Both the position numbers and the translations under genes were made by a program. From Crossaster papposus (Eukaryota > Echinodermata > Asteroidea > Velatida > Solasteridae): DNA of 64,000 bases. Below, in pieces: positions 1 through 64,000 of this stretch. Below the pieces are notes generated by a model, which saw nothing but the letters and a program-made list of their open reading frames with translations, was not told the DNA's origin and did no database searches. Within the stretch, counting starts at the first letter, position 1. Every line of letters starts with the position of its first letter. The stretch covers positions 124,001-188,000 of the forward strand of contig JBAIAA010000735.1 in assembly GCA_037893245.1 (NCBI GenBank). Direction: 5' to 3'.

Positions 1-41
1 TCTGCTGCTAATAAGTTTTTGGTATGACTTGAAGTACTCGA

Positions 42-113
42 CTCAGAGTGACAAAGTAGACCCTTTCTTGGTCAGTAACCGAGAGTTCGGATGATCACAA
101 CCTCGGTCTGCTC
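42..113 (+). pseudogene. R2 module: diverged tRNA-like relic, AGU at the anticodon position
   Basis: A 72-nt sequence that aligns without gaps to initiator tRNA-Met. By hand, the 3' half matches module A at 30 of 37 positions and the whole matches canonical iMet at about 70%. The acceptor keeps pairs 3:70 to 6:67 and ends TCTGCT. The anticodon stem CTTGG/CCGAG still pairs (one G-U), with loop TCAGTAA, so AGU stands where CAU should be. The D arm and T stem are degraded (T stem about 3 of 5 pairs). A T4 run follows 7 nt downstream. This is probably an old pseudogene; one copy sits between C and D in each unit. Confidence 0.6.
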
Positions 114-162
114 AGGATAATTTTGTATTTGATAGAGATTTCATTTTCATTAAAAATAGTTA

Positions 163-234
163 CGCAGAGTAGTGCAGCGGGAGCGTGATGGGCCCATAGC
201 CCAGAGGTCCGAGGACCAAAACCTCGCTTTGCTA
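163..234 (+). tRNA. D module: tRNA-Met(CAU)-like, probably degenerate
   Basis: 72 nt, iMet-derived, loop CCCATAG, so anticodon CAU with C33 and G38. Acceptor pairs 2:71 to 7:66 form (5:68 is G-U); position 1:72 is C/U. D stem GTGC pairs with GCGT through wobbles. Pair 27:43 is A/G. The T stem CGAGG/CCTCG is perfect, but the loop reads ACCAAAA, so U55 and G57 are changed and the B box is weakened. The A box TAGTGCAGCGG fits consensus. A T5 terminator candidate is at 243-247. One D copy occurs per unit, 174 nt upstream of A. Functional status uncertain. Confidence 0.6.
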
Positions 235-336
235 ATTAGGTATTTTTGCTTCACTGCTATTCACATTTAATAAATATTGTAGAATGTTTTTAGAATGTCA
301 GCTTTCATTTTGTTTGCATTTTCTAAATTTACATGA

Positions 337-408
337 GGCATAGTGGCGCAGTTGAAGCGTGCTGGGCCCATAACCCAGAGGTCCGAGGATCGAAACCTCG
401 CTCTGCTA
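337..408 (+). tRNA. A module: tRNA-iMet(CAU)-like, best-preserved class (reference copy)
   Basis: 72 nt without CCA. The anticodon arm CTGGG-CCCATAA-CCCAG is intact with anticodon CAU and C33, as in animal initiator tRNAs. The T arm CGAGG-ATCGAAA-CCTCG is perfect and keeps A54 and A60, which are eukaryotic initiator hallmarks. The A box TGGCGCAGTTG fits the Pol III consensus; the B box is the natural iMet form. Deviations from a canonical animal iMet: G1 in place of A1 (G1-U72 wobble instead of the A1-U72 identity pair), T5 facing C68, and G18 changed to T. A T5 terminator candidate lies at 414-418. It could be transcribed; initiator function is doubtful. The A copies below have this sequence unless a change is stated. 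Confidence 0.75.
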
Positions 409-413
409 ACAAG

Positions 414-418
414 TTTTT
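414..418 (+). terminator. Pol III T5 terminator candidate after A
   Basis: A TTTTT run starts 5 nt after the discriminator base. Equivalent runs follow D (243-247), B (642-646) and C (818-822), and recur in nearly all copies. Pol III stops at T4 or longer in animals. Confidence 0.6.
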
Positions 419-439
419 GGTATGACATGAGGTACTCGA

Positions 440-511
440 CTCGGGGTGACAAAGTAGACACTTTCTTGGTCAGTACCCGAGAGTTTGGTTGACCACAACC
501 TCGGTCTGCTC
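440..511 (+). pseudogene. R1 module: diverged tRNA-like relic
   Basis: Counterpart of R2 in the other half-unit, 72 nt. The 3' half matches module B at 26 of 37 positions without gaps by my hand alignment. The anticodon stem CTTGG/CCGAG pairs; the loop is TCAGTAC with AGU at the anticodon place. The T stem is largely lost (2 of 5 pairs). Unlike R2 it has no T4 run immediately downstream. Likely an old pseudogene that predates the duplication of the 401-bp monomer. Confidence 0.55.
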
Positions 512-560
512 AGGATAATTATTTCCTTGAAAGTGATTTCATTTTCATTACAAATAGTTA

Positions 561-633
561 CGCAGAGTGGTGCAGTGGGAAGCGTGATGGGCCCATAACC
601 CAAAGGCCCGAGGACCGAAACCTCGCTCTGCTA
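561..633 (+). tRNA. B module: tRNA-Met(CAU)-like (reference copy)
   Basis: 73 nt, one extra base in the D loop compared with A; many copies right of 28 kb have lost it. Acceptor pairs 2:71 to 7:66 are perfect, but 1:72 is C/U. The anticodon loop is CCCATAA (CAU, C33). Pair 27:43 is a purine mismatch. The T stem is perfect; the loop ACCGAAA has C in place of U55, which breaks the most conserved B-box base. The A box TGGTGCAGTGG fits consensus. T5 follows at 642-646. Copies lie 224 nt after the start of A in regular units (for example 1363, 2165, 2967, 3769). Confidence 0.65.
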
Positions 634-737
634 AAGAGGTATTTTTGCTTCACTGTTATTCAAATTTAATAATTATTTTAGAATGTTTTTAGAATGTCTG
701 CTTTTATTTTGTTTGTTGTTTTTCTAAATTTACATGA

Positions 738-809
738 GGCATGGTGGCGCAGTGGAAGCTTGCTGGGCCTATAACCCAGAGTGCCGAGGATCAAAACCTT
801 GTTCTGCTG
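738..809 (+). pseudogene. C module: iMet-derived with UAU anticodon (reference copy)
   Basis: 72 nt. The anticodon stem CTGGG/CCCAG is intact but the loop is CCTATAA, so CAU has become UAU (Ile-type, reading AUA) while C33 is kept. Elongator tRNAs need U33, so decoding is doubtful. Other damage: T5/C68 mismatch, G-U at 1:72, 6:67 and 7:66, C11 facing T24, altered variable loop (AGTGC) and G as discriminator followed by an extra CTA. The T loop is ATCAAAA. T5 follows at 818-822. The UAU change is present in every C copy I read. Confidence 0.6.
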
Positions 810-1138
810 CTAATAAGTTTTTGGTATGACTTGAAGTACTCGACTCAGAGTGACAAAGTAGACCCTTTCTTGGTCAGTAACCGAGAGTTCGGATGATCAC
901 AACCTCGGTCTGCTCAGGATAATTTTGTATTTGATAGGGATTTCATTTTCATTAAAAATAGTTACGCAGAGTAGTGCAGCGGGAGCGTGATGGGCCCATA
1001 GCCCAGAGGTCCGAGGACCAAAACCTCGCTTTGCTAATTAGGTATTTTTGCTTCACTGCTATTCACATTTAATAAATATTGTAGAATGTTTTTAGAATGT
1101 CAGCTTTCATTTTGTTTGCATTTTCTAAATTTACATGA

Positions 1139-1210
1139 GGCATAGTGGCGCAGTTGAAGCGTGCTGGGCCCATAACCCAGAGGTCCGAGGATCGAAACCT
1201 CGCTCTGCTA
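1139..1210 (+). tRNA. A-type tRNA-iMet(CAU)-like copy
   Basis: Matches the reference A copy; T5 follows. Confidence 0.7.
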
Positions 1211-1940
1211 ACAAGTTTTTGGTATGACATGAGGTACTCGACTCGGGGTGACAAAGTAGACACTTTCTTGGTCAGTACCCGAGAGTTTGGTTGACCACAA
1301 CCTCGGTCTGCTCAGGATAATTATTTCCTTGAAAGTGATTTCATTTTCATTACAAATAGTTACGCAGAGTGGTGCAGTGGGAAGCGTGATGGGCCCATAA
1401 CCCAAAGGCCCGAGGACCGAAACCTCGCTCTGCTAAAGAGGTATTTTTGCTTCACTGTTATTCAAATTTAATAATTATTTTAGAATGTTTTTAGAATGTC
1501 TGCTTTTATTTTGTTTGTTGTTTTTCTAAATTTACATGAGGCATGGTGGCGCAGTGGAAGCTTGCTGGGCCTATAACCCAGAGTGCCGAGGATCAAAACC
1601 TCGTTCTGCTGCTAATAAGTTTTTGGTATGACTTGAAGTACTCGACTCAGAGTGACAAAGTAGACCCTTTCTTGGTCAGTAACCGAGAGTTCGGATGATC
1701 ACAACCTCGGTCTGCTCAGGATAATTGTGTATTTGATAGGGATTTTATTTTCATTAAAAATAGTTACGCAGAGTAGTGCAGCGGGAGCGTGATGGGCCCA
1801 TAACCCAGAGGTCCGAGGACCAAAACCTCGCTTTGCTAACGAGGTATTTTTGCTTCACTGCTATTCACATTTAATAAATATTGTAGAATGTTTTTAGAAT
1901 GTCTGCTTTCATTTTGTTTGCATTTTCTAAATTTACATGA

Positions 1941-2012
1941 GGTATAGTGGCGCAGTTGAAGCGTGCTGGGCCCATAACCCAGAGGTCCGAGGATCAAAAC
2001 CTCACTCTGCTA
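1941..2012 (+). tRNA. A-type tRNA-Met(CAU)-like copy, variant
   Basis: Carries C3 to T (3:70 becomes T-G), G57 to A in the T loop, and G65 to A, which breaks pair 49:65. Less likely to be functional than the reference. Confidence 0.6.
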
Positions 2013-2742
2013 ACAAGTTTTTGGTATGACATGAGGTACTCGACTCGGAGTGACAAAGTAGACACTTTCTTGGTCAGTACCCGAGAGTTTGGTTGACCAC
2101 AACCTCGGTCTGCTCAGGATAATTATTTCCTTGAAAGTGATTTCATTTTCATTACAAATAGTTACGCAGAGTGGTGCAGTGGGAAGCGTGATGGGCCCAT
2201 AACCCAAAGGCCCGAGGACCGAAACCTCGCTCTGCTAAAGAGGTATTTTTGCTTCACTGTTATTCAAATTTAATAATTATTTTAGAATGTTTTTAGAATG
2301 TCTGCTTTTATTTTGTTTGTTGTTTTTCTAAATTTACATGAGGCATGGTGGCGCAGTGGAAGCTTGCTGGGCCTATAACCCAGAGTGCCGAGGATCAAAA
2401 CCTCGTTCTGCTGCTAATAAGTTTTTGGTATGACTTGAAGTACTCGACTCAGAGTGACAAAGTAGACCCTTTCTTGGTCAGTAACCGAGAGTTCGGATGA
2501 TCACAACCTCGGTCTGCTCAGGATAATTGTGTATTTGATAGGGATTTTATTTTCATTAAAAATAGTTACGCAGAGTAGTGCAGCGGGAGCGTGATGGGCC
2601 CATAACCCAGAGGTCCGAGGACCAAAACCTCGCTTTGCTAACGAGGTATTTTTGCTTCACTGCTATTCACATTTAATAAATATTGTAGAATGTTTTTAGA
2701 ATGTCTGCTTTCATTTTGTTTGCATTTTCTAAATTTACATGA

Positions 2743-2814
2743 GGTATAGTGGCGCAGTTGAAGCGTGCTGGGCCCATAACCCAGAGGTCCGAGGATCAAA
2801 ACCTCACTCTGCTA
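2743..2814 (+). tRNA. A-type tRNA-Met(CAU)-like copy, variant
   Basis: Shares all three changes of the copy at 1941-2012, so the two adjacent units are recent duplicates. Confidence 0.6.
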
Positions 2815-3544
2815 ACAAGTTTTTGGTATGACATGAGGTACTCGACTCGGAGTGACAAAGTAGACACTTTCTTGGTCAGTACCCGAGAGTTTGGTTGACC
2901 ACAACCTCGGTCTGCTCAGGATAATTATTTCCTTGAAAGTGATTTCATTTTCATTACAAATAGTTACGCAGAGTGGTGCAGTGGGAAGCGTGATGGGCCC
3001 ATAACCCAGAGGCCCGAGGACCGAAACCTCGCTCTGCTAAAGAGGTATTTTTGCTTCACTGTTATTCAAATTTAATAAATATTTTAGAATGTTTTTAGAA
3101 TGTCTGCTTTTATTTTGTTTGTTGTTTTTCTAAATTTACATCAGGCATGGTGGCGCAGTGGAAGCTTGCTAAGCCTATAACCCAGAGTGCCGAGGATCAA
3201 AACCTTGTTCTGCTGCTAATAAGTTTTTGGTATGACTTGAAGTACTCGACTCAGAGTGACAAAGTAGACCCTTTCTTGGTCAGTAACCGAGAGTTCGGAT
3301 GATCACAACCTCGGTCTGCTCAGGATAATTTTGTATTTGATAGAGATTTCATTTTCATTAAAAATAGTTACGCAGAGTAGTGCAGCGGGAGCGTGATGGG
3401 CCCATAGCCCAGAGGTCCGAGGACCAAAACCTCGCTTTGCTAATTAGGTATTTTTGCTTCACTGCTATTCACATTTAATAAATATTGTAGAATGTTTTTA
3501 GAATGTCAGCTTTCATTTTGTTTGCATTTTCTAAATTTACATGA

Positions 3545-3616
3545 GGCATAGTGGCGCAGTTGAAGCGTGCTGGGCCCATAACCCAGAGGTCCGAGGATCG
3601 AAACCTCGCTCTGCTA
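3545..3616 (+). tRNA. A-type tRNA-iMet(CAU)-like copy
   Basis: Matches the reference A copy. Its unit is a near-copy of the first unit, 3,208 bp (four units) away. Confidence 0.7.
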
Positions 3617-4346
3617 ACAAGTTTTTGGTATGACATGAGGTACTCGACTCGGAGTGACAAAGTAGACACTTTCTTGGTCAGTACCCGAGAGTTTGGTTGA
3701 CCACAACCTCGGTCTGCTCAGGATAATTATTTCCTTGAAAGTGATTTCATTTTCATTACAAATAGTTACGCAGAGTGGTGCAGTGGGAAGCGTGATGGGC
3801 CCATAACCCAAAGGCCCGAGGACCGAAACCTCGCTCTGCTAAAGAGGTATTTTTGCTTCACTGTTATTCAAATTTAATAATTATTTTAGAATGTTTTTAG
3901 AATGTCTGCTTTTATTTTGTTTGTTGTTTTTCTAAATTTACATGAGGCATGGTGGCGCAGTGGAAGCTTGCTGGGCCTATAACCCAGAGTGCCGAGGATC
4001 AAAACCTTGTTCTGCTGCTAATAAGTTTTTGGTATGACTTGAAGTACTCGACTCAGAGTGACAAAGTAGACCCTTTCTTGGTCAGTAACCGAGAGTTCGG
4101 ATGATCACAACCTCGGTCTGCTCAGGATAATTTTGTATTTGATAGGGATTTCATTTTCATTAAAAATAGTTACGCAGAGTAGTGCAGCGGGAGCGTGATG
4201 GGCCCATAGCCCAGAGGTCCGAGGACCAAAACCTCGCTTTGCTAATTAGGTATTTTTGCTTCACTGCTATTCACATTTAATAAATATTGTAGAATGTTTT
4301 TAGAATGTCAGCTTTCATTTTGTTTGCATTTTCTAAATTTACATGA

Positions 4347-4418
4347 GGCATAGTGGCGCAGTTGAAGCGTGCTGGGCCCATAACCCAGAGGTCCGAGGAT
4401 CGAAACCTCGCTCTGCTA
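4347..4418 (+). tRNA. A-type tRNA-iMet(CAU)-like copy
   Basis: Matches the reference A copy. The B copy of the same unit is followed by an extra T at 4643. Confidence 0.7.
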
Positions 4419-5149
4419 ACAAGTTTTTGGTATGACATGAGGTACTCGACTCGGGGTGACAAAGTAGACACTTTCTTGGTCAGTACCCGAGAGTTTGGTT
4501 GACCACAACCTCGGTCTGCTCAGGATAATTATTTCCTTGAAAGTGATTTCATTTTCATTACAAATAGTTACGCAGAGTGGTGCAGTGGGAAGCGTGATGG
4601 GCCCATAACCCAGAGGCCCGAGGACCGAAACCTCGCTCTGCTTAAAGAGGTATTTTTGCTTCACTGTTATTCAAATTTAATAATTATTTTAGAATGTTTT
4701 TAGAATGTCTGCTTTTATTTTGTTTGTTCTTTTTCTAAATTTACATGAGGCATGGTGGCGCAGTGGAAGCTTGCTGGGCCTATAACCCAGAGTGCCGAGG
4801 ATCAAAACCTCGTTCTGCTGCTAATAAGTTTTTGGTATGACTTGAAGTACTCGACTCAGAGTGACAAAGTAGACCCTTTCTTGGTCAGTAACCGAGAGTT
4901 CGGATGATCACAACCTCGGTCTGCTCAGGATAATTTTGTATTTGATAGGGATTTCATTTTCATTAAAAATAGTTACGCAGAGTAGTGCAGCGGGAGCGTG
5001 ATGGGCCCATAGCCCAGAGGTCCGAGGACCAAAACCTCGCTTTGCTAATTAGGTATTTTTGCTTCACTGCTATTCACATTTAATAAATATTGTAGAATGT
5101 TTTTAGAATGTCAGCTTTCATTTTGTTTGCATTTTCTAAATTTACATGA

Positions 5150-5221
5150 GGCATAGTGGCGCAGTTGAAGCGTGCTGGGCCCATAACCCAGAGGTCCGAG
5201 GATCGAAACCTCGCTCTGCTA
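5150..5221 (+). tRNA. A-type tRNA-iMet(CAU)-like copy
   Basis: Matches the reference A copy. Confidence 0.7.
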
Positions 5222-5951
5222 ACAAGTTTTTGGTATGACATGAGGTACTCGACTCGGGGTGACAAAGTAGACACTTTCTTGGTCAGTACCCGAGAGTTTG
5301 GTTGACCACAACCTCGGTCTGCTCAGGATAATTATTTCCTTGAAAGTGATTTCATTTTCATTACAAATAGTTACGCAGAGTGGTGCAGTGGGAAGCGTGA
5401 TGGGCCCATAACCCAGAGGCCCGAGGACCGAAACCTCGCTCTGCTAAAGAGGTATTTTTGCTTCACTGTTATTCAAATTTAATAATTATTTTAGAATGTT
5501 TTTAGAATGTCTGCTTTTATTTTGTTTGTTCTTTTTCTAAATTTACATGAGGCATGGTGGCGCAGTGGAAGCTTGCTGGGCCTATAACCCAGAGTGCCGA
5601 GGATCAAAACCTCGTTCTGCTGCTAATAAGTTTTTGGTATGACTTGAAGTACTCGACTCAGAGTGACAAAGTAGACCCTTTCTTGGTCAGTAACCGAGAG
5701 TTCGGATGATCACAACCTTGGTCTGCTCAGGATAATTTTGTATTTGATAGGGATTTCATTTTCATTAAAAATATTTACGCAGAGTAGTGCAGCGGGAGCG
5801 TGATGGGCCCATAGCCCAGAGGTCCGAGGACCAAAACCTCGCTTTGCTAACTAGGTATTTTTGCTTCACTGCTATTCACATTTAATAAATATTGTAGAAT
5901 GTTTTTAGAATGTCTGCTTTCATTTTGTTTGCATTTTCTAAATTTACATGA

Positions 5952-6023
5952 GGCATAGTGGCGCAGTTGAAGCGTGCTGGGCCCATAACCCAGAGGTCCG
6001 AGGATCGAAACCTCGCTCTGCTA
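5952..6023 (+). tRNA. A-type tRNA-iMet(CAU)-like copy
   Basis: Matches the reference A copy. Confidence 0.7.
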
Positions 6024-6753
6024 ACAAGTTTTTGGTATGACATGAGGTACTCGACTCGGAGTGACAAAGTAGACACTTTCTTGGTCAGTACCCGAGAGTT
6101 TGGTTGACCACAACCTCGGTCTGCTCAGGATAATTATTTCCTTGAAAGTGATTTCATTTTCATTACAAATAGTTACGCAGAGTGGTGCAGTGGGAAGCGT
6201 GATGGGCCCATAACCCAGAGGCCCGAGGACCGAAACCTCGCTCTGCTAAAGAGGTATTTTTGCTTCACTGTTATTCAAATTTAATAATTATTTTAGAATG
6301 TTTTTAGAATGTCTGCTTTTATTTTGTTTGTCGTTTTTCTAAATTTACATGAGGCATGGTGGCGCAGTGGAAGCTTGCTGGGCCTATAACCCAGAGTGCC
6401 GAGGATCAAAACCTCGTTCTGCTGCTAATAAGTTTTTGGTATGACTTGAAGTACTCGACTCAGAGTGACAAAGTAGACCCTTTCTTGGTCAGTAACCGAG
6501 AGTTCGGATGATCACAACCTCGGTCTGCTCAGGATAATTTTGTATTTGATAGGGATTTCATTTTCATTAAAAATAGTTACGCAGAGTAGTGCAGCGGGAG
6601 CGTGATGGGCCCATAGCCCAGAGGTCCGAGGACCAAAACCTCGCTTTGCTAATTAGGTATTTTTGCTTCACTGCTATTCACATTTAATAAATATTGTAGA
6701 ATGTTTTTAGAATGTCAGCTTTCATTTTGTTTGCATTTTCTAAACTTACATGA

Positions 6754-6825
6754 GGCATAGTGGCGCAGTTGAAGCGTGCTGGGCCCATAACCCAGAGGTC
6801 CGAGGATCGAAACCTCGCTCTGCTA
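6754..6825 (+). tRNA. A-type tRNA-iMet(CAU)-like copy
   Basis: tRNA part matches the reference; one C substitution lies in the 5' flank. Confidence 0.7.
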
Positions 6826-7556
6826 ACAAGTTTTTGGTATGACATGAGGTACTCGACTCGGGGTGACAAAGTAGACACTTTCTTGGTCAGTACCCGAGAG
6901 TTTGGTTGACCACAACCTCGGTCTGCTCAGGATAATTATTTCCTTGAAAGTGATTTCATTTTCATTACAAATAGTTACGCAGAGTGGTGCAGTGGGAAGC
7001 GTGATGGGCCCATAACCCAGAGGCCCGAGGACCGAAACCTCGCTCTGCTTAAAGAGGTATTTTTGCTTCACTGTTATTCAAATTTAATAATTATTTTAGA
7101 ATGTTTTTAGAATGTCTGCTTTTATTTTGTTTGTTCTTTTTCTAAATTTACATGAGGCATGGTGGCGCAGTGGAAGCTTGCTGGGCCTATAACCCAGAGT
7201 GCCGAGGATCAAAACCTCGTTCTGCTGCTAATAAGTTTTTGGTATGACTTGAAGTACTCGACTCAGAGTGACAAAGTAGACCCTTTCTTGGTCAGTAACC
7301 GAGAGTTCGGATGATCACAACCTCGGTCTGCTCAGGATAATTTTGTATTTGATAGGGATTTCATTTTCATTAAAAATAGTTACGCAGAGTAGTGCAGCGG
7401 GAGCGTGATGGGCCCATAGCCCAGAGGTCCGAGGACCAAAACCTCCCTTTGCTAATTAGGTATTTTTGCTTCACTGCTATTCACATTTAATAAATATTGT
7501 AGAATGTTTTTAGAATGTCAGCTTTCATTTTGTTTGCATTTTCTAAATTTACATGA

Positions 7557-7628
7557 GGCATAGTGGCGCAGTTGAAGCGTGCTGGGCCCATAACCCAGAG
7601 GTCCGAGGATCGAAACCTCGCTCTGCTA
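7557..7628 (+). tRNA. A-type tRNA-iMet(CAU)-like copy
   Basis: Matches the reference A copy. Confidence 0.7.
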
Positions 7629-8358
7629 ACAAGTTTTTGGTATGACATGAGGTACTCGACTCGGGGTGACAAAGTAGACACTTTCTTGGTCAGTACCCGA
7701 GAGTTTGGTTGACCACAACCTCGGTCTGCTCAGGATAATTATTTCCTTGAAAGTGATTTCATTTTCATTACAAATAGTTACGCAGAGTGGTGCAGTGGGA
7801 AGCGTGATGGGCCCATAACCCAGAGGCCCGAGGACCGAAACCTCGCTCTGCTAAAGAGGTATTTTTGCTTCACTGTTATTCAAATTTAATAATTATTTTA
7901 GAATGTTTTTAGAATGTCTGCTTTTATTTTGTTTGTTCTTTTTCTAAATTTACATGAGGCATGGTGGCGCAGTGGAAGCTTGCTGGGCCTATAACCCAGA
8001 GTGCCGAGGATCAAAACCTCGTTCTGCTGCTAATAAGTTTTTGGTATGACTTGAAGTACTCGACTCAGAGTGACAAAGTAGACCCTTTCTTGGTCAGTAA
8101 CCGAGAGTTCGGATGATCACAACCTCGGTCTGCTCAGGATAATTTTGTATTTGATAGGGATTTCATTTTCATTAAAAATATTTACGCAGAGTAGTGCAGC
8201 GGGAGCGTGATGGGCCCATAGCCCAGAGGTCCGAGGACCAAAACCTCGCTTTGCTAACTAGGTATTTTTGCTTCACTGCTATTCACATTTAATAAATATT
8301 GTAGAATGTTTTTAGAATGTCTGCTTTCATTTTGTTTGCATTTTCTAAATTTACATGA

Positions 8359-8430
8359 GGCATAGTGGCGCAGTTGAAGCGTGCTGGGCCCATAACCCAG
8401 AGGTCCGAGGATCGAAACCTCGCTCTGCTA
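8359..8430 (+). tRNA. A-type tRNA-iMet(CAU)-like copy
   Basis: Matches the reference A copy. Confidence 0.7.
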
Positions 8431-9160
8431 ACAAGTTTTTGGTATGACATGAGGTACTCGACTCGGAGTGACAAAGTAGACACTTTCTTGGTCAGTACCC
8501 GAGAGTTTGGTTGACCACAACCTCGGTCTGCTCAGGATAATTATTTCCTTGAAAGTGATTTCATTTTCATTACAAATAGTTACGCAGAGTGGTGCAGTGG
8601 GAAGCGTGATGGGCCCATAACCCAGAGGCCCGAGGACCGAAACCTCGCTCTGCTAAAGAGGTATTTTTGCTTCACTGTTATTCAAATTTAATAATTATTT
8701 TAGAATGTTTTTAGAATGTCTGCTTTTATTTTGTTTGTCGTTTTTCTAAATTTACATGAGGCATGGTGGCGCAGTGGAAGCTTGCTGGGCCTATAACCCA
8801 GAGTGCCGAGGATCAAAACCTCGTTCTGCTGCTAATAAGTTTTTGGTATGACTTGAAGTACTCGACTCAGAGTGACAAAGTAGACCCTTTCTTGGTCAGT
8901 AACCGAGAGTTCGGATGATCACAACCTCGGTCTGCTCAGGATAATTTTGTATTTGATAGGGATTTCATTTTCATTAAAAATAGTTACGCAGAGTAGTGCA
9001 GCGGGAGCGTGATGGGCCCATAGCCCAGAGGTCCGAGGACCAAAACCTCGCTTTGCTAACTAGGTATTTTTGCTTCACTGCTATTCACATTTAATAAATA
9101 TTGTAGAATGTTTTTAGAATGTCTGCTTTCATTTTGTTTGCATTTTCTAAATTTACATGA

Positions 9161-9232
9161 GGCATAGTGGCGCAGTTGAAGCGTGCTGGGCCCATAACCC
9201 AGAGGTCCGAGGATCGAAACCTCGCTCTGCTA
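9161..9232 (+). tRNA. A-type tRNA-iMet(CAU)-like copy
   Basis: Matches the reference A copy. Confidence 0.7.
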
Positions 9233-9962
9233 ACAAGTTTTTGGTATGACATGAGGTACTCGACTCGGAGTGACAAAGTAGACACTTTCTTGGTCAGTAC
9301 CCGAGAGTTTGGTTGACCACAACCTCGGTCTGCTCAGGATAATTATTTCCTTGAAAGTGATTTCATTTTCATTACAAATAGTTACGCAGAGTGGTGCAGT
9401 GGGAAGCGTGATGGGCCCATAACCCAGAGGCCCGAGGACCGAAACCTCGCTCTGCTAAAGAGGTATTTTTGCTTCACTGTTATTCAAATTTAATAATTAT
9501 TTTAGAATGTTTTTAGAATGTCTGCTTTTATTTTGTTTGTTGTTTTTCTAAATTTACATGAGGCATGGTGGCGCAGTGGAAGCTTGCTGGGCCTATAACC
9601 CAGAGTGCCGAGGATCAAAACCTCGTTCTGCTGCTAATAAGTTTTTGGTATGACTTGAAGTACTCGACTCAGAGTGACAAAGTAGACCCTTTCTTGGTCA
9701 GTAACCGAGAGTTCGGATGATCACAACCTCGGTCTGCTCAGGATAATTTTGTATTTGATAGGGATTTCATTTTCATTAAAAATAGTTACGCAGAGTAGTG
9801 CAGCGGGAGCGTGATGGGCCCATAGCCCAGAGGTCCGAGGACCAAAACCTCGCTTTGCTAACTAGGTATTTTTGCTTCACTGCTATTCACATTTAATAAA
9901 TATTGTAGAATGTTTTTAGAATGTCTGCTTTCATTTTGTTTGCATTTTCTAAATTTACATGA

Positions 9963-10034
9963 GGCATAGTGGCGCAGTTGAAGCGTGCTGGGCCCATAAC
10001 CCAGAGGTCCGAGGATCGAAACCTCGCTCTGCTA
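9963..10034 (+). tRNA. A-type tRNA-iMet(CAU)-like copy
   Basis: Matches the reference A copy. Confidence 0.7.
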
Positions 10035-10764
10035 ACAAGTTTTTGGTATGACATGAGGTACTCGACTCGGAGTGACAAAGTAGACACTTTCTTGGTCAGT
10101 GCCCGAGAGTTTGGTTGACCACAACCTCGGTCTGCTCAGGATAATTAATTCCTTGAAAGTGATTTCATTTTCATTACAAATAGTTACGCAGAGTGGTGCA
10201 GTGGGAAGCGTGATGGGCCCATAACCCAGAGGCCCGAGGACCGAAACCTCGCTCTGCTAAAGAGGTATTTTTGCTTCACTGTTATTCAAATTTAATAATT
10301 ATTTTAGAATGTTTTTAGAATGTCTGCTTTTATTTTGTTTGTTGTTTTTCTAAATTTACATGAGGCATGGTGGCGCAGTGGAAGCTTGCTGGGCCTATAA
10401 CCCAGAGTGCCGAGGATCAAAACCTCGTTCTGCTGCTAATAAGTTTTTGGTATGACTTGAAGTACTCGACTCGGAGTGACAAAGTAGACCCTTTCTTGGT
10501 CAGTAACCGAGAGTTCGGATGATCACAACCTCGGTCTGCTCAGGATAATTTTGTATTTGATAGGGATTTCATTTTCATTAAAAATAGTTACGCAGAGTAG
10601 TGCAGCGGGAGCGTGATGGGCCCATAGCCCAGAGGTCCGAGGACCAAAACCTCGCTTTGCTAACTAGGTATTTTTGCTTCACTGCTATTCACATTTAATA
10701 AATATTGTAGAATGTTTTTAGAATGTCTGCTTTCATTTTGTTTGCATTTTCTAAATTTACATGA

Positions 10765-10836
10765 GGCATAGTGGCGCAGTTGAAGCGTGCTGGGCCCATA
10801 ACCCAGAGGTCCGAGGATCGAAACCTCGCTCTGCTA
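10765..10836 (+). tRNA. A-type tRNA-iMet(CAU)-like copy
   Basis: Matches the reference A copy. Confidence 0.7.
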
Positions 10837-11566
10837 ACAAGTTTTTGGTATGACATGAGGTACTCGACTCGGAGTGACAAAGTAGACACTTTCTTGGTCA
10901 GTACCCGAGAGTTTGGTTGACCACAACCTCGGTCTGCTCAGGATAATTATTTCCTTGAAAGTGATTTCATTTTCATTACAAATAGTTACACAGAGTGGTG
11001 CAGTGGGAAGCGTGATGGGCCCATAACCCAGAGGCCCGAGGACCGAAACCTCGCTCTGCTAAAGAGGTATTTTTGCTTCACTGTTATTCAAATTTAATAA
11101 TTACTTTAGAATGTTTTTAGAATGTCTGCTTTTATTTTGTTTGTTGTTTTTCTAAATTTACATGAGGCATGGTGGCGCAGTGGAAGCTTGCTGGGCCTAT
11201 AACCCAGAGTGCCGAGGATCAAAACCTCGTTCTGCTGCTAATAAGTTTTTGGTATGACTTGAAGTACTCGACTCAGAGTGACAAAGTAGACCCTTTCTTG
11301 GTCAGTAACCGAGAGTTCGGATGATCACAACCTCGGTCTGCTCAGGATAATTTTGTATTTTGTAGGGATTTTATTTTCATTAAAAATAGTTACGCAGAGT
11401 AGTGCAGCGTGAGCGTGATGGGCCCATAGCCCAGAGGTCCGAGGACCAAAACCTCGCTTTGCTAACTAGGTATTTTTGCTTCACTGCTATTCACATTTAA
11501 TAATTATTTTAGAATGTTTTTAGAATGTCTGCTTTCATTTTGTTTGCATTTTCTAAATTTACATGA

Positions 11567-11638
11567 GGCATAGTGGCGCAGTTGAAGCGTGCTGGGCCCA
11601 TAACCCAGAGGTCCGAGGATCGAAACCTCGCTCTGCTA
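11567..11638 (+). tRNA. A-type tRNA-iMet(CAU)-like copy
   Basis: Matches the reference A copy; its upstream spacer has the B/C-type TTATTTTAG form, a sign of conversion between half-units. Confidence 0.7.
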
Positions 11639-12196
11639 ACAAGTTTTTGGTATGACATGAGGTACTCGACTCGGAGTGACAAAGTAGAAACTTTCTTGGT
11701 CAGTACCCGAGAGTTTGGTTGACCACAACCTCGGTCTGCTCAGGATAATTATTTCCTTGAAAGTGATTTCATTTTCATTACAAATAGTTACGCAGAGTGG
11801 TGCAGTGGGAAGCGTGATGGGCCCATAACCCAGAGGCCCGAGGACCGAAACCTCGCTCTGCTAAAGAGGTATTTTTGCTTCACTGTTATTCAAATTTAAT
11901 AATTATTTTAGAATGTTTTTAGAATGTCTGCTTTTATTTTGTTTGTTGTTTTTCTAAATTTACATGAGGCATGGTGGCGCAGTGGAAGCTTGCTGGGCCT
12001 ATAACCCAGAGTGCCGAGGATCAAAAAAACTCGTTCTGCTGCTAATAAGTTTTTGGTATGACTTGAAGTACTCGACTCAGAGTGACAAAGTAGACCCTTT
12101 CTTGGTCAGTAACCGAGAGTTCGGATGATCACAACCTCGGTCTGCTCAGGATAATTTTGTATTTGATAGGGATTTCATTTTCATTAAAAATAGTTA

Positions 12197-12261
12197 CGCA
12201 GAGTAGTGCAGCGGGAGCGTGATGGGCCCAGAGGTCCGAGGACCAAAACCTCGCTTTGCTA
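12197..12261 (+). pseudogene. D module with anticodon loop deleted
   Basis: 65 nt rather than 72. Seven bases between two CCC repeats are lost, removing the anticodon and part of the stem. Identical deletions occur at 14195-14259 and 15388-15452, so one event was copied by duplication. Confidence 0.85.
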
Positions 12262-12363
12262 ACTAGGTATTTTTGCTTCACTGCTATTCACATTTAATAA
12301 ATATTGTAGAATGTTTTTAGAATGTCTGCTTTCATTTTGTTTGCATTTTCTAAATTTACATGA

Positions 12364-12435
12364 GGCATAGTGGCGCAGTTGAAGCGTGCTGGGCCCATAA
12401 CCCAGAGGTCCGAGGATCGAAACCTCGCTCTGCTA
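12364..12435 (+). tRNA. A-type tRNA-iMet(CAU)-like copy
   Basis: Matches the reference. It is followed by R1 and then directly by a D-type half-unit, so B and C are skipped here. Confidence 0.7.
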
Positions 12436-12761
12436 ACAAGTTTTTGGTATGACATGAGGTACTCAACTCGGAGTGACAAAGTAGACACTTTCTTGGTCAG
12501 TACCCGAGAGTTTGGTTGACCACAACCTCGGTCTGCTCAGGATAATTTTGTATTTGATAGGGATTTCATTTTCATTAAAAATAGTTACGCAGAGTAGTGC
12601 AGCGGGAGCGTGATGGGCCCATAGCCCAGAGGTCCGAGGACCAAAACCTCGCTTTGCTAACTAGGTATTTTTGCTTCACTGCTATTCACATTTAATAAAT
12701 ATTGTAGAATGTTTTTAGAATGTCTGCTTTCATTTTGTTTGCATTTTCTAAATTTACATGA

Positions 12762-12833
12762 GGCATAGTGGCGCAGTTGAAGCGTGCTGGGCCCATAACC
12801 CAGAGGTCCGAGGATCGAAACCTCGCTCTGCTA
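12762..12833 (+). tRNA. A-type tRNA-iMet(CAU)-like copy
   Basis: Matches the reference; only 398 bp from the previous A copy because of the half-unit jump. Confidence 0.7.
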
Positions 12834-13564
12834 ACAAGTTTTTGGTATGACATGAGGTACTCGACTCGGAGTGACAAAGTAGACACTTTCTTGGTCAGTA
12901 CCCGAGAGTTTGGTTGACCACAACCTCGGTCTGCTCAGGATAATTATTTCCTTGAAAGTGATTTCATTTTCATTACAAATAGTTACGCAGAGTGGTGCAG
13001 TGGGAAGCGTGATGGGCCCATAACCCAGAGGCCCGAGGACCGAAACCTCGCTCTGCTAAAGAGGTATTTTTGCTTCACTGTTATTCAAATTTAATATTTA
13101 TTTTAGAATGTTTTTAGAATGTCTGCTTTTATTTTGTTTGTTGTTTTTCTAAATTTACATGAGGCATGGTGGCGCAGTGGAAGCTTGCTGGGCCTATAAC
13201 CCAGAGTGCCGAGGATCAAAACCTCGTTCTGCTGCTAATAAGTTTTTGGTATGACTTGAAGTACTCGACTCAGAGTGACAAAGTAGACCCTTTCTTGGTC
13301 AGTAACCGAGAGTTCGGATGATCACAACCTCGGTCTGCTCAGGATAATTTTGTATTTGATAGGGATTTCATTTTCATTAAAAATAGTTACGCAGAGTAGT
13401 GCAGCGGGAGCGTGATGGGCCCATAGCCCAGAGGTCCGAGGACCAAAACCTCGTTTTGCTAACTAGATATTTTTGCTTCACTGCTATTCACATTTAATAA
13501 ATATTGTAGAATGTTTTTAGAATGTCTGCTTTCATTTTTGTTTGCATTTTCTAAATTTACATGA

Positions 13565-13636
13565 GGCATAGTGGCGCAGTTGAAGCGTGCTGGGCCCATA
13601 ACCCAGAGGTCCGAGGATCGAAACCTCGCTCTGCTA
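13565..13636 (+). tRNA. A-type tRNA-iMet(CAU)-like copy
   Basis: Matches the reference; an extra T lies in the upstream T-rich spacer, shared with the unit 3,191 bp downstream. Confidence 0.7.
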
Positions 13637-14194
13637 ACAAGTTTTTGGTATGACATGAGGTACTCGACTCGGAGTGACAAAGTAGACACTTTCTTGGTCA
13701 GTACCCGAGAGTTTGGTTGACCACAACCTCGGTCTGCTCAGAATAATTATTTCCTTGAAAGTGATTTCATTTTCATTACAAATAGTTACGCAGAGTGGTG
13801 CAGTGGGAAGCGTGATGGGCCCATAACCCAGAGGCCCAAGGACCGAAACCTCGCTCTGCTAAAGAGGTATTTTTGCTTCACTGTTATTCAAATTTAATAA
13901 TTATTTTAGAATGTTTTTAGAATGTCTGCTTTTATTTTGTTTGTTGTTTTTCTAAATTTACATGAGGCATGGTGGCGCAGTGGAAGCTTGCTGGGCCTAT
14001 AACCCAGAGTGCCGAGGATCAAAAAAACTCGTTCTGCTGCTAATAAGTTTTTGGTATGACTTGAAGTACTCGACTCAGAGTGACAAAGTAGACCCTTTCT
14101 TGGTCAGTAACCGAGAGTTCGGATGATCACAACCTCGGTCTGCTCAGGATAATTTTGTATTTGATAGGGATTTCATTTTCATTAAAAATAGTTA

Positions 14195-14259
14195 CGCAGA
14201 GTAGTGCAGCGGGAGCGTGATGGGCCCAGAGGTCCGAGGACCAAAACCTCGCTTTGCTA
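14195..14259 (+). pseudogene. D module with anticodon loop deleted
   Basis: Second copy of the 7-bp anticodon-loop deletion, 1,998 bp from the first. Confidence 0.85.
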
Positions 14260-14361
14260 ACTAGGTATTTTTGCTTCACTGCTATTCACATTTAATAAAT
14301 ATTGTAGAATGTTTTTAGAATGTCTGCTTTCATTTTGTTTGCATTTTCTAAATTTACATGA

Positions 14362-14433
14362 GGCATAGTGGCGCAGTTGAAGCGTGCTGGGCCCATAACC
14401 CAGAGGTCCGAGGATCGAAACCTCGCTCTGCTA
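14362..14433 (+). tRNA. A-type tRNA-iMet(CAU)-like copy
   Basis: Matches the reference A copy. Confidence 0.7.
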
Positions 14434-14759
14434 ACAAGTTTTTGGTATGACATGAGGTACTCGACTCGGAGTGACAAAGTAGACACTTTCTTGGTCAGTA
14501 CCCGAGAGTTTGGTTGACCACAACCTCGGTCTGCTCAGGATAATTTTGTATTTGATAGGGATTTCATTTTCATTAAAAATAGTTACGCAGAGTAGTGCAG
14601 CGGGAGCGTGATGGGCCCATAGCCCAGAGGTCCGAGGACCAAAACCTCGCTTTGCTAACTAGGTATTTTTGCTTCACTGCTATTCACATTTAATAAATAT
14701 TGTAGAATGTTTTTAGAATGTCTGCTTTCATTTTGTTTGCATTTTCTAAATTTACATGA

Positions 14760-14831
14760 GGCATAGTGGCGCAGTTGAAGCGTGCTGGGCCCATAACCCA
14801 GAGGTCCGAGGATTGAAACCTCGCTCTGCTA
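14760..14831 (+). tRNA. A-type tRNA-Met(CAU)-like copy, variant
   Basis: C56 to T in the T loop, which weakens the B box. Lies 398 bp after the previous A copy. Confidence 0.6.
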
Positions 14832-15387
14832 ACAAGTTTTTGGTATGACATGAGGTACTCGACTCGGAGTGACAAAGTAGACACTTTCTTGGTCAGTACC
14901 CGAGAGTTTGGTTGACCACAACCTCGGTCTGCTCAGGATAATTATTTCCTTGAAAGTGATTTCATTTTCATTACAAATAGTTACGCAGAGTGGTGCAGTG
15001 GGAAGCGTGATGGGCCCATAACCCAAAGGCCCGAGGACCGAAACCTCGCTCTGCTAAAGAGGTATTTTTGCTTCACTGTTATTCAAATTTAATAATTATT
15101 TTAGAATGTTTTTAGAATGTCTGCTTTTATTTTGTTTGTTGTTTTTCTAAATTTACATGAGGCATGGTGGCGCAGTGGAAGCTTGCTGGGCCTATAACCC
15201 AGAGTGCCGAGGATCAAAACCTCGTTCTGCTGCTAATAAGTTTTTGGTATGACTTGAAGTACTCGACTCAGAGTGACAAAGTAGACCCTTTCTTGGTCAG
15301 TAACCGAGAGTTCGGATGATCACAACCTCGGTCTGCTCAGGATAATTTTGTATTTGATAGGGATTTCATTTTCATTAAAAATAGTTA

Positions 15388-15452
15388 CGCAGAGTAGTGC
15401 AGCGGGAGCGTGATGGGCCCAGAGGTCCGAGGACCAAAACCTCGCTTTGCTA
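15388..15452 (+). pseudogene. D module with anticodon loop deleted
   Basis: Third copy of the same 7-bp deletion, 3,191 bp from the first. Confidence 0.85.
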
Positions 15453-15554
15453 ACTAGGTATTTTTGCTTCACTGCTATTCACATTTAATAAATATTGTAG
15501 AATGTTTTTAGAATGTCTGCTTTCATTTTGTTTGCATTTTCTAAATTTACATGA

Positions 15555-15626
15555 GGCATAGTGGCGCAGTTGAAGCGTGCTGGGCCCATAACCCAGAGGT
15601 CCGAGGATCGAAACCTCGCTCTGCTA
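15555..15626 (+). tRNA. A-type tRNA-iMet(CAU)-like copy
   Basis: Matches the reference A copy. Confidence 0.7.
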
Positions 15627-15952
15627 ACAAGTTTTTGGTATGACATGAGGTACTCGACTCGGAGTGACAAAGTAGACACTTTCTTGGTCAGTACCTGAGA
15701 GTTTGGTTGACCACAACCTCGGTCTGCTCAGGATAATTTTGTATTTGATAGGGATTTCATTTTCATTAAAAATAGTTACGCAGAGTAGTGCAGCGGGAGC
15801 GTGATGGGCCCATAGCCCAGAGGTCCGAGGACCAAAACCTCACTTTGCTAACTAGGTATTTTTGCTTCACTGCTATTCACATTTAATAAATATTGTAGAA
15901 TGTTTTTAGAATGTCTGCTTTCATTTTGTTTGCATTTTCTAAATTTACATGA

Positions 15953-16024
15953 GGCATAGTGGCGCAGTTGAAGCGTGCTGGGCCCATAACCCAGAGGTCC
16001 GAGGATCGAAACCTCGCTCTGCTA
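15953..16024 (+). tRNA. A-type tRNA-iMet(CAU)-like copy
   Basis: Matches the reference; 398 bp after the previous A copy. Confidence 0.7.
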
Positions 16025-16755
16025 ACAAGTTTTTGGTATGACATGAGGTACTCGACTCGGAGTGACAAAGTAGACACTTTCTTGGTCAGTACCCGAGAGT
16101 TTGGTTGACCACAACCTCGGTCTGCTCAGGATAATTATTTCCTTGAAAGTGATTTCATTTTCATTACAAATAGTTACGCAGAGTGGTGCAGTGGGAAGCG
16201 TGATGGGCCCATAACCCAGAGGCCCGAGGACCGAAACCTCGCTCTGCTAAAGAGGTATTTTTGCTTCACTGTTATTCAAATTTAATATTTATTTTAGAAT
16301 GTTTTTAGAATGTCTGCTTTTATTTTGTTTGTTGTTTTTCTAAATTTACATGAGGCATGGTGGCGCAGTGGAAGCTTGCTGGGCCTATAACCCAGAGTGC
16401 CGAGGATCAAAACCTCGTTCTGCTGCTAATAAGTTTTTGGTATGACTTGAAGTACTCGACTCAGAGTGACAAAGTAGACCCTTTCTTGGTCAGTAACCGA
16501 GAGTTCGGATGATCACAACCTCGGTCTGCTCAGGATAATTTTGTATTTGATAGGGATTTCATTTTCATTAAAAATAGTTACGCAGAGTAGTGCAGCGGGA
16601 GCGTGATGGGCCCATAGCCCAGAGGTCCGAGGACCAAAACCTCGTTTTGCTAACTAGATATTTTTGCTTCACTGCTATTCACATTTAATAAATATTGTAG
16701 AATGTTTTTAGAATGTCTGCTTTCATTTTTGTTTGCATTTTCTAAATTTACATGA

Positions 16756-16827
16756 GGCATAGTGGCGCAGTTGAAGCGTGCTGGGCCCATAACCCAGAGG
16801 TCCGAGGATCGAAACCTCGCTCTGCTA
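16756..16827 (+). tRNA. A-type tRNA-iMet(CAU)-like copy
   Basis: Matches the reference; shares the extra upstream T with the unit 3,191 bp before it. Confidence 0.7.
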
Positions 16828-17557
16828 ACAAGTTTTTGGTATGACATGAGGTACTCGACTCGGAGTGACAAAGTAGACACTTTCTTGGTCAGTACCCGAG
16901 AGTTTGGTTGACCACAACCTCGGTCTGCTCAGAATAATTATTTCCTTGAAAGTGATTTCATTTTCATTACAAATAGTTACGCAGAGTGGTGCAGTGGGAA
17001 GCGTGATGGGCCCATAACCCAGAGGCCCAAGGACCGAAACCTCGCTCTGCTAAAGAGGTATTTTTGCTTCACTGTTATTCAAATTTAATAATTATTTTAG
17101 AATGTTTTTAGAATGTCTGCTTTTATTTTGTTTGTCGTTTTTCTAAATTTACATGAGGCATGGTGGCGCAGTGGAAGCTTGCTGGGCCTATAACCCAGAG
17201 TGCCGAGGATCAAAACCTCGTTCTGCTGCTAATAAGTTTTTGGTATGACTTGAAGTACTCGACTCAGAGTGACAAAGTAGACCCTTTCTTGGTCAGTAAC
17301 CGAGAGTTCGGATGATCACAACCTCGGTCTGCTCAGGATAATTTTGTATTTGATAGGGATTTCATTTTCATTAAAAATAGTTACGCAGAGTAGTGCAGCG
17401 GGAGCGTGATGGGCCCATAGCCCAGAGGTCCGAGGACCAAAACCTCGCTTTGCTAACTAGGTATTTTTGCTTCACTGCTATTCACATTTAATAAATATTG
17501 TAGAATGTTTTTAGAATGTCTGCTTTCATTTTGTTTGCATTTTCTAAATTTACATGA

Positions 17558-17629
17558 GGCATAGTGGCGCAGTTGAAGCGTGCTGGGCCCATAACCCAGA
17601 GGTCCGAGGATCGAAACCTCGCTCTGCTA
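17558..17629 (+). tRNA. A-type tRNA-iMet(CAU)-like copy
   Basis: Matches the reference A copy. Confidence 0.7.
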
Positions 17630-18359
17630 ACAAGTTTTTGGTATGACATGAGGTACTCAACTCGGAGTGACAAAGTAGACACTTTCTTGGTCAGTACCCG
17701 AGAGTTTGGTTGACCACAACCTCGGTCTGCTCAGGATAATTATTTCCTTGAAAGTGATTTCATTTTCATTACAAATAGTTACGCAGAGTGGTGCAGTGGG
17801 AAGCGTGATGGGCCCATAACCCAGAGGCCCGAGGACCGAAACCTCGCTCTGCTAAAGAGGTATTTTTGCTTCACTGTTATTCAAATTTAATAATTATTTT
17901 AGAATGTTTTTAGAATGTCTGCTTTTATTTTGTTTGTTGTTTTTCTAAATTTACATGAGGCATGGTGGCGCAGTGGAAGCTTGCTGGGCCTATAACCCAG
18001 AGTGCCGAGGATCAAAACCTCGTTCTGCTGCTAATAAGTTTTTGGTATGACTTGAAGTACTCGACTCAGAGTGACAAAGTAGACCCTTTCTTGGTCAGTA
18101 ACCGAGAGTTCGGATGATCACAACCTCGGTCTGCTCAGGATAATTTTGTATTTGATAGGGATTTCATTTTCATTAAAAATAGTTACGCAGAGTAGTGCAG
18201 CGGGAGCGTGATGGGCCCATAGCCCAGAGGTCCGAGGACCAAAACCTCGCTTTGCTAACTAGGTATTTTTGCTTCACTGCTATTCACATTTAATAAATAT
18301 TGTAGAATGTTTTTAGAATGTCTGCTTTCATTTTGTTTGCATTTTCTAAATTTACATGA

Positions 18360-18431
18360 GGCATAGTGGCGCAGTTGAAGCGTGCTGGGCCCATAACCCA
18401 GAGGTCCGAGGATCGAAACCTCGCTCTGCTA
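18360..18431 (+). tRNA. A-type tRNA-iMet(CAU)-like copy
   Basis: Matches the reference; its unit shares rare R1 and spacer variants with the unit 8,397 bp upstream. Confidence 0.7.
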
Positions 18432-19161
18432 ACAAGTTTTTGGTATGACATGAGGTACTCGACTCGGAGTGACAAAGTAGACACTTTCTTGGTCAGTGCC
18501 CGAGAGTTTGGTTGACCACAACCTCGGTCTGCTCAGGATAATTAATTCCTTGAAAGTGATTTCATTTTCATTACAAATAGTTACGCAGAGTGGTGCAGTG
18601 GGAAGCGTGATGGGCCCATAACCCAGAGGCCCGAGGACCGAAACCTCGCTCTGCTAAAGAGGTATTTTTGCTTCACTGTTATTCAAATTTAATAATTATT
18701 TTAGAATGTTTTTAGAATGTCTGCTTTTATTTTGTTTGTTGTTTTTCTAAATTTACATGAGGCATGGTGGCGCAGTGGAAGCTTGCTGGGCCTATAACCC
18801 AGAGTGCCGAGGATCAAAACCTCGTTCTGCTGCTAATAAGTTTTTGGTATGACTTGAAGTACTCGACTCAAAGTGACAAAGTAGAGCCTTTCTTGGTCAG
18901 TAACCGAGAGTTCGGATGATCACAACCTCGGTCTGCTCAGGATAATTTTGTATTTGATAGGGATTTCATTTTCATTAAAAATATTTACGCAGAGTAGTGC
19001 AGCGGGAGCGTGATGGGCCCATAGCCCAGAGGTCCGAGGACCAAAACCTCGCTTTGCTAACTAGGTATTTTTGCTTCACTGCTATTCACATTTAATAAAT
19101 ATTGTAGAATGTTTTTAGAATGTCTGCTTTCATTTTGTTTGCATTTTCTAAATTTACATGA

Positions 19162-19233
19162 GGCATAGTGGCGCAGTTGAAGCGTGCTGGGCCCATAACC
19201 CAGAGGTCCGAGGATCGAAACCTCGCTCTGCTA
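19162..19233 (+). tRNA. A-type tRNA-iMet(CAU)-like copy
   Basis: Matches the reference A copy. Confidence 0.7.
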
Positions 19234-19963
19234 ACAAGTTTTTGGTATGACATGAGGTACTCGACTCGGAGTGACAAAGTAGACACTTTCTTGGTCAGTA
19301 CCCGAGAGTTTGGTTGACCACAACCTCAGTCTGCTCAGGATAATTATTTCCTTGAAAGTGATTTCATTTTCATTACAAATAGTTACGCAGAGTGGTGCAG
19401 TGGGAAGCGTGATGGGCCCATAACCCAGAGGCCCGAGGACCGAAACCTCGCTCTGCTAAAGAGGTATTTTTGCTTCACTGTTATTCAAATTTAATAATTA
19501 TTTTAGAATGTTTTTAGAATGTCTGCTTTTATTTTGTTTGTTGTTTTTCTAAATTTACATGAGGCATGGTGGCGCAGTGGAAGCTTGCTGGGCCTATAAC
19601 CCAGAGTGCCGAGGATCAAAACCTCGTTCTGCTGCTAATAAGTTTTTGGTATGACTTGAAGTACTCGACTCGGAGTGACAAAGTAGACCCTTTCTTGGTC
19701 AGTAACCGAGAGTTCGGATGATCACAACCTCGGTCTGCTCAGGATAATTTTGTATTTGATAGGGATTTCATTTTCATTAAAAATAGTTACGCAGAGTAGT
19801 GCAGCGGGAGCGTGATGGGCCCATAGCCCAGAGGTCCGAGGACCAAAACCTCGCTTTGCTAACTATGTATTTTTGCTTCACTGCTATTCACATTTAATAA
19901 ATATTGTAGAATGTTTTTAGAATGTCTGCTTTCATTTTGTTTGCATTTTCTAAATTTACATGA

Positions 19964-20035
19964 GGCATAGTGGCGCAGTTGAAGCGTGCTGGGCCCATAA
20001 CCCAGAGGTCCGAGGATCGAAACCTCGCTCTGCTA
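19964..20035 (+). tRNA. A-type tRNA-iMet(CAU)-like copy
   Basis: Matches the reference A copy. Confidence 0.7.
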
Positions 20036-20765
20036 ACAAGTTTTTGGTATGACATGAGGTACTCGACTCGGAGTGACAAAGTAGACACTTTCTTGGTCAG
20101 TACCCGAGAGTTTGGTTGACCACAACCTCGGTCTGCTCAGGATAATTATTTCCTTGAAAGTGATTTCATTTTCATTACAAATAGTTACGCAGAGTGGTGC
20201 AGTGGGAAGCGAGATGGGCCCATAACCCAGAGGCCCGAGGACCGAAACCTCGCTCTGCTAAAGAGGTATTTTTGCTTCACTGTTATTCAAATTGAATAAT
20301 TATTTTAGAATGTTTTTAGAATGTCTGCTTTTATTTTGTTTGTTGTTTTTCTAAATTTACATGAGGCATGGTGGCGCAGTGGAAGCTTGCTGGGCCTATA
20401 ACCCAGAGTGCCGAGGATCAAAACCTCGTTCTGCTGCTAATAAGTTTTTGGTATGACTTGAAGTACTCGACTCAGAGTGACAAAGTAGACCCTTTCTTGG
20501 TCAGTAACCGAGAGTTCGGATGATCACAACCTCGGTCTGCTCAGGATAATTTTGTATTTGATAGGGATTCCATTTTCATTAAAAATAGTTACGCAGAGTA
20601 GTGCAGCGGGAGCGTGATGGGCCCATAGCCCAGAGGTCCGAGGACCAAAACCTCGCTTTGCTAACTAGGTATTTTTGCTTCACTGCTATTCACATTTAAT
20701 AAATATTGTAGAATGTTTTTAGAATGTCTGCTTTCATTTTGTTTGCATTTTCTAAATTTACATGA

Positions 20766-20837
20766 GGCATAGTGGCGCAGTTGAAGCGTGCTGGGCCCAT
20801 AACCCAGAGGTCCGAGGATCGAAACCTCGCTCTGCTA
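20766..20837 (+). tRNA. A-type tRNA-iMet(CAU)-like copy
   Basis: Matches the reference A copy. Confidence 0.7.
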
Positions 20838-21567
20838 ACAAGTTTTTGGTATGACATGAGGTACTCGACTCGGAGTGACAAAGTAGACACTTTCTTGGTC
20901 AGTACCCGAGAGTTTGGTTGACCACAACCTCGGTCTGCTCAGGATAATTATTTCCTTGAAAGTGATTTCATTTTCATTACAAATAGTTACGCAGAGTGGT
21001 GCAGTGGGAAGCGTGATGGGCCCATAACCCAGAGGCCCGAGGACCGAAACCTCGCTCTGCTAAAGAGGTATTTTTGCTTCACTGTTATTCAAATTTAATA
21101 ATTATTTTAGAATGTTTTTAGAATGTCTGCTTTTATTTTGTTTGTTGTTTTTCTAAATTTACATGAGGCATGGTGGCGCAGTGGAAGCTTGCTGGGCCTA
21201 TAACCCAGAGTGCCGAGGATCAAAACCTCGTTCTGCTGCTAATAAGTTTTTGGTATGACTTGAAGTACTCGACTCAGAGTGACAAAGTAGACCCTTTCTT
21301 GGTCAGTAACCGAGAGTTCGGATGATCACAACCTCGGTCTGCTCAGGATAATTGTGTATTTGATAGGGATTTCATTTTCATTAAAAATAGTTACGCAGAG
21401 TAGTGCAGCGGGAGCGTGATGGGCCCATAGCCCAGAGTTCCGAGGACCAAAACCTCGCTTTGCTAACTAGGTATTTTTGCTTCACTGCTATTCACATTTA
21501 ATAAATATTGTAGAATGTTTTTAGAATGTCTGCTTTCATTTTGTTTGCATTTTCTAAATTTACATGA

Positions 21568-21639
21568 GGCATAGTGGCGCAGTTGAAGCGTGCTGGGCCC
21601 ATAACCCAGAGGTCCGAGGATCGAAACCTCGCTCTGCTA
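21568..21639 (+). tRNA. A-type tRNA-iMet(CAU)-like copy
   Basis: Matches the reference A copy. Confidence 0.7.
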
Positions 21640-22369
21640 ACAAGTTTTTGGTATGACATGAGGTACTCGACTCGGAGTGACAAAGTAGACACTTTCTTGG
21701 TCAGTACCCGAGAGTTTGGTTGACCACAACCTCGGTCTGCTCAGGATAATTATTTCCTTGAAAGTGATTTCATTTTCATTACAAATAGTTATGCAGAGTG
21801 GTGCAGTGGGAAGCGTGATGGGCCCATAACCCAGAGGCCCGAGGACCGAAACCTCGCTCTGCTAAAGAGGTATTTTTGCTTCACTGTTATTAAAATTTAA
21901 TAATTATTTTAGAATGTTTTTAGAATGTCTGCTTTTATTTTGTTTGTTGTTTTTCTAAATTTACATGAGGCATGGTGGCGCAGTGGAAGCTTGCTGGGCC
22001 TATAACCCAGAGTGCCGAGGATCAAAACCTCGTTCTGCTGCTAATAAGTTTTTGGTATGACTTGAAGTACTCGACTCAGAGTGACAAAGTAGACCCTTTC
22101 TTGGTCAGTAACCGAGAGTTCGGATGATCACAACCTCGGTCTGCTCAGGATAATGTTGTATTTGATAGGGATTTCATTTTCATTAAAAATAGTTACGCAG
22201 AGTAGTGCAGCGGGAGCGTGATGGGCCCATAGCCCAGAGTTCCGAGGACCAAAACCTCGCTTTGCTAACTAGGTATTTTTGCTTCACTGCTATTCACATT
22301 TAATAAATATTGTAGAATGTTTTTAGAATGTCTGCTTTCATTTTGTTTTCATTTTCTAAATTTACATGA

Positions 22370-22441
22370 GGCATAGTGGCGCAGTTGAAGCGTGCTGGGC
22401 CCATAACCCAGAGGTCCGAGGATCGAAACCTCGCTCTGCTA
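22370..22441 (+). tRNA. A-type tRNA-iMet(CAU)-like copy
   Basis: Matches the reference; the spacer before it has a GTTTTC variant also found 17,552 bp downstream. Confidence 0.7.
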
Positions 22442-23171
22442 ACAAGTTTTTGGTATGACATGAGGTACTCGACTCGGAGTGACAAAGTAGACACTTTCTT
22501 GGTCAGTACCCGAGAGTTTGGTTGACCACAACCTCGGTCTGCTCAGGATAATTATTTCCTTGAAAGTGATTTCATTTAGATTACAAACAGTTACGCAGAG
22601 TGGTGCAGTGGGAAGCGTGATGGGCCCATAACCCAGAGGCCCGAGGACCAAAACCTCGCTCTGCTAAAGAGGTATTTTTGCTTCACTGTTATTCAAATTT
22701 AATAATTATTTTAGAATGTTTTTAGAATGTCTGCTTTTATTTTGTTTGTTGTTTTTCTAAATTTACATGAGGCATGGTGGCGCAGTGGAAGCTTGCTGGG
22801 CCTATAACCCAGAGTGCCGAGGATCAAAACCTCGTTCTGCTGCTAATAAGTTTTTGGTATGACTTGAAGTACTCGACTAAGATTGACAAAGTAGACCCTT
22901 TCTTGGTCACTAACCGAGAGTTCGGATGATCACAACCTCGGTCTGCTCAGGATAATTTTGTATTTGATAGGGATTTCATTTTCATTAAAAATAGTTACGC
23001 AGAGTAGTGCAGCGGGAGCGTGATGGGCCCATAGCCCAGAGGTCCGAGGACCAAAACCTCGCTTTGCTAACTAGGTATTTTTGCTTCACTGCTATTCACA
23101 TTTAATAAATATTGTAGAATGTTTTTAGAATGTCTGCTTTCATTTTGTTTGCATTTTCTAAATTTACATGA

Positions 23172-23243
23172 GGCATAGTGGCGCAGTTGAAGCGTGCTGG
23201 GCCCATAACCCAGAGGTCCGAGGATCGAAACCTCGCTCTGCTA
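23172..23243 (+). tRNA. A-type tRNA-iMet(CAU)-like copy
   Basis: Matches the reference; the following R1 has lost one C. Confidence 0.7.
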
Positions 23244-24776
23244 ACAAGTTTTTGGTATGACATGAGGTACTCGACTCGGAGTGACAAAGTAGACACTTTC
23301 TTGGTCAGTACCGAGAGTTTGGTTGACCACAACCTCGGTCTGCTCAGGATAATTATTTCCTTGAAAGTGATTTCATTTAGATTACAAACAGTTACGCAGA
23401 GTGGTGCAGTGGGAAGCGTGATGGGCCCATAACCCAGAGGCCCGAGGACCAAAACCTCGCTCTGCTAAAGAGGTATTTTTGCTTCACTGTTATTCAAATT
23501 TAATAATTATTTTAGAATGTTTTTAGAATGTCTGCTTTTATTTTGTTTGTTGTTTTTCTAAATTTACATGAGGCATGGTGGCGCAGTGGAAGCTTGCTGG
23601 GCCTATAACCCAGAGTGCCGAGGATCAAAACCTCGTTCTGCTGCTAATAAGTTTTTGGTATGACTTGAAGTACTCGACTCAGAGTGACAAAGTAGACCCT
23701 TTCTTGGTCAGTAACCGAGAGTTCGGATGATCACAACCTCGGTCTGCTCAGGATAATTTTGTATTTGATAGGGATTTCATTTTCATTAAAAATAGTTACG
23801 CAGAGTAGTGCAGCGGGAGCGTGATGGGCCCATAGCCCAGAGGTCCGAGGACCAAAACCTCGCTTTGCTAACTATGTATTTTTGCTTCACTGTCATTCAA
23901 ATTTAATAATTATTTTAGAATGTTTTTAGAATGTCTGCTTTTATTTTGTTTGTTGTTTTTCTAAATTTACATGAGGCATGGTGGCGCAGTGGAAGCTTGC
24001 TGGGCCTATAACCCAGAGTGCCGAGGATCAAAACCTCGTTCTGCTGCTAATAAGTTTCTGGTATGACTTGAAGTACTCGACTCGGAGTGACAAAGTAGAC
24101 ACTTTCTTGGTCAGTACCCGAGAGTTTGGTTGACCACAACCTCGGTCTGCTCAGGATAATTATTTCCTTGAAAGTGATTTCATTTTCATTACAAATTACG
24201 CAGAGTGGTGCAGTGGGAAGCGTGATGGGCCCATAACCCAGAGGCCCGAGGACCGAAACCTCGCTCTGCTAAAGAGGTATTTTTGCTTCACTGTTATTCA
24301 AATTTAATAATTATTTTAGAATGTTTTTAGAATGTCTGCTTTTATTTTGTTTGTTGTTTTTCTAAATTTACATGAGGCATGGTGGCGCAGTGGAAGCTTG
24401 CTGGGCCTATAACCCAGAGTGCCGAGGATCAAAACCTCGTTCTGCTGCTAATAAGTTTTTGGTATGACTTGAAGTACTCGACTCAGAGTGACAAAGTAGA
24501 CCCTTTCTTGGTCAGTAACCGAGAGTTCGGATGATCACAACCTCGGTCTGCTCAGGATAATTTTGTATTTGATAGGGATTTCATTTTCATTAAAAATAGT
24601 TACGCAGAGTAGTGCAGCGGGAGCGTGATGGGCCCATAGCCCAGAGGTCCGAGGACCAAAACCTTGCTTTTCTAACTAGGTATTTTTGCTTCACTGCTAT
24701 TCACATTTAATAAATATTGTAGAATGTTTTTAGAATGTCTGCTTTCATTTTGTTTGCATTTTCTAAATTTACATGA

Positions 24777-24848
24777 GGCATAGTGGCGCAGTTGAAGCGT
24801 GCTGGGCCCATAACCCAGAGGTCCGAGGATCGAAACCTCGCTCTGCTA
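24777..24848 (+). tRNA. A-type tRNA-iMet(CAU)-like copy, terminator broken
   Basis: tRNA part matches the reference, but the downstream T5 is changed to TTTATTC, so no T4 run follows directly. Confidence 0.7.
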
Positions 24849-25580
24849 ACAAGTTTATTCGGTATGACATGAGGTACTCGACTCGGAGTGACAAAGTAGA
24901 CACTTTCTTGGTCAGTACCCGAGAGTTTGGTTGACCACAACCTCGGTCTGCTCAGGATAATTATTTCCTTGAAAGTGATTTCATTTTCATTACAAATAGT
25001 TACGCAGAGTGGTGCAGTAGGAAGCGTGATGGGCCCATAACCCAGAGGCCCGAGGACCAAAACCTCGCTCTGCTAAAGAGGTATTTTTGCTTCACTGTTA
25101 TTCAAATTTAATAATTATTTTAGAATGTTTATAGAATGTCTGCTTTTATTTTGTTTGTTGTTTTTCTAAATTTACATGAGGCATGGTGGCGCAGTGGAAG
25201 CTTGCTGGGCCTATAACCCAGAGTGCCGAAGATCAAAACCTCGTTCTGCTGCTAATAAGTTTTTGGTATGACTTGAAGTACTCGACTAAGAGTGACAAAG
25301 TAGACCCTTTCTTGGTCAGTAACCGAGAGTTCGGATGATCACAACCTCGGTCTGCTCAGGATAATTTTGTATTTGATAGGGATTTCATTTTCATTAAAAA
25401 TAGTTACGCAGAGTAGTGCAGCGGGAGCGTGATGGGCCCATAGCCCAGAGGTCCGAGGACCAAAACCTTGCTTTTCTAACTAGGTATTTTTGCTTCACTG
25501 CTATTCACATTTAATAAATATTGTAGAATGTTTTTAGAATGTCTGCTTTCATTTTGTTTGCATTTTCTAAATTTACATGA

Positions 25581-25652
25581 GGCATAGTGGCGCAGTTGAA
25601 GCGTGCTGGGCCCATAACCCAGAGGTCCGAGGATCGAAACCTCGCTCTGCTA
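25581..25652 (+). tRNA. A-type tRNA-iMet(CAU)-like copy
   Basis: Matches the reference; last A copy before the B-C-only stretch. Confidence 0.7.
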
Positions 25653-25799
25653 ACAAGTTTTTGGTATGACATGAGGTACTCGACTCGGAGTGACAAAGTA
25701 GACATTTTCTTGGTCAGTACCCGAGAGTTTGGTTGACCACAACCTCGGTCTGCTCAGGATAATTATTTCCTTGAAAGTGATTTCATTTTCATTACAAAT

Positions 25800-27250
25800 T
25801 ACGCAGAGTGGTGCAGTGGGAAGCGTGATGGGCCCATAACCCAGAGACCCGAGGACCGAAACCTCGCTCTGCTAAAGAGGTATTTTTGCTTCACTGTTAT
25901 TCAAATTTAATAATTATTTTAGAATGTTTTTAGAATGTCTGCTTTTATTTTGTTCGTTGTTTTTCTAAATTTACATGAGGCATGGTGGCGCAGTGGAAGC
26001 TTGCTGGGCCTATAACCCAGAGTGCCGAGGATCAAAACCTCGTTCTGCTGCTAATAAGTTTCTGGTATGACTTGAAGTACTCGACTCGGAGTGACAAAGT
26101 AGACACTTTCTTGGTCAGTACCCGAGAGTTTGGTTGACCACAACCTCGGTCTGCTCAGGATAATTATTTCCTTGAAAGTAATTTCATTTTCATTACAAAT
26201 TACGCAGAGTGGTGCAGTGGGAAGCGTGATGGGCCCATAACCCAGAGACCCGAGGACCGAAACCTCGCTCTGCTAAAGAGGTATTTTTGCTTCACTGTTA
26301 TTCAAATTTAATAATTATTTTAGAATGTTTTTAGAATGTCTGCTTTTATTTTGTTCGTTGTTTTTCTAAATTTACATGAGGCATGGTGGCGCAGTGGAAG
26401 CTTGCTGGGCCTATAACCCAGAGTGCCGAGGATCAAAACCTCGTTCTGCTGCTAATAAGTTTCTGGTATGACTTGAAGTACTCGACTCGGAGTGACAAAG
26501 TAGACACTTTCTTGGTCAGTACCCGAGAGTTTGGTTGACCACAACCTCGGTCTGCTCAGGATAATTATTTCCTTGAAAGTGATTTCATTTTCATTACAAA
26601 TTACGCAGAGTGGTGCAGTGGGAAGCGTGATGGGCCCATAACCCAGAGACCCGAGGACCGAAACCTCGCTCTGCTAAAGAGGTATTTTTGCTTCACTGTT
26701 ATTCAAATTTAATAATTATTTTAGAATGTTTTTAGAATGTCTGCTTTTATTTTGTTCGTTGTTTTTCTAAATTTACATGAGGCATGGTGGCGCAGTGGAA
26801 GCTTGCTGGGCCTATAACCCAGAGTGCCGAGGATCAAAACCTCGTTCTGCTGCTAATAAGTTTCTGGTATGACTTGAAGTACTCGACTCGGAGTGACAAA
26901 GTAGACACTTTCTTGGTCAGTACCCGAGAGTTTGGTTGACCACAACCTCGGTCTGCTCAGGATAATTATTTCCTTGAAAGTGATTTCATTTTCATTACAA
27001 ATTACGCAGAGTGGTGCAGTGGGAAGCGTGATGGGCCCATAACCCAGAGACCCGAGGACCGAAACCTCGCTCTGCTAAAGAGGTATTTTTGCTTCACTGT
27101 TATTCAAATTTAATAATTATTTTAGAATGTTTTTAGAATGTCTGCTTTTATTTTGTTCGTTGTTTTTCTAAATTTACATGAGGCATGGTGGCGCAGTGGA
27201 AGCTTGCTGGGCCTATAACCCAGAGTGCCGAGGATCAAAACTTCGTTCTG
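25800..27250 (+). repeat. B-C half-units repeated alone at 401-bp period
   Basis: Four near-identical R1-B-C half-units follow one another, with B starting near 25802, 26203, 26604 and 27005, without the alternate R2-D-A half. They share GAGACCCG in B, TTCGTTG in the B-C spacer, a TTTCTGG form after C (which breaks the T5 run to T3), and a 4-bp loss before B giving ACAAATTACG. A local return to simple 401-bp repetition by unequal exchange. Confidence 0.85.
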
Positions 27251-27582
27251 CTGCTAATAAGTTTTTGGTATGACTTGAAGTACTCGACTCAGAGTGACAA
27301 AGTAGACCCTTTCTTGGTCAGTAACCGAGAGTTCGGATGATCACAACCTCGGTCTGCTCAGGATAATGTTGTATTTGATAGGGATTTCATTTTCATTAAA
27401 AATAGTTACGCAGAGTAGTGCAGCGGGAGCGTGATGGGCCCATAGCCCAGAGTTCCGAGGACCAAAACCTCGCTTTGCTAACTAGGTATTTTTGCTTCAC
27501 TGCTATTCACATTTAATAAATATTGTAGAATGTTTTTATAATGTCTGCTTACATTTTGTTTGCATTTTCTAAATTTACATGA

Positions 27583-27654
27583 GGCATAGTGGCGCAGTTG
27601 AAGCGTGCTGGGCCCATAACCCAGAGGTCCGAGGATCGAAACCTCGCTCTGCTA
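27583..27654 (+). tRNA. A-type tRNA-iMet(CAU)-like copy
   Basis: Matches the reference A copy; next A after the B-C-only stretch. Confidence 0.7.
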
Positions 27655-28384
27655 ACAAGTTTTTGGTATGACATGAGGTACTCGACTCGGAGTGACAAAG
27701 TAGACACTTTCTTGGTCAGTACCCGAGAGTTTGGTTGACCACAACCTCGGTCTGCTCAGGATAATTATTTCCTTGAAAGTGATTTCATTTAGATTACAAA
27801 CAGTTACGCAGAGTGATGCAGTGGGAAGCGTGATGGGCCCATAACCCAGAGGCCCGAGGACCAAAACCTCGCTCTGCTAAAGAGGTATTTTTGCTTCACT
27901 GTTATTCAAATTTAATAAATATTTTAGAATGTTTTTAGAATGTCTGCTTTTATTTTGTTTGTTGTTTTTCTAAATTTACATGAGGCATGGTGGCGCAGTG
28001 GAAGCTTGCTGGGCCTATAACCCAGAGTGCCGAGGATCAAAACCTCGTTCTGCTGCTAATAAGTTTCTGGTATGACTTGAAGTACTCGACTCGGAGTGAC
28101 AAAGTAGACCCTTTCTTGGTCAGTAACCGAGAGTTCGGATGATCACAACCTCGGTCTGCTCAGGATAATTTTGTATTTGATAGGGATTTCATTTTCATTA
28201 AAAATAGTTACGCAGAGTAGTGCAGCCGGAGCGTGATGGGCCCATAGCCCAGAGGTCCGAGGACCAAAACCTCGCTTTGCTAACTAGGTATTTTTGCTTC
28301 ACTGCTATTCACATTTAATAAATATTGTAGAATGGTTTTAGAATGTCTGCTTTCATTTTGTTTGCATTTTCTAAATTTACATGA

Positions 28385-28456
28385 GGCATAGTGGCGCAGT
28401 TGAAGCGTGCTGGGCCCATAACCCAGAGGTCCGAAGATCGAAACCTCGCTCTGCTA
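28385..28456 (+). tRNA. A-type tRNA-Met(CAU)-like copy, variant
   Basis: G52 to A gives an A/C mismatch in the T stem. It is followed by R2 and D rather than by R1 and B. Confidence 0.6.
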
Positions 28457-28608
28457 ACAAGTTTTTGGTATGACTTGAAGTACTCGACTCAGAGTGACAA
28501 AGTAGACCCTTTCTTGGTCAGTAACCGAGAGTTCGGATGATCACAACCTCGGTCTGCTCAGGATAATTTTGTATTTGATAGGGATTTCATTTTCATTAAA
28601 AATAGTTA

Positions 28609-28680
28609 CGCAGAGTAGTGCAGCGGGAGCGTGATGGGCCCATAACCCAGAGGTCCGAGGACCAAAACCTTGCTCTGCTA
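28609..28680 (+). tRNA. D/A hybrid tRNA-Met(CAU)-like module
   Basis: The 5' part and T loop are D-type; the 3' end and the following flank (ACAAG then T5) are A-type. The crossover lies in the shared T-stem/acceptor sequence. 64 is T, as in many animal iMet genes. Confidence 0.65.
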
Positions 28681-29409
28681 ACAAGTTTTTGGTATGACAT
28701 GAGGTACTCGACTCGGAGTGACAAAGTAGACACTTTCTTGGTCAGTAACCGAGAGTTTGGTTGACCACAACCTCGGTCTGCTCAGGATAATTATTTCTTT
28801 GAAAGTGATTTCATTTTCATTACAAATAGTTACGCAGAGTGGTCCAGTGGGAGCGTGATGGGCCCATAACCCAGAGGCCCGAGGACCGAAACCTCGCTCT
28901 GCTAAAGAGGTATTTTTGCTTCACTGTTATTGAAATTTAATAAATATTTTAGAATGTTTTTAGAATGTCTGCTTTTATTTTGTTTGTTGTTTTTCTAAAT
29001 TTACATGAGGCATGGTGGCGCAGTGGAAGCTTGCTGGGCCTATAACCCAAAGTGCCGAGGATCAAAACCTCGTTCTGCTGCTAACAAGTTTTTGGTATGA
29101 CATGAGGTACTCGACTCGGAGTGACAAAGTAGACCCTTTCTTGGTCAGTAACCGAGAGTTCGGATGATCACAACCTCGGTCTGCTCAGGATAATTTTGTA
29201 TTTGATAGGGATTTCATTTTCATTAAAAATAGTTACGCAGAGTAGTGCAGCGGGAGCGTGATGGGCCCATAGCCCAGAGGTCCGAGGACCAAAACCTCGC
29301 TTTGCTAACTAGGTATTTTTGCTTCACTGCTATTCACATTTAATAAATATTGTAGAATGTTTTTAGAATGTCTGCTTTCATTTTGTTTGCATTTTCTAAA
29401 TTTACATGA

Positions 29410-29481
29410 GGCATAGTGGCGCAGTTGAAGCGTGCTGGGCCCATAACCCAGAGGTCCGAAGATCGAAACCTCGCTCTGCTA
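29410..29481 (+). tRNA. A-type tRNA-Met(CAU)-like copy, variant
   Basis: Has G52 to A, like the copy at 28385, and is likewise followed by R2. Confidence 0.6.
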
Positions 29482-29633
29482 ACAAGTTTTTGGTATGACT
29501 TGAAGTACTCGACTCAGAGTGACAAAGTAGACCCTTTCTTGGTCAGTAACCGAGAGTTCGGATGATCACAACCTCGGTCTGCTCAGGATAATTTTGTATT
29601 TGATAGGGATTTCATTTTCATTAAAAATAGTTA

Positions 29634-29705
29634 CGCAGAGTAGTGCAGCGGGAGCGTGATGGGCCCATAACCCAGAGGTCCGAGGACCAAAACCTCGCTC
29701 TGCTA
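29634..29705 (+). tRNA. D/A hybrid tRNA-Met(CAU)-like module
   Basis: Second D-to-A hybrid, 1,025 bp after the first, with the same crossover zone but C at 64. Confidence 0.65.
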
Positions 29706-30434
29706 ACAAGTTTTTGGTATGACATGAGGTACTCGACTCGGAGTGACAAAGTAGACACTTTCTTGGTCAGTACCCGAGAGTTTGGTTGACCACAACCTCG
29801 GTCTGCTCAGGATAATTATTTCTTTGAAAGTGATTTCATTTTCATTACAAATAGTTACGCAGAGTGGTGCAGTGGGAGCGTGATGGGCCCATAACCCAGA
29901 GGCCCGAGGACCGAAACCTCGCTCTGCTAAAGAGGTATTTTTGCTTCACTGTTATTCAAATTTAATAAATATTTTAGAATGTTTTTAGAATGTCTGCTTT
30001 TATTTTGTTTGTTGTTTTTCTAAATTTACATGAGGCATGGTGGCGCAGTGGAAGCTTGCTGGGCCTATAACCCAGAGTGCCGAGGATCAAAACCTCGTTC
30101 TGCTGCTAATAAGTTTTTGGTATGACTTGAAGTACTCGACTCAGAGTGACAAAGTAGACCCTTTCTTGGTCAGTAACCGAGAGTTCGGATGATCACAACC
30201 TCGGTCTGCTCAGGATAATTTTGTATTTGAAAGTGATTTCATTTTCATTACAAATAGTTACGCAAAGTGGTGCAGTGGGAGCGTGATGGGCCCATAACCC
30301 AGAGGCCCGAGAACCGAAACCTAGCTCTGCTAAAGAGGTATTTTTGCTTCACTGTTATTCAAATTTAATAAATATTGTAGAATGTTTTTAGAATGTTTGC
30401 TTTCATTTTGTTTGAATTCTCTAAATTTACATGA

Positions 30435-30506
30435 GGCATAGTGGCGCAGTTGAAGCGTGCTGGGCCCATAACCCAGAGGTCCGAGGATCGAAACCTCGCT
30501 CTGCTA
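30435..30506 (+). tRNA. A-type tRNA-iMet(CAU)-like copy
   Basis: tRNA part matches the reference; it follows a B-type 5' spacer, so the half-unit phase is broken here. Confidence 0.7.
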
Positions 30507-30832
30507 ACAAGTTTTTGGTATGACATGAGGTACTCGACTCGGAGTGACAAAGTAGACACTTTCTTGGTCAGTACCCGAGAGTTTGGTTGACCACAACCTC
30601 GGTCTGCTCAGGATAATTATTTCCATGAAAGTGATTTCATTTTCATTACAAATAGTTACGCAGAGTGGTGCAGTGGGAGCGTGATGGGCCCATAACCCAG
30701 AGCCTCGAGGACCGAAACCTCGCTTTGCTAACTAGGTATTTTTGCTTCACTGCTATTCACATTTAATAAATATTGTAGAATGTTTTTAGAATGTCTGCTT
30801 TCATTTTGTTTGCATTTTCTAAATTTACATGA

Positions 30833-30904
30833 GGCATAGTGGCGCAGTTGAAGCGTGCTGGGCCCATAACCCAGAGGTCCGAAGATCGAAACCTCGCTCT
30901 GCTA
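30833..30904 (+). tRNA. A-type tRNA-Met(CAU)-like copy, variant
   Basis: G52 to A in the T stem; 398 bp after the previous A copy and followed by R2. Confidence 0.6.
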
Positions 30905-31230
30905 ACAAGTTTTTGGTATGACTTGAAGTACTCGACTCAGAGTGACAAAGTATACCCTTTCTTGGTCAGTAACCGAGAGTTCGGATGATCACAACCTCGG
31001 TCTGCTCAGGATAATTTTGTATTTGATAGGGATTTCATTTTCATTAAAAATAGTTACGCAGAGTAGTGCAGCGGGAGCGTGATGGGCCCATAACCCAGAG
31101 GTCCGAGGACCAAAACCTCGCTTTGCTAACGAGGTATTTTTGCTTCACTGCTATTCACATTTAATAAATATTGTAGAATGTTTTTAGAATGTCTGCTTTC
31201 ATTTTGTTTGCATTTTCTAAATTTACATGA

Positions 31231-31302
31231 GGCATAGTGGCGCAGTTGAAGCGTGCTGGGCCCATAACCCAGAGGTCCGAGGATCGAAACCTTGCTCTGC
31301 TA
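31231..31302 (+). tRNA. A-type tRNA-iMet(CAU)-like copy
   Basis: C64 to T, which keeps a G-U pair and restores the form seen in many animal iMet genes. Confidence 0.7.
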
Positions 31303-32012
31303 ACAAGTTTTTGGTATGACATGAGGTACTCGACTCGGAGTGACAAAGTAGACACTTTCTTGGTCAGTACCCGAGAGTTTGGTTGACCACAACCTCGGTC
31401 TGCTCAGGATAATTATTTCTTTGAAAGTGATTTCATTTTCATTACAAATAGTTACGCAGAGTGGTGCAGTGGGAGCGTGATGGGCCCATAACCCAGAGGC
31501 CCGAGGACCGAAACCTCGCTCTGCTAAAGAGGTATTTTTGCTTCACTGTTATTCAAATTTAATAAATATTTTAGAATGTTTTTAGAATGTCTGCTTTTAT
31601 TTTGTTTGTTGTTTTTCTAAATTTACATGAGGCATGGTGGCGCAGTGGAAGCTTGCTGGGCCTATAACCCAGAGTGCCGAGAATCAAAACCTTGTTCTGC
31701 TGCTAATAAGTACTCGACTCAGAGTGGCAAAGTAGACCCTTTCTTGGTCAGTAACCGAGAGTTCGGATGATCACAACCTCGGTCTGCTCAGGATAATTTT
31801 GTATTTGATAGGGATTTCATTTTCATTAAAAATAGTTACGCAGAGTAGTGCAGCGGGAGCGTGATGGGCCCATAACCCAGAGGTCCGAGGACCAAAACCT
31901 CGCTTTGCTAACGAGGTATTTTTGCTTCACTGCTATTCACATTTAATAAATATTGTAGAATGTTTTTAGATTGTCTGCTTTCATTTTGTTTGCATTTTCT
32001 AAATTTACATGA

Positions 32013-32084
32013 GGCATAGTGGCGCAGTTGAAGCGTGCTGGGCCAATAACCCAGAGGTCCGAGGATCGAAACCTCGCTCTGCTA
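32013..32084 (+). tRNA. A-type module with AAU anticodon
   Basis: Loop CCAATAA, so CAU has become AAU (Ile-type) with C33 kept. Otherwise like the reference. Same change at 49865, 53795, 54577 and 55359. Confidence 0.6.
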
Positions 32085-32813
32085 ACAAGTTTTTGGTATG
32101 ACATGAGGTACTCGACTCGGAGTGACAAAGTAGACACTTTCTTGGTCAGTACCCGAGAGTTTGGTTGACCACAACCTCGGTCTGCTCAGGATAATTATTT
32201 CCTTGAAAGTGATTTCATTTTCATTACAAATAGTTACGCAGAGTGGTGCAGTGGGAGCGTGATGGGCCCATAACCCAGAGGCCCGAGGACCGAAACCTCG
32301 CTCTGCTAAAGAGGTATTTTTGCTTCACTGTTATTCAAATTTAATAAATATTTTAGAATGTTTTTAGAATGTCTGCTTTTATTTTGTTTGTTGTTTTTCT
32401 AAATTTACATGAGGCATGGTGGCGCAGTGGAAGCTTGCTGGGCCTATAACCCAGAGTGCCAAGGATCAAAACCTCGTTCTGCTGCTAATAAGTTTTTGGT
32501 ATGACTTGAAGTACTCGACTCAGAGTGACAAAGTAGACCCTTTCTTGGTCAGTAACCGAGAGTTCGGATGATCACAACCTCGGTCTGCTCAGGATAATTT
32601 TGTATTTGATAGGGATTTCATTTTCATTAAAAATAGTTACGCAGAGAAGTGCAGCGGGAGCGTGATGGGCCCATAGCCCAGAGGTCCGAGGACCAAAACC
32701 TCGCTTTGCTAACTAGGTATTTTTGCTTCACTGCTATTCACATTTAATAAATATTGTAGAATGTTTTTAGAATGTCTGCTTTCATTTTGTTTGCATTTTC
32801 TAAATTTACATGA

Positions 32814-32885
32814 GGCATAGTGGCGCAGTTGAAGCGTGCTGGGCCCATAACCCAGAGGTCCGAGGATCAAAACCTCGTTCTGCTG
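32814..32885 (+). tRNA. A/C hybrid tRNA-Met(CAU)-like module
   Basis: Starts as A with CAU and the A variable loop; from the T loop on it is C-type (ATCAAAA, G discriminator, C-type flank and R2). Repeated at 33619. Confidence 0.65.
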
Positions 32886-33618
32886 CTAATAAGTTTTTGG
32901 TATGACTTGAAGTACTCGACTCAGAGTGACAAAGTAGACCCTTTCTTGGTCAGTAACCGAGAGTTCGGATGATCACAACCTCGGTCTGCTCAGGATAATT
33001 ATTTCCTTGAAAGTGATTTCATTTTCATTACAAATAGTTACGCAGAGTGGTGCAGTGGGAAGCGTGATGGGCCCATAACCCAGAGGCCCGAGGACCGAAA
33101 CCTCGCTCTGCTAAACAGGTATTATTGCTTCACTGTTATTCAAATTTAATAATTATTTTAGAATGTTTTTAGAATGTCTGCTTTTATTTTGTTTGTTGTT
33201 TTTCTAAATTTACATGAGGCATGGTGGCGCAGTGGAAGCTTGCTGGGCCTATAACCCAGAGTGCCGAGGATCAAAACCTCGTTCTGCTGCTAATAAGTTT
33301 TTGGTATGACTTGAAGTACTCGACTCAGAGTGACAAAGTAGACCCTTTCTTAGTCAGTAACCGAGAGTTCGGATGATCACAACCTCGGTCTGCTCAGGAT
33401 AATTTTGTATTTGATAGGGATTTCATTTTCATTAAAAATAGTTACGCAGAGTAGTGCAGCGGGAGCGTGATGGGCCCATAGCCCAGAGGTCCGAGGACCA
33501 AAACCTCGCTTTGCTAACTAGGTATTTTTGCTTCACTGCTATTCACATTTAATAAATATTGTAGAATGTTTTTAGAATGTCTGCTTTCATTTTGTTTGCA
33601 TTTTCTAAATTTACATGA

Positions 33619-33690
33619 GGCATAGTGGCGCAGTTGAAGCGTGCTGGGCCCATAACCCAGAGGTCCGAGGATCAAAACCTCGTTCTGCTG
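33619..33690 (+). tRNA. A/C hybrid tRNA-Met(CAU)-like module
   Basis: Same hybrid as 32814-32885, 805 bp downstream; the surrounding unit was duplicated as a whole. Confidence 0.65.
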
Positions 33691-34423
33691 CTAATAAGTT
33701 TTTGGTATGACTTGAAGTACTCGACTCAGAGTGACAAAGTAGACCCTTTCTTGGTCAGTAACCGAGAGTTCGGATGATCACAACCTCGGTCTGCTCAGGA
33801 TAATTATTTCCTTGAAAGTGATTTCATTTTCATTACAAATAGTTACGCAGAGTGGTGCAGTGGGAAGCGTGATGGGCCCATAACCCAGAGGCCCGAGGAC
33901 CGAAACCTCGCTCTGCTAAACAGGTATTATTGCTTCACTGTTATTCAAATTTAATAATTATTTTAGAATGTTTTTAGAATGTCTGCTTTTATTTTGTTTG
34001 TTGTTTTTCTAAATTTACATGAGGCATGGTGGCGCAGTGGAAGCTTGCTGGGCCTATAACCCAGAGTGCCGAGGATCAAAACCTCGTTCTGCTGCTAATA
34101 AGTTTTTGGTATGACTTGAAGTACTCGACTCAGAGTGACAAAGTAGACCCTTTCTTAGTCAGTAACCGAGAGTTCGGATGATCACAACCTCGGTCTGCTC
34201 AGGATAATTTTGTATTTGATAGGGATTTCATTTTCATTAAAAATAGTTACGCAGAGTAGTGCAGCGGGAGCGTGATGGGCCCATAGCCCAGAGGTCCGAG
34301 GACCAAAACCTCGCTTTGCTAACTAGGTATTTTTGCTTCACTGCTATTCACATTTAATAAATATTGTAGAATGTTTTTAGAATGTCTGATTTCATTTTGT
34401 TTGCATTTTCTAAATTTACATGA

Positions 34424-34495
34424 GGCATAGTGGCGCAGTTGAAGCGTGCTGGGCCCATAACCCAGAGGTCCGAGGATCGAAACCTCGCTCTGCTA
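34424..34495 (+). tRNA. A-type tRNA-iMet(CAU)-like copy
   Basis: Matches the reference A copy. Confidence 0.7.
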
Positions 34496-35225
34496 ACAAG
34501 TTTTTGGTATGACATGAGGTACTCGACTCGGAGTGACAAAGTAGACACTTTCTTGGTCAGTACACGAGAGTTTGGTTGACCACAACCTCGGTCTGCTCAG
34601 GATAATTATTTCCTTGAAAGTGATTTCATTTTCATTACAAATAGTTACGCAGAGTGGTGCAGTTGGAAGCGTGATGGGCCCATAACCCAGAGGCCCGAGG
34701 ACCGAAACCTTGCTCTGCTAAAGAGGTATTTTTGCTTCACTGTTATTCAAATTTAATAATTATTTTAGAATATTTTTATAATGTCTGCTTTTATTTTGTT
34801 TGTTGTTTTTCTAAATTTACATGAGGCATGGTGGCGCAGTGGAAGCTTGCTGGGCCTATAACCCAGAGTGCCGAGGATCAAAACCTCGTTCTGCTGCTAA
34901 TAAGTTTTTGGTATGACTTGAAGTACTCGACTCAGAGTGACAAAGTAGACCCTTTCTTGGTCAGTAACCGAGAGTTCGGATGATCACAACCTCGGTCTGC
35001 TCAGGATAATTTTGTATTTGATAGGGATTTCATTTTCATTAAAAATAGTTACGCAGAGTAGTGTAGCGGGAGCGTGATGGGCCCATAGCCCAGAGGTCCG
35101 AGGACCAAAACCTCGCTTTGCTAACTAGGTATTTTTGCTTCACTGCTATTCACATTTAATAAATATTGTAGAATGTTTTTAGAATGTCTGCTTTCATTTT
35201 GTTTGCATTTTCTAAATTTACATGA

Positions 35226-35297
35226 GGCATAGTGGCGCAGTTGAAGCGTGCTGGGCCCATAACCCAGAGGTCCGAGGATCGAAACCTCGCTCTGCTA
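35226..35297 (+). tRNA. A-type tRNA-iMet(CAU)-like copy
   Basis: Matches the reference A copy. Confidence 0.7.
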
Positions 35298-36027
35298 ACA
35301 AGTTTTTGGTATGACATGAGGTACTCGACTCGGAGTGACAAAGTAGACACTTTCTTGGTCAGTACCCGAGAGTTTGGTTGACCACAACCTCGGTCTGCTC
35401 AGGATAATTATTTCCTTGAAAGTGATTTCATTTTCATTACAAATAGTTACGCAGAGTAGTGCAGTGGGAAGCGTGATGGGCCCATAACCCAGAGGCCCGA
35501 GGACCGAAACCTCGCTCTGCTAAAGAGGTATTTTTGCTTCACTGTTATTCAAATTTAATAATTATTTTAGAATGGTTTTAGAATGTCTGCTTTTATTTTG
35601 TTTGTTGTTTTTCTAAATTTACATGAGGCATGGTGACGCAGTGGAAGCTTGCTGGGCCTATAACCCAGAGTGCCGAGGATCAAAACCTCGTTCTGCTGCT
35701 AATAAGTTTTTGGTATGACTTGAAGTACTCGACTCAGAGTGACAAACTAGACCCTTTCTTGGTCAGTAACCGAGAGTTCGGATGATCACAACCTCGGTCT
35801 GCTCAGGATAATTTTGTATTTGATAGGGATTTCATTTTCATTAAAAATAGTTACGCAGAGTAGTGCAGCGGGAGCGTGATGGGCCCATAGCCCAGAGGTC
35901 CGAGGACCAAAACCTCGCTTTGCTAACTAGGTATTTTTGCTTCACTGCTATTCACATTTAATAAATATTGTAGAATGTTTTTATAATGTCTGCTTTCCTT
36001 TTGTTTGCATTTTCTAAATTTACATGA

Positions 36028-36099
36028 GGCATAGTGGCGCAGTTGAAGCGTGCTGGGCCCATAACCCAGAGGTCCGAGGATCAAAACCTCGCTCTGCTA
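36028..36099 (+). tRNA. A-type tRNA-Met(CAU)-like copy, variant
   Basis: G57 to A in the T loop; otherwise as the reference. Confidence 0.65.
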
Positions 36100-36429
36100 A
36101 CAAGTTTTTGGTATGACATGAGGTACTCGACTCGGAGTGACAAAGTAGACACTTTCTTGGTCAGTACCCGAGAGTTTGGTTGACCACAACCTCGGTCTGC
36201 TCAGGATAATTATTTCCTTGAAAGTGATTTCATTTTTATTACAAATAGTTACGCAGAGTGGTGCAGTGGGAAGCGTGATGGGCCCATAACCCAGAGGCCC
36301 GAGGACCGAAACCTCGCTCTGCTAAAGAGGTATTTTTGCTTCACTGTTATTCAAATTTAACAATTATTTTAGAATGTTTTTAGAATGTCTGCTTTTATTT
36401 TGTTTGTTGTTTTTCTAAATTTACATGAG

Positions 36430-37010
36430 GCATGGTGGCGCAGTGGAAGCTTGCTGGGCCTATAACCCAGAGTGCCGAGGATCGAAACCTCGCTCTGCTA
36501 ACAAGTTTTTGGTATGACATGAGGTACTCGACTCAGAGAGACAAAGTAGACCCTTTCTTGGTCAGTAATCGAGAGTTCGGATGATCACAACCTCGGTCTG
36601 CTCAGTGGTGCAGTTGGAAGCGTGATGGGCCCATAACCCAGAGGCCCGAGGACCGAAACCTTGCTCTGCTAAAGAGGTATTTTTGCTTCACTGTTATTCA
36701 AATTTAATAATTATTTTAGAATGTTTTTATAATGTCTGCTTTTATTTTGTTTGTTGTTTTTCTAAATTTACATGAGGCATGGGTTATAAGCTTGCTGGGC
36801 CTATAACCCAGAGTGCCGAGGATCGAAACCTCGCTCTGCTAACAAGGTTTTGGTATGACATGAGGTACTCGACTCAGAGAGACAAAGTAGACCCTTTCTT
36901 GGTCAGTAATCGAGAGTTCGGATGATCACAACCTCGGTCTGCAGAGTGGTGCAGTTGGAAGCGTGATGGGCCCATAACCCAGAGGCCCGAGGACCGAAAC
37001 CTTGCTCTGC
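36430..37010 (+). repeat. Two compressed, deleted half-units (341-bp shift)
   Basis: R2 is fused directly to the D-loop region of a B copy at about 36601, and again with slightly different ends at about 36941, losing the spacer and the acceptor 5' side of B. Between them a C copy near 36776-36845 has its 5' part replaced by GGGTTATAAG. Diagnostic changes (GAGAGAC in R2, TAATCGAG) recur 341 bp apart, so the defective half-unit was duplicated. Confidence 0.75.
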
Positions 37011-37517
37011 TAAAGAGGTATTTTTGCTTCACTGTTATTCAAATTTAATAATTATTTTAGAATGGTTTTATAATGTCTGCTTTTATTTTGTTTGTTGTTT
37101 TTCTAAATTTACATGAGGCATGGTGGCGCAGTGGAAGCTTGCTGGGCCTATAACCCAGAGTGCCGAGGATCAAAACCTCGTTCTGCTGCTAATAAGTTTT
37201 TGGTATGACTTGAAGTACTCAACTCAGAGTGACAAAGTAGACCCTTTCTTAGTCAGTAACCGAGAGTTCGGATGATCACAACCTCGGTCTGCTCAGGATA
37301 ATTTTGTATTTGATAAGGATTTCATTTTCATTAAAAATAGTTACGCAGAGTAGTGCAGCGGGAGCGTGATGGGCCCATAGCCCAGAGGTCCGAGGACCAA
37401 AACCTCGCTTTGCTAACTAGGTATTTTTGCTTCACTGCTATTCACATTTAATAAATATTGTAGAATGTTTTTAGAATGTCTGCTTTCATTTTGTTTGCAT
37501 TTTCTAAATTTACATGA

Positions 37518-37589
37518 GGCATGGTGACGCAGTTAAAGCGTGCTGGGCCTATAACCCAGAGGTCCGAGGATCGAAACCTCGCTCTGCTA
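37518..37589 (+). tRNA. X module with UAU anticodon, A-type body
   Basis: Loop CCTATAA (UAU) with an A-type variable loop and T arm. G10 and G19 are both A, in addition to the usual G18 change. Probably a pseudogene. Confidence 0.55.
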
Positions 37590-37916
37590 ACAAGTTTTTG
37601 GTATGACATGAGGTACTCGACTCGGAGTGACAAAGTAGACACTTTCTTGGTCAGTACCCGAGGGTTTAGTTGACCACAACCTCGGTCTGCTCAGGATAAT
37701 TATTTCCTTGAAAGTGATTTCATTTTCATTACAAATAGTTACGCAGAGTGGTGCAGTGGGAAGCGTGATGGGCCCATAGCCCAGAGGTCCGAGGACCAAA
37801 ACCTCGCTTTGCTAACTAGGTATTTTTGCTTCACTGCTATTCACATTTAATAAATATTGTAGAATGTTTTTAGAATGTCTGCTTTCATTTTGTTTGCATT
37901 TTCTAAATTTACATGA

Positions 37917-37988
37917 GGCATGGTGACGCAGTTAAAGCGTGCTGGGCCTATAACCCAGAGGTCCGAGGATCGAAACCTCGCTCTGCTA
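37917..37988 (+). tRNA. X module with UAU anticodon, A-type body
   Basis: Duplicate of 37518-37589 at a 399-bp shift, with the same changes. Confidence 0.55.
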
Positions 37989-38718
37989 ACAAGTTTTTGG
38001 TATGACATGAGGTACTCGACTCGGAGTGACAAAGTAGACACTTTCTTGGTCAGTACCCGAGGGTTTAGTTGACCACAACCTCGGTCTGCTCAGGATAATT
38101 ATTTCCTTGAAAGTGATTTCATTTTCATTACAAATAGTTACGCAGAGTGGTGCAGTGGGAAGCGTGATGGGCCCATAACCCAGAGGCCCGAGGACCGAAA
38201 CCTCGCTCTGCTAAAGAGGTATTTTTGCTTCACTGTTATTCAAATTTAATAATTATTTTAGAATGTTTTTAGAATGTCTGCTTTTATTTTGTTTGTTGTT
38301 TTTCTAAATTTACATGAGGCATGGTGGCGCAGTGGAAGCTTGCTGGGCCTATAACCCAGAGTGCCGAGGATCAAAACCTCGTTCTGCTGCTAATAAGTTT
38401 TTGGTATGACTTGAAGTACTCGACTAAGAGTGACAAAGTAGACCCTTTCTTGGTCACTAACCGAGAGTTCGGATGATCACAACCTCGGTCTGCTCAGGAT
38501 AATTTTGTATTTGATAGGGATTTCATTTTCATTAAAAATAGTTACGCAGAGTAGTGCAGCGGGAGCGTGATGGGCCCATAGCCCAGAGGTCCGAGGACCA
38601 AAACCTCGCTTTGCTAACTAGGTATTTTTGCTTCACTGCTATTCACATTTAATAAATATTGTAGAATGTTTTTAGAATGTCTGCTTTCATTTTGTTTGCA
38701 TTTTCTAAATTTACATGA

Positions 38719-38790
38719 GGCATAGTGGCGCAGTTGAAGCGTGCTGGGCCCATAACCCAGAGGTCCGAGGATCGAAACCTCGCTCTGCTA
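38719..38790 (+). tRNA. A-type tRNA-iMet(CAU)-like copy
   Basis: Matches the reference A copy. Confidence 0.7.
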
Positions 38791-39921
38791 ACAAGTTTTT
38801 GGTATGACATGAGGTACTCGACTCGGAGTGACAAAGTAGACACTTTCTTGGTCAGTACCCGAGAGTTTGGTTGACCACAACTTCGGTCTGCTCAGGATAA
38901 TTATTTCCTTGAAAGTGATTTCATTTTCATTACAAACAGTTACGCAGAGTGGTGCAGTGAGAAGCGTGATGGGCCCATAACCCAGAGGCCCGAGGACCGA
39001 AACCTCGCTCTGCTAAAGAGGTATTTTTGCTTCACTGTTATTCAAATTTAATAATTATTTTAGAATGTTTTTAGAATGTTTGCTTTTATTTTGTTTGTTG
39101 TTTTTCTAAATTTACATGAGGCATGGTGGCGCAGTGGAAGTTGGCTGGGCCTATAACCCAGAGTGCCGAGGATCAAAACCTCGTTCTGCTGCTAATAAGT
39201 TTCGGGTATGACTTGAAGTACTCGACTCGGAGTGACAAAGTAGACACTTTCTTGGTCAGTACCCGAGAGTTCGGATGATCACAACCTCGGTCTGCTCAGG
39301 ATAATTATTTCCTTGAAAGTGATTTCATTTTCATTACAAATTACGCAGAGTGGTGCAGTGGGAAGCGTGATGGGCCCATAACCCAGAGGCCCGAGGACCG
39401 AAACCTCGCTCTGCTAAAGAGGTATTTTTGCTTCACTGTTATTCAAATTTAATAATTATTTTAGAATGTTTTTAGAATGTCTGCTTTTATTTTGTTTGTT
39501 GTTTTTCTAAATTTACATGAGGCATGGTGGCGCAGTGGAAGCTTGCTGGGCCTATAACCCAGAGTGCCGAGGATCAAAACCTCGTTCTGCTGCTAATAAG
39601 TTTTTGGTATGACTTGAAGTACTCGACTCAGAGTGACAAAGTAGACCCTTTCTTGGTCAGTAACCGAGAGTTCGGATGATCACAACCTCGGTCTGCTCAG
39701 GATAATGTTGTATTTGATAGGGATTTCATTTTCATTAAAAATAGTTACGCAGAGTAGTGCAGCGGGAGCGTGATGGGCCCATAGCCCAGAGTTCCGAGGA
39801 CCAAAACCTCGCTTTGCTAACTAGGTATTTTTGCTTCACTGCTATTCACATTTAATAAATATTGTAGAATGTTTTTAGAATGTCTGCTTTCATTTTGTTT
39901 TCATTTTCTAAATTTACATGA

Positions 39922-39993
39922 GGCATAGTGGCGCAGTTGAAGCGTGCTGGGCCCATAACCCAGAGGTCCGAGGATCGAAACCTCGCTCTGCTA
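39922..39993 (+). tRNA. A-type tRNA-iMet(CAU)-like copy
   Basis: Matches the reference; 1,203 bp after the previous A because an extra half-unit intervenes. Confidence 0.7.
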
Positions 39994-41124
39994 ACAAGTT
40001 TTTGGTATGACATGAGGTACTCGACTCGGAGTGACAAAGTAGACACTTTCTTGGTCAGTACCCGAGAGTTTGGTTGACCACAACTTCGGTCTGCTCAGGA
40101 TAATTATTTCCTTGAAAGTGATTTCATTTTCATTACAAATAGTTACGCAGAGTGGTGCAGTGAGAAGCGTGATGGGCCCATAACCCAGAGGCCCGAGGAC
40201 CGAAACCTCGCTCTGCTAAAGAGGTATTTTTGCTTCACTGTCATTCAAATTTAATAATTATTTTAGAATGTTTTTAGAATGTCTGCTTTTATTTTGTTTG
40301 TTGTTTTTCTAAATTTACATGAGGCATGGTGGCGCAGTGGAAGCTTGCTGGGCCTATAACCCAGAGTGCCGAGGATCAAAACCTCGTTCTGCTGCTAATA
40401 AGTTTCTGGTATGACTTGAAGTACTCGACTCGGAGTGACAAAGTAGACACTTTCTTGGTCAGTACCCGAGAGTTTGGTTGACCACAACCTCGGTCTGCTC
40501 AGGATAATTATTTCCTTGAAAGTGATTTCATTTTCATTACAAATTACGCAGAGTGGTGCAGTGGGAAGCGTGATGGGCCCATAACCCAGAGGCCCGAGGA
40601 CCGAAACCTCGCTCTGCTAAAGAGGTATTTTTGCTTCACTGTTATTCAAATTTAATAATTATTTTAGAATGTTTTTAGAATGTCTGCTTTTATTTTGTTC
40701 GTTGTTTTTCTAAATTTACATGAGGCATGGTGGCGCAGTGGAAGCTTGCTGGGCCTATAACCCAGAGTGCCGAGGATCAAAACCTCGTTCTGCTGCTAAT
40801 AAGTTTCTGGTATGACTTGAAGTACTCGACTCGGAGTGACAAAGTAGACCCTTTCTTGGTCAGTAACCGAGAGTTCGGATGATCACAACCTCGGTCTGCT
40901 CAGGATAATTTTGTATTTGATAGGGATTTCATTTTCATTAAAAATAGTTACGCAGAGTAGTGCAGCCGGAGCGTGATGGGCCCATAGCCCAGAGGTCCGA
41001 GGACCAAAACCTCGCTTTGCTAACTAGGTATTTTTGCTTCACTGCTATTCACATTTAATAAATATTGTAGAATGGTTTTAGAATGTCTGCTTTCATTTTG
41101 TTTGCATTTTCTAAATTTACATGA

Positions 41125-41196
41125 GGCATAGTGGCGCAGTTGAAGCGTGCTGGGCCCATAACCCAGAGGTCCGAGGATCGAAACCTCGCTCTGCTA
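41125..41196 (+). tRNA. A-type tRNA-iMet(CAU)-like copy
   Basis: Matches the reference; the unit shares rare variants with sequence 12,740 bp upstream. Confidence 0.7.
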
Positions 41197-41928
41197 ACAA
41201 GTTTTTGGTATGACATGAGGTACTCGACTCGGAGTGACAAAGTAGACACTTTCTTGGTCAGTACCCGAGAGTTTGGTTGACCACAACCTCGGTCTGCTCA
41301 GGATAATTATTTCCTTGAAAGTGATTTCATTTTCATTACAAATAGTTACGCAGAGTGGTGCAGTGGGAAGCGTGATGGGCCCATAACCCAGAGGCCCGAG
41401 GACCGAAACCTCGCTCTGCTAAAGAGGTATTTTTGCTTCACTGTTATTCAAATTTAATAATTATTTTAGAATGTTTTTAGAATGTCTGCTTTTATTTTGT
41501 TTGTTGTTTTTCTAAATTTACATGAGGCATGGTGGCGCAGTGGAAGCTTGCTGGGCCTATAACCCAGAGTGCCGAGGATCAAAACCTCGTTCTGCTGCTA
41601 ATAAGTTTTTGGTATGACTTGAAGTACTCGACTAAGAGTGACAAAGTAGACCCTTTCTTGGTCAGTAACCGAGAGTTCGGATGATCACAACCTCGGTCTG
41701 CTCAGGATAATTTTGTATTTGATAGGGATTTCATTTTCATTAAAAATAGTTACGCAGAGTAGTGAATCGGGAGCGTGATGGGCCCATAACCCAGAGGTCC
41801 GAGGACCAAAACCTCGCTTTGCCAACGAGGTATTTTTGCTTGACTGCTATTAACATTTAATAAATATTTTAGAATGTTTTTAGAATGTCTGCTTTTATTT
41901 TGTGTGTTGTTTTTCTAAATTTACATGA

Positions 41929-42000
41929 GGCATGGTGGCGCAGTTGAAGCGTGCTGGGCCTATAACCCAGAGTGCCGAGGATCAAAACCTCGTTCTGCTG
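41929..42000 (+). pseudogene. A/C mosaic X module, UAU anticodon
   Basis: The D arm is A-type (TTGAAGCG) while anticodon, variable loop and 3' end are C-type. A mosaic best explained by gene conversion. Confidence 0.6.
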
Positions 42001-42329
42001 CTAACAAGTTTTTGGTATGACTTGAAGTACTCGACTCAGAGTGACAAAGTAGACCCTTTCTTGGTCAGTAACCGAGAGTTCGGATGATCACAACCTCGGT
42101 CTGCTCAGGATAATTTTGTATTTGATAGGGATTTCATTTTCATTAAAAATAGTTACGCAGAGTAGTGCAGCGGGAGCGTGATGGGCCCATAACCCAGAGG
42201 TCCGAGGACCCAAACCTCGCTTTGCTAACGAGGTATTTTTGCTTCACTGCTATTCACATTTACTAAATATTGTAGAATGTTTTTAGAATGTCTGCTTTCA
42301 TTTTGTTTGCATTTTCTAAATTTACATGA

Positions 42330-42401
42330 GGCATAGTGGCGCAGTTGAAGCGTGCTGGGCCCATAACCCAGTGGTCCGAAGATCGAAACCTCGCTCTGCT
42401 A
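42330..42401 (+). tRNA. A-type tRNA-Met(CAU)-like copy, variant
   Basis: A variable-region A to T change and G52 to A; followed by R2. Confidence 0.6.
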
Positions 42402-42727
42402 ACAAGTTTTTGGTATGACTTGAAGTACTCGACTCAGAGTGACAAAGTAGACCCTTTCTTGGTCAGTAACCGAGAGTTCGGATGATCACAACCTCGGTCT
42501 GCTCAGGATAATTTTGTATTTGATAGGAATTTAATTTTCATTAAAAATAGTTGCGCAGAGTAGTGCAGCGGGAGCGTGATGGGCCCATAACCCAGAGGTC
42601 CGAGGACCAAAACTTCGCTTTGCTAACGAGGTATTTTTGCTTCACTGCTATTTACATTTAATAAATATTGTAGAATGTTTTTAGAATGTCTGCTTTCATT
42701 TTGTTTGCATTTTCTAAATTTACATGG

Positions 42728-42793
42728 GGCATAGTGGCGCAGTTGAAGCGTGCTGGGGCCCAGAGGTCCGAGGATCGAAACCTCGCTTTGCTA
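42728..42793 (+). pseudogene. A-type module with anticodon loop deleted
   Basis: 66 nt; six bases are missing so that GGGGCCC replaces the loop and CAU is lost. Independent of the D-module deletions at 12-15 kb. 68 is also T. Confidence 0.85.
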
Positions 42794-43522
42794 ACAAGTT
42801 TTTGGTAAGACATGAGGTACTCGACTCGGAGTGACAAAGTAGACACTTTCTTGGTCAGTACCCGAGAGTTTGGTTGACCACAACCTCGGTCTGCTCAGGA
42901 TAATTATTTCTTTGAAAGTGATTTCATTTTCATTACAAATAGTTACGCAGAGTGGTGCAGTGGGAGCGTGATGGGCCCATAACCCAGAGGCCCGAGGACC
43001 GAAACCTCGCTCTGCTAAAGAGGTATTTTTGCTTCACTGTTATTCAAATTTAATAAATATTTTAGAATGTTTTTAGAATGTCTGCTTTTATTTTGTTTGT
43101 TGTTTTTCTAAATTTACATGAGGCATGGTGGCGCAGTGGAAGCTTGCTGGGCCTATAACCCAGAGTGCCGAGGATCAAAACCTCGTTCTGCTGCTAATAA
43201 GTTTTTGGTATGACTTGAAGTACTCGAGTCAGAGTGACAAAGTAGACCCTTTCTTGGTCAGTAACCGAGAGTTCGGATGATCACAACCTCGGTCTGCTCA
43301 GGATAATTTTGTATTTGATAGGGATTTCATTTTCATTAAAAATAGTTACGCAGAGTAGTGCAGCGGGAGCGTTATGGGCCCATAACCCAGAGGTCCGAGG
43401 ACCAAAACCTTGCTTTGCCAACGAGGTATTTTTGCTTCACTGCTATTCACATTTAATAAATATTGTAGAATGTTTTTAGAATGTCTGCTTTCATTTTGTT
43501 TGCATTTTCTAAATTTACATGA

Positions 43523-43594
43523 GGCATAGTGGCGCAGTTGAAGCGTGCTGGGCCCATAACCCAGAGGTCCGAGGATCGAAACCTCGCTCTGCTA
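43523..43594 (+). tRNA. A-type tRNA-iMet(CAU)-like copy
   Basis: Matches the reference A copy. Confidence 0.7.
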
Positions 43595-44323
43595 ACAAGT
43601 TTTTGGTATGACATGAGGTACTCGACTCGGAGTGACAAAGTAGACACTTTCTTGGTCAGTACCCGAGAGTTTGGTTGACCACAACCTCAGTCTGCTCAGG
43701 ATAATTATTTCTTTGAAAGTGATTTCATTTTCATTACAAATAGTTACGCAGAGTGGTGCAGTGGGAGCGTGATGGGCCCATAACCCAGAGGCCCGAGAAC
43801 CGAAACCTCGCTCTGCTAAAGAGGTATTTTTGCTTCACTGTTATTCAAATTTAATAAATATTTTAGAATGTTTTTAGAATGTCTGCTTTTATTTTGTTTG
43901 TTGTTTTTCTAAATTTACATGAGGCATGGTGGCGCAGTGGAAGCTTGCTGGGCCTATAACCCAGAGTGCAGAGGATCAAAACCTCGTTCTGCTGCTAATA
44001 AGTTTTTGGTATGACTTGAAGTACTCGACTCAGAGTGAGAAAGTAGACCCTTTCTTGGTCAGTAACCGAGAGTTCGGATGATCACAACCTCGGTCTGCTC
44101 AGGATAATTTTGTATTTGATAGGGATTTCATTTTCATTAAAAATAGTTACGCAGAGTAGTGCAGCGGGAGCGTTATGGGCCCATAACCCAGAGGTCCGAG
44201 GACCAAAACCTCGCTTTGCCAACGAGGTATTTTTGCTTCACTGCTATTCACATTTAATAAATATTGTAGAATGTTTTTAGAATGTCTGCTTTCATTTTGT
44301 TTGCATTTTCTAAATTTACATGA

Positions 44324-44395
44324 GGCATAGTGGCGCAGTTGAAGCGTGCTGGGCCCATAACCCAGAGGTCCGAGGATCGAAACCTCGCTCTGCTA
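44324..44395 (+). tRNA. A-type tRNA-iMet(CAU)-like copy
   Basis: Matches the reference A copy. Confidence 0.7.
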
Positions 44396-44721
44396 ACAAG
44401 TTTTTGGTATGACATGAGGTACTCGACTCGGAGTGACAAAGTAGACACTTTCTTGGTCAGTACCCGAGAGTTTGGTTGACCACAACCTCGGTCTGCTCAG
44501 GATAATTATTTCTTTGAAAGTGATTTCATTTTCATTACAAATAGTTACGCAGAGTGGTGCAGTGGGAGCGTGATGGGCCCATAACCCAGAGGCCCGAGAA
44601 CCGAAACCTCGCTCTGCTAAAGAGGTATTTTTGCTTCACTGTTATTCAAATTTAATAAATATTGTAGAATGTTTTTAGAATGTTTGCTTTCATTTTGTTT
44701 GAATTTTCTAAATTTACATGA

Positions 44722-44793
44722 GGCATAGTGGCGCAGTTGAAGCGTGCTGGGCCCATAACCCAGAGGTCCGAGGATCGAAACCTCGCTCTGCTA
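44722..44793 (+). tRNA. A-type tRNA-iMet(CAU)-like copy
   Basis: Matches the reference; 398 bp after the previous A copy, behind a B-type spacer as at 30435. Confidence 0.7.
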
Positions 44794-45119
44794 ACAAGTT
44801 TTTGGTATGACATGAGGTACTCGACTCGGAGTGACAAAGTAGACACTTTCTTGGTCAGTACCCGAGAGTTTGGTTGACCACAACCTCGGTCTGCTCAGGA
44901 TAATTATTTCCATGAAAGTGATTTCATTTTCATTACAAATAGTTACGCAGAGTAGTGAATCGGGAGCGTGATGGGCCCATAGCCCAGAGGTCTGAGGACC
45001 AAAACCTCGCTTTGCTAACTAGGTATTTTTGCTTCACTGCTATTCACATTTAATAAATATTGTAGAATGTTTTTAGAATGTCTGCTTTCATTTTGTTTGC
45101 ATTTTCTAAATTTACATGA

Positions 45120-45191
45120 GGCATAGTGGCGCAGTTGAAGCGTGCTGGGCCCATAACCCAGAGGTCCGAAGATCGAAACCTCGCTCTGCTA
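45120..45191 (+). tRNA. A-type tRNA-Met(CAU)-like copy, variant
   Basis: G52 to A in the T stem; followed by R2, as at 30833. Confidence 0.6.
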
Positions 45192-45916
45192 ACAAGTTTT
45201 TGGTATGACTTGAAGTACTCGACTCAGAGTGACAAAGTAGACCCTTTCTTGGTCAGTAACCGAGAGTTCGGATGATCACAACCTCGGTCTGCTCAGGATA
45301 ATTTTGTATTTGAAAGTGATTTCATTACAAATAGTTACGCAGAGTGGTGCAGTGGGAGCGTGATGGGCCCATAACCCAGAGGCCCGAGGACCGAAACCTC
45401 GCTCTGCTAAAGAGGTATTTTTGCTTCACTGTTATTCAAATTTAATAAATATTTTAGAATGTTTTTAGAATGTCTGCTTTTATTTTGTTTGTTGTTTTTC
45501 TAAATTTACATGAGGCATGGTGGCGCAGTGGAAGCTTGCTGGGCCTATAACCCAGAGTGCCGAGGATCAAAACCTTGTTCTGCTGCTAATAAGTTTTTGG
45601 TATGACTTGAAGTACTCGACTCAGAGTGACAAAGTAGACCCTTTCTTGGTCAGTAAACGAGAGTTCGGATGATCACAACCTCGGTCTGCTCAGGATAATT
45701 TTGTATTTGATAGGGATTTCGTTTTCATTAAAAATAGTTACGCAGAGTAGTGCAGCGGGAGCGTGATGGGCCCATAACCCAGAGGTCCGAGGACCAAAAC
45801 CTCGCTTTGCTAAGGAGATATTTTTGCTTCACTGCTATTAACATTTAATAAATATTTTAGAATGTTTTGAGATTGTCTGCTTTTATTTTGTGTGTTGTTT
45901 TTCTAAATTTACATGA

Positions 45917-45988
45917 GGCATGGTGGCGCAGTTGAAGCGTGCTGGGCCTATAACCCAGAGGTCCGAGGATCGAAACCTCGCTCTGCTA
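45917..45988 (+). tRNA. X module with UAU anticodon, A-type body
   Basis: Loop CCTATAA with an otherwise A-type D arm, T arm and 3' end; position 6 is G as in C copies. Confidence 0.55.
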
Positions 45989-46717
45989 ACAAGTTTTTGG
46001 TATGACATGAGGTACTCGACTCGGAGTGACAAAGTAGACACTTTCTTGGTCAGTACCCGAGAGTTTGGTTGACCACAACCTCGGTCTGCTCAGGATAATT
46101 ATTTCCTTGAAAGTGATTTCATTTTCATTACAAATAGTTACGCAGAGTGGTGCAGTGGGAGCGTGATGGGCCCATAACCCAGAGGCCCGAGGACCGAAAC
46201 CTCGCTCTGCTAAAGAGGTATTTTTGCTTCACTGTTATTCAAATTTAATAAATATTTTAGAATGTTTTTAGAATGTCTGCTTTTATTTTGTTTGTTGTTT
46301 TTCTAAATTTACATGAGGCATGGTGGCGCAGTGGAAGCTTGCTGGGCCTATAACCCAGAGTGCCGAGGATCAAAACCTTGTTCTGCTGCTAATAAGTTTT
46401 TGGTATGACTTGAAGTACTCGACTCAGAGTGACAAAGTAGACCCTTTCTTGGTCAGTAACCGAGAGTTCGGATGATCACAACCTCGGTCTGCTCAGGATA
46501 ATTTTGTATTTGATAGGGATTTCATTTTCATTAAAAATAGTTACGCAGAGTAGTGCAGCGGGAGCGTGATGGGCCCATAACCCAGAGGTCCGAGGACCAA
46601 AACCTCGCTTTGCTAACGAGGTATTTTTGCTTCACTGCAATTCACATTTAATAAATATTGTAGAATGTTTTTAGAATGTCTGCTTTCATTTTGTTTGCAT
46701 TTTCTAAATTTACATGA

Positions 46718-46789
46718 GGCATAGTGGCGCAGTTGAAGTGTGCTGGGCCCATAACCCAGAGGTCCGAGGATCGAAACCTCGCTCTGCTA
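46718..46789 (+). tRNA. A-type tRNA-Met(CAU)-like copy, variant
   Basis: C23 to T leaves a G-U pair in the D stem. Confidence 0.65.
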
Positions 46790-47499
46790 ACAAGTTTTTG
46801 GTATGACATGAGGTACTCGACTCGGAGTGACAAAGTAGACACTTTCTTGGTCAGTACCCGAGAGTTTGGTTGACCACAACCTCGGTCTGCTCAGGATAAT
46901 TATTTCCTTGAAAGTGATTTCATTTTCATTACAAATAGTTACGCAGAGTGGTGCAGTGAGAAGCGTGATGGGCCCATAACCCAGAGGCCCGAGGACCGAA
47001 ACCTCGCTCTGCTAAAGAGGTATTTTTGCTTCACTGTTATTCAAATTTAATAAATATTTTAGAATGTTTTTAGAATGTCTGCTTTTATTTTGTTTGTTGT
47101 TTTTCTAAATTTACATGAGGCATGGTGGCGCAGTGGAAGCTTGCTGGGCCTATTACCCAGAGTGCCGAGAATCAAAACCTTGTTCTGCTGCTAATAAGTA
47201 CTCGACTCAGAGTGACAAAGTAGACCCTTTCTTGGTCAGTAACCGAGAGTTCGGATGATCACAACCTCGGTCTGCTCAGGATAATTTTGTATTTGATAGG
47301 GATTTCATTTTCATTAAAATAGTTACGCAGAGTAGTGCAGCGGGAGCGTGATGGGCCCATAACCCAGAGGTCCGAGGACCAAAACCTCGCTTTGCTAACG
47401 AGGTATTTTTGCTTCACTGCTATTCACATTTAATAAATATTGTAGAATGTTTTTAGAATGTCTGCTTTCATTTTGTTTGCATTTTCTAAATTTACATGA

Positions 47500-47571
47500 G
47501 GCATAGTGGCGCAGTTAAAGCGTGCTGGGCCCATAACCCAGAGGTCCGAGGATCGAAACCTCGCTCTGCTA
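47500..47571 (+). tRNA. A-type tRNA-Met(CAU)-like copy, variant
   Basis: G19 to A in the D loop, so both G18 and G19 are lost. Confidence 0.6.
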
Positions 47572-48281
47572 ACAAGTTTTTGGTATGACATGAGGTACTT
47601 GACTCGGAGTGACAAAGTAGACACTTTCTTGGTCAGTACCCGAGAGTTTGGTTGACCACAACCTCGGTCTGCTCAGGATAATTATTTCCTTGAAAGTGAT
47701 TTCATTTTCATTACAAATAGTTACGCAGAGTGGTGCAGTGGGAGCGTGATGGGCCCATAACCCAGAGGCCCGAGGACCGAAACCTCGCTCTGCTAAAGAG
47801 GTATTTTTGCTTCACTGTTATTCAAATTTAATAAATATTTTAGAATGTTTTTAGAATGTCTGCTTTTATTTTGTTTGTTGTTTTTCTAAATTTACATGAG
47901 GCATGGTGGCGCAGTGGAAGCTTGCTGGGCCTATAACCCAGAGTGCCGAGAATCAAAACCTTGTTCTGCTGCTAATAAGTACTCGACTCAGAGTGACAAA
48001 GTAGACCCTTTCTTGGTCAGTAACCGAGAGTTCGGATGATCACAACCTCGGTCTGCTCAGGATAATTTTGTATTTGATAGGGATTTCATTTTCATTAAAA
48101 ATAGTTACGCAGAGTAGTGCAGCGGGAGCGTGATGGGCCCATAACCCAGAGGTCCGAGGACCAAAACCTCGCTTTGCTAACGAGGTATTTTTGCTTCACT
48201 GCTATTCACATTTAATAAATATTGTAGAATGTTTTTAGAATGTCTGCTTTCATTTTGTTTGCATTTTCTAAATTTACATGA

Positions 48282-48353
48282 GGCATAGTGGCGCAGTTGA
48301 AGCGTGCTGGGCCCATAACCCAGAGGTCCGAGGATCGAAACCTCGCTCTGCTA
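48282..48353 (+). tRNA. A-type tRNA-iMet(CAU)-like copy
   Basis: Matches the reference A copy. Confidence 0.7.
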
Positions 48354-49082
48354 ACAAGTTTTTGGTATGACATGAGGTACTCGACTTAGAGTGACAAAGT
48401 AGACACTTTCTTGGTCAGTACCCGAGAGTTTGGTTGACCACAACCTCGGTCTGCTCAGGATAATTATTTCTTTGAAAGTGATTTCATTTTCATTACAAAT
48501 AGTTACGCAGAGTGGTGCAGTGGGAGCGTGATGGGCCCATAACCCAGAGGCCCGAGGACCGAAACCTTGCTCTGCTAAAGAGGTATTTTTGCTTCACTGT
48601 TATTCAAATTTAATAAATATTTTAGAATGTTTTTAGAATGTCTGCTTTTATTTTGTTTGTTGTTTTTCTAAATTTACATGAGGCATGGTGGCGCAGTGGA
48701 AGCTTGCTGGGCCTATAACCCAGAGTGCCGAGGATCAAAACCTTGTTCTGCTGCTAATAAGTTTTTGGTATGACTTGAAGTACTCGACTCAGAGTGACAA
48801 AGTAGACCCTTTCTTGGTCAGTAACCGAGAGTTCGGATGATCACAACCTCGGTCTGCTCAGGATAATTTTGTATTTGATAGGGATTTCATTTTCATTAAA
48901 AATAGTTACGCAGAGTAGTGCAGCGGGAGCGTGATGGGCCCATAACCCAGAGGTCCGAGGACCAAAACCTCGCTTTGCTAACGAGGTATTTTTGCTTCAC
49001 TGCTATTCACATTTAATAAATATTGTAGAATGTTTTTAGAATGTCTGCTTTCATTTTGTTTGTATTTTCTAAATTTACATGA

Positions 49083-49154
49083 GGCATAGTGGCGCAGTTG
49101 AAGCGTGCTGGGCCCATAACCCAGAGGTTCGAGGATCGAAACCTCGCTCTGCTA
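49083..49154 (+). tRNA. A-type tRNA-iMet(CAU)-like copy, variant
   Basis: C48 to T in the variable loop only. Confidence 0.65.
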
Positions 49155-49864
49155 ACAAGTTTTTGGTATGACATGAGGTACTCGACTTGGAGTGACAAAG
49201 TAGACACTTTCTTGGTCAGTACCCGAGAGTTTGGTTGACCACAACCTCGGTCTGCTCAGGATAATTATTTCTTTGAAAGTGATTTCATTTTCATTACAAA
49301 TAGTTACGCAGAGTGGTGCAGTGGGAGCGTGATGGGCCCATAACCCAGAGGCCCGAGGACCAAAACCTCGCTCTGCTAAAGAGGTATTTTTGCTTCACTG
49401 TTATTCAAATTTAATAAATATTTTAGAATGTTTTTAGAATGTCTGCTTTTATTTTGTTTGTTGTTTTTCTAAATTTACATGAGGCATGGTGGCGCAGTGG
49501 AAGCTTGCTGGGCCTATAACCCAGAGTGCCGAGAATCAAAACCTTGTTCTGCTGCTAATAAGTACTCGACTCAGAGTGACAAAGTAGACCCTTTCTTGGT
49601 CAGTAACCGAGAGTTCGGATGATCACAACCTCGGTCTGCTCAGGATAATTTTGTATTTGATAGGGATTTCATTTTCATTAAAAATAGTTACGCAGAGTAG
49701 TGCAGCGGGAGCGTGATGGGCATATAACCCAGAGGTCCGAGGACCAAAACCTCGCTTTGCTAACGAGGTATTTTTGCTTCACTGCTATTCACATTTAATA
49801 AATATTGTAGAATGTTTTTAGAATGTCTGCTTTCATTTTGTTTGCATTTTCTAAATATACATGA

Positions 49865-49936
49865 GGCATAGTGGCGCAGTTGAAGCGTGCTGGGCCAATA
49901 ACCCAGAGGTCCGAGGATCGAAACCTCGCTCTGCTA
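49865..49936 (+). tRNA. A-type module with AAU anticodon
   Basis: CAU to AAU; C33 kept. The D module before it (near 49691-49762) has loop CATATAA, so UAU. Confidence 0.6.
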
Positions 49937-50646
49937 ACAAGTTTTTGGTATGACATGAGGTACTCGACTCGGAGTGACAAAGTAGACACTTTCTTGGTCA
50001 GTACCCGAGAGTTTGGTTGACCACAACCTCGGTCTGCTCAGGATAATTATTTCCTTGAAAGTGATTTCATTTTCATTACAAATAGTTACGCAGAGTGGTG
50101 CAGTGGGAGCGTGATGGGCCCATAACCCAGAGGCCCGAGGACCGAAACCTTGCTCTGCTAAAGAGGTATTTTTGCTTCACTGTTATTCAAATTTAATAAA
50201 TGTTTTAGAATGTTTTTAGAATGTCTGCTTTTATTTTGTTTGTTGTTTTTTTAAATTTACATGAGGCATGGTGGCGCAGTGGAAGCTTGCTGGGCCTATA
50301 ACCCAGAGTGCCGAGAATCAAAACCTTGTTCTGCTGCTAATAAGTACTCGACTCAGAGTGACAAAGTAGACCCTTTCTTGGTCAGTAACCGAGAGTTCGG
50401 ATGATCACAACCTCGGTCTGCTCAGGATAATTTTGTATTCGATAGGGATTTCATTTTCATTAAAAATAGTTACGCAGAGTAGTGCAGCGGGAGCGTGATG
50501 GGCCCATAACCCAGAGGTCCGAGGACCAAAACCTCGCTTTGCTAACGAGGTATTTTTGCTTCACTGCTATTCACATTTAATAAACATTGTAGAATGTTTT
50601 TAGAATGTCTGCTTTCATTTTGTTTGCATTTTCTAAATATACATGA

Positions 50647-50718
50647 GGCATAGTGGCGCAGTTGAAGCGTGCTGGGCCCATAACCCAGAGGTTCGAGGAT
50701 CGAAACCTCGCTCTGCTA
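50647..50718 (+). tRNA. A-type tRNA-iMet(CAU)-like copy, variant
   Basis: C48 to T. Confidence 0.65.
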
Positions 50719-51428
50719 ACAAGTTTTTGGTATGACATGAGGTACTCGACTCGGAGTGACAAAGTAGACACTTTCTTGGTCAGTACCCGAGAGTTTGGTT
50801 GACCACAACCTCGGTCTGCTCAGGATAATTATTTCCTTGAAAGTGATTTCATTTTCATTACAAATAGTTACGCAGAGTGGTGCAGTGGGAGTGTGATGGG
50901 CCCATAACCCAGAGGCCCGAAGACCGAAACCTCGCTCTGCTAAAGAGGTATTTTTGCTTCACTGTTATTCAAATTTAATAAATATTTTAGAATGTTTTTA
51001 GAATGTCTGCTTTTATTTTGTTTGTTGTTTTTCTAAATTTACATGAGGCATGGTGGCGCAGTGGAAGCTTGCTGGGCCTATAACCCAGAGTGCCGAGAAT
51101 CAAAACCTTGTTCTGCTGCTAATAAGTACTCGACTCAGAGTGACAAAGTAGACCCTTTCTTGGTCAGTAACCGAGAGTTCGGATGATCACAACCTCGGTC
51201 TGCTCAGGATAATTTTGTATTTGATAGGGATTTCATTTTCATTAAAAATAGTTACGCAGAGTAGTGCAGCGGGAGCGTGATGGGCCCATAACCCAGAGGT
51301 CCGAGGACCAAAATCTCGCTTTGCTAACGAGGTATTTTTGCTTCACTGCTATTCACATTTAATAAATATTGTAGAATGTTTTTAGAATGTCTGCTTTCAT
51401 TTTGTTTGCATTTTCTAAATTTACATGA

Positions 51429-51500
51429 GGCATAGTGGCGCAGTTGAAGCGTGCTGGGCCCATAACCTAGAGGTTCGAGGATCGAAACCTCGCTCTGCTA
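51429..51500 (+). tRNA. A-type tRNA-Met(CAU)-like copy, variant
   Basis: C41 to T in the anticodon stem (G-U) and C48 to T. Confidence 0.6.
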
Positions 51501-52229
51501 ACAAGTTTTTGGTATGACATGAGGTACTCGACTCGGAGTGACAAAGTAGACACTTTCTTGGTCAGTACCCGAGAGTTTGGTTGACCACAACCTCGGTCTG
51601 CTCAGGATAATTATTTCTTTGAAAGTGATTTCATTTTCATTACAAATAGTTACGCAGAGTGGTGCAGTGGGAGCGTGATGGGCCCATAACCCAGAGGCCC
51701 GAGGACCGAAACCTCGCTCTGCTAAAGAGGTATTTTTGCTTCACTGTTATTCAAATTTAATAAATATTTTAGAATGTTTTTAGAATGTCTGCTTTTATTT
51801 TGTTTGTTGTTTTTCTAAATTTACATGAGGCATGGTGGCGCAGTGGAAGCTTGCTGGGCCTATAACCCAGAGTGCCGAGGATCAAAACCTTGTTCTGCTG
51901 CTAATAAGTTTTTGGTATGACTTGAAGTACTCGACTCAGAGTGACAAAGTAGACCCTTTCTTGGTCAGTAACCGAGAGTTCGGATGATCACAACCTCGGT
52001 CTGCTCAGGATAATTTTGTATTTGATAGGGATTTCATTTTCATTAAAAATAGTTACGCAGAGTAGTGCAGCGGGAGCGTGATGGGCCCATAACCAAGAGG
52101 TCCGAGGACCAAAACCTCGCTTTGCTAACGAGGTATTTTTGCTTCACTGCTATTCACATTTAATAAATATTGTAGAATGTTTTTAGAATGTCTGCTTTCA
52201 TTTTGTTTGTATTTTATAAATTTACATGA

Positions 52230-52301
52230 GGCATAGTGGCGCAGTTGAAGCGTGCTGGGCCCATAACCCAGAGGTTCGAGGATCGAAACCTCGCTCTGCT
52301 A
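52230..52301 (+). tRNA. A-type tRNA-iMet(CAU)-like copy, variant
   Basis: C48 to T. Confidence 0.65.
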
Positions 52302-53011
52302 ACAAGTTTTTGGTATGACATGAGGTACTCGACTTGGAGTGACAAAGTAGACACTTTCTTGGTCAGTACCCGAGAGTTTGGTTGACCACAACCTCGGTCT
52401 GCTCAGGATAATTATTTCTTTGAAAGTGATTTCATTTTCATTACAAATAGTTACGCAGAGTGGTGCAGTGGGAGCGTGATGGGCCCATAACCCAGAGGCC
52501 CGAGGACCAAAACCTCGCTCTGCTAAAGAGGTATTTTTGCTTCACTGTTATTCAAATTTTATAAATATTTTAGAATGTTTTTAGAATGTCTGCTTTTATT
52601 TTGTTTGTTGTTTTTCTAAATTTACATGAGGCATGGTGGCGCAGTGGAAGCTTGCTGGGCCTATAACCCAGAGTGCCGAGAATCAAAACCTTGTTCTGCT
52701 GCTAATAAGTACTCGACTCAGAGTGACAAAGTAGACCCTTTCTTGGTCAGTAACCGAGAGTTCGGATGATCACAACCTCGGTCTGCTCAGGATAATTTTG
52801 TATTTGATAGGGATTTCATTTTCATTAAAAATAGTTACGCAGAGTAGTGCAGCGGGAGCGTGATGGGCCCATAACCCAGAGGTCCGAGGACCAAAACCTC
52901 GCTTTGCTAACGAGGTATTTTTGCTTCACTGCAATTCACATTTAATAAATATTGTAGAATGTTTTTAGAATGTCTGCTTTCATTTTGTTTGCATTTTCTA
53001 AATTTACATGA

Positions 53012-53083
53012 GGCATAGTGGCGCAGTTGAAGCGTGCTGGGCCCATAACCCAGAGGTCCAAGGATCGAAACCTCGCTCTGCTA
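53012..53083 (+). tRNA. A-type tRNA-Met(CAU)-like copy, variant
   Basis: G50 to A breaks a T-stem pair. The downstream T run is extended to six. Confidence 0.6.
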
Positions 53084-53794
53084 ACAAGTTTTTTGGTATG
53101 ACATGAGGTACTCGACTAGGAGTGACAAAGTAGACACTTTCTTGGTCAGTACCCGAGAGTTTGGTTGACCACAACCTCGGTCTGCTCAGGATAATTATTT
53201 CTTTGAAAGTGATTTCATTTTCATTACAAATAGTTACGCAGAGTGGTGCAGTGGGAGCGTGATAGGCCCATAACCCAGAGGCCCGAGGACCGAAACCTCG
53301 CTCTGCTAAAGAGGTATTTTTGCTTCACTGTTATTCAAATTTAATAAATATTTTAGAATGTTTTTAGAATGTCTGCTTTTATTTTGTTTGTTGTTTTTCT
53401 AAATTTACATGAGGCATGGTGGCGCAGTGGAAGCTTGCTGGGCCTATAACCCAGAGTGCCGAGAATCAAAACCTTGTTCTGCTGCTAATAAGTACTCGAC
53501 TCAGAGTGACAAAGTAGACCCTTTCTTGGTCAGTAACCGAGAGTTCGGATGATCACAACCTCGGTCTGCTCAGGATAATTTTGTATTTGATAGGGATTTC
53601 ATTTTCATTAAAAATAGTTACGCAGAGTAGTGCAGCGGGAGCGTGATGGGCCCATAACCCAGAGGTCCGAGGACCAAAACCTCGCTTTGCTAACGAGGTA
53701 TTTTTGCTTCACTGCTATTCACATTTAATAAATATTGTAGAATGTTTTTAGAATGTCTGCTTTCATTTTGTTTGCATTTTCTAAATTTACACGA

Positions 53795-53866
53795 GGCATA
53801 GTGGCGCAGTTGAAGCGTGCTGGGCCAATAACCCAGAGGTCCGAGGATGGAAACCTCGCTCTGCTA
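53795..53866 (+). tRNA. A-type module with AAU anticodon
   Basis: CAU to AAU, plus C56 to G in the T loop, which damages the B box. Confidence 0.55.
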
Positions 53867-54576
53867 ACAAGTTTTTGGTATGACATGATGTACTCGACTT
53901 GGAGTGACAAAGTAGACACTTTCTTGGTCAGTACCTGAGAGTTTGGTTGACCACAACCTCGGTCTGCTCAGGATAATTATTTCCTTGAAAGTGATTTCAT
54001 TTTCATTACAAATAGTTACGCAGAGTGGTGCAGTGGGAGCGTGGTGGGCCCATAACCCAGAGGCCCGAGGACCGAAACCTCGCTCTGCTAAAGAGGTATT
54101 TTTGCTTCATTGTTATTCAAATTTAATAAATATTTTAGAATGTTTTTAGAATGTCTGCTTTTATTTTGTTTGTTGTTTTTCTAAATTTACATGAGGCATG
54201 GTGGCGCAGTGGAAGCTTGCTGGGCCTATAACCCAGAGTGCCGAGAATCAAAACCTTGTTCTGCTGCTAATAAGTACTCGACTCAGAGTGACAAAGTAGA
54301 CCCTTTCTTGGTCAGTAACCGAGAGTTCGGATGATCACAACCTCGGTCTGCTCAGGATAATTTTGTATTTGATAGGGATTTCATTTTCATTAAAAATAGT
54401 TACGCAGAGTAGTGCAGCGGGAGCGTGATGGGCATATAACCCAGAGGTCCGAGGACCAAAACCTCGCTTTGCTAACGAGGTATTTTTGCTTCACTGCTAT
54501 TCACATTTAATAAATATTGTAGAATGTTTTTAGAATGTCTGCTTTCATTTTGTTTGCATTTTCTAAATATACATGA

Positions 54577-54648
54577 GGCATAGTGGCGCAGTTGAAGCGT
54601 GCTGGGCCAATAACCCAGAGGTCCCAGGATCGAAACCTCGCTCTGCTA
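54577..54648 (+). tRNA. A-type module with AAU anticodon
   Basis: CAU to AAU, plus G50 to C, which breaks a T-stem pair. The D module before it has loop CATATAA. Confidence 0.55.
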
Positions 54649-55358
54649 ACAAGTTTTTGGTATGACATGAGGTACTCGACTCGGAGTGACAAAGTAGACA
54701 CTTTCTTGGTCAGTACCCGAGAGTTTGGTTGACCACAACCTCGGTCTGCTCAGGATAATTATTTCCTTGAAAGTGATTTCATTTTCATTACAAATAGTTA
54801 CGCAGAGTGGTGCAGTGGGAGCGTGATGGGCCCATAACCCAGAGGCCCGAGGACCGAAACCTCGCTCTGCTAAAGAGGTATTTTTGCTTCACTGTTATTC
54901 AAATTTAATAAATATTTTAGAATGTTTTTAGAATGTCTGCTTTTATTTTGTTTGTTGTTTTTCTAAATTTACATGAGGCATGGTGGCGCAGTGGAAGCTT
55001 GCTGGGCCTATAACCCAGAGTGCCGAGAATCAAAACCTTGTTCTGCTGCTAATAAGTACTCGACTCAGAGTGACAAAGTAGACCCTTTCTTGGTCAGTAA
55101 CCGAGAGTTCGGATGATCACAACCTCGGTCTGCTCAGGATAATTTTGTATTTGATAGGGATTTCATTTTCATTAAAAATAGTTACGAAGAGTAGTGCAGC
55201 GGGAGCGTGATGGGCATATAACCCAGAGGTCCGAGGACCAAAACCTCGCTTTGCTAACGAGGTATTTTTGCTTCACTGCTATTCACATTTAATAAATATT
55301 GTAGAATGTTTTTAGAATGTCTGCTTTCATTTTGTTTGCATTTTCTAAATATACATGA

Positions 55359-55430
55359 GGCATAGTGGCGCAGTTGAAGCGTGCTGGGCCAATAACCCAG
55401 AGGTCCGAGGATCGAAACCTCGCTCTGCTA
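55359..55430 (+). tRNA. A-type module with AAU anticodon
   Basis: CAU to AAU; otherwise as the reference. The D module before it has loop CATATAA, as at 49.7 and 54.4 kb. Confidence 0.6.
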
Positions 55431-56141
55431 ACAAGTTTTTGGTATGACATGAGGTACTCGACTCGGAGTGACAAAGTAGACACTTTCTTGGTCAGTACCC
55501 GAGAGTTTGGTTGACCACAACCTCGGTCTGCTCAGGATAATTATTTCCTTGAAAGTAATTTCATTTTCATTACAAATAGTTACGCAGAGTGGTGCAGTGG
55601 GAAGCGTGATGGGCCCATAACCCAGAGGCCCGAGGACCGAAACCTCGCTCTGCTAAAGAGGTATTTTTGCTTCACTGTTATTCAAATTTAATAAATATTT
55701 TAGAATGTTTTTAGAATGTCTGCTTTTATTTTGTTTGTTGTTTTTCTAAATGTACATGAGGCATGGTGGCGCAGTGGAAGCTTGCTGGGCCTATAACCCA
55801 GAGTGCCGAGAATCAAAACCTTGTTCTGCTGCTAATAAGTACTCGACTCAGAGTGACAAAGTAGACCCTTTCTTGGTCAGTAACCGAGAGTTCGGATGAT
55901 TACAACCTCGGTCTGCTCAGGATAATTTTGTATTTGATAGGGATTTCATTTTCATTAAAAATAGTTACGAAGAGTAGTGCAGCGGGAGCGTGATGGGCCC
56001 ATAGCCCAGAGGTCCGAGGACCAAAACCTCACTTTGCTAACTAGGTATTTTTGCTTCACTGCTATTCACATTTAATAAATATTGTAGAATGTTTTTAGAA
56101 TGTCTGCTTTCATTTTGTTTGCATTTTCTAAATTTACATGA

Positions 56142-56213
56142 GGCATAGTGGCGCAGTTGAAGCGTGCTGGGCCCATAACCCAGAGGTCCGAGGATCGAAA
56201 CCTCGCTCTGCTA
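56142..56213 (+). tRNA. A-type tRNA-iMet(CAU)-like copy
   Basis: Matches the reference A copy. Confidence 0.7.
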
Positions 56214-56923
56214 ACAAGTTTTTGGTATGACATGAGGTACTCGACTCGGAGTGACAAAGTAGACACTTTCTTGGTCAGTACCCGAGAGTTTGGTTGACCA
56301 CAACCTCGGTCTGCTCAGGATAATTATTTCCTTGAAAGTGATTTCATTTTCATTACAAATAGTTACGCAGAGTGGTGCAGTGGGAGCGTGATGGGCCCAT
56401 AACCCAGAGGCCCGAGGACCGAAACCTCGCTCTGCTAAAGAGGTATTTTTGCTTCACTGTTATTCAAATTTAATAAATATTTTAGAATGTTTTTAGAATG
56501 TCTGCTTTTATTTTGTTTGTTGTTTTTCTAAATTTACATGAGGCATGGTGGCGCAGTGGAAGCTTGCTGGGCCTATAACCCAGATTGCCGAGAATCAAAA
56601 CCTTGTTCTGCTGCTAATAAGTACTCGACTCAGAGTGACAAAGTAGACCCTTTCTTGGTCAGTAACCGAGAGTTCGGATGATCACAACCTCGGTCTGCTC
56701 AGGATAATTTTGTATTTGATAGGGATTTCATTTTCATTAAAAATAGTTACGCAGAGTAGTGCAGCGGGAGCGTGATGGGCCCATAGCCCAGAGGTCCGAG
56801 GACCAAAACCTCGCTTTGCTAACTAGGTATTTTTGCTTCACTGCTATTCACATTTAATAAATATTGTAGAATGTTTTTAGAATGTCTGCTTTCATTTTGT
56901 TTGCATTTTCTAAATTTACATGA

Positions 56924-56995
56924 GGCATAGTGGCGCAGTTGAAGCGTGCTGGGCCCATAACCCAGAGGTCCGAGGATCGAAACCTCGCTCTGCTA
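56924..56995 (+). tRNA. A-type tRNA-iMet(CAU)-like copy
   Basis: Matches the reference; last complete A copy before the array ends. Confidence 0.7.
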
Positions 56996-57147
56996 ACAAG
57001 TTTTTGGTATGACATGAGGTACTCGACTCGGAGTGACAAAGTAGACACTTTCTTGGTCAGTACCCAAGAGTTTGGTTGACCACAACCTCGGTCTGCTCAG
57101 GATAATTATTTCCTTGAAAGTGATTTCATTTTCATTACAAATAGTTA

Positions 57148-57220
57148 CGCAGAGTGGTGCAGTGGGAAGCGTGATGGGCCCATAACCCAGAGGCCCGAGG
57201 ACCGAAACCTCGCTCTGCTA
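57148..57220 (+). tRNA. B/A hybrid tRNA-Met(CAU)-like module
   Basis: Body of a B copy whose 3' flank is A-type (ACAAG and T5), followed by a second R1 and B. The crossover lies in the last bases shared by both modules, and C is skipped. Confidence 0.65.
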
Positions 57221-57762
57221 ACAAGTTTTTGGTATGACATGAGGTACTAGACTCGGAGTGACAAAGTAGACACTTTCTTGGTCAGTACCCGGGAGTTTGG
57301 TTGACCACAACCTCGGTCTGCTCAGGATAATTATTTTCTTGAAAGTGATTTCATTTTCATTACAAATAGTTACGCAGAGTGGTGCCGTGGGAGCGTGATG
57401 GGCCCATAACCCAGAGGCCCGAGGACCGAAACCTCGCTCTGCTAAAGAGGTATTTTTGCTTCACTGTTATTCAAATTTAATAATTATTTTAGAATGTTTT
57501 TAGAATGTCTGCTTTTATTTTGTTTGTTGTTTTTCTAAATTTACATGAGGCATGGTGGCGCAGTGGAAGCTTGCTGGGCCTATAACCCAGAGTGCCGAGG
57601 ATCAAAACCTCGTTCTGCTGCTAATAAGTTTTTGGTATGACTTGAAGTACTCGACTCAGAGTGACAAAGTAGACCCTTTCTTGGTCAGTAACCGAGAGTT
57701 CGGATGATCACAACCTCGGTCTGCTCAGGATAATTTTGTATTTGATAGGGATTTCATTTTCA

Positions 57763-57767
57763 TTAAA
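57763..57767. other. Junction between array 1 and array 2
   Basis: Array 1 stops in the spacer between R2 and D. TTAAA is shared by the spacer and by the start of the second repeat, so the crossover cannot be placed more finely. Array 2 starts exactly at the left end of an alpha module. Confidence 0.85.
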
Positions 57768-57816
57768 GATAAGATTGCTAAATTTCGCGCGTTAAAACTG
57801 CCAAAAAAAAATAATC

Positions 57817-57889
57817 GGCCAGGACGACGACTCGAACCCAGGCGATTAAACCCCGCAAACGAGGAGCCTAACCACTCGGCCATTCGACT
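57817..57889 (-). tRNA. tRNA-like element, Ser/Leu-type A box, probably pseudogene (alpha 1)
   Basis: Minus strand, 73 nt as delimited. The A box TGGCCGAGTGG is a perfect match to that of Ser and Leu tRNAs; the B box GGTTCGAGTCG is near consensus. A T9 run follows (complement of A9 at 57803-57811). The D stem GCC/GGC forms, but the acceptor pairs poorly, the T stem has mismatches, and the region CTCC-TCGTTTGC-GGGG gives no clean 7-nt anticodon loop. I therefore assign no anticodon. It may be a tRNA-derived SINE head. Confidence 0.5.
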
Positions 57890-57963
57890 ACCGGTCAACA
57901 TTGTTTCAAATCGATGTGACTTATGTTTAAAAACTGAAGTAAGAGCTCCAGTGTAGAATGAAG

Positions 57964-58268
57964 AAAAAAAAAGTTATGTCGTGTTGACCAAGCATTCAGG
58001 GGGTCGAACCCGTGACTTTACTCACTGAACGACCACCCATATAGGACTCTTTTGGGTTCTAGGATTCCCGGCCCACCACACATCCTTCCCTGTCCATGTT
58101 CATGTAACCCGTAGGCCACGCTACCATAAAGGGAGGACTGACGGAGCGAGGCCCTAGCTCTTGCCGCCTATGCAAGCAAACGAGCTCCGTCCCTATACTA
58201 AGGTGCGCACCTGAACTCCGCGGACAGTACCAGCCTGACGAATTAAGCCGCTGAGCTAACTCCGGTTG
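57964..58268 (-). ncRNA. Candidate Pol III unit with widely spaced A and B boxes (alpha 1)
   Basis: Minus strand. TTAGCTCAGCGG at 58248-58259 resembles a tRNA A box; GGTTCGACCCC at 58000-58010 is a good B box; T9 follows (A9 at 57964-57972). The A-B distance of about 240 nt is long but within what type 2 Pol III promoters can tolerate. A closer A-box-like TCGTTCAGTGAG at 58021-58032 could serve instead. Short reading frames here do not look like a protein. Equivalent sequences occur in the other alpha copies. Speculative. Confidence 0.3.
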
Positions 58269-58348
58269 GTGATTGAAGACGATCAATTAATTCTTTTATA
58301 GATAAGATTGCGAAATCGCGCGCGTTAAAACTGGGAAAAAATGACGTC

Positions 58349-58421
58349 GGGCAGAACGGTGACTCGAACCCAGGCGATGGAACCCCGCAGACGAGGAGCC
58401 TAACCACTCGGCCATTCGACT
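58349..58421 (-). tRNA. tRNA-like element, Ser/Leu-type A box (beta 1)
   Basis: Minus strand. Perfect A box TGGCCGAGTGG, B box GGTTCGAGTCA, and T6 after it (A6 at 58336-58341). The acceptor AGTCGAA against TTCTGCC gives about 5 of 7 pairs counting one G-U, better than in alpha. The anticodon arm is again irregular (CTCC and GGGG around TCGTCTGC). Confidence 0.5.
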
Positions 58422-59124
58422 ACCAGTCAACACTGTTTGAAATCGATGTGACTTAATAGGTTTGAAAGCTGGAGTAATAGCTCTATCCTACATCTGCTCA
58501 AAGGAAGAAGGAGAAACTGTGTTTTCAGGGTTAATGATCCGCCCACGCATTAATTGTCCGAAAATTCGACTTATTTTATGTCGATAGAGGGCGCGCCACA
58601 CAAATAAAAGTCACCAGCAAAGCGCGGGCTCAAAGGAAACAACACAAAATCAGACAAACGGCGCTGCCTCGCGACACTCGGGAGTAGGGTGGCAATGTAT
58701 ATATTTTTTCATTGGAAATTTAGAAATTTAAATAAAATTGTCTTGTTTGCATTGGGTAAGAATTTTTCAAAAATAATCATCAGTCAACCCACCAAAAATT
58801 GAAGAGAATATGACATGCTAGTCGTCTTGTTTCTGTAGTCCCTGAACACGTGAAAGTTCTAAGTATTTTAATAAGATCGTGAAAGTATAGGCGTTTTAGC
58901 CCTTAGGTCTATGGGAATTGATTTGCTCCGTTTCACCCAAAGGGCTCTGTGTTAATAAACCCCGGTCACAACGGATCGTACGAAATGTTGTCCTGGTAAG
59001 GCCTGGTCACAACGAACCCACGACGCATTTGTTCCACGAAACGACATACAATTTGGGCAGATAGTGGGTCATCGGGGGTCGTCGCAAGACAGTCCTACGA
59101 AATTTCGAGCATCGTGGCATCGAT

Positions 59125-59142
59125 GTACGTACATGTACGTAC
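59125..59142. repeat. 18-bp perfect palindrome
   Basis: GTACGTACATGTACGTAC equals its own reverse complement. Also at 60841-60858 and 62560-62577. Confidence 0.95.
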
Positions 59143-59265
59143 GGACGGGTAATGACGCCTTGATCAAGGCTAAAGAAAACTATGCATTATTCTCTATTCC
59201 ACATCTTGTAAAAGTCCAAGGGTGGCATCGAAATGGATTTAGAAATTGCAAGTCGATTTGCAAGC

Positions 59266-59291
59266 GGGGGGGGGGGGGGGGGGGTGGGGGG
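59266..59291 (+). repeat. Poly-G tract (G19-T-G6)
   Basis: Nineteen G, one T, six G. Homologous tracts are G22-T-G6 at 60982-61010 and an uninterrupted G21 at 62730-62750, so length and interruption vary between units. Could form G-quadruplexes; length calls may include sequencing error. Confidence 0.95.
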
Positions 59292-59483
59292 AATTCATTG
59301 TACGTTTGCACTTTCACAAACATAGCATTGAAATGTATTGTAACGTCGAGCGACACATCAGAGCCAACACACCCCGCTTGCGTAAATTGACCGACTCCCA
59401 TATATAGGACTCTTCACTCGGGCGAATTAAGCCGTTGAGCTAACTCCGGTTGGTATTTGAAGACTATAATTTAAATCTTTTAA

Positions 59484-60015
59484 AGATAAGATTGCGAAAT
59501 TTCGCGCGTTAAAACTGAAAAAAAAAAAACATCGGCCAGGACGAGGACTCGAACCCAGGCGATTAAACCCCGCAAACGAGGAGCCTAAACACTCGGCCAT
59601 TCGACTACCGGTCAACATTGTTTCAAATCGATGTGACTTATGTTTAAAAACTGAAGTAATAGCTCCAGTGTAGAATGAAGAAAAAAAAGTTATGTCGTGT
59701 TGACCAAGCATTCAGGGGGTCGAACCCGTGACTTTACTCACTGAACGACCACCCATATAGGACTCTTTTGGGTTCTAGGATTCCCGGCCCACCACACATC
59801 CTTCCCTGTCCATGTTCATGTAACCCGTAGGCCACGCTACCATAAAGGGAGGACTGACGGAGCGAGGCCCTAGCTCTTGCCGCCTATGCAAGCAAACGAG
59901 CTCCGTCCCTATACTAAGGTGCGCACCTGAACTCCGCGGACAGTACCAGCCTGACGAATTAAGCCGCTGAGCTAACTCCGGTTGGTGATTGAAGACGATC
60001 AATTAATTCTTTTAT
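59484..60015 (-). repeat. Alpha module, copy 2
   Basis: Near-identical to copies 3 and 4, including its spaced-box element with MIVFN-type spurious frame; the A-run after the tRNA-like element is longer than in copy 1. Confidence 0.8.
59534..59606 (-). tRNA. tRNA-like element, Ser/Leu-type A box (alpha 2)
   Basis: Minus strand; B box GGTTCGAGTCC matches consensus exactly. D loop carries GTTTAGGC in place of GGTTAGGC. A long T-run follows. Confidence 0.5.
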
Positions 60016-61202
60016 AGATAAGATTGCGAAATCGCGCGCGTTAAAACTGGGAAAAAATGACGTCGGGCAGAACGGTGACTCGAACCCAGGCGATGGAACC
60101 CCGCAGACGAGGAGCCTAACCACTCGGCCATTCGACTACCAGTCAACACTGTTTGAAATCGATGTGACTTAATAGGTTTGAAAGCTGGAGTAATAGCTCT
60201 ATCCTACATCTGCTCAAAGGAAGAAGGAGAAACTGTGTTTTCAGGGTTAATGATCCGCCCACGCATTAATTGTCCGAAAATTCGACTTATTTTATGTCGA
60301 TAGAGGGCGCGCCACACAAATAAAAGTCACCAGCAAAGCGCGGGCTCAAAGGAAACAACACAAAATCAGACAAACGGCGCTGCCTCGCGACACTCGGGAG
60401 TAGGGTGGCAATGTATATATTTTTTCATTGGAAATTTAGAAATTTAAATAAAATTGTCTTGTTTGCATTGGGTAAGAATTTTTCAAAAATAATCATCAGT
60501 CAACCCACCAAAAATTGAAGAGAATATGACATGCTAGTCGTCTTGTTTCTGTAGTCCCTGAACACGTGAAAGTTCTAAGTATTTTAATAAGATCGTGAAA
60601 GTATAGGCGTTTTAGCCCTTAGGTCTATGGGAATTGATTTGCTCCGTTTCACCCAAAGGGCTCTGTGTTAATAAACCCCGGTCACAACGGATCGTACGAA
60701 ATGTTGTCCTGGTAAGGCCTGGTCACAACGAACCCACGACGCATTTGTTCCACGAAACGACATACAATTTGGGCAGATAGTGGGTCATCGGGGGTCGTCG
60801 CAAGACAGTCCTACGAAATTTCGAGCATCGTGGCATCGATGTACGTACATGTACGTACGGACGGGTAATGACGCCTTGATCAAGGCTAAAGAAAACTATG
60901 CATTATTCTCTATTCCACATCTTGTAAAAGTCCAAGGGTGGCATCGAAATGGATTTAGAAATTGCAAGTCGATTTGCAAGCGGGGGGGGGGGGGGGGGGG
61001 GGGTGGGGGGAATTCATTGTACGTTTGCACTTTCACAAACATAGCATTGAAATGTATTGTAACGTCGAGCGACACATCAGAGCCAACACACCCCGCTTGC
61101 GTAAATTGACCGACTCCCATATATAGGACTCTTCACTCGGGCGAATTAAGCCGTTGAGCTAACTCCGGTTGGTATTTGAAGACTATAATTTAAATCTTTT
61201 AA
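60016..61202 (-). repeat. Beta module, copy 2
   Basis: Differs from copy 1 mainly in G-run length. Confidence 0.8.
60065..60137 (-). tRNA. tRNA-like element, Ser/Leu-type A box (beta 2)
   Basis: Same sequence as beta 1. Confidence 0.5.
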
Positions 61203-61734
61203 AGATAAGATTGCGAAATTTCGCGCGTTAAAACTGAAAAAAAAAAAACATCGGCCAGGACGAGGACTCGAACCCAGGCGATTAAACCCCGCAAACGAGG
61301 AGCCTAAACACTCGGCCATTCGACTACCGGTCAACATTGTTTCAAATCGATGTGACTTATGTTTAAAAACTGAAGTAATAGCTCCAGTGTAGAATGAAGA
61401 AAAAAAAGTTATGTCGTGTTGACCAAGCATTCAGGGGGTCGAACCCGTGACTTTACTCACTGAACGACCACCCATATAGGACTCTTTTGGGTTCTAGGAT
61501 TCCCGGCCCACCACACATCCTTCCCTGTCCATGTTCATGTAACCCGTAGGCCACGCTACCGTAAAGGGAGGACTGACGGAGCGAGGCCCTAGCTCTTGCC
61601 GCCTATGCAAGCAAACGAGCTCCGTCCCTATACTAAGGTGCGCACCTGAACTCCGCGGACAGTACCAGCCTGACGAATTAAGCCGCTGAGCTAACTCCGG
61701 TTGGTGATTGAAGACGATCAATTAATTCTTTTAT
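61203..61734 (-). repeat. Alpha module, copy 3
   Basis: As copy 2, with an A to G change (CTACCGTAAAG) shared with copy 4. Confidence 0.8.
61253..61325 (-). tRNA. tRNA-like element, Ser/Leu-type A box (alpha 3)
   Basis: Same sequence as alpha 2. Confidence 0.5.
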
Positions 61735-61783
61735 AGATAAGATTGCGAAATCGCGCGCGTTAAAACTGGGAAAAAATGACGTC

Positions 61784-61856
61784 GGGCAGAACGGTGACTC
61801 GAACCCAGGCGATGGAACCCCGCAGACGAGGAGCCTAACCACTCGGCCATTCGACT
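61784..61856 (-). tRNA. tRNA-like element, Ser/Leu-type A box (beta 3)
   Basis: Same sequence as beta 1. Confidence 0.5.
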
Positions 61857-62622
61857 ACCAGTCAACACTGTTTGAAATCGATGTGACTTAATAGGTTTGA
61901 AAGCTGGAGTAATAGCTCTATCCTACATCTGCTCAAAGGAAGAAGGAGAAACTGTGTTTTCAGGGTTAATGATCCGCCCACGCATTAATTGTCCGAAAAT
62001 TCGACTTATTTTATGTCGATAGAGGGCGCGCCACACAAATAAAAGTCACCAGCAAAGCGCGGGCTCAAAGGAAACAACACAAAATCAGACAAACGGCGCT
62101 GCCTCGCGACACTCGGGAGTAGGGTGGCAATGTATATATTTTTTCATTGGAAATTTAGAAATTTAAATAAAATTGTCTTGTTTGCATTGGGTAAGAATTT
62201 TTCAAAAATAATCATCAGTCAACCCACCAAAAATTGAAGAGAATATGACATGCTAGTCGTCTTGTTTCTGTAGTCCCTGAACACGTGAAAGTTCTAAGTA
62301 TTTTAATAAGATCGTGAAAGTATAGGCGTTTTAGCCCTTAGGTCTATGGGAATTGATTTGCTCCGTTTCACCCAAAGGGCTCTGTGTTAATAAACCCCGG
62401 TCACAACGGATCGTACGAAATGTTGTCCTGGTAAGGCCTGGTCACAACGAACCCACGGCGCATTTGTTCCACGAAACGACATACAATTTGGGCAGATAGT
62501 GGGTCATCGGGGGTCGTCGCAAGACAGTCCTACGAAATTTCGAGCATCGTGGCATCGATGTACGTACATGTACGTACGGACGGGTAATGACGCCTTGATC
62601 AAGGCTAAAGAAAACTATGCAT

Positions 62623-62651
62623 AGAAAGTTCAAGAAATTTAAAAATCGTAT
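62623..62651. other. 29-bp AT-rich indel in beta 3
   Basis: Present only in this copy and flanked by TAT; either an insertion here or a deletion from the other copies. Confidence 0.8.
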
Positions 62652-62940
62652 TATTCTCTATTCCACATCTTGTGAAAGTCCAAGGGTGGCATCGAAATGG
62701 ATTTATAAATTGCAAGTCGATTTGCAAGCGGGGGGGGGGGGGGGGGGGGGACTACATTGTACGTTTGCACTTTCACAAACATAGCATTGAAATGTATTGT
62801 AACGTCGAGCGACACATCAGAGCCAACACACCCCGCTTGCGTAAATTGACCGACTCCCATATAGGACTCTTCACTCTGGCGAATTAAGCCGTTGAGCTAA
62901 CTCCGGTTGGTATTTGAAGACTATAATTTAAATCTTTTAA

Positions 62941-63473
62941 AGATAAGATTGCGAAATTTCGCGCGTTAAAACTGAAAAAAAAAAAAACATCGGCCAGGAC
63001 GAGGACTCGAACCCAGGCGATTAAACCCCGCAAACGAGGAGCCTAAACACTCGGCCATTCGACTACCGGTCAACATTGTTTCAAATCGATGTGACTTATG
63101 TTTAAAAACTGAAGTAATAGCTCCAGTGTAGAATGAAGAAAAAAAAGTTATGTCGTGTTGACCAAGCATTCAGGGGGTCAAACCCGTGACTTTACTCACT
63201 GAACGACCACCCATATAGGACTCTTTTGGGTTCTAGGATTCCCGGCCCACCACACATCCTTCCCTGTCCATGTTCATGTAACCCGTAGGCCACGCTACCG
63301 TAAAGGGAGGACTGACCGAGCGAGGCCCTAGCTCTTGCCGCCTATGCAAGCAAACGAGCTCTGTCCCTATACTAAGGTGCGCACCTGAACTCCGCGGACA
63401 GTACCAGCCTGACGAATTAAGCCGCTGAGCTAACTCCGGTTGGTGATTGAAGACGATCAATTAATTCTTTTAT
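62941..63473 (-). repeat. Alpha module, copy 4
   Basis: As copy 3; its second B-box-like element has GGTTTGACCCC (one change). Confidence 0.8.
62992..63064 (-). tRNA. tRNA-like element, Ser/Leu-type A box (alpha 4)
   Basis: Same sequence as alpha 2. Confidence 0.5.
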
Positions 63474-64000
63474 AGATAAGATTGCGAAATCGCGCGCGTT
63501 AAAACTGGGAAAAAATGACGTCGGGCAGAACGGGGACTCGAACCCAGGCGATGGAACCCCGCAGACGAGGAGCCTAACCACTCGGCCATTCGACTACCAG
63601 TCAACACTGTTTGAAATCGATGTGACTTAATAGGTTTGAAAGCTGGAGTAATAGCTCTATCCTACATCTGCTCAAAGGAAGAAGGAGAAACTGTGTTTTC
63701 AGGGTTAATGATCCGCCCACGCATTAATTGTCCGAAAATTCGACTTATTTTATGTCGATAGAGGGCGCGCCACACAAATAAAAGTCACCAGCAAAGCGCG
63801 GGCTCAAAGGAAACAACACAAAATCAGACAAACGGCTCTGCCTCGCGACACTCGGGAGTAGGGTGGCAATGTATATATTTTTTCATTGGAAATTTAGAAA
63901 TTTAAATAAAATTGTCTTGTTTGCATTGGGTAAGAATTTTTCAAAAATAATCATCAGTCAACCCACCAAAAATTGAAGAGAATATGACATGCTAGTCGTC
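63474..64000 (-). repeat. Beta module, copy 4 (cut by window edge)
   Basis: Array 2 continues past the right edge. Confidence 0.8.
63523..63595 (-). tRNA. tRNA-like element, Ser/Leu-type A box (beta 4)
   Basis: One T-stem change relative to other beta copies gives CTGGG/CCCCG, with four of five pairs, and a perfect B box GGTTCGAGTCC. The best-folded of the eight. Confidence 0.5.

What the first reader, a model, noticed from the sequence alone, without database searches (positions are those of the whole stretch)
1..57767. A 58-kb satellite made almost wholly of initiator-tRNA-Met-derived modules
Seen: an 802-bp HOR in which three 72-73 nt modules per 401 bp descend from iMet, all in one direction. 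Known: animal tDNA arrays exist but usually mix several tRNA species. Inference: a single-family Pol III satellite of several hundred modules may act in chromatin (TFIIIC binding, insulation, replication pausing) or supply tRNA or tRNA fragments, rather than only tRNA for initiation.
Basis: partly seen in the sequence, partly recalled or inferred. Interest (0 to 1): 0.85.

Follow-up and report, generated by a model that had tools for sequence, protein, structure and literature searches.

The report
Sea-star satellite of decayed initiator tRNAs
A long stretch of what looks like a sea-star genome is a repeat built from copies of the tRNA gene that starts every protein; the copies here look too worn to work as that tRNA, while close relatives elsewhere in the same genome look intact.

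Summary
The array is real. Window 1-57,767 is an 802-bp higher-order repeat of two 401-bp halves, each C-s1-D-s2-A-s3, with 143 C, 146 A and 147 D modules, all on +. C and A are initiator-tRNA (iMet) derived; D is an iMet descendant, and the two D copies tested no longer score as tRNA. Modules fill about 54% of the unit.

None of the 289 C/A modules looks like a normal initiator: 0 keep A1:T72, 0 have a fully paired acceptor stem, and 75 of 143 C modules carry anticodon TAT. Modules are no more conserved than spacers.

The family is genome-wide: 24,749 exact anticodon arms, roughly 10 Mb. It also holds 1,281 exact copies of a fully paired iMet gene. No vertebrate-type iMet T arm was found. This sea star's initiator genes therefore probably live inside the satellite, and the window is a decayed part of it. 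Asp and Lys T-arm motifs also lie in rows of their own; a Pro motif occurs once.

Single-family iMet satellite: holds. Initiator supply from this window: not supported. Chromatin role: untested.

The parts
1..57767 (+). iMet-derived satellite array, 802-bp higher-order repeat (two about 401-bp halves), running on to the left of the window (to C735:109,277)
337..408 (+). example C module, phase 2 (C1): 49.8 bits, the best tRNA score in the window; anticodon CAT, exact iMet B box; G1 instead of A1, T5:C68 mismatch (canonical numbering)
409..439 (+). spacer s1, begins ACAAGTTTTTGG (terminator-like T run)
440..512 (+). example D module: degenerate iMet descendant, not listed as tRNA by Rfam
513..560 (+). 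spacer s2
561..633 (+). example A module, phase 2: 39.2 bits; C at position 1, broken first anticodon-stem pair, changed T loop
634..737 (+). spacer s3, near its start GGTATTTTTGC (terminator-like T run)
738..809 (+). example C module, phase 1 (C2): 33.9 bits, anticodon TAT
844..916 (+). example D module, phase 1 (D2)
965..1036 (+). example A module, phase 1 (A2): 32.1 bits
28404..28905 (+). 224-bp period stretch (A module joined to s1), read as a product of misaligned exchange between A and C; similar at 29429-29930 and 56925-57445
48000..57700 (+). part of the array where the commonest higher-order period is 782 bp; in the copy near 56,615 s1 lacks about 20 bp including its T run
57767..64000 (.). 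neighbouring satellite, period about 1.72 kb, with Ser/Leu-tRNA-like pieces on the - strand; matches continue on C735:188-226 kb; not part of the iMet array

Best explanation
The window is a decayed, homogenised form of a satellite that grew out of tandem initiator-tRNA genes in a sea star. Proposed course: an iMet gene with its spacer amplified by unequal exchange into 174-bp and 224-bp units; the D copy and then the A copies lost tRNA structure; a two-phase 802-bp unit with already broken C modules arose, was amplified to thousands of copies and spread over several contigs in both directions, kept alike by exchange. Shown here: the anatomy, the lesions, the genome-wide family, the intact sister arrays, and no extra conservation of modules. 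Inferred: the order of events, and unequal exchange or conversion as the driver. For the window the most likely function is none as a tRNA source: a passive satellite carrying weakened Pol III promoter pieces. The working initiator genes are most likely among the intact copies in sister arrays.
For: Segmentation and order. Both phases present on C735 (both strands), C556, C13 and C723, with between-array distances over the same range as within-array ones: phase 1 0.014-0.026 against 0.012-0.026, phase 2 0.009-0.021 against 0.007-0.020. 0 of 146 A and 0 of 143 C modules with A1:T72 or a fully paired acceptor stem. Diversity in C modules (0.033, 0.022 in phases 1, 2) not below spacers s3 (0.023, 0.015) and s2 (0.025, 0.015). 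CpG columns of C and A change more often than other columns; CpG observed/expected 0.729 in the array, 1.144 in the flanking satellite. 24,749 exact anticodon arms genome-wide, reversed control 0. 7,123 exact 35-base 5' parts of the window's C1 form; 1,281 exact 72-base intact iMet copies, of which 0 in the window. A sister array on C146 with 174- and 224-bp spacing and 16 exact intact copies in 10 kb, 58.7 bits against 49.8 for the window's best. A-to-s1 junctions that suggest exchange between A and C modules.
Against: 61 of 143 C modules keep the exact B box, and most C and A modules keep a T run downstream, so some transcription or TFIIIC binding is possible. Part of the C-module diversity comes from copies that switch phase-specific bases together, so the conservation test is weaker than its numbers suggest. 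Even in the intact C146 array, gene-like modules (pi 0.011, already selected for likeness) are not below their spacers (0.002 and 0.004), so this test does not tell working from dead copies. No expression, methylation or read-depth data were available.
Confidence: 0.72

Rival explanations
1. Chromatin reading: the array is kept because its many B-box-like sites bind TFIIIC and make a boundary, a clustering site or a replication-pausing block, without making tRNA.
For: Exact iMet B box in 61 of 143 C modules; TTTT within 22 bp downstream of 122 of 143 C and 144 of 146 A modules; one direction over about 72 kb. A human tDNA repeat at 1q23.3 binds CTCF and carries both euchromatin and heterochromatin marks (PMC4041453, abstract and section headings seen).
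Against: The exact B box is absent from 146 of 146 A, 82 of 143 C and 147 of 147 D modules. Two B-box columns of C (55, 56) are among the polymorphic ones, and modules are not more conserved than spacers.
Confidence: 0.15
2. Gene-reserve reading: the whole family, window included, is a large reserve of initiator genes switched on in oocytes or early embryos, like other repeated Pol III genes.
For: 1,281 exact fully paired copies lie in the genome; T runs kept. [quoted passage not shown]
Against: The window has 0 exact intact copies and 0 of 289 modules with A1:T72. The reading can hold for sister arrays, not for this one.
Confidence: 0.08
3. Mobile-element reading: the unit is a tandem form of a retroelement with a tRNA-derived promoter (SINE-derived satellite, or a Helenus-type element with tRNA in its LTR).
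For: SINE-derived satellites exist in squamate reptiles (PMC10702118, abstract seen). Zebrafish LTR-11_DR, a Helenus element, forms tandem arrays (PMC10886601, passages seen). The neighbouring satellite has Ser/Leu-tRNA-like pieces.
Against: Full-length iMet genes with paired stems share the same spacers, which points to a gene as the source. I did not search for target-site duplications, primer-binding sites or dispersed copies.
Confidence: 0.05

Closest known systems
Animal tDNA clusters (Bermudez-Santana et al. 2010, PMC2888827, abstract and passages seen)
   Different: The passages describe mostly heterogeneous neighbours in Nematostella, frog and zebrafish (mostly homogeneous pairs in Tetrahymena, Monosiga and drosophilids). 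Here one isotype builds a higher-order satellite, mostly of changed copies.
Human 1q23.3 tRNA variable-number repeat (PMC4041453, abstract and headings seen)
   Same: tRNA-bearing tandem repeat with many copies.
   Different: 7.3-kb GC-rich units, tRNA genes under 6% of the unit, 9-43 units per allele. Here units are 401/802 bp, modules about 54% of the unit, thousands of copies.
Arabidopsis tRNA clusters: SYY (PMC12308677, passages seen) and tRNA-Cys (PMC10701932, start of abstract seen in a listing)
   Same: Tandem tDNA clusters, SYY silent in most tissues; tRNA-Cys is a single-isotype cluster with 0.4-kb units.
   Different: Plant; SYY genes can work; the Cys cluster has four genes.
Entamoeba tDNA arrays (named in PMC2888827; details recalled)
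   Same: tRNA genes in tandem repeats as normal genome organisation.
   Different: Short units of working genes in a protist (recalled).
Asterias amurensis tRNA counts (PMC11090083: 6,779; PMC10625585: 14,926; passages seen)
   Same: A sea star with thousands of predicted tRNAs; high totals are already in print.
   Different: The passages seen give totals only: no isotype, array or satellite structure.
SINE-derived satellites of squamates (PMC10702118, abstract seen)
   Same: Satellite DNA from tandem copies of a Pol III-type repeat.
   Different: Derived from parts of retroelements, not from a tRNA gene with its flanks.

Membership tests
Satellite DNA (higher-order repeat) | Long head-to-tail array, one direction, closely similar units | tested here: met
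Satellite DNA (higher-order repeat) | Units homogenised within and between arrays | tested here: met
   within-phase mean distances 0.7-2.6%, between arrays over the same range
Satellite DNA (higher-order repeat) | High copy number, several loci | tested here: met
   24,749 anticodon-arm and 7,123 C1-part exact matches; several contigs
Functional eukaryotic initiator tRNA gene (window modules) | A1:T72 pair (recalled as an initiator identity element) | tested here: not met
   0 of 289
Functional eukaryotic initiator tRNA gene (window modules) | All four stems paired | tested here: not met
   0 of 289
Functional eukaryotic initiator tRNA gene (window modules) | CAT anticodon | tested here: inconclusive
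   mixed: 140 of 146 A and 62 of 143 C
Functional eukaryotic initiator tRNA gene (window modules) | Purifying selection on the gene body | tested here: inconclusive
   no sign: module diversity not below spacers; the test also fails to single out intact copies
Functional eukaryotic initiator tRNA gene (sister arrays) | A1:T72, all stems paired, ATCGAAA T loop | tested here: met
   one such 72-mer has 1,281 exact copies; 58.7 bits
Functional eukaryotic initiator tRNA gene (sister arrays) | Transcribed, processed, charged | not testable with these tools
   no expression data
tRNA-derived retroelement (SINE or Helenus TRIM) in tandem | Target-site duplications; tail, or PBS and PPT | not tested
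   no search for dispersed copies was made

The most novel reading that the evidence does not exclude
In this sea star the essential initiator-tRNA genes exist only inside a satellite family of roughly 10 Mb: about 1,281 intact copies among some 24,700 anticodon-arm matches, most of the rest presumably decayed, with gene arrays giving rise to pseudogene satellite. Other tRNA isotypes are likewise housed in isotype-specific satellites (Asp 2,759 and Lys 72 T-arm motifs in rows of their own), so the gene dose for translation is set by satellite turnover.
Probability: 0.4. Interest if true: 0.78.

Novelty: new variant of a known kind. Interest (0 to 1): 0.6.

Why it matters
If right, it shows an essential gene turning into satellite DNA within one genome, with intact, mixed and fully changed arrays side by side. 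That makes the birth of a satellite from a gene, and the fate of Pol III promoters inside satellites, directly testable. It also suggests that the high tRNA totals printed for sea-star genomes could be largely satellite copies and should not be read as gene dose without an isotype and array breakdown.

Tried and rejected
1. Vertebrate-type initiator genes elsewhere in the genome: the T arm with up to 3 mismatches gave 0. This excludes only that T-arm form, not dispersed copies with this species' own T arm.

2. Selection test on the C146 arrays: gene-like modules were chosen by likeness (69 of 72 or more, A1), which biases the test. Results were mixed: L049 pi 0.011 against 0.002 and 0.004 in spacers; L036-L038 0.018-0.026 against 0.027-0.044. 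Not used as evidence for constraint.

3. Rfam on the neighbouring satellite: no tRNA at E up to 0.5; two weak scaRNA rows judged chance.

4. Generality across isotypes: Asp and Lys motifs lie in rows, but a Pro motif gave 1 match. So 'every tRNA is a satellite' is not shown; a different Pro sequence in this species would also give that result.

5. 18S search for taxonomy failed twice; the mitochondrial contig was used instead.

6. Helenus/TRIM and SINE origins were considered from the literature and ranked low, but not tested.

7. Dropped rows: the diversity test used 378 units of 370-420 bp and left out other lengths, and its phase figures use 186 + 172 of them. In one search, BLAST pieces under 60% of a piece's length, or overlapping a better one by 30% or more, were dropped.
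Full report
WHERE IT IS. The window is bases 124,001-188,000 of contig C735 (228 kb) in a 1.023-Gb assembly of 1,841 contigs. The 16,330-bp contig C1841 carries a mitochondrial cox1 that reads well with the echinoderm code. Frames that I recognise by eye as nad1 and nad2 lie on the strand opposite to cox1, which I recall as the sea-star order. The species name is unknown to me; 'sea star' is an inference.

THE OBSERVATION. The array fills window 1-57,767. It is a 401-bp unit in two alternating versions, hence 802 bp. Segmenting with six pieces gives 143 C, 146 A and 147 D modules with spacers s1, s2 and s3 in fixed order, all on +. Exceptions are three A-to-s1 junctions (224-bp stretches), a few units in which s1 or s2 was not picked up, and a 782-bp form prominent from about 48 kb on. 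In the stretches fetched, the array continues leftward to C735:109,277. A second array on the opposite strand covers C735:1-20,000; 20-100 kb of that contig was not read.

ARE THE MODULES tRNA? C and A are by descent and, for most, by score: Rfam gives 211 tRNA matches over threshold in the window, against 289 C/A modules; the best is 49.8 bits. The two D copies tested are not listed as tRNA, yet two D references align to iMet at 41 and 45 of 72 bases, above all 500 shuffles each.

WHY THEY DO NOT LOOK LIKE ORDINARY INITIATORS. Aligned to the intact copy found elsewhere, 0 of 143 C and 0 of 146 A modules keep A1:T72, 0 have a fully paired acceptor stem, and 0 have all stems paired. The ATCGAAA T loop survives in 66 of 143 C and 0 of 146 A modules. 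The anticodon is CAT in 62 of 143 C modules (75 TAT, 5 AAT, 1 missing) and in 140 of 146 A modules (3 TAT, 3 missing). That A1:T72 matters for initiators is recalled knowledge. Module diversity within each phase is not below that of the spacers: phase 1, 186 units, C 0.033, A 0.021, D 0.018, s1 0.022, s2 0.025, s3 0.023; phase 2, 172 units, C 0.022, A 0.016, D 0.013, s1 0.022, s2 0.015, s3 0.015. The decayed D module is, if anything, the least diverse. CpG columns change more often (phase 2 C: 4.7 against 1.5 substitutions per column), which fits methylation but is partly due to phase mixing.

THE GENOME-WIDE FAMILY. The 17-mer anticodon arm GGGCCCATAACCCAGAG occurs 24,749 times exactly, reversed control 0. 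At the window's density of 2.56 per kb that is about 9.7 Mb; densities of 1.5-3.7 per kb in 13 other 10-kb array stretches give 6.7-16.5 Mb, on the order of 1% of the assembly. This assumes that most matches lie in such arrays; only part of the places were listed. A 35-base 5' part of the window's C1 form occurs 7,123 times, 58 of them in the window, or about 7 Mb of the window's type by the same reckoning. Full-length rows of the 801-base query fall on C735, C556, C13 and C723 at 98-100% identity, one at 94% (only the best candidates were scored). Between-array distances span the same range as within-array ones.

THE INTACT RELATIVES. Among fetched stretches, a 72-mer with A1:T72, all stems paired and the ATCGAAA loop recurs, on C146 and C262. 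Genome-wide it has 1,281 exact copies, 41 on + and 1,240 on -; the places listed are all on C146, and where most of the others lie was not listed. In C146:5,468,001-5,478,000 there are 16 exact copies in 10 kb, mostly spaced by 174 and 224 bp steps, with the same spacers and interleaved with broken A modules. The copies score 58.7 bits. A search for the vertebrate-type T arm with up to 3 mismatches found nothing. The 12 loci I looked at, of 40 iMet hits listed, all carry the satellite's spacers. So I infer that this species' initiator genes lie in this family; single dispersed copies with the same T arm are not excluded. Constraint on the intact copies could not be shown.

OTHER tRNAs. A Lys T-arm motif occurs 72 times: 29 on C28:271-374 kb, 42 on C360:1.009-1.097 Mb, 1 on C110. 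An Asp motif occurs 2,759 times: 4 on C40, and every other place listed is on C729, mostly about 158 bp or its multiples apart. A Pro motif occurs once. These are motif counts; whole genes were not checked. Isotype-specific arrays are thus likely for some tRNAs here, not shown for all.

HOW IT MOST LIKELY WORKS. Gene-plus-spacer units amplified by unequal exchange; some copies decayed; a decayed two-phase unit took over and spread. Exchange between A and C modules is suggested by A-to-s1 junctions and by groups of copies with phase-specific bases of the other phase. The window then needs no function as a tRNA source. Residual B boxes and T runs leave TFIIIC binding or short unstable transcripts possible; this is inference.

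LITERATURE. Nine searches of the held library were made. By titles and starts of abstracts, no listed paper is on an iMet satellite or on tRNA satellites in sea stars. Two of the searches matched over 1,000 papers of which 20 were listed, and most subscription papers are not held, so this is weak evidence of absence. Sea-star tRNA totals are in print (6,779 and 14,926 in two Asterias amurensis papers; passages seen). The Zoroaster genome paper was searched for terms only; 'tRNA' does not occur in its main text.

VERDICT. A new variant of tDNA array / tRNA-derived satellite.

Noticed in passing
window 57767-64000, and C735:188-226 kb (L032-L035): A second satellite, period about 1.72 kb, directly abutting the iMet array. 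Its - strand has Ser/Leu-tRNA-like stretches (best local score 47 against at most 34 in 100 shuffles) and GGTTCGA B-box-like motifs.
   Followed up: partly
G000:C8 (5.3 Mb), L021 and L023-L024: Long open COX1-family frames, one read out and by eye of bacterial cyoB type, suggesting that this contig is a bacterial symbiont or contaminant.
   Followed up: partly
G000:C729 from about 575 kb: Asp T-arm motif in rows, mostly about 158 bp or its multiples apart; 2,755 forward exact matches genome-wide, those listed all on C729. A possible tRNA-Asp satellite.
   Followed up: no
G000:C28:271-374 kb and C360:1.009-1.097 Mb: Lys T-arm motif in rows, 29 and 42 exact matches.
   Followed up: no
G000:C146:5.44-5.50 Mb and 4.30-4.43 Mb: Arrays in which exact intact iMet copies alternate with broken ones; in the 10 kb read at 5.47 Mb the spacing is 174 and 224 bp. 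Possible precursors of the window's unit.
   Followed up: partly
G000:C735:1-20000 against 109277-181767: Two iMet arrays of opposite direction on one contig; 20-100 kb was not read.
   Followed up: no
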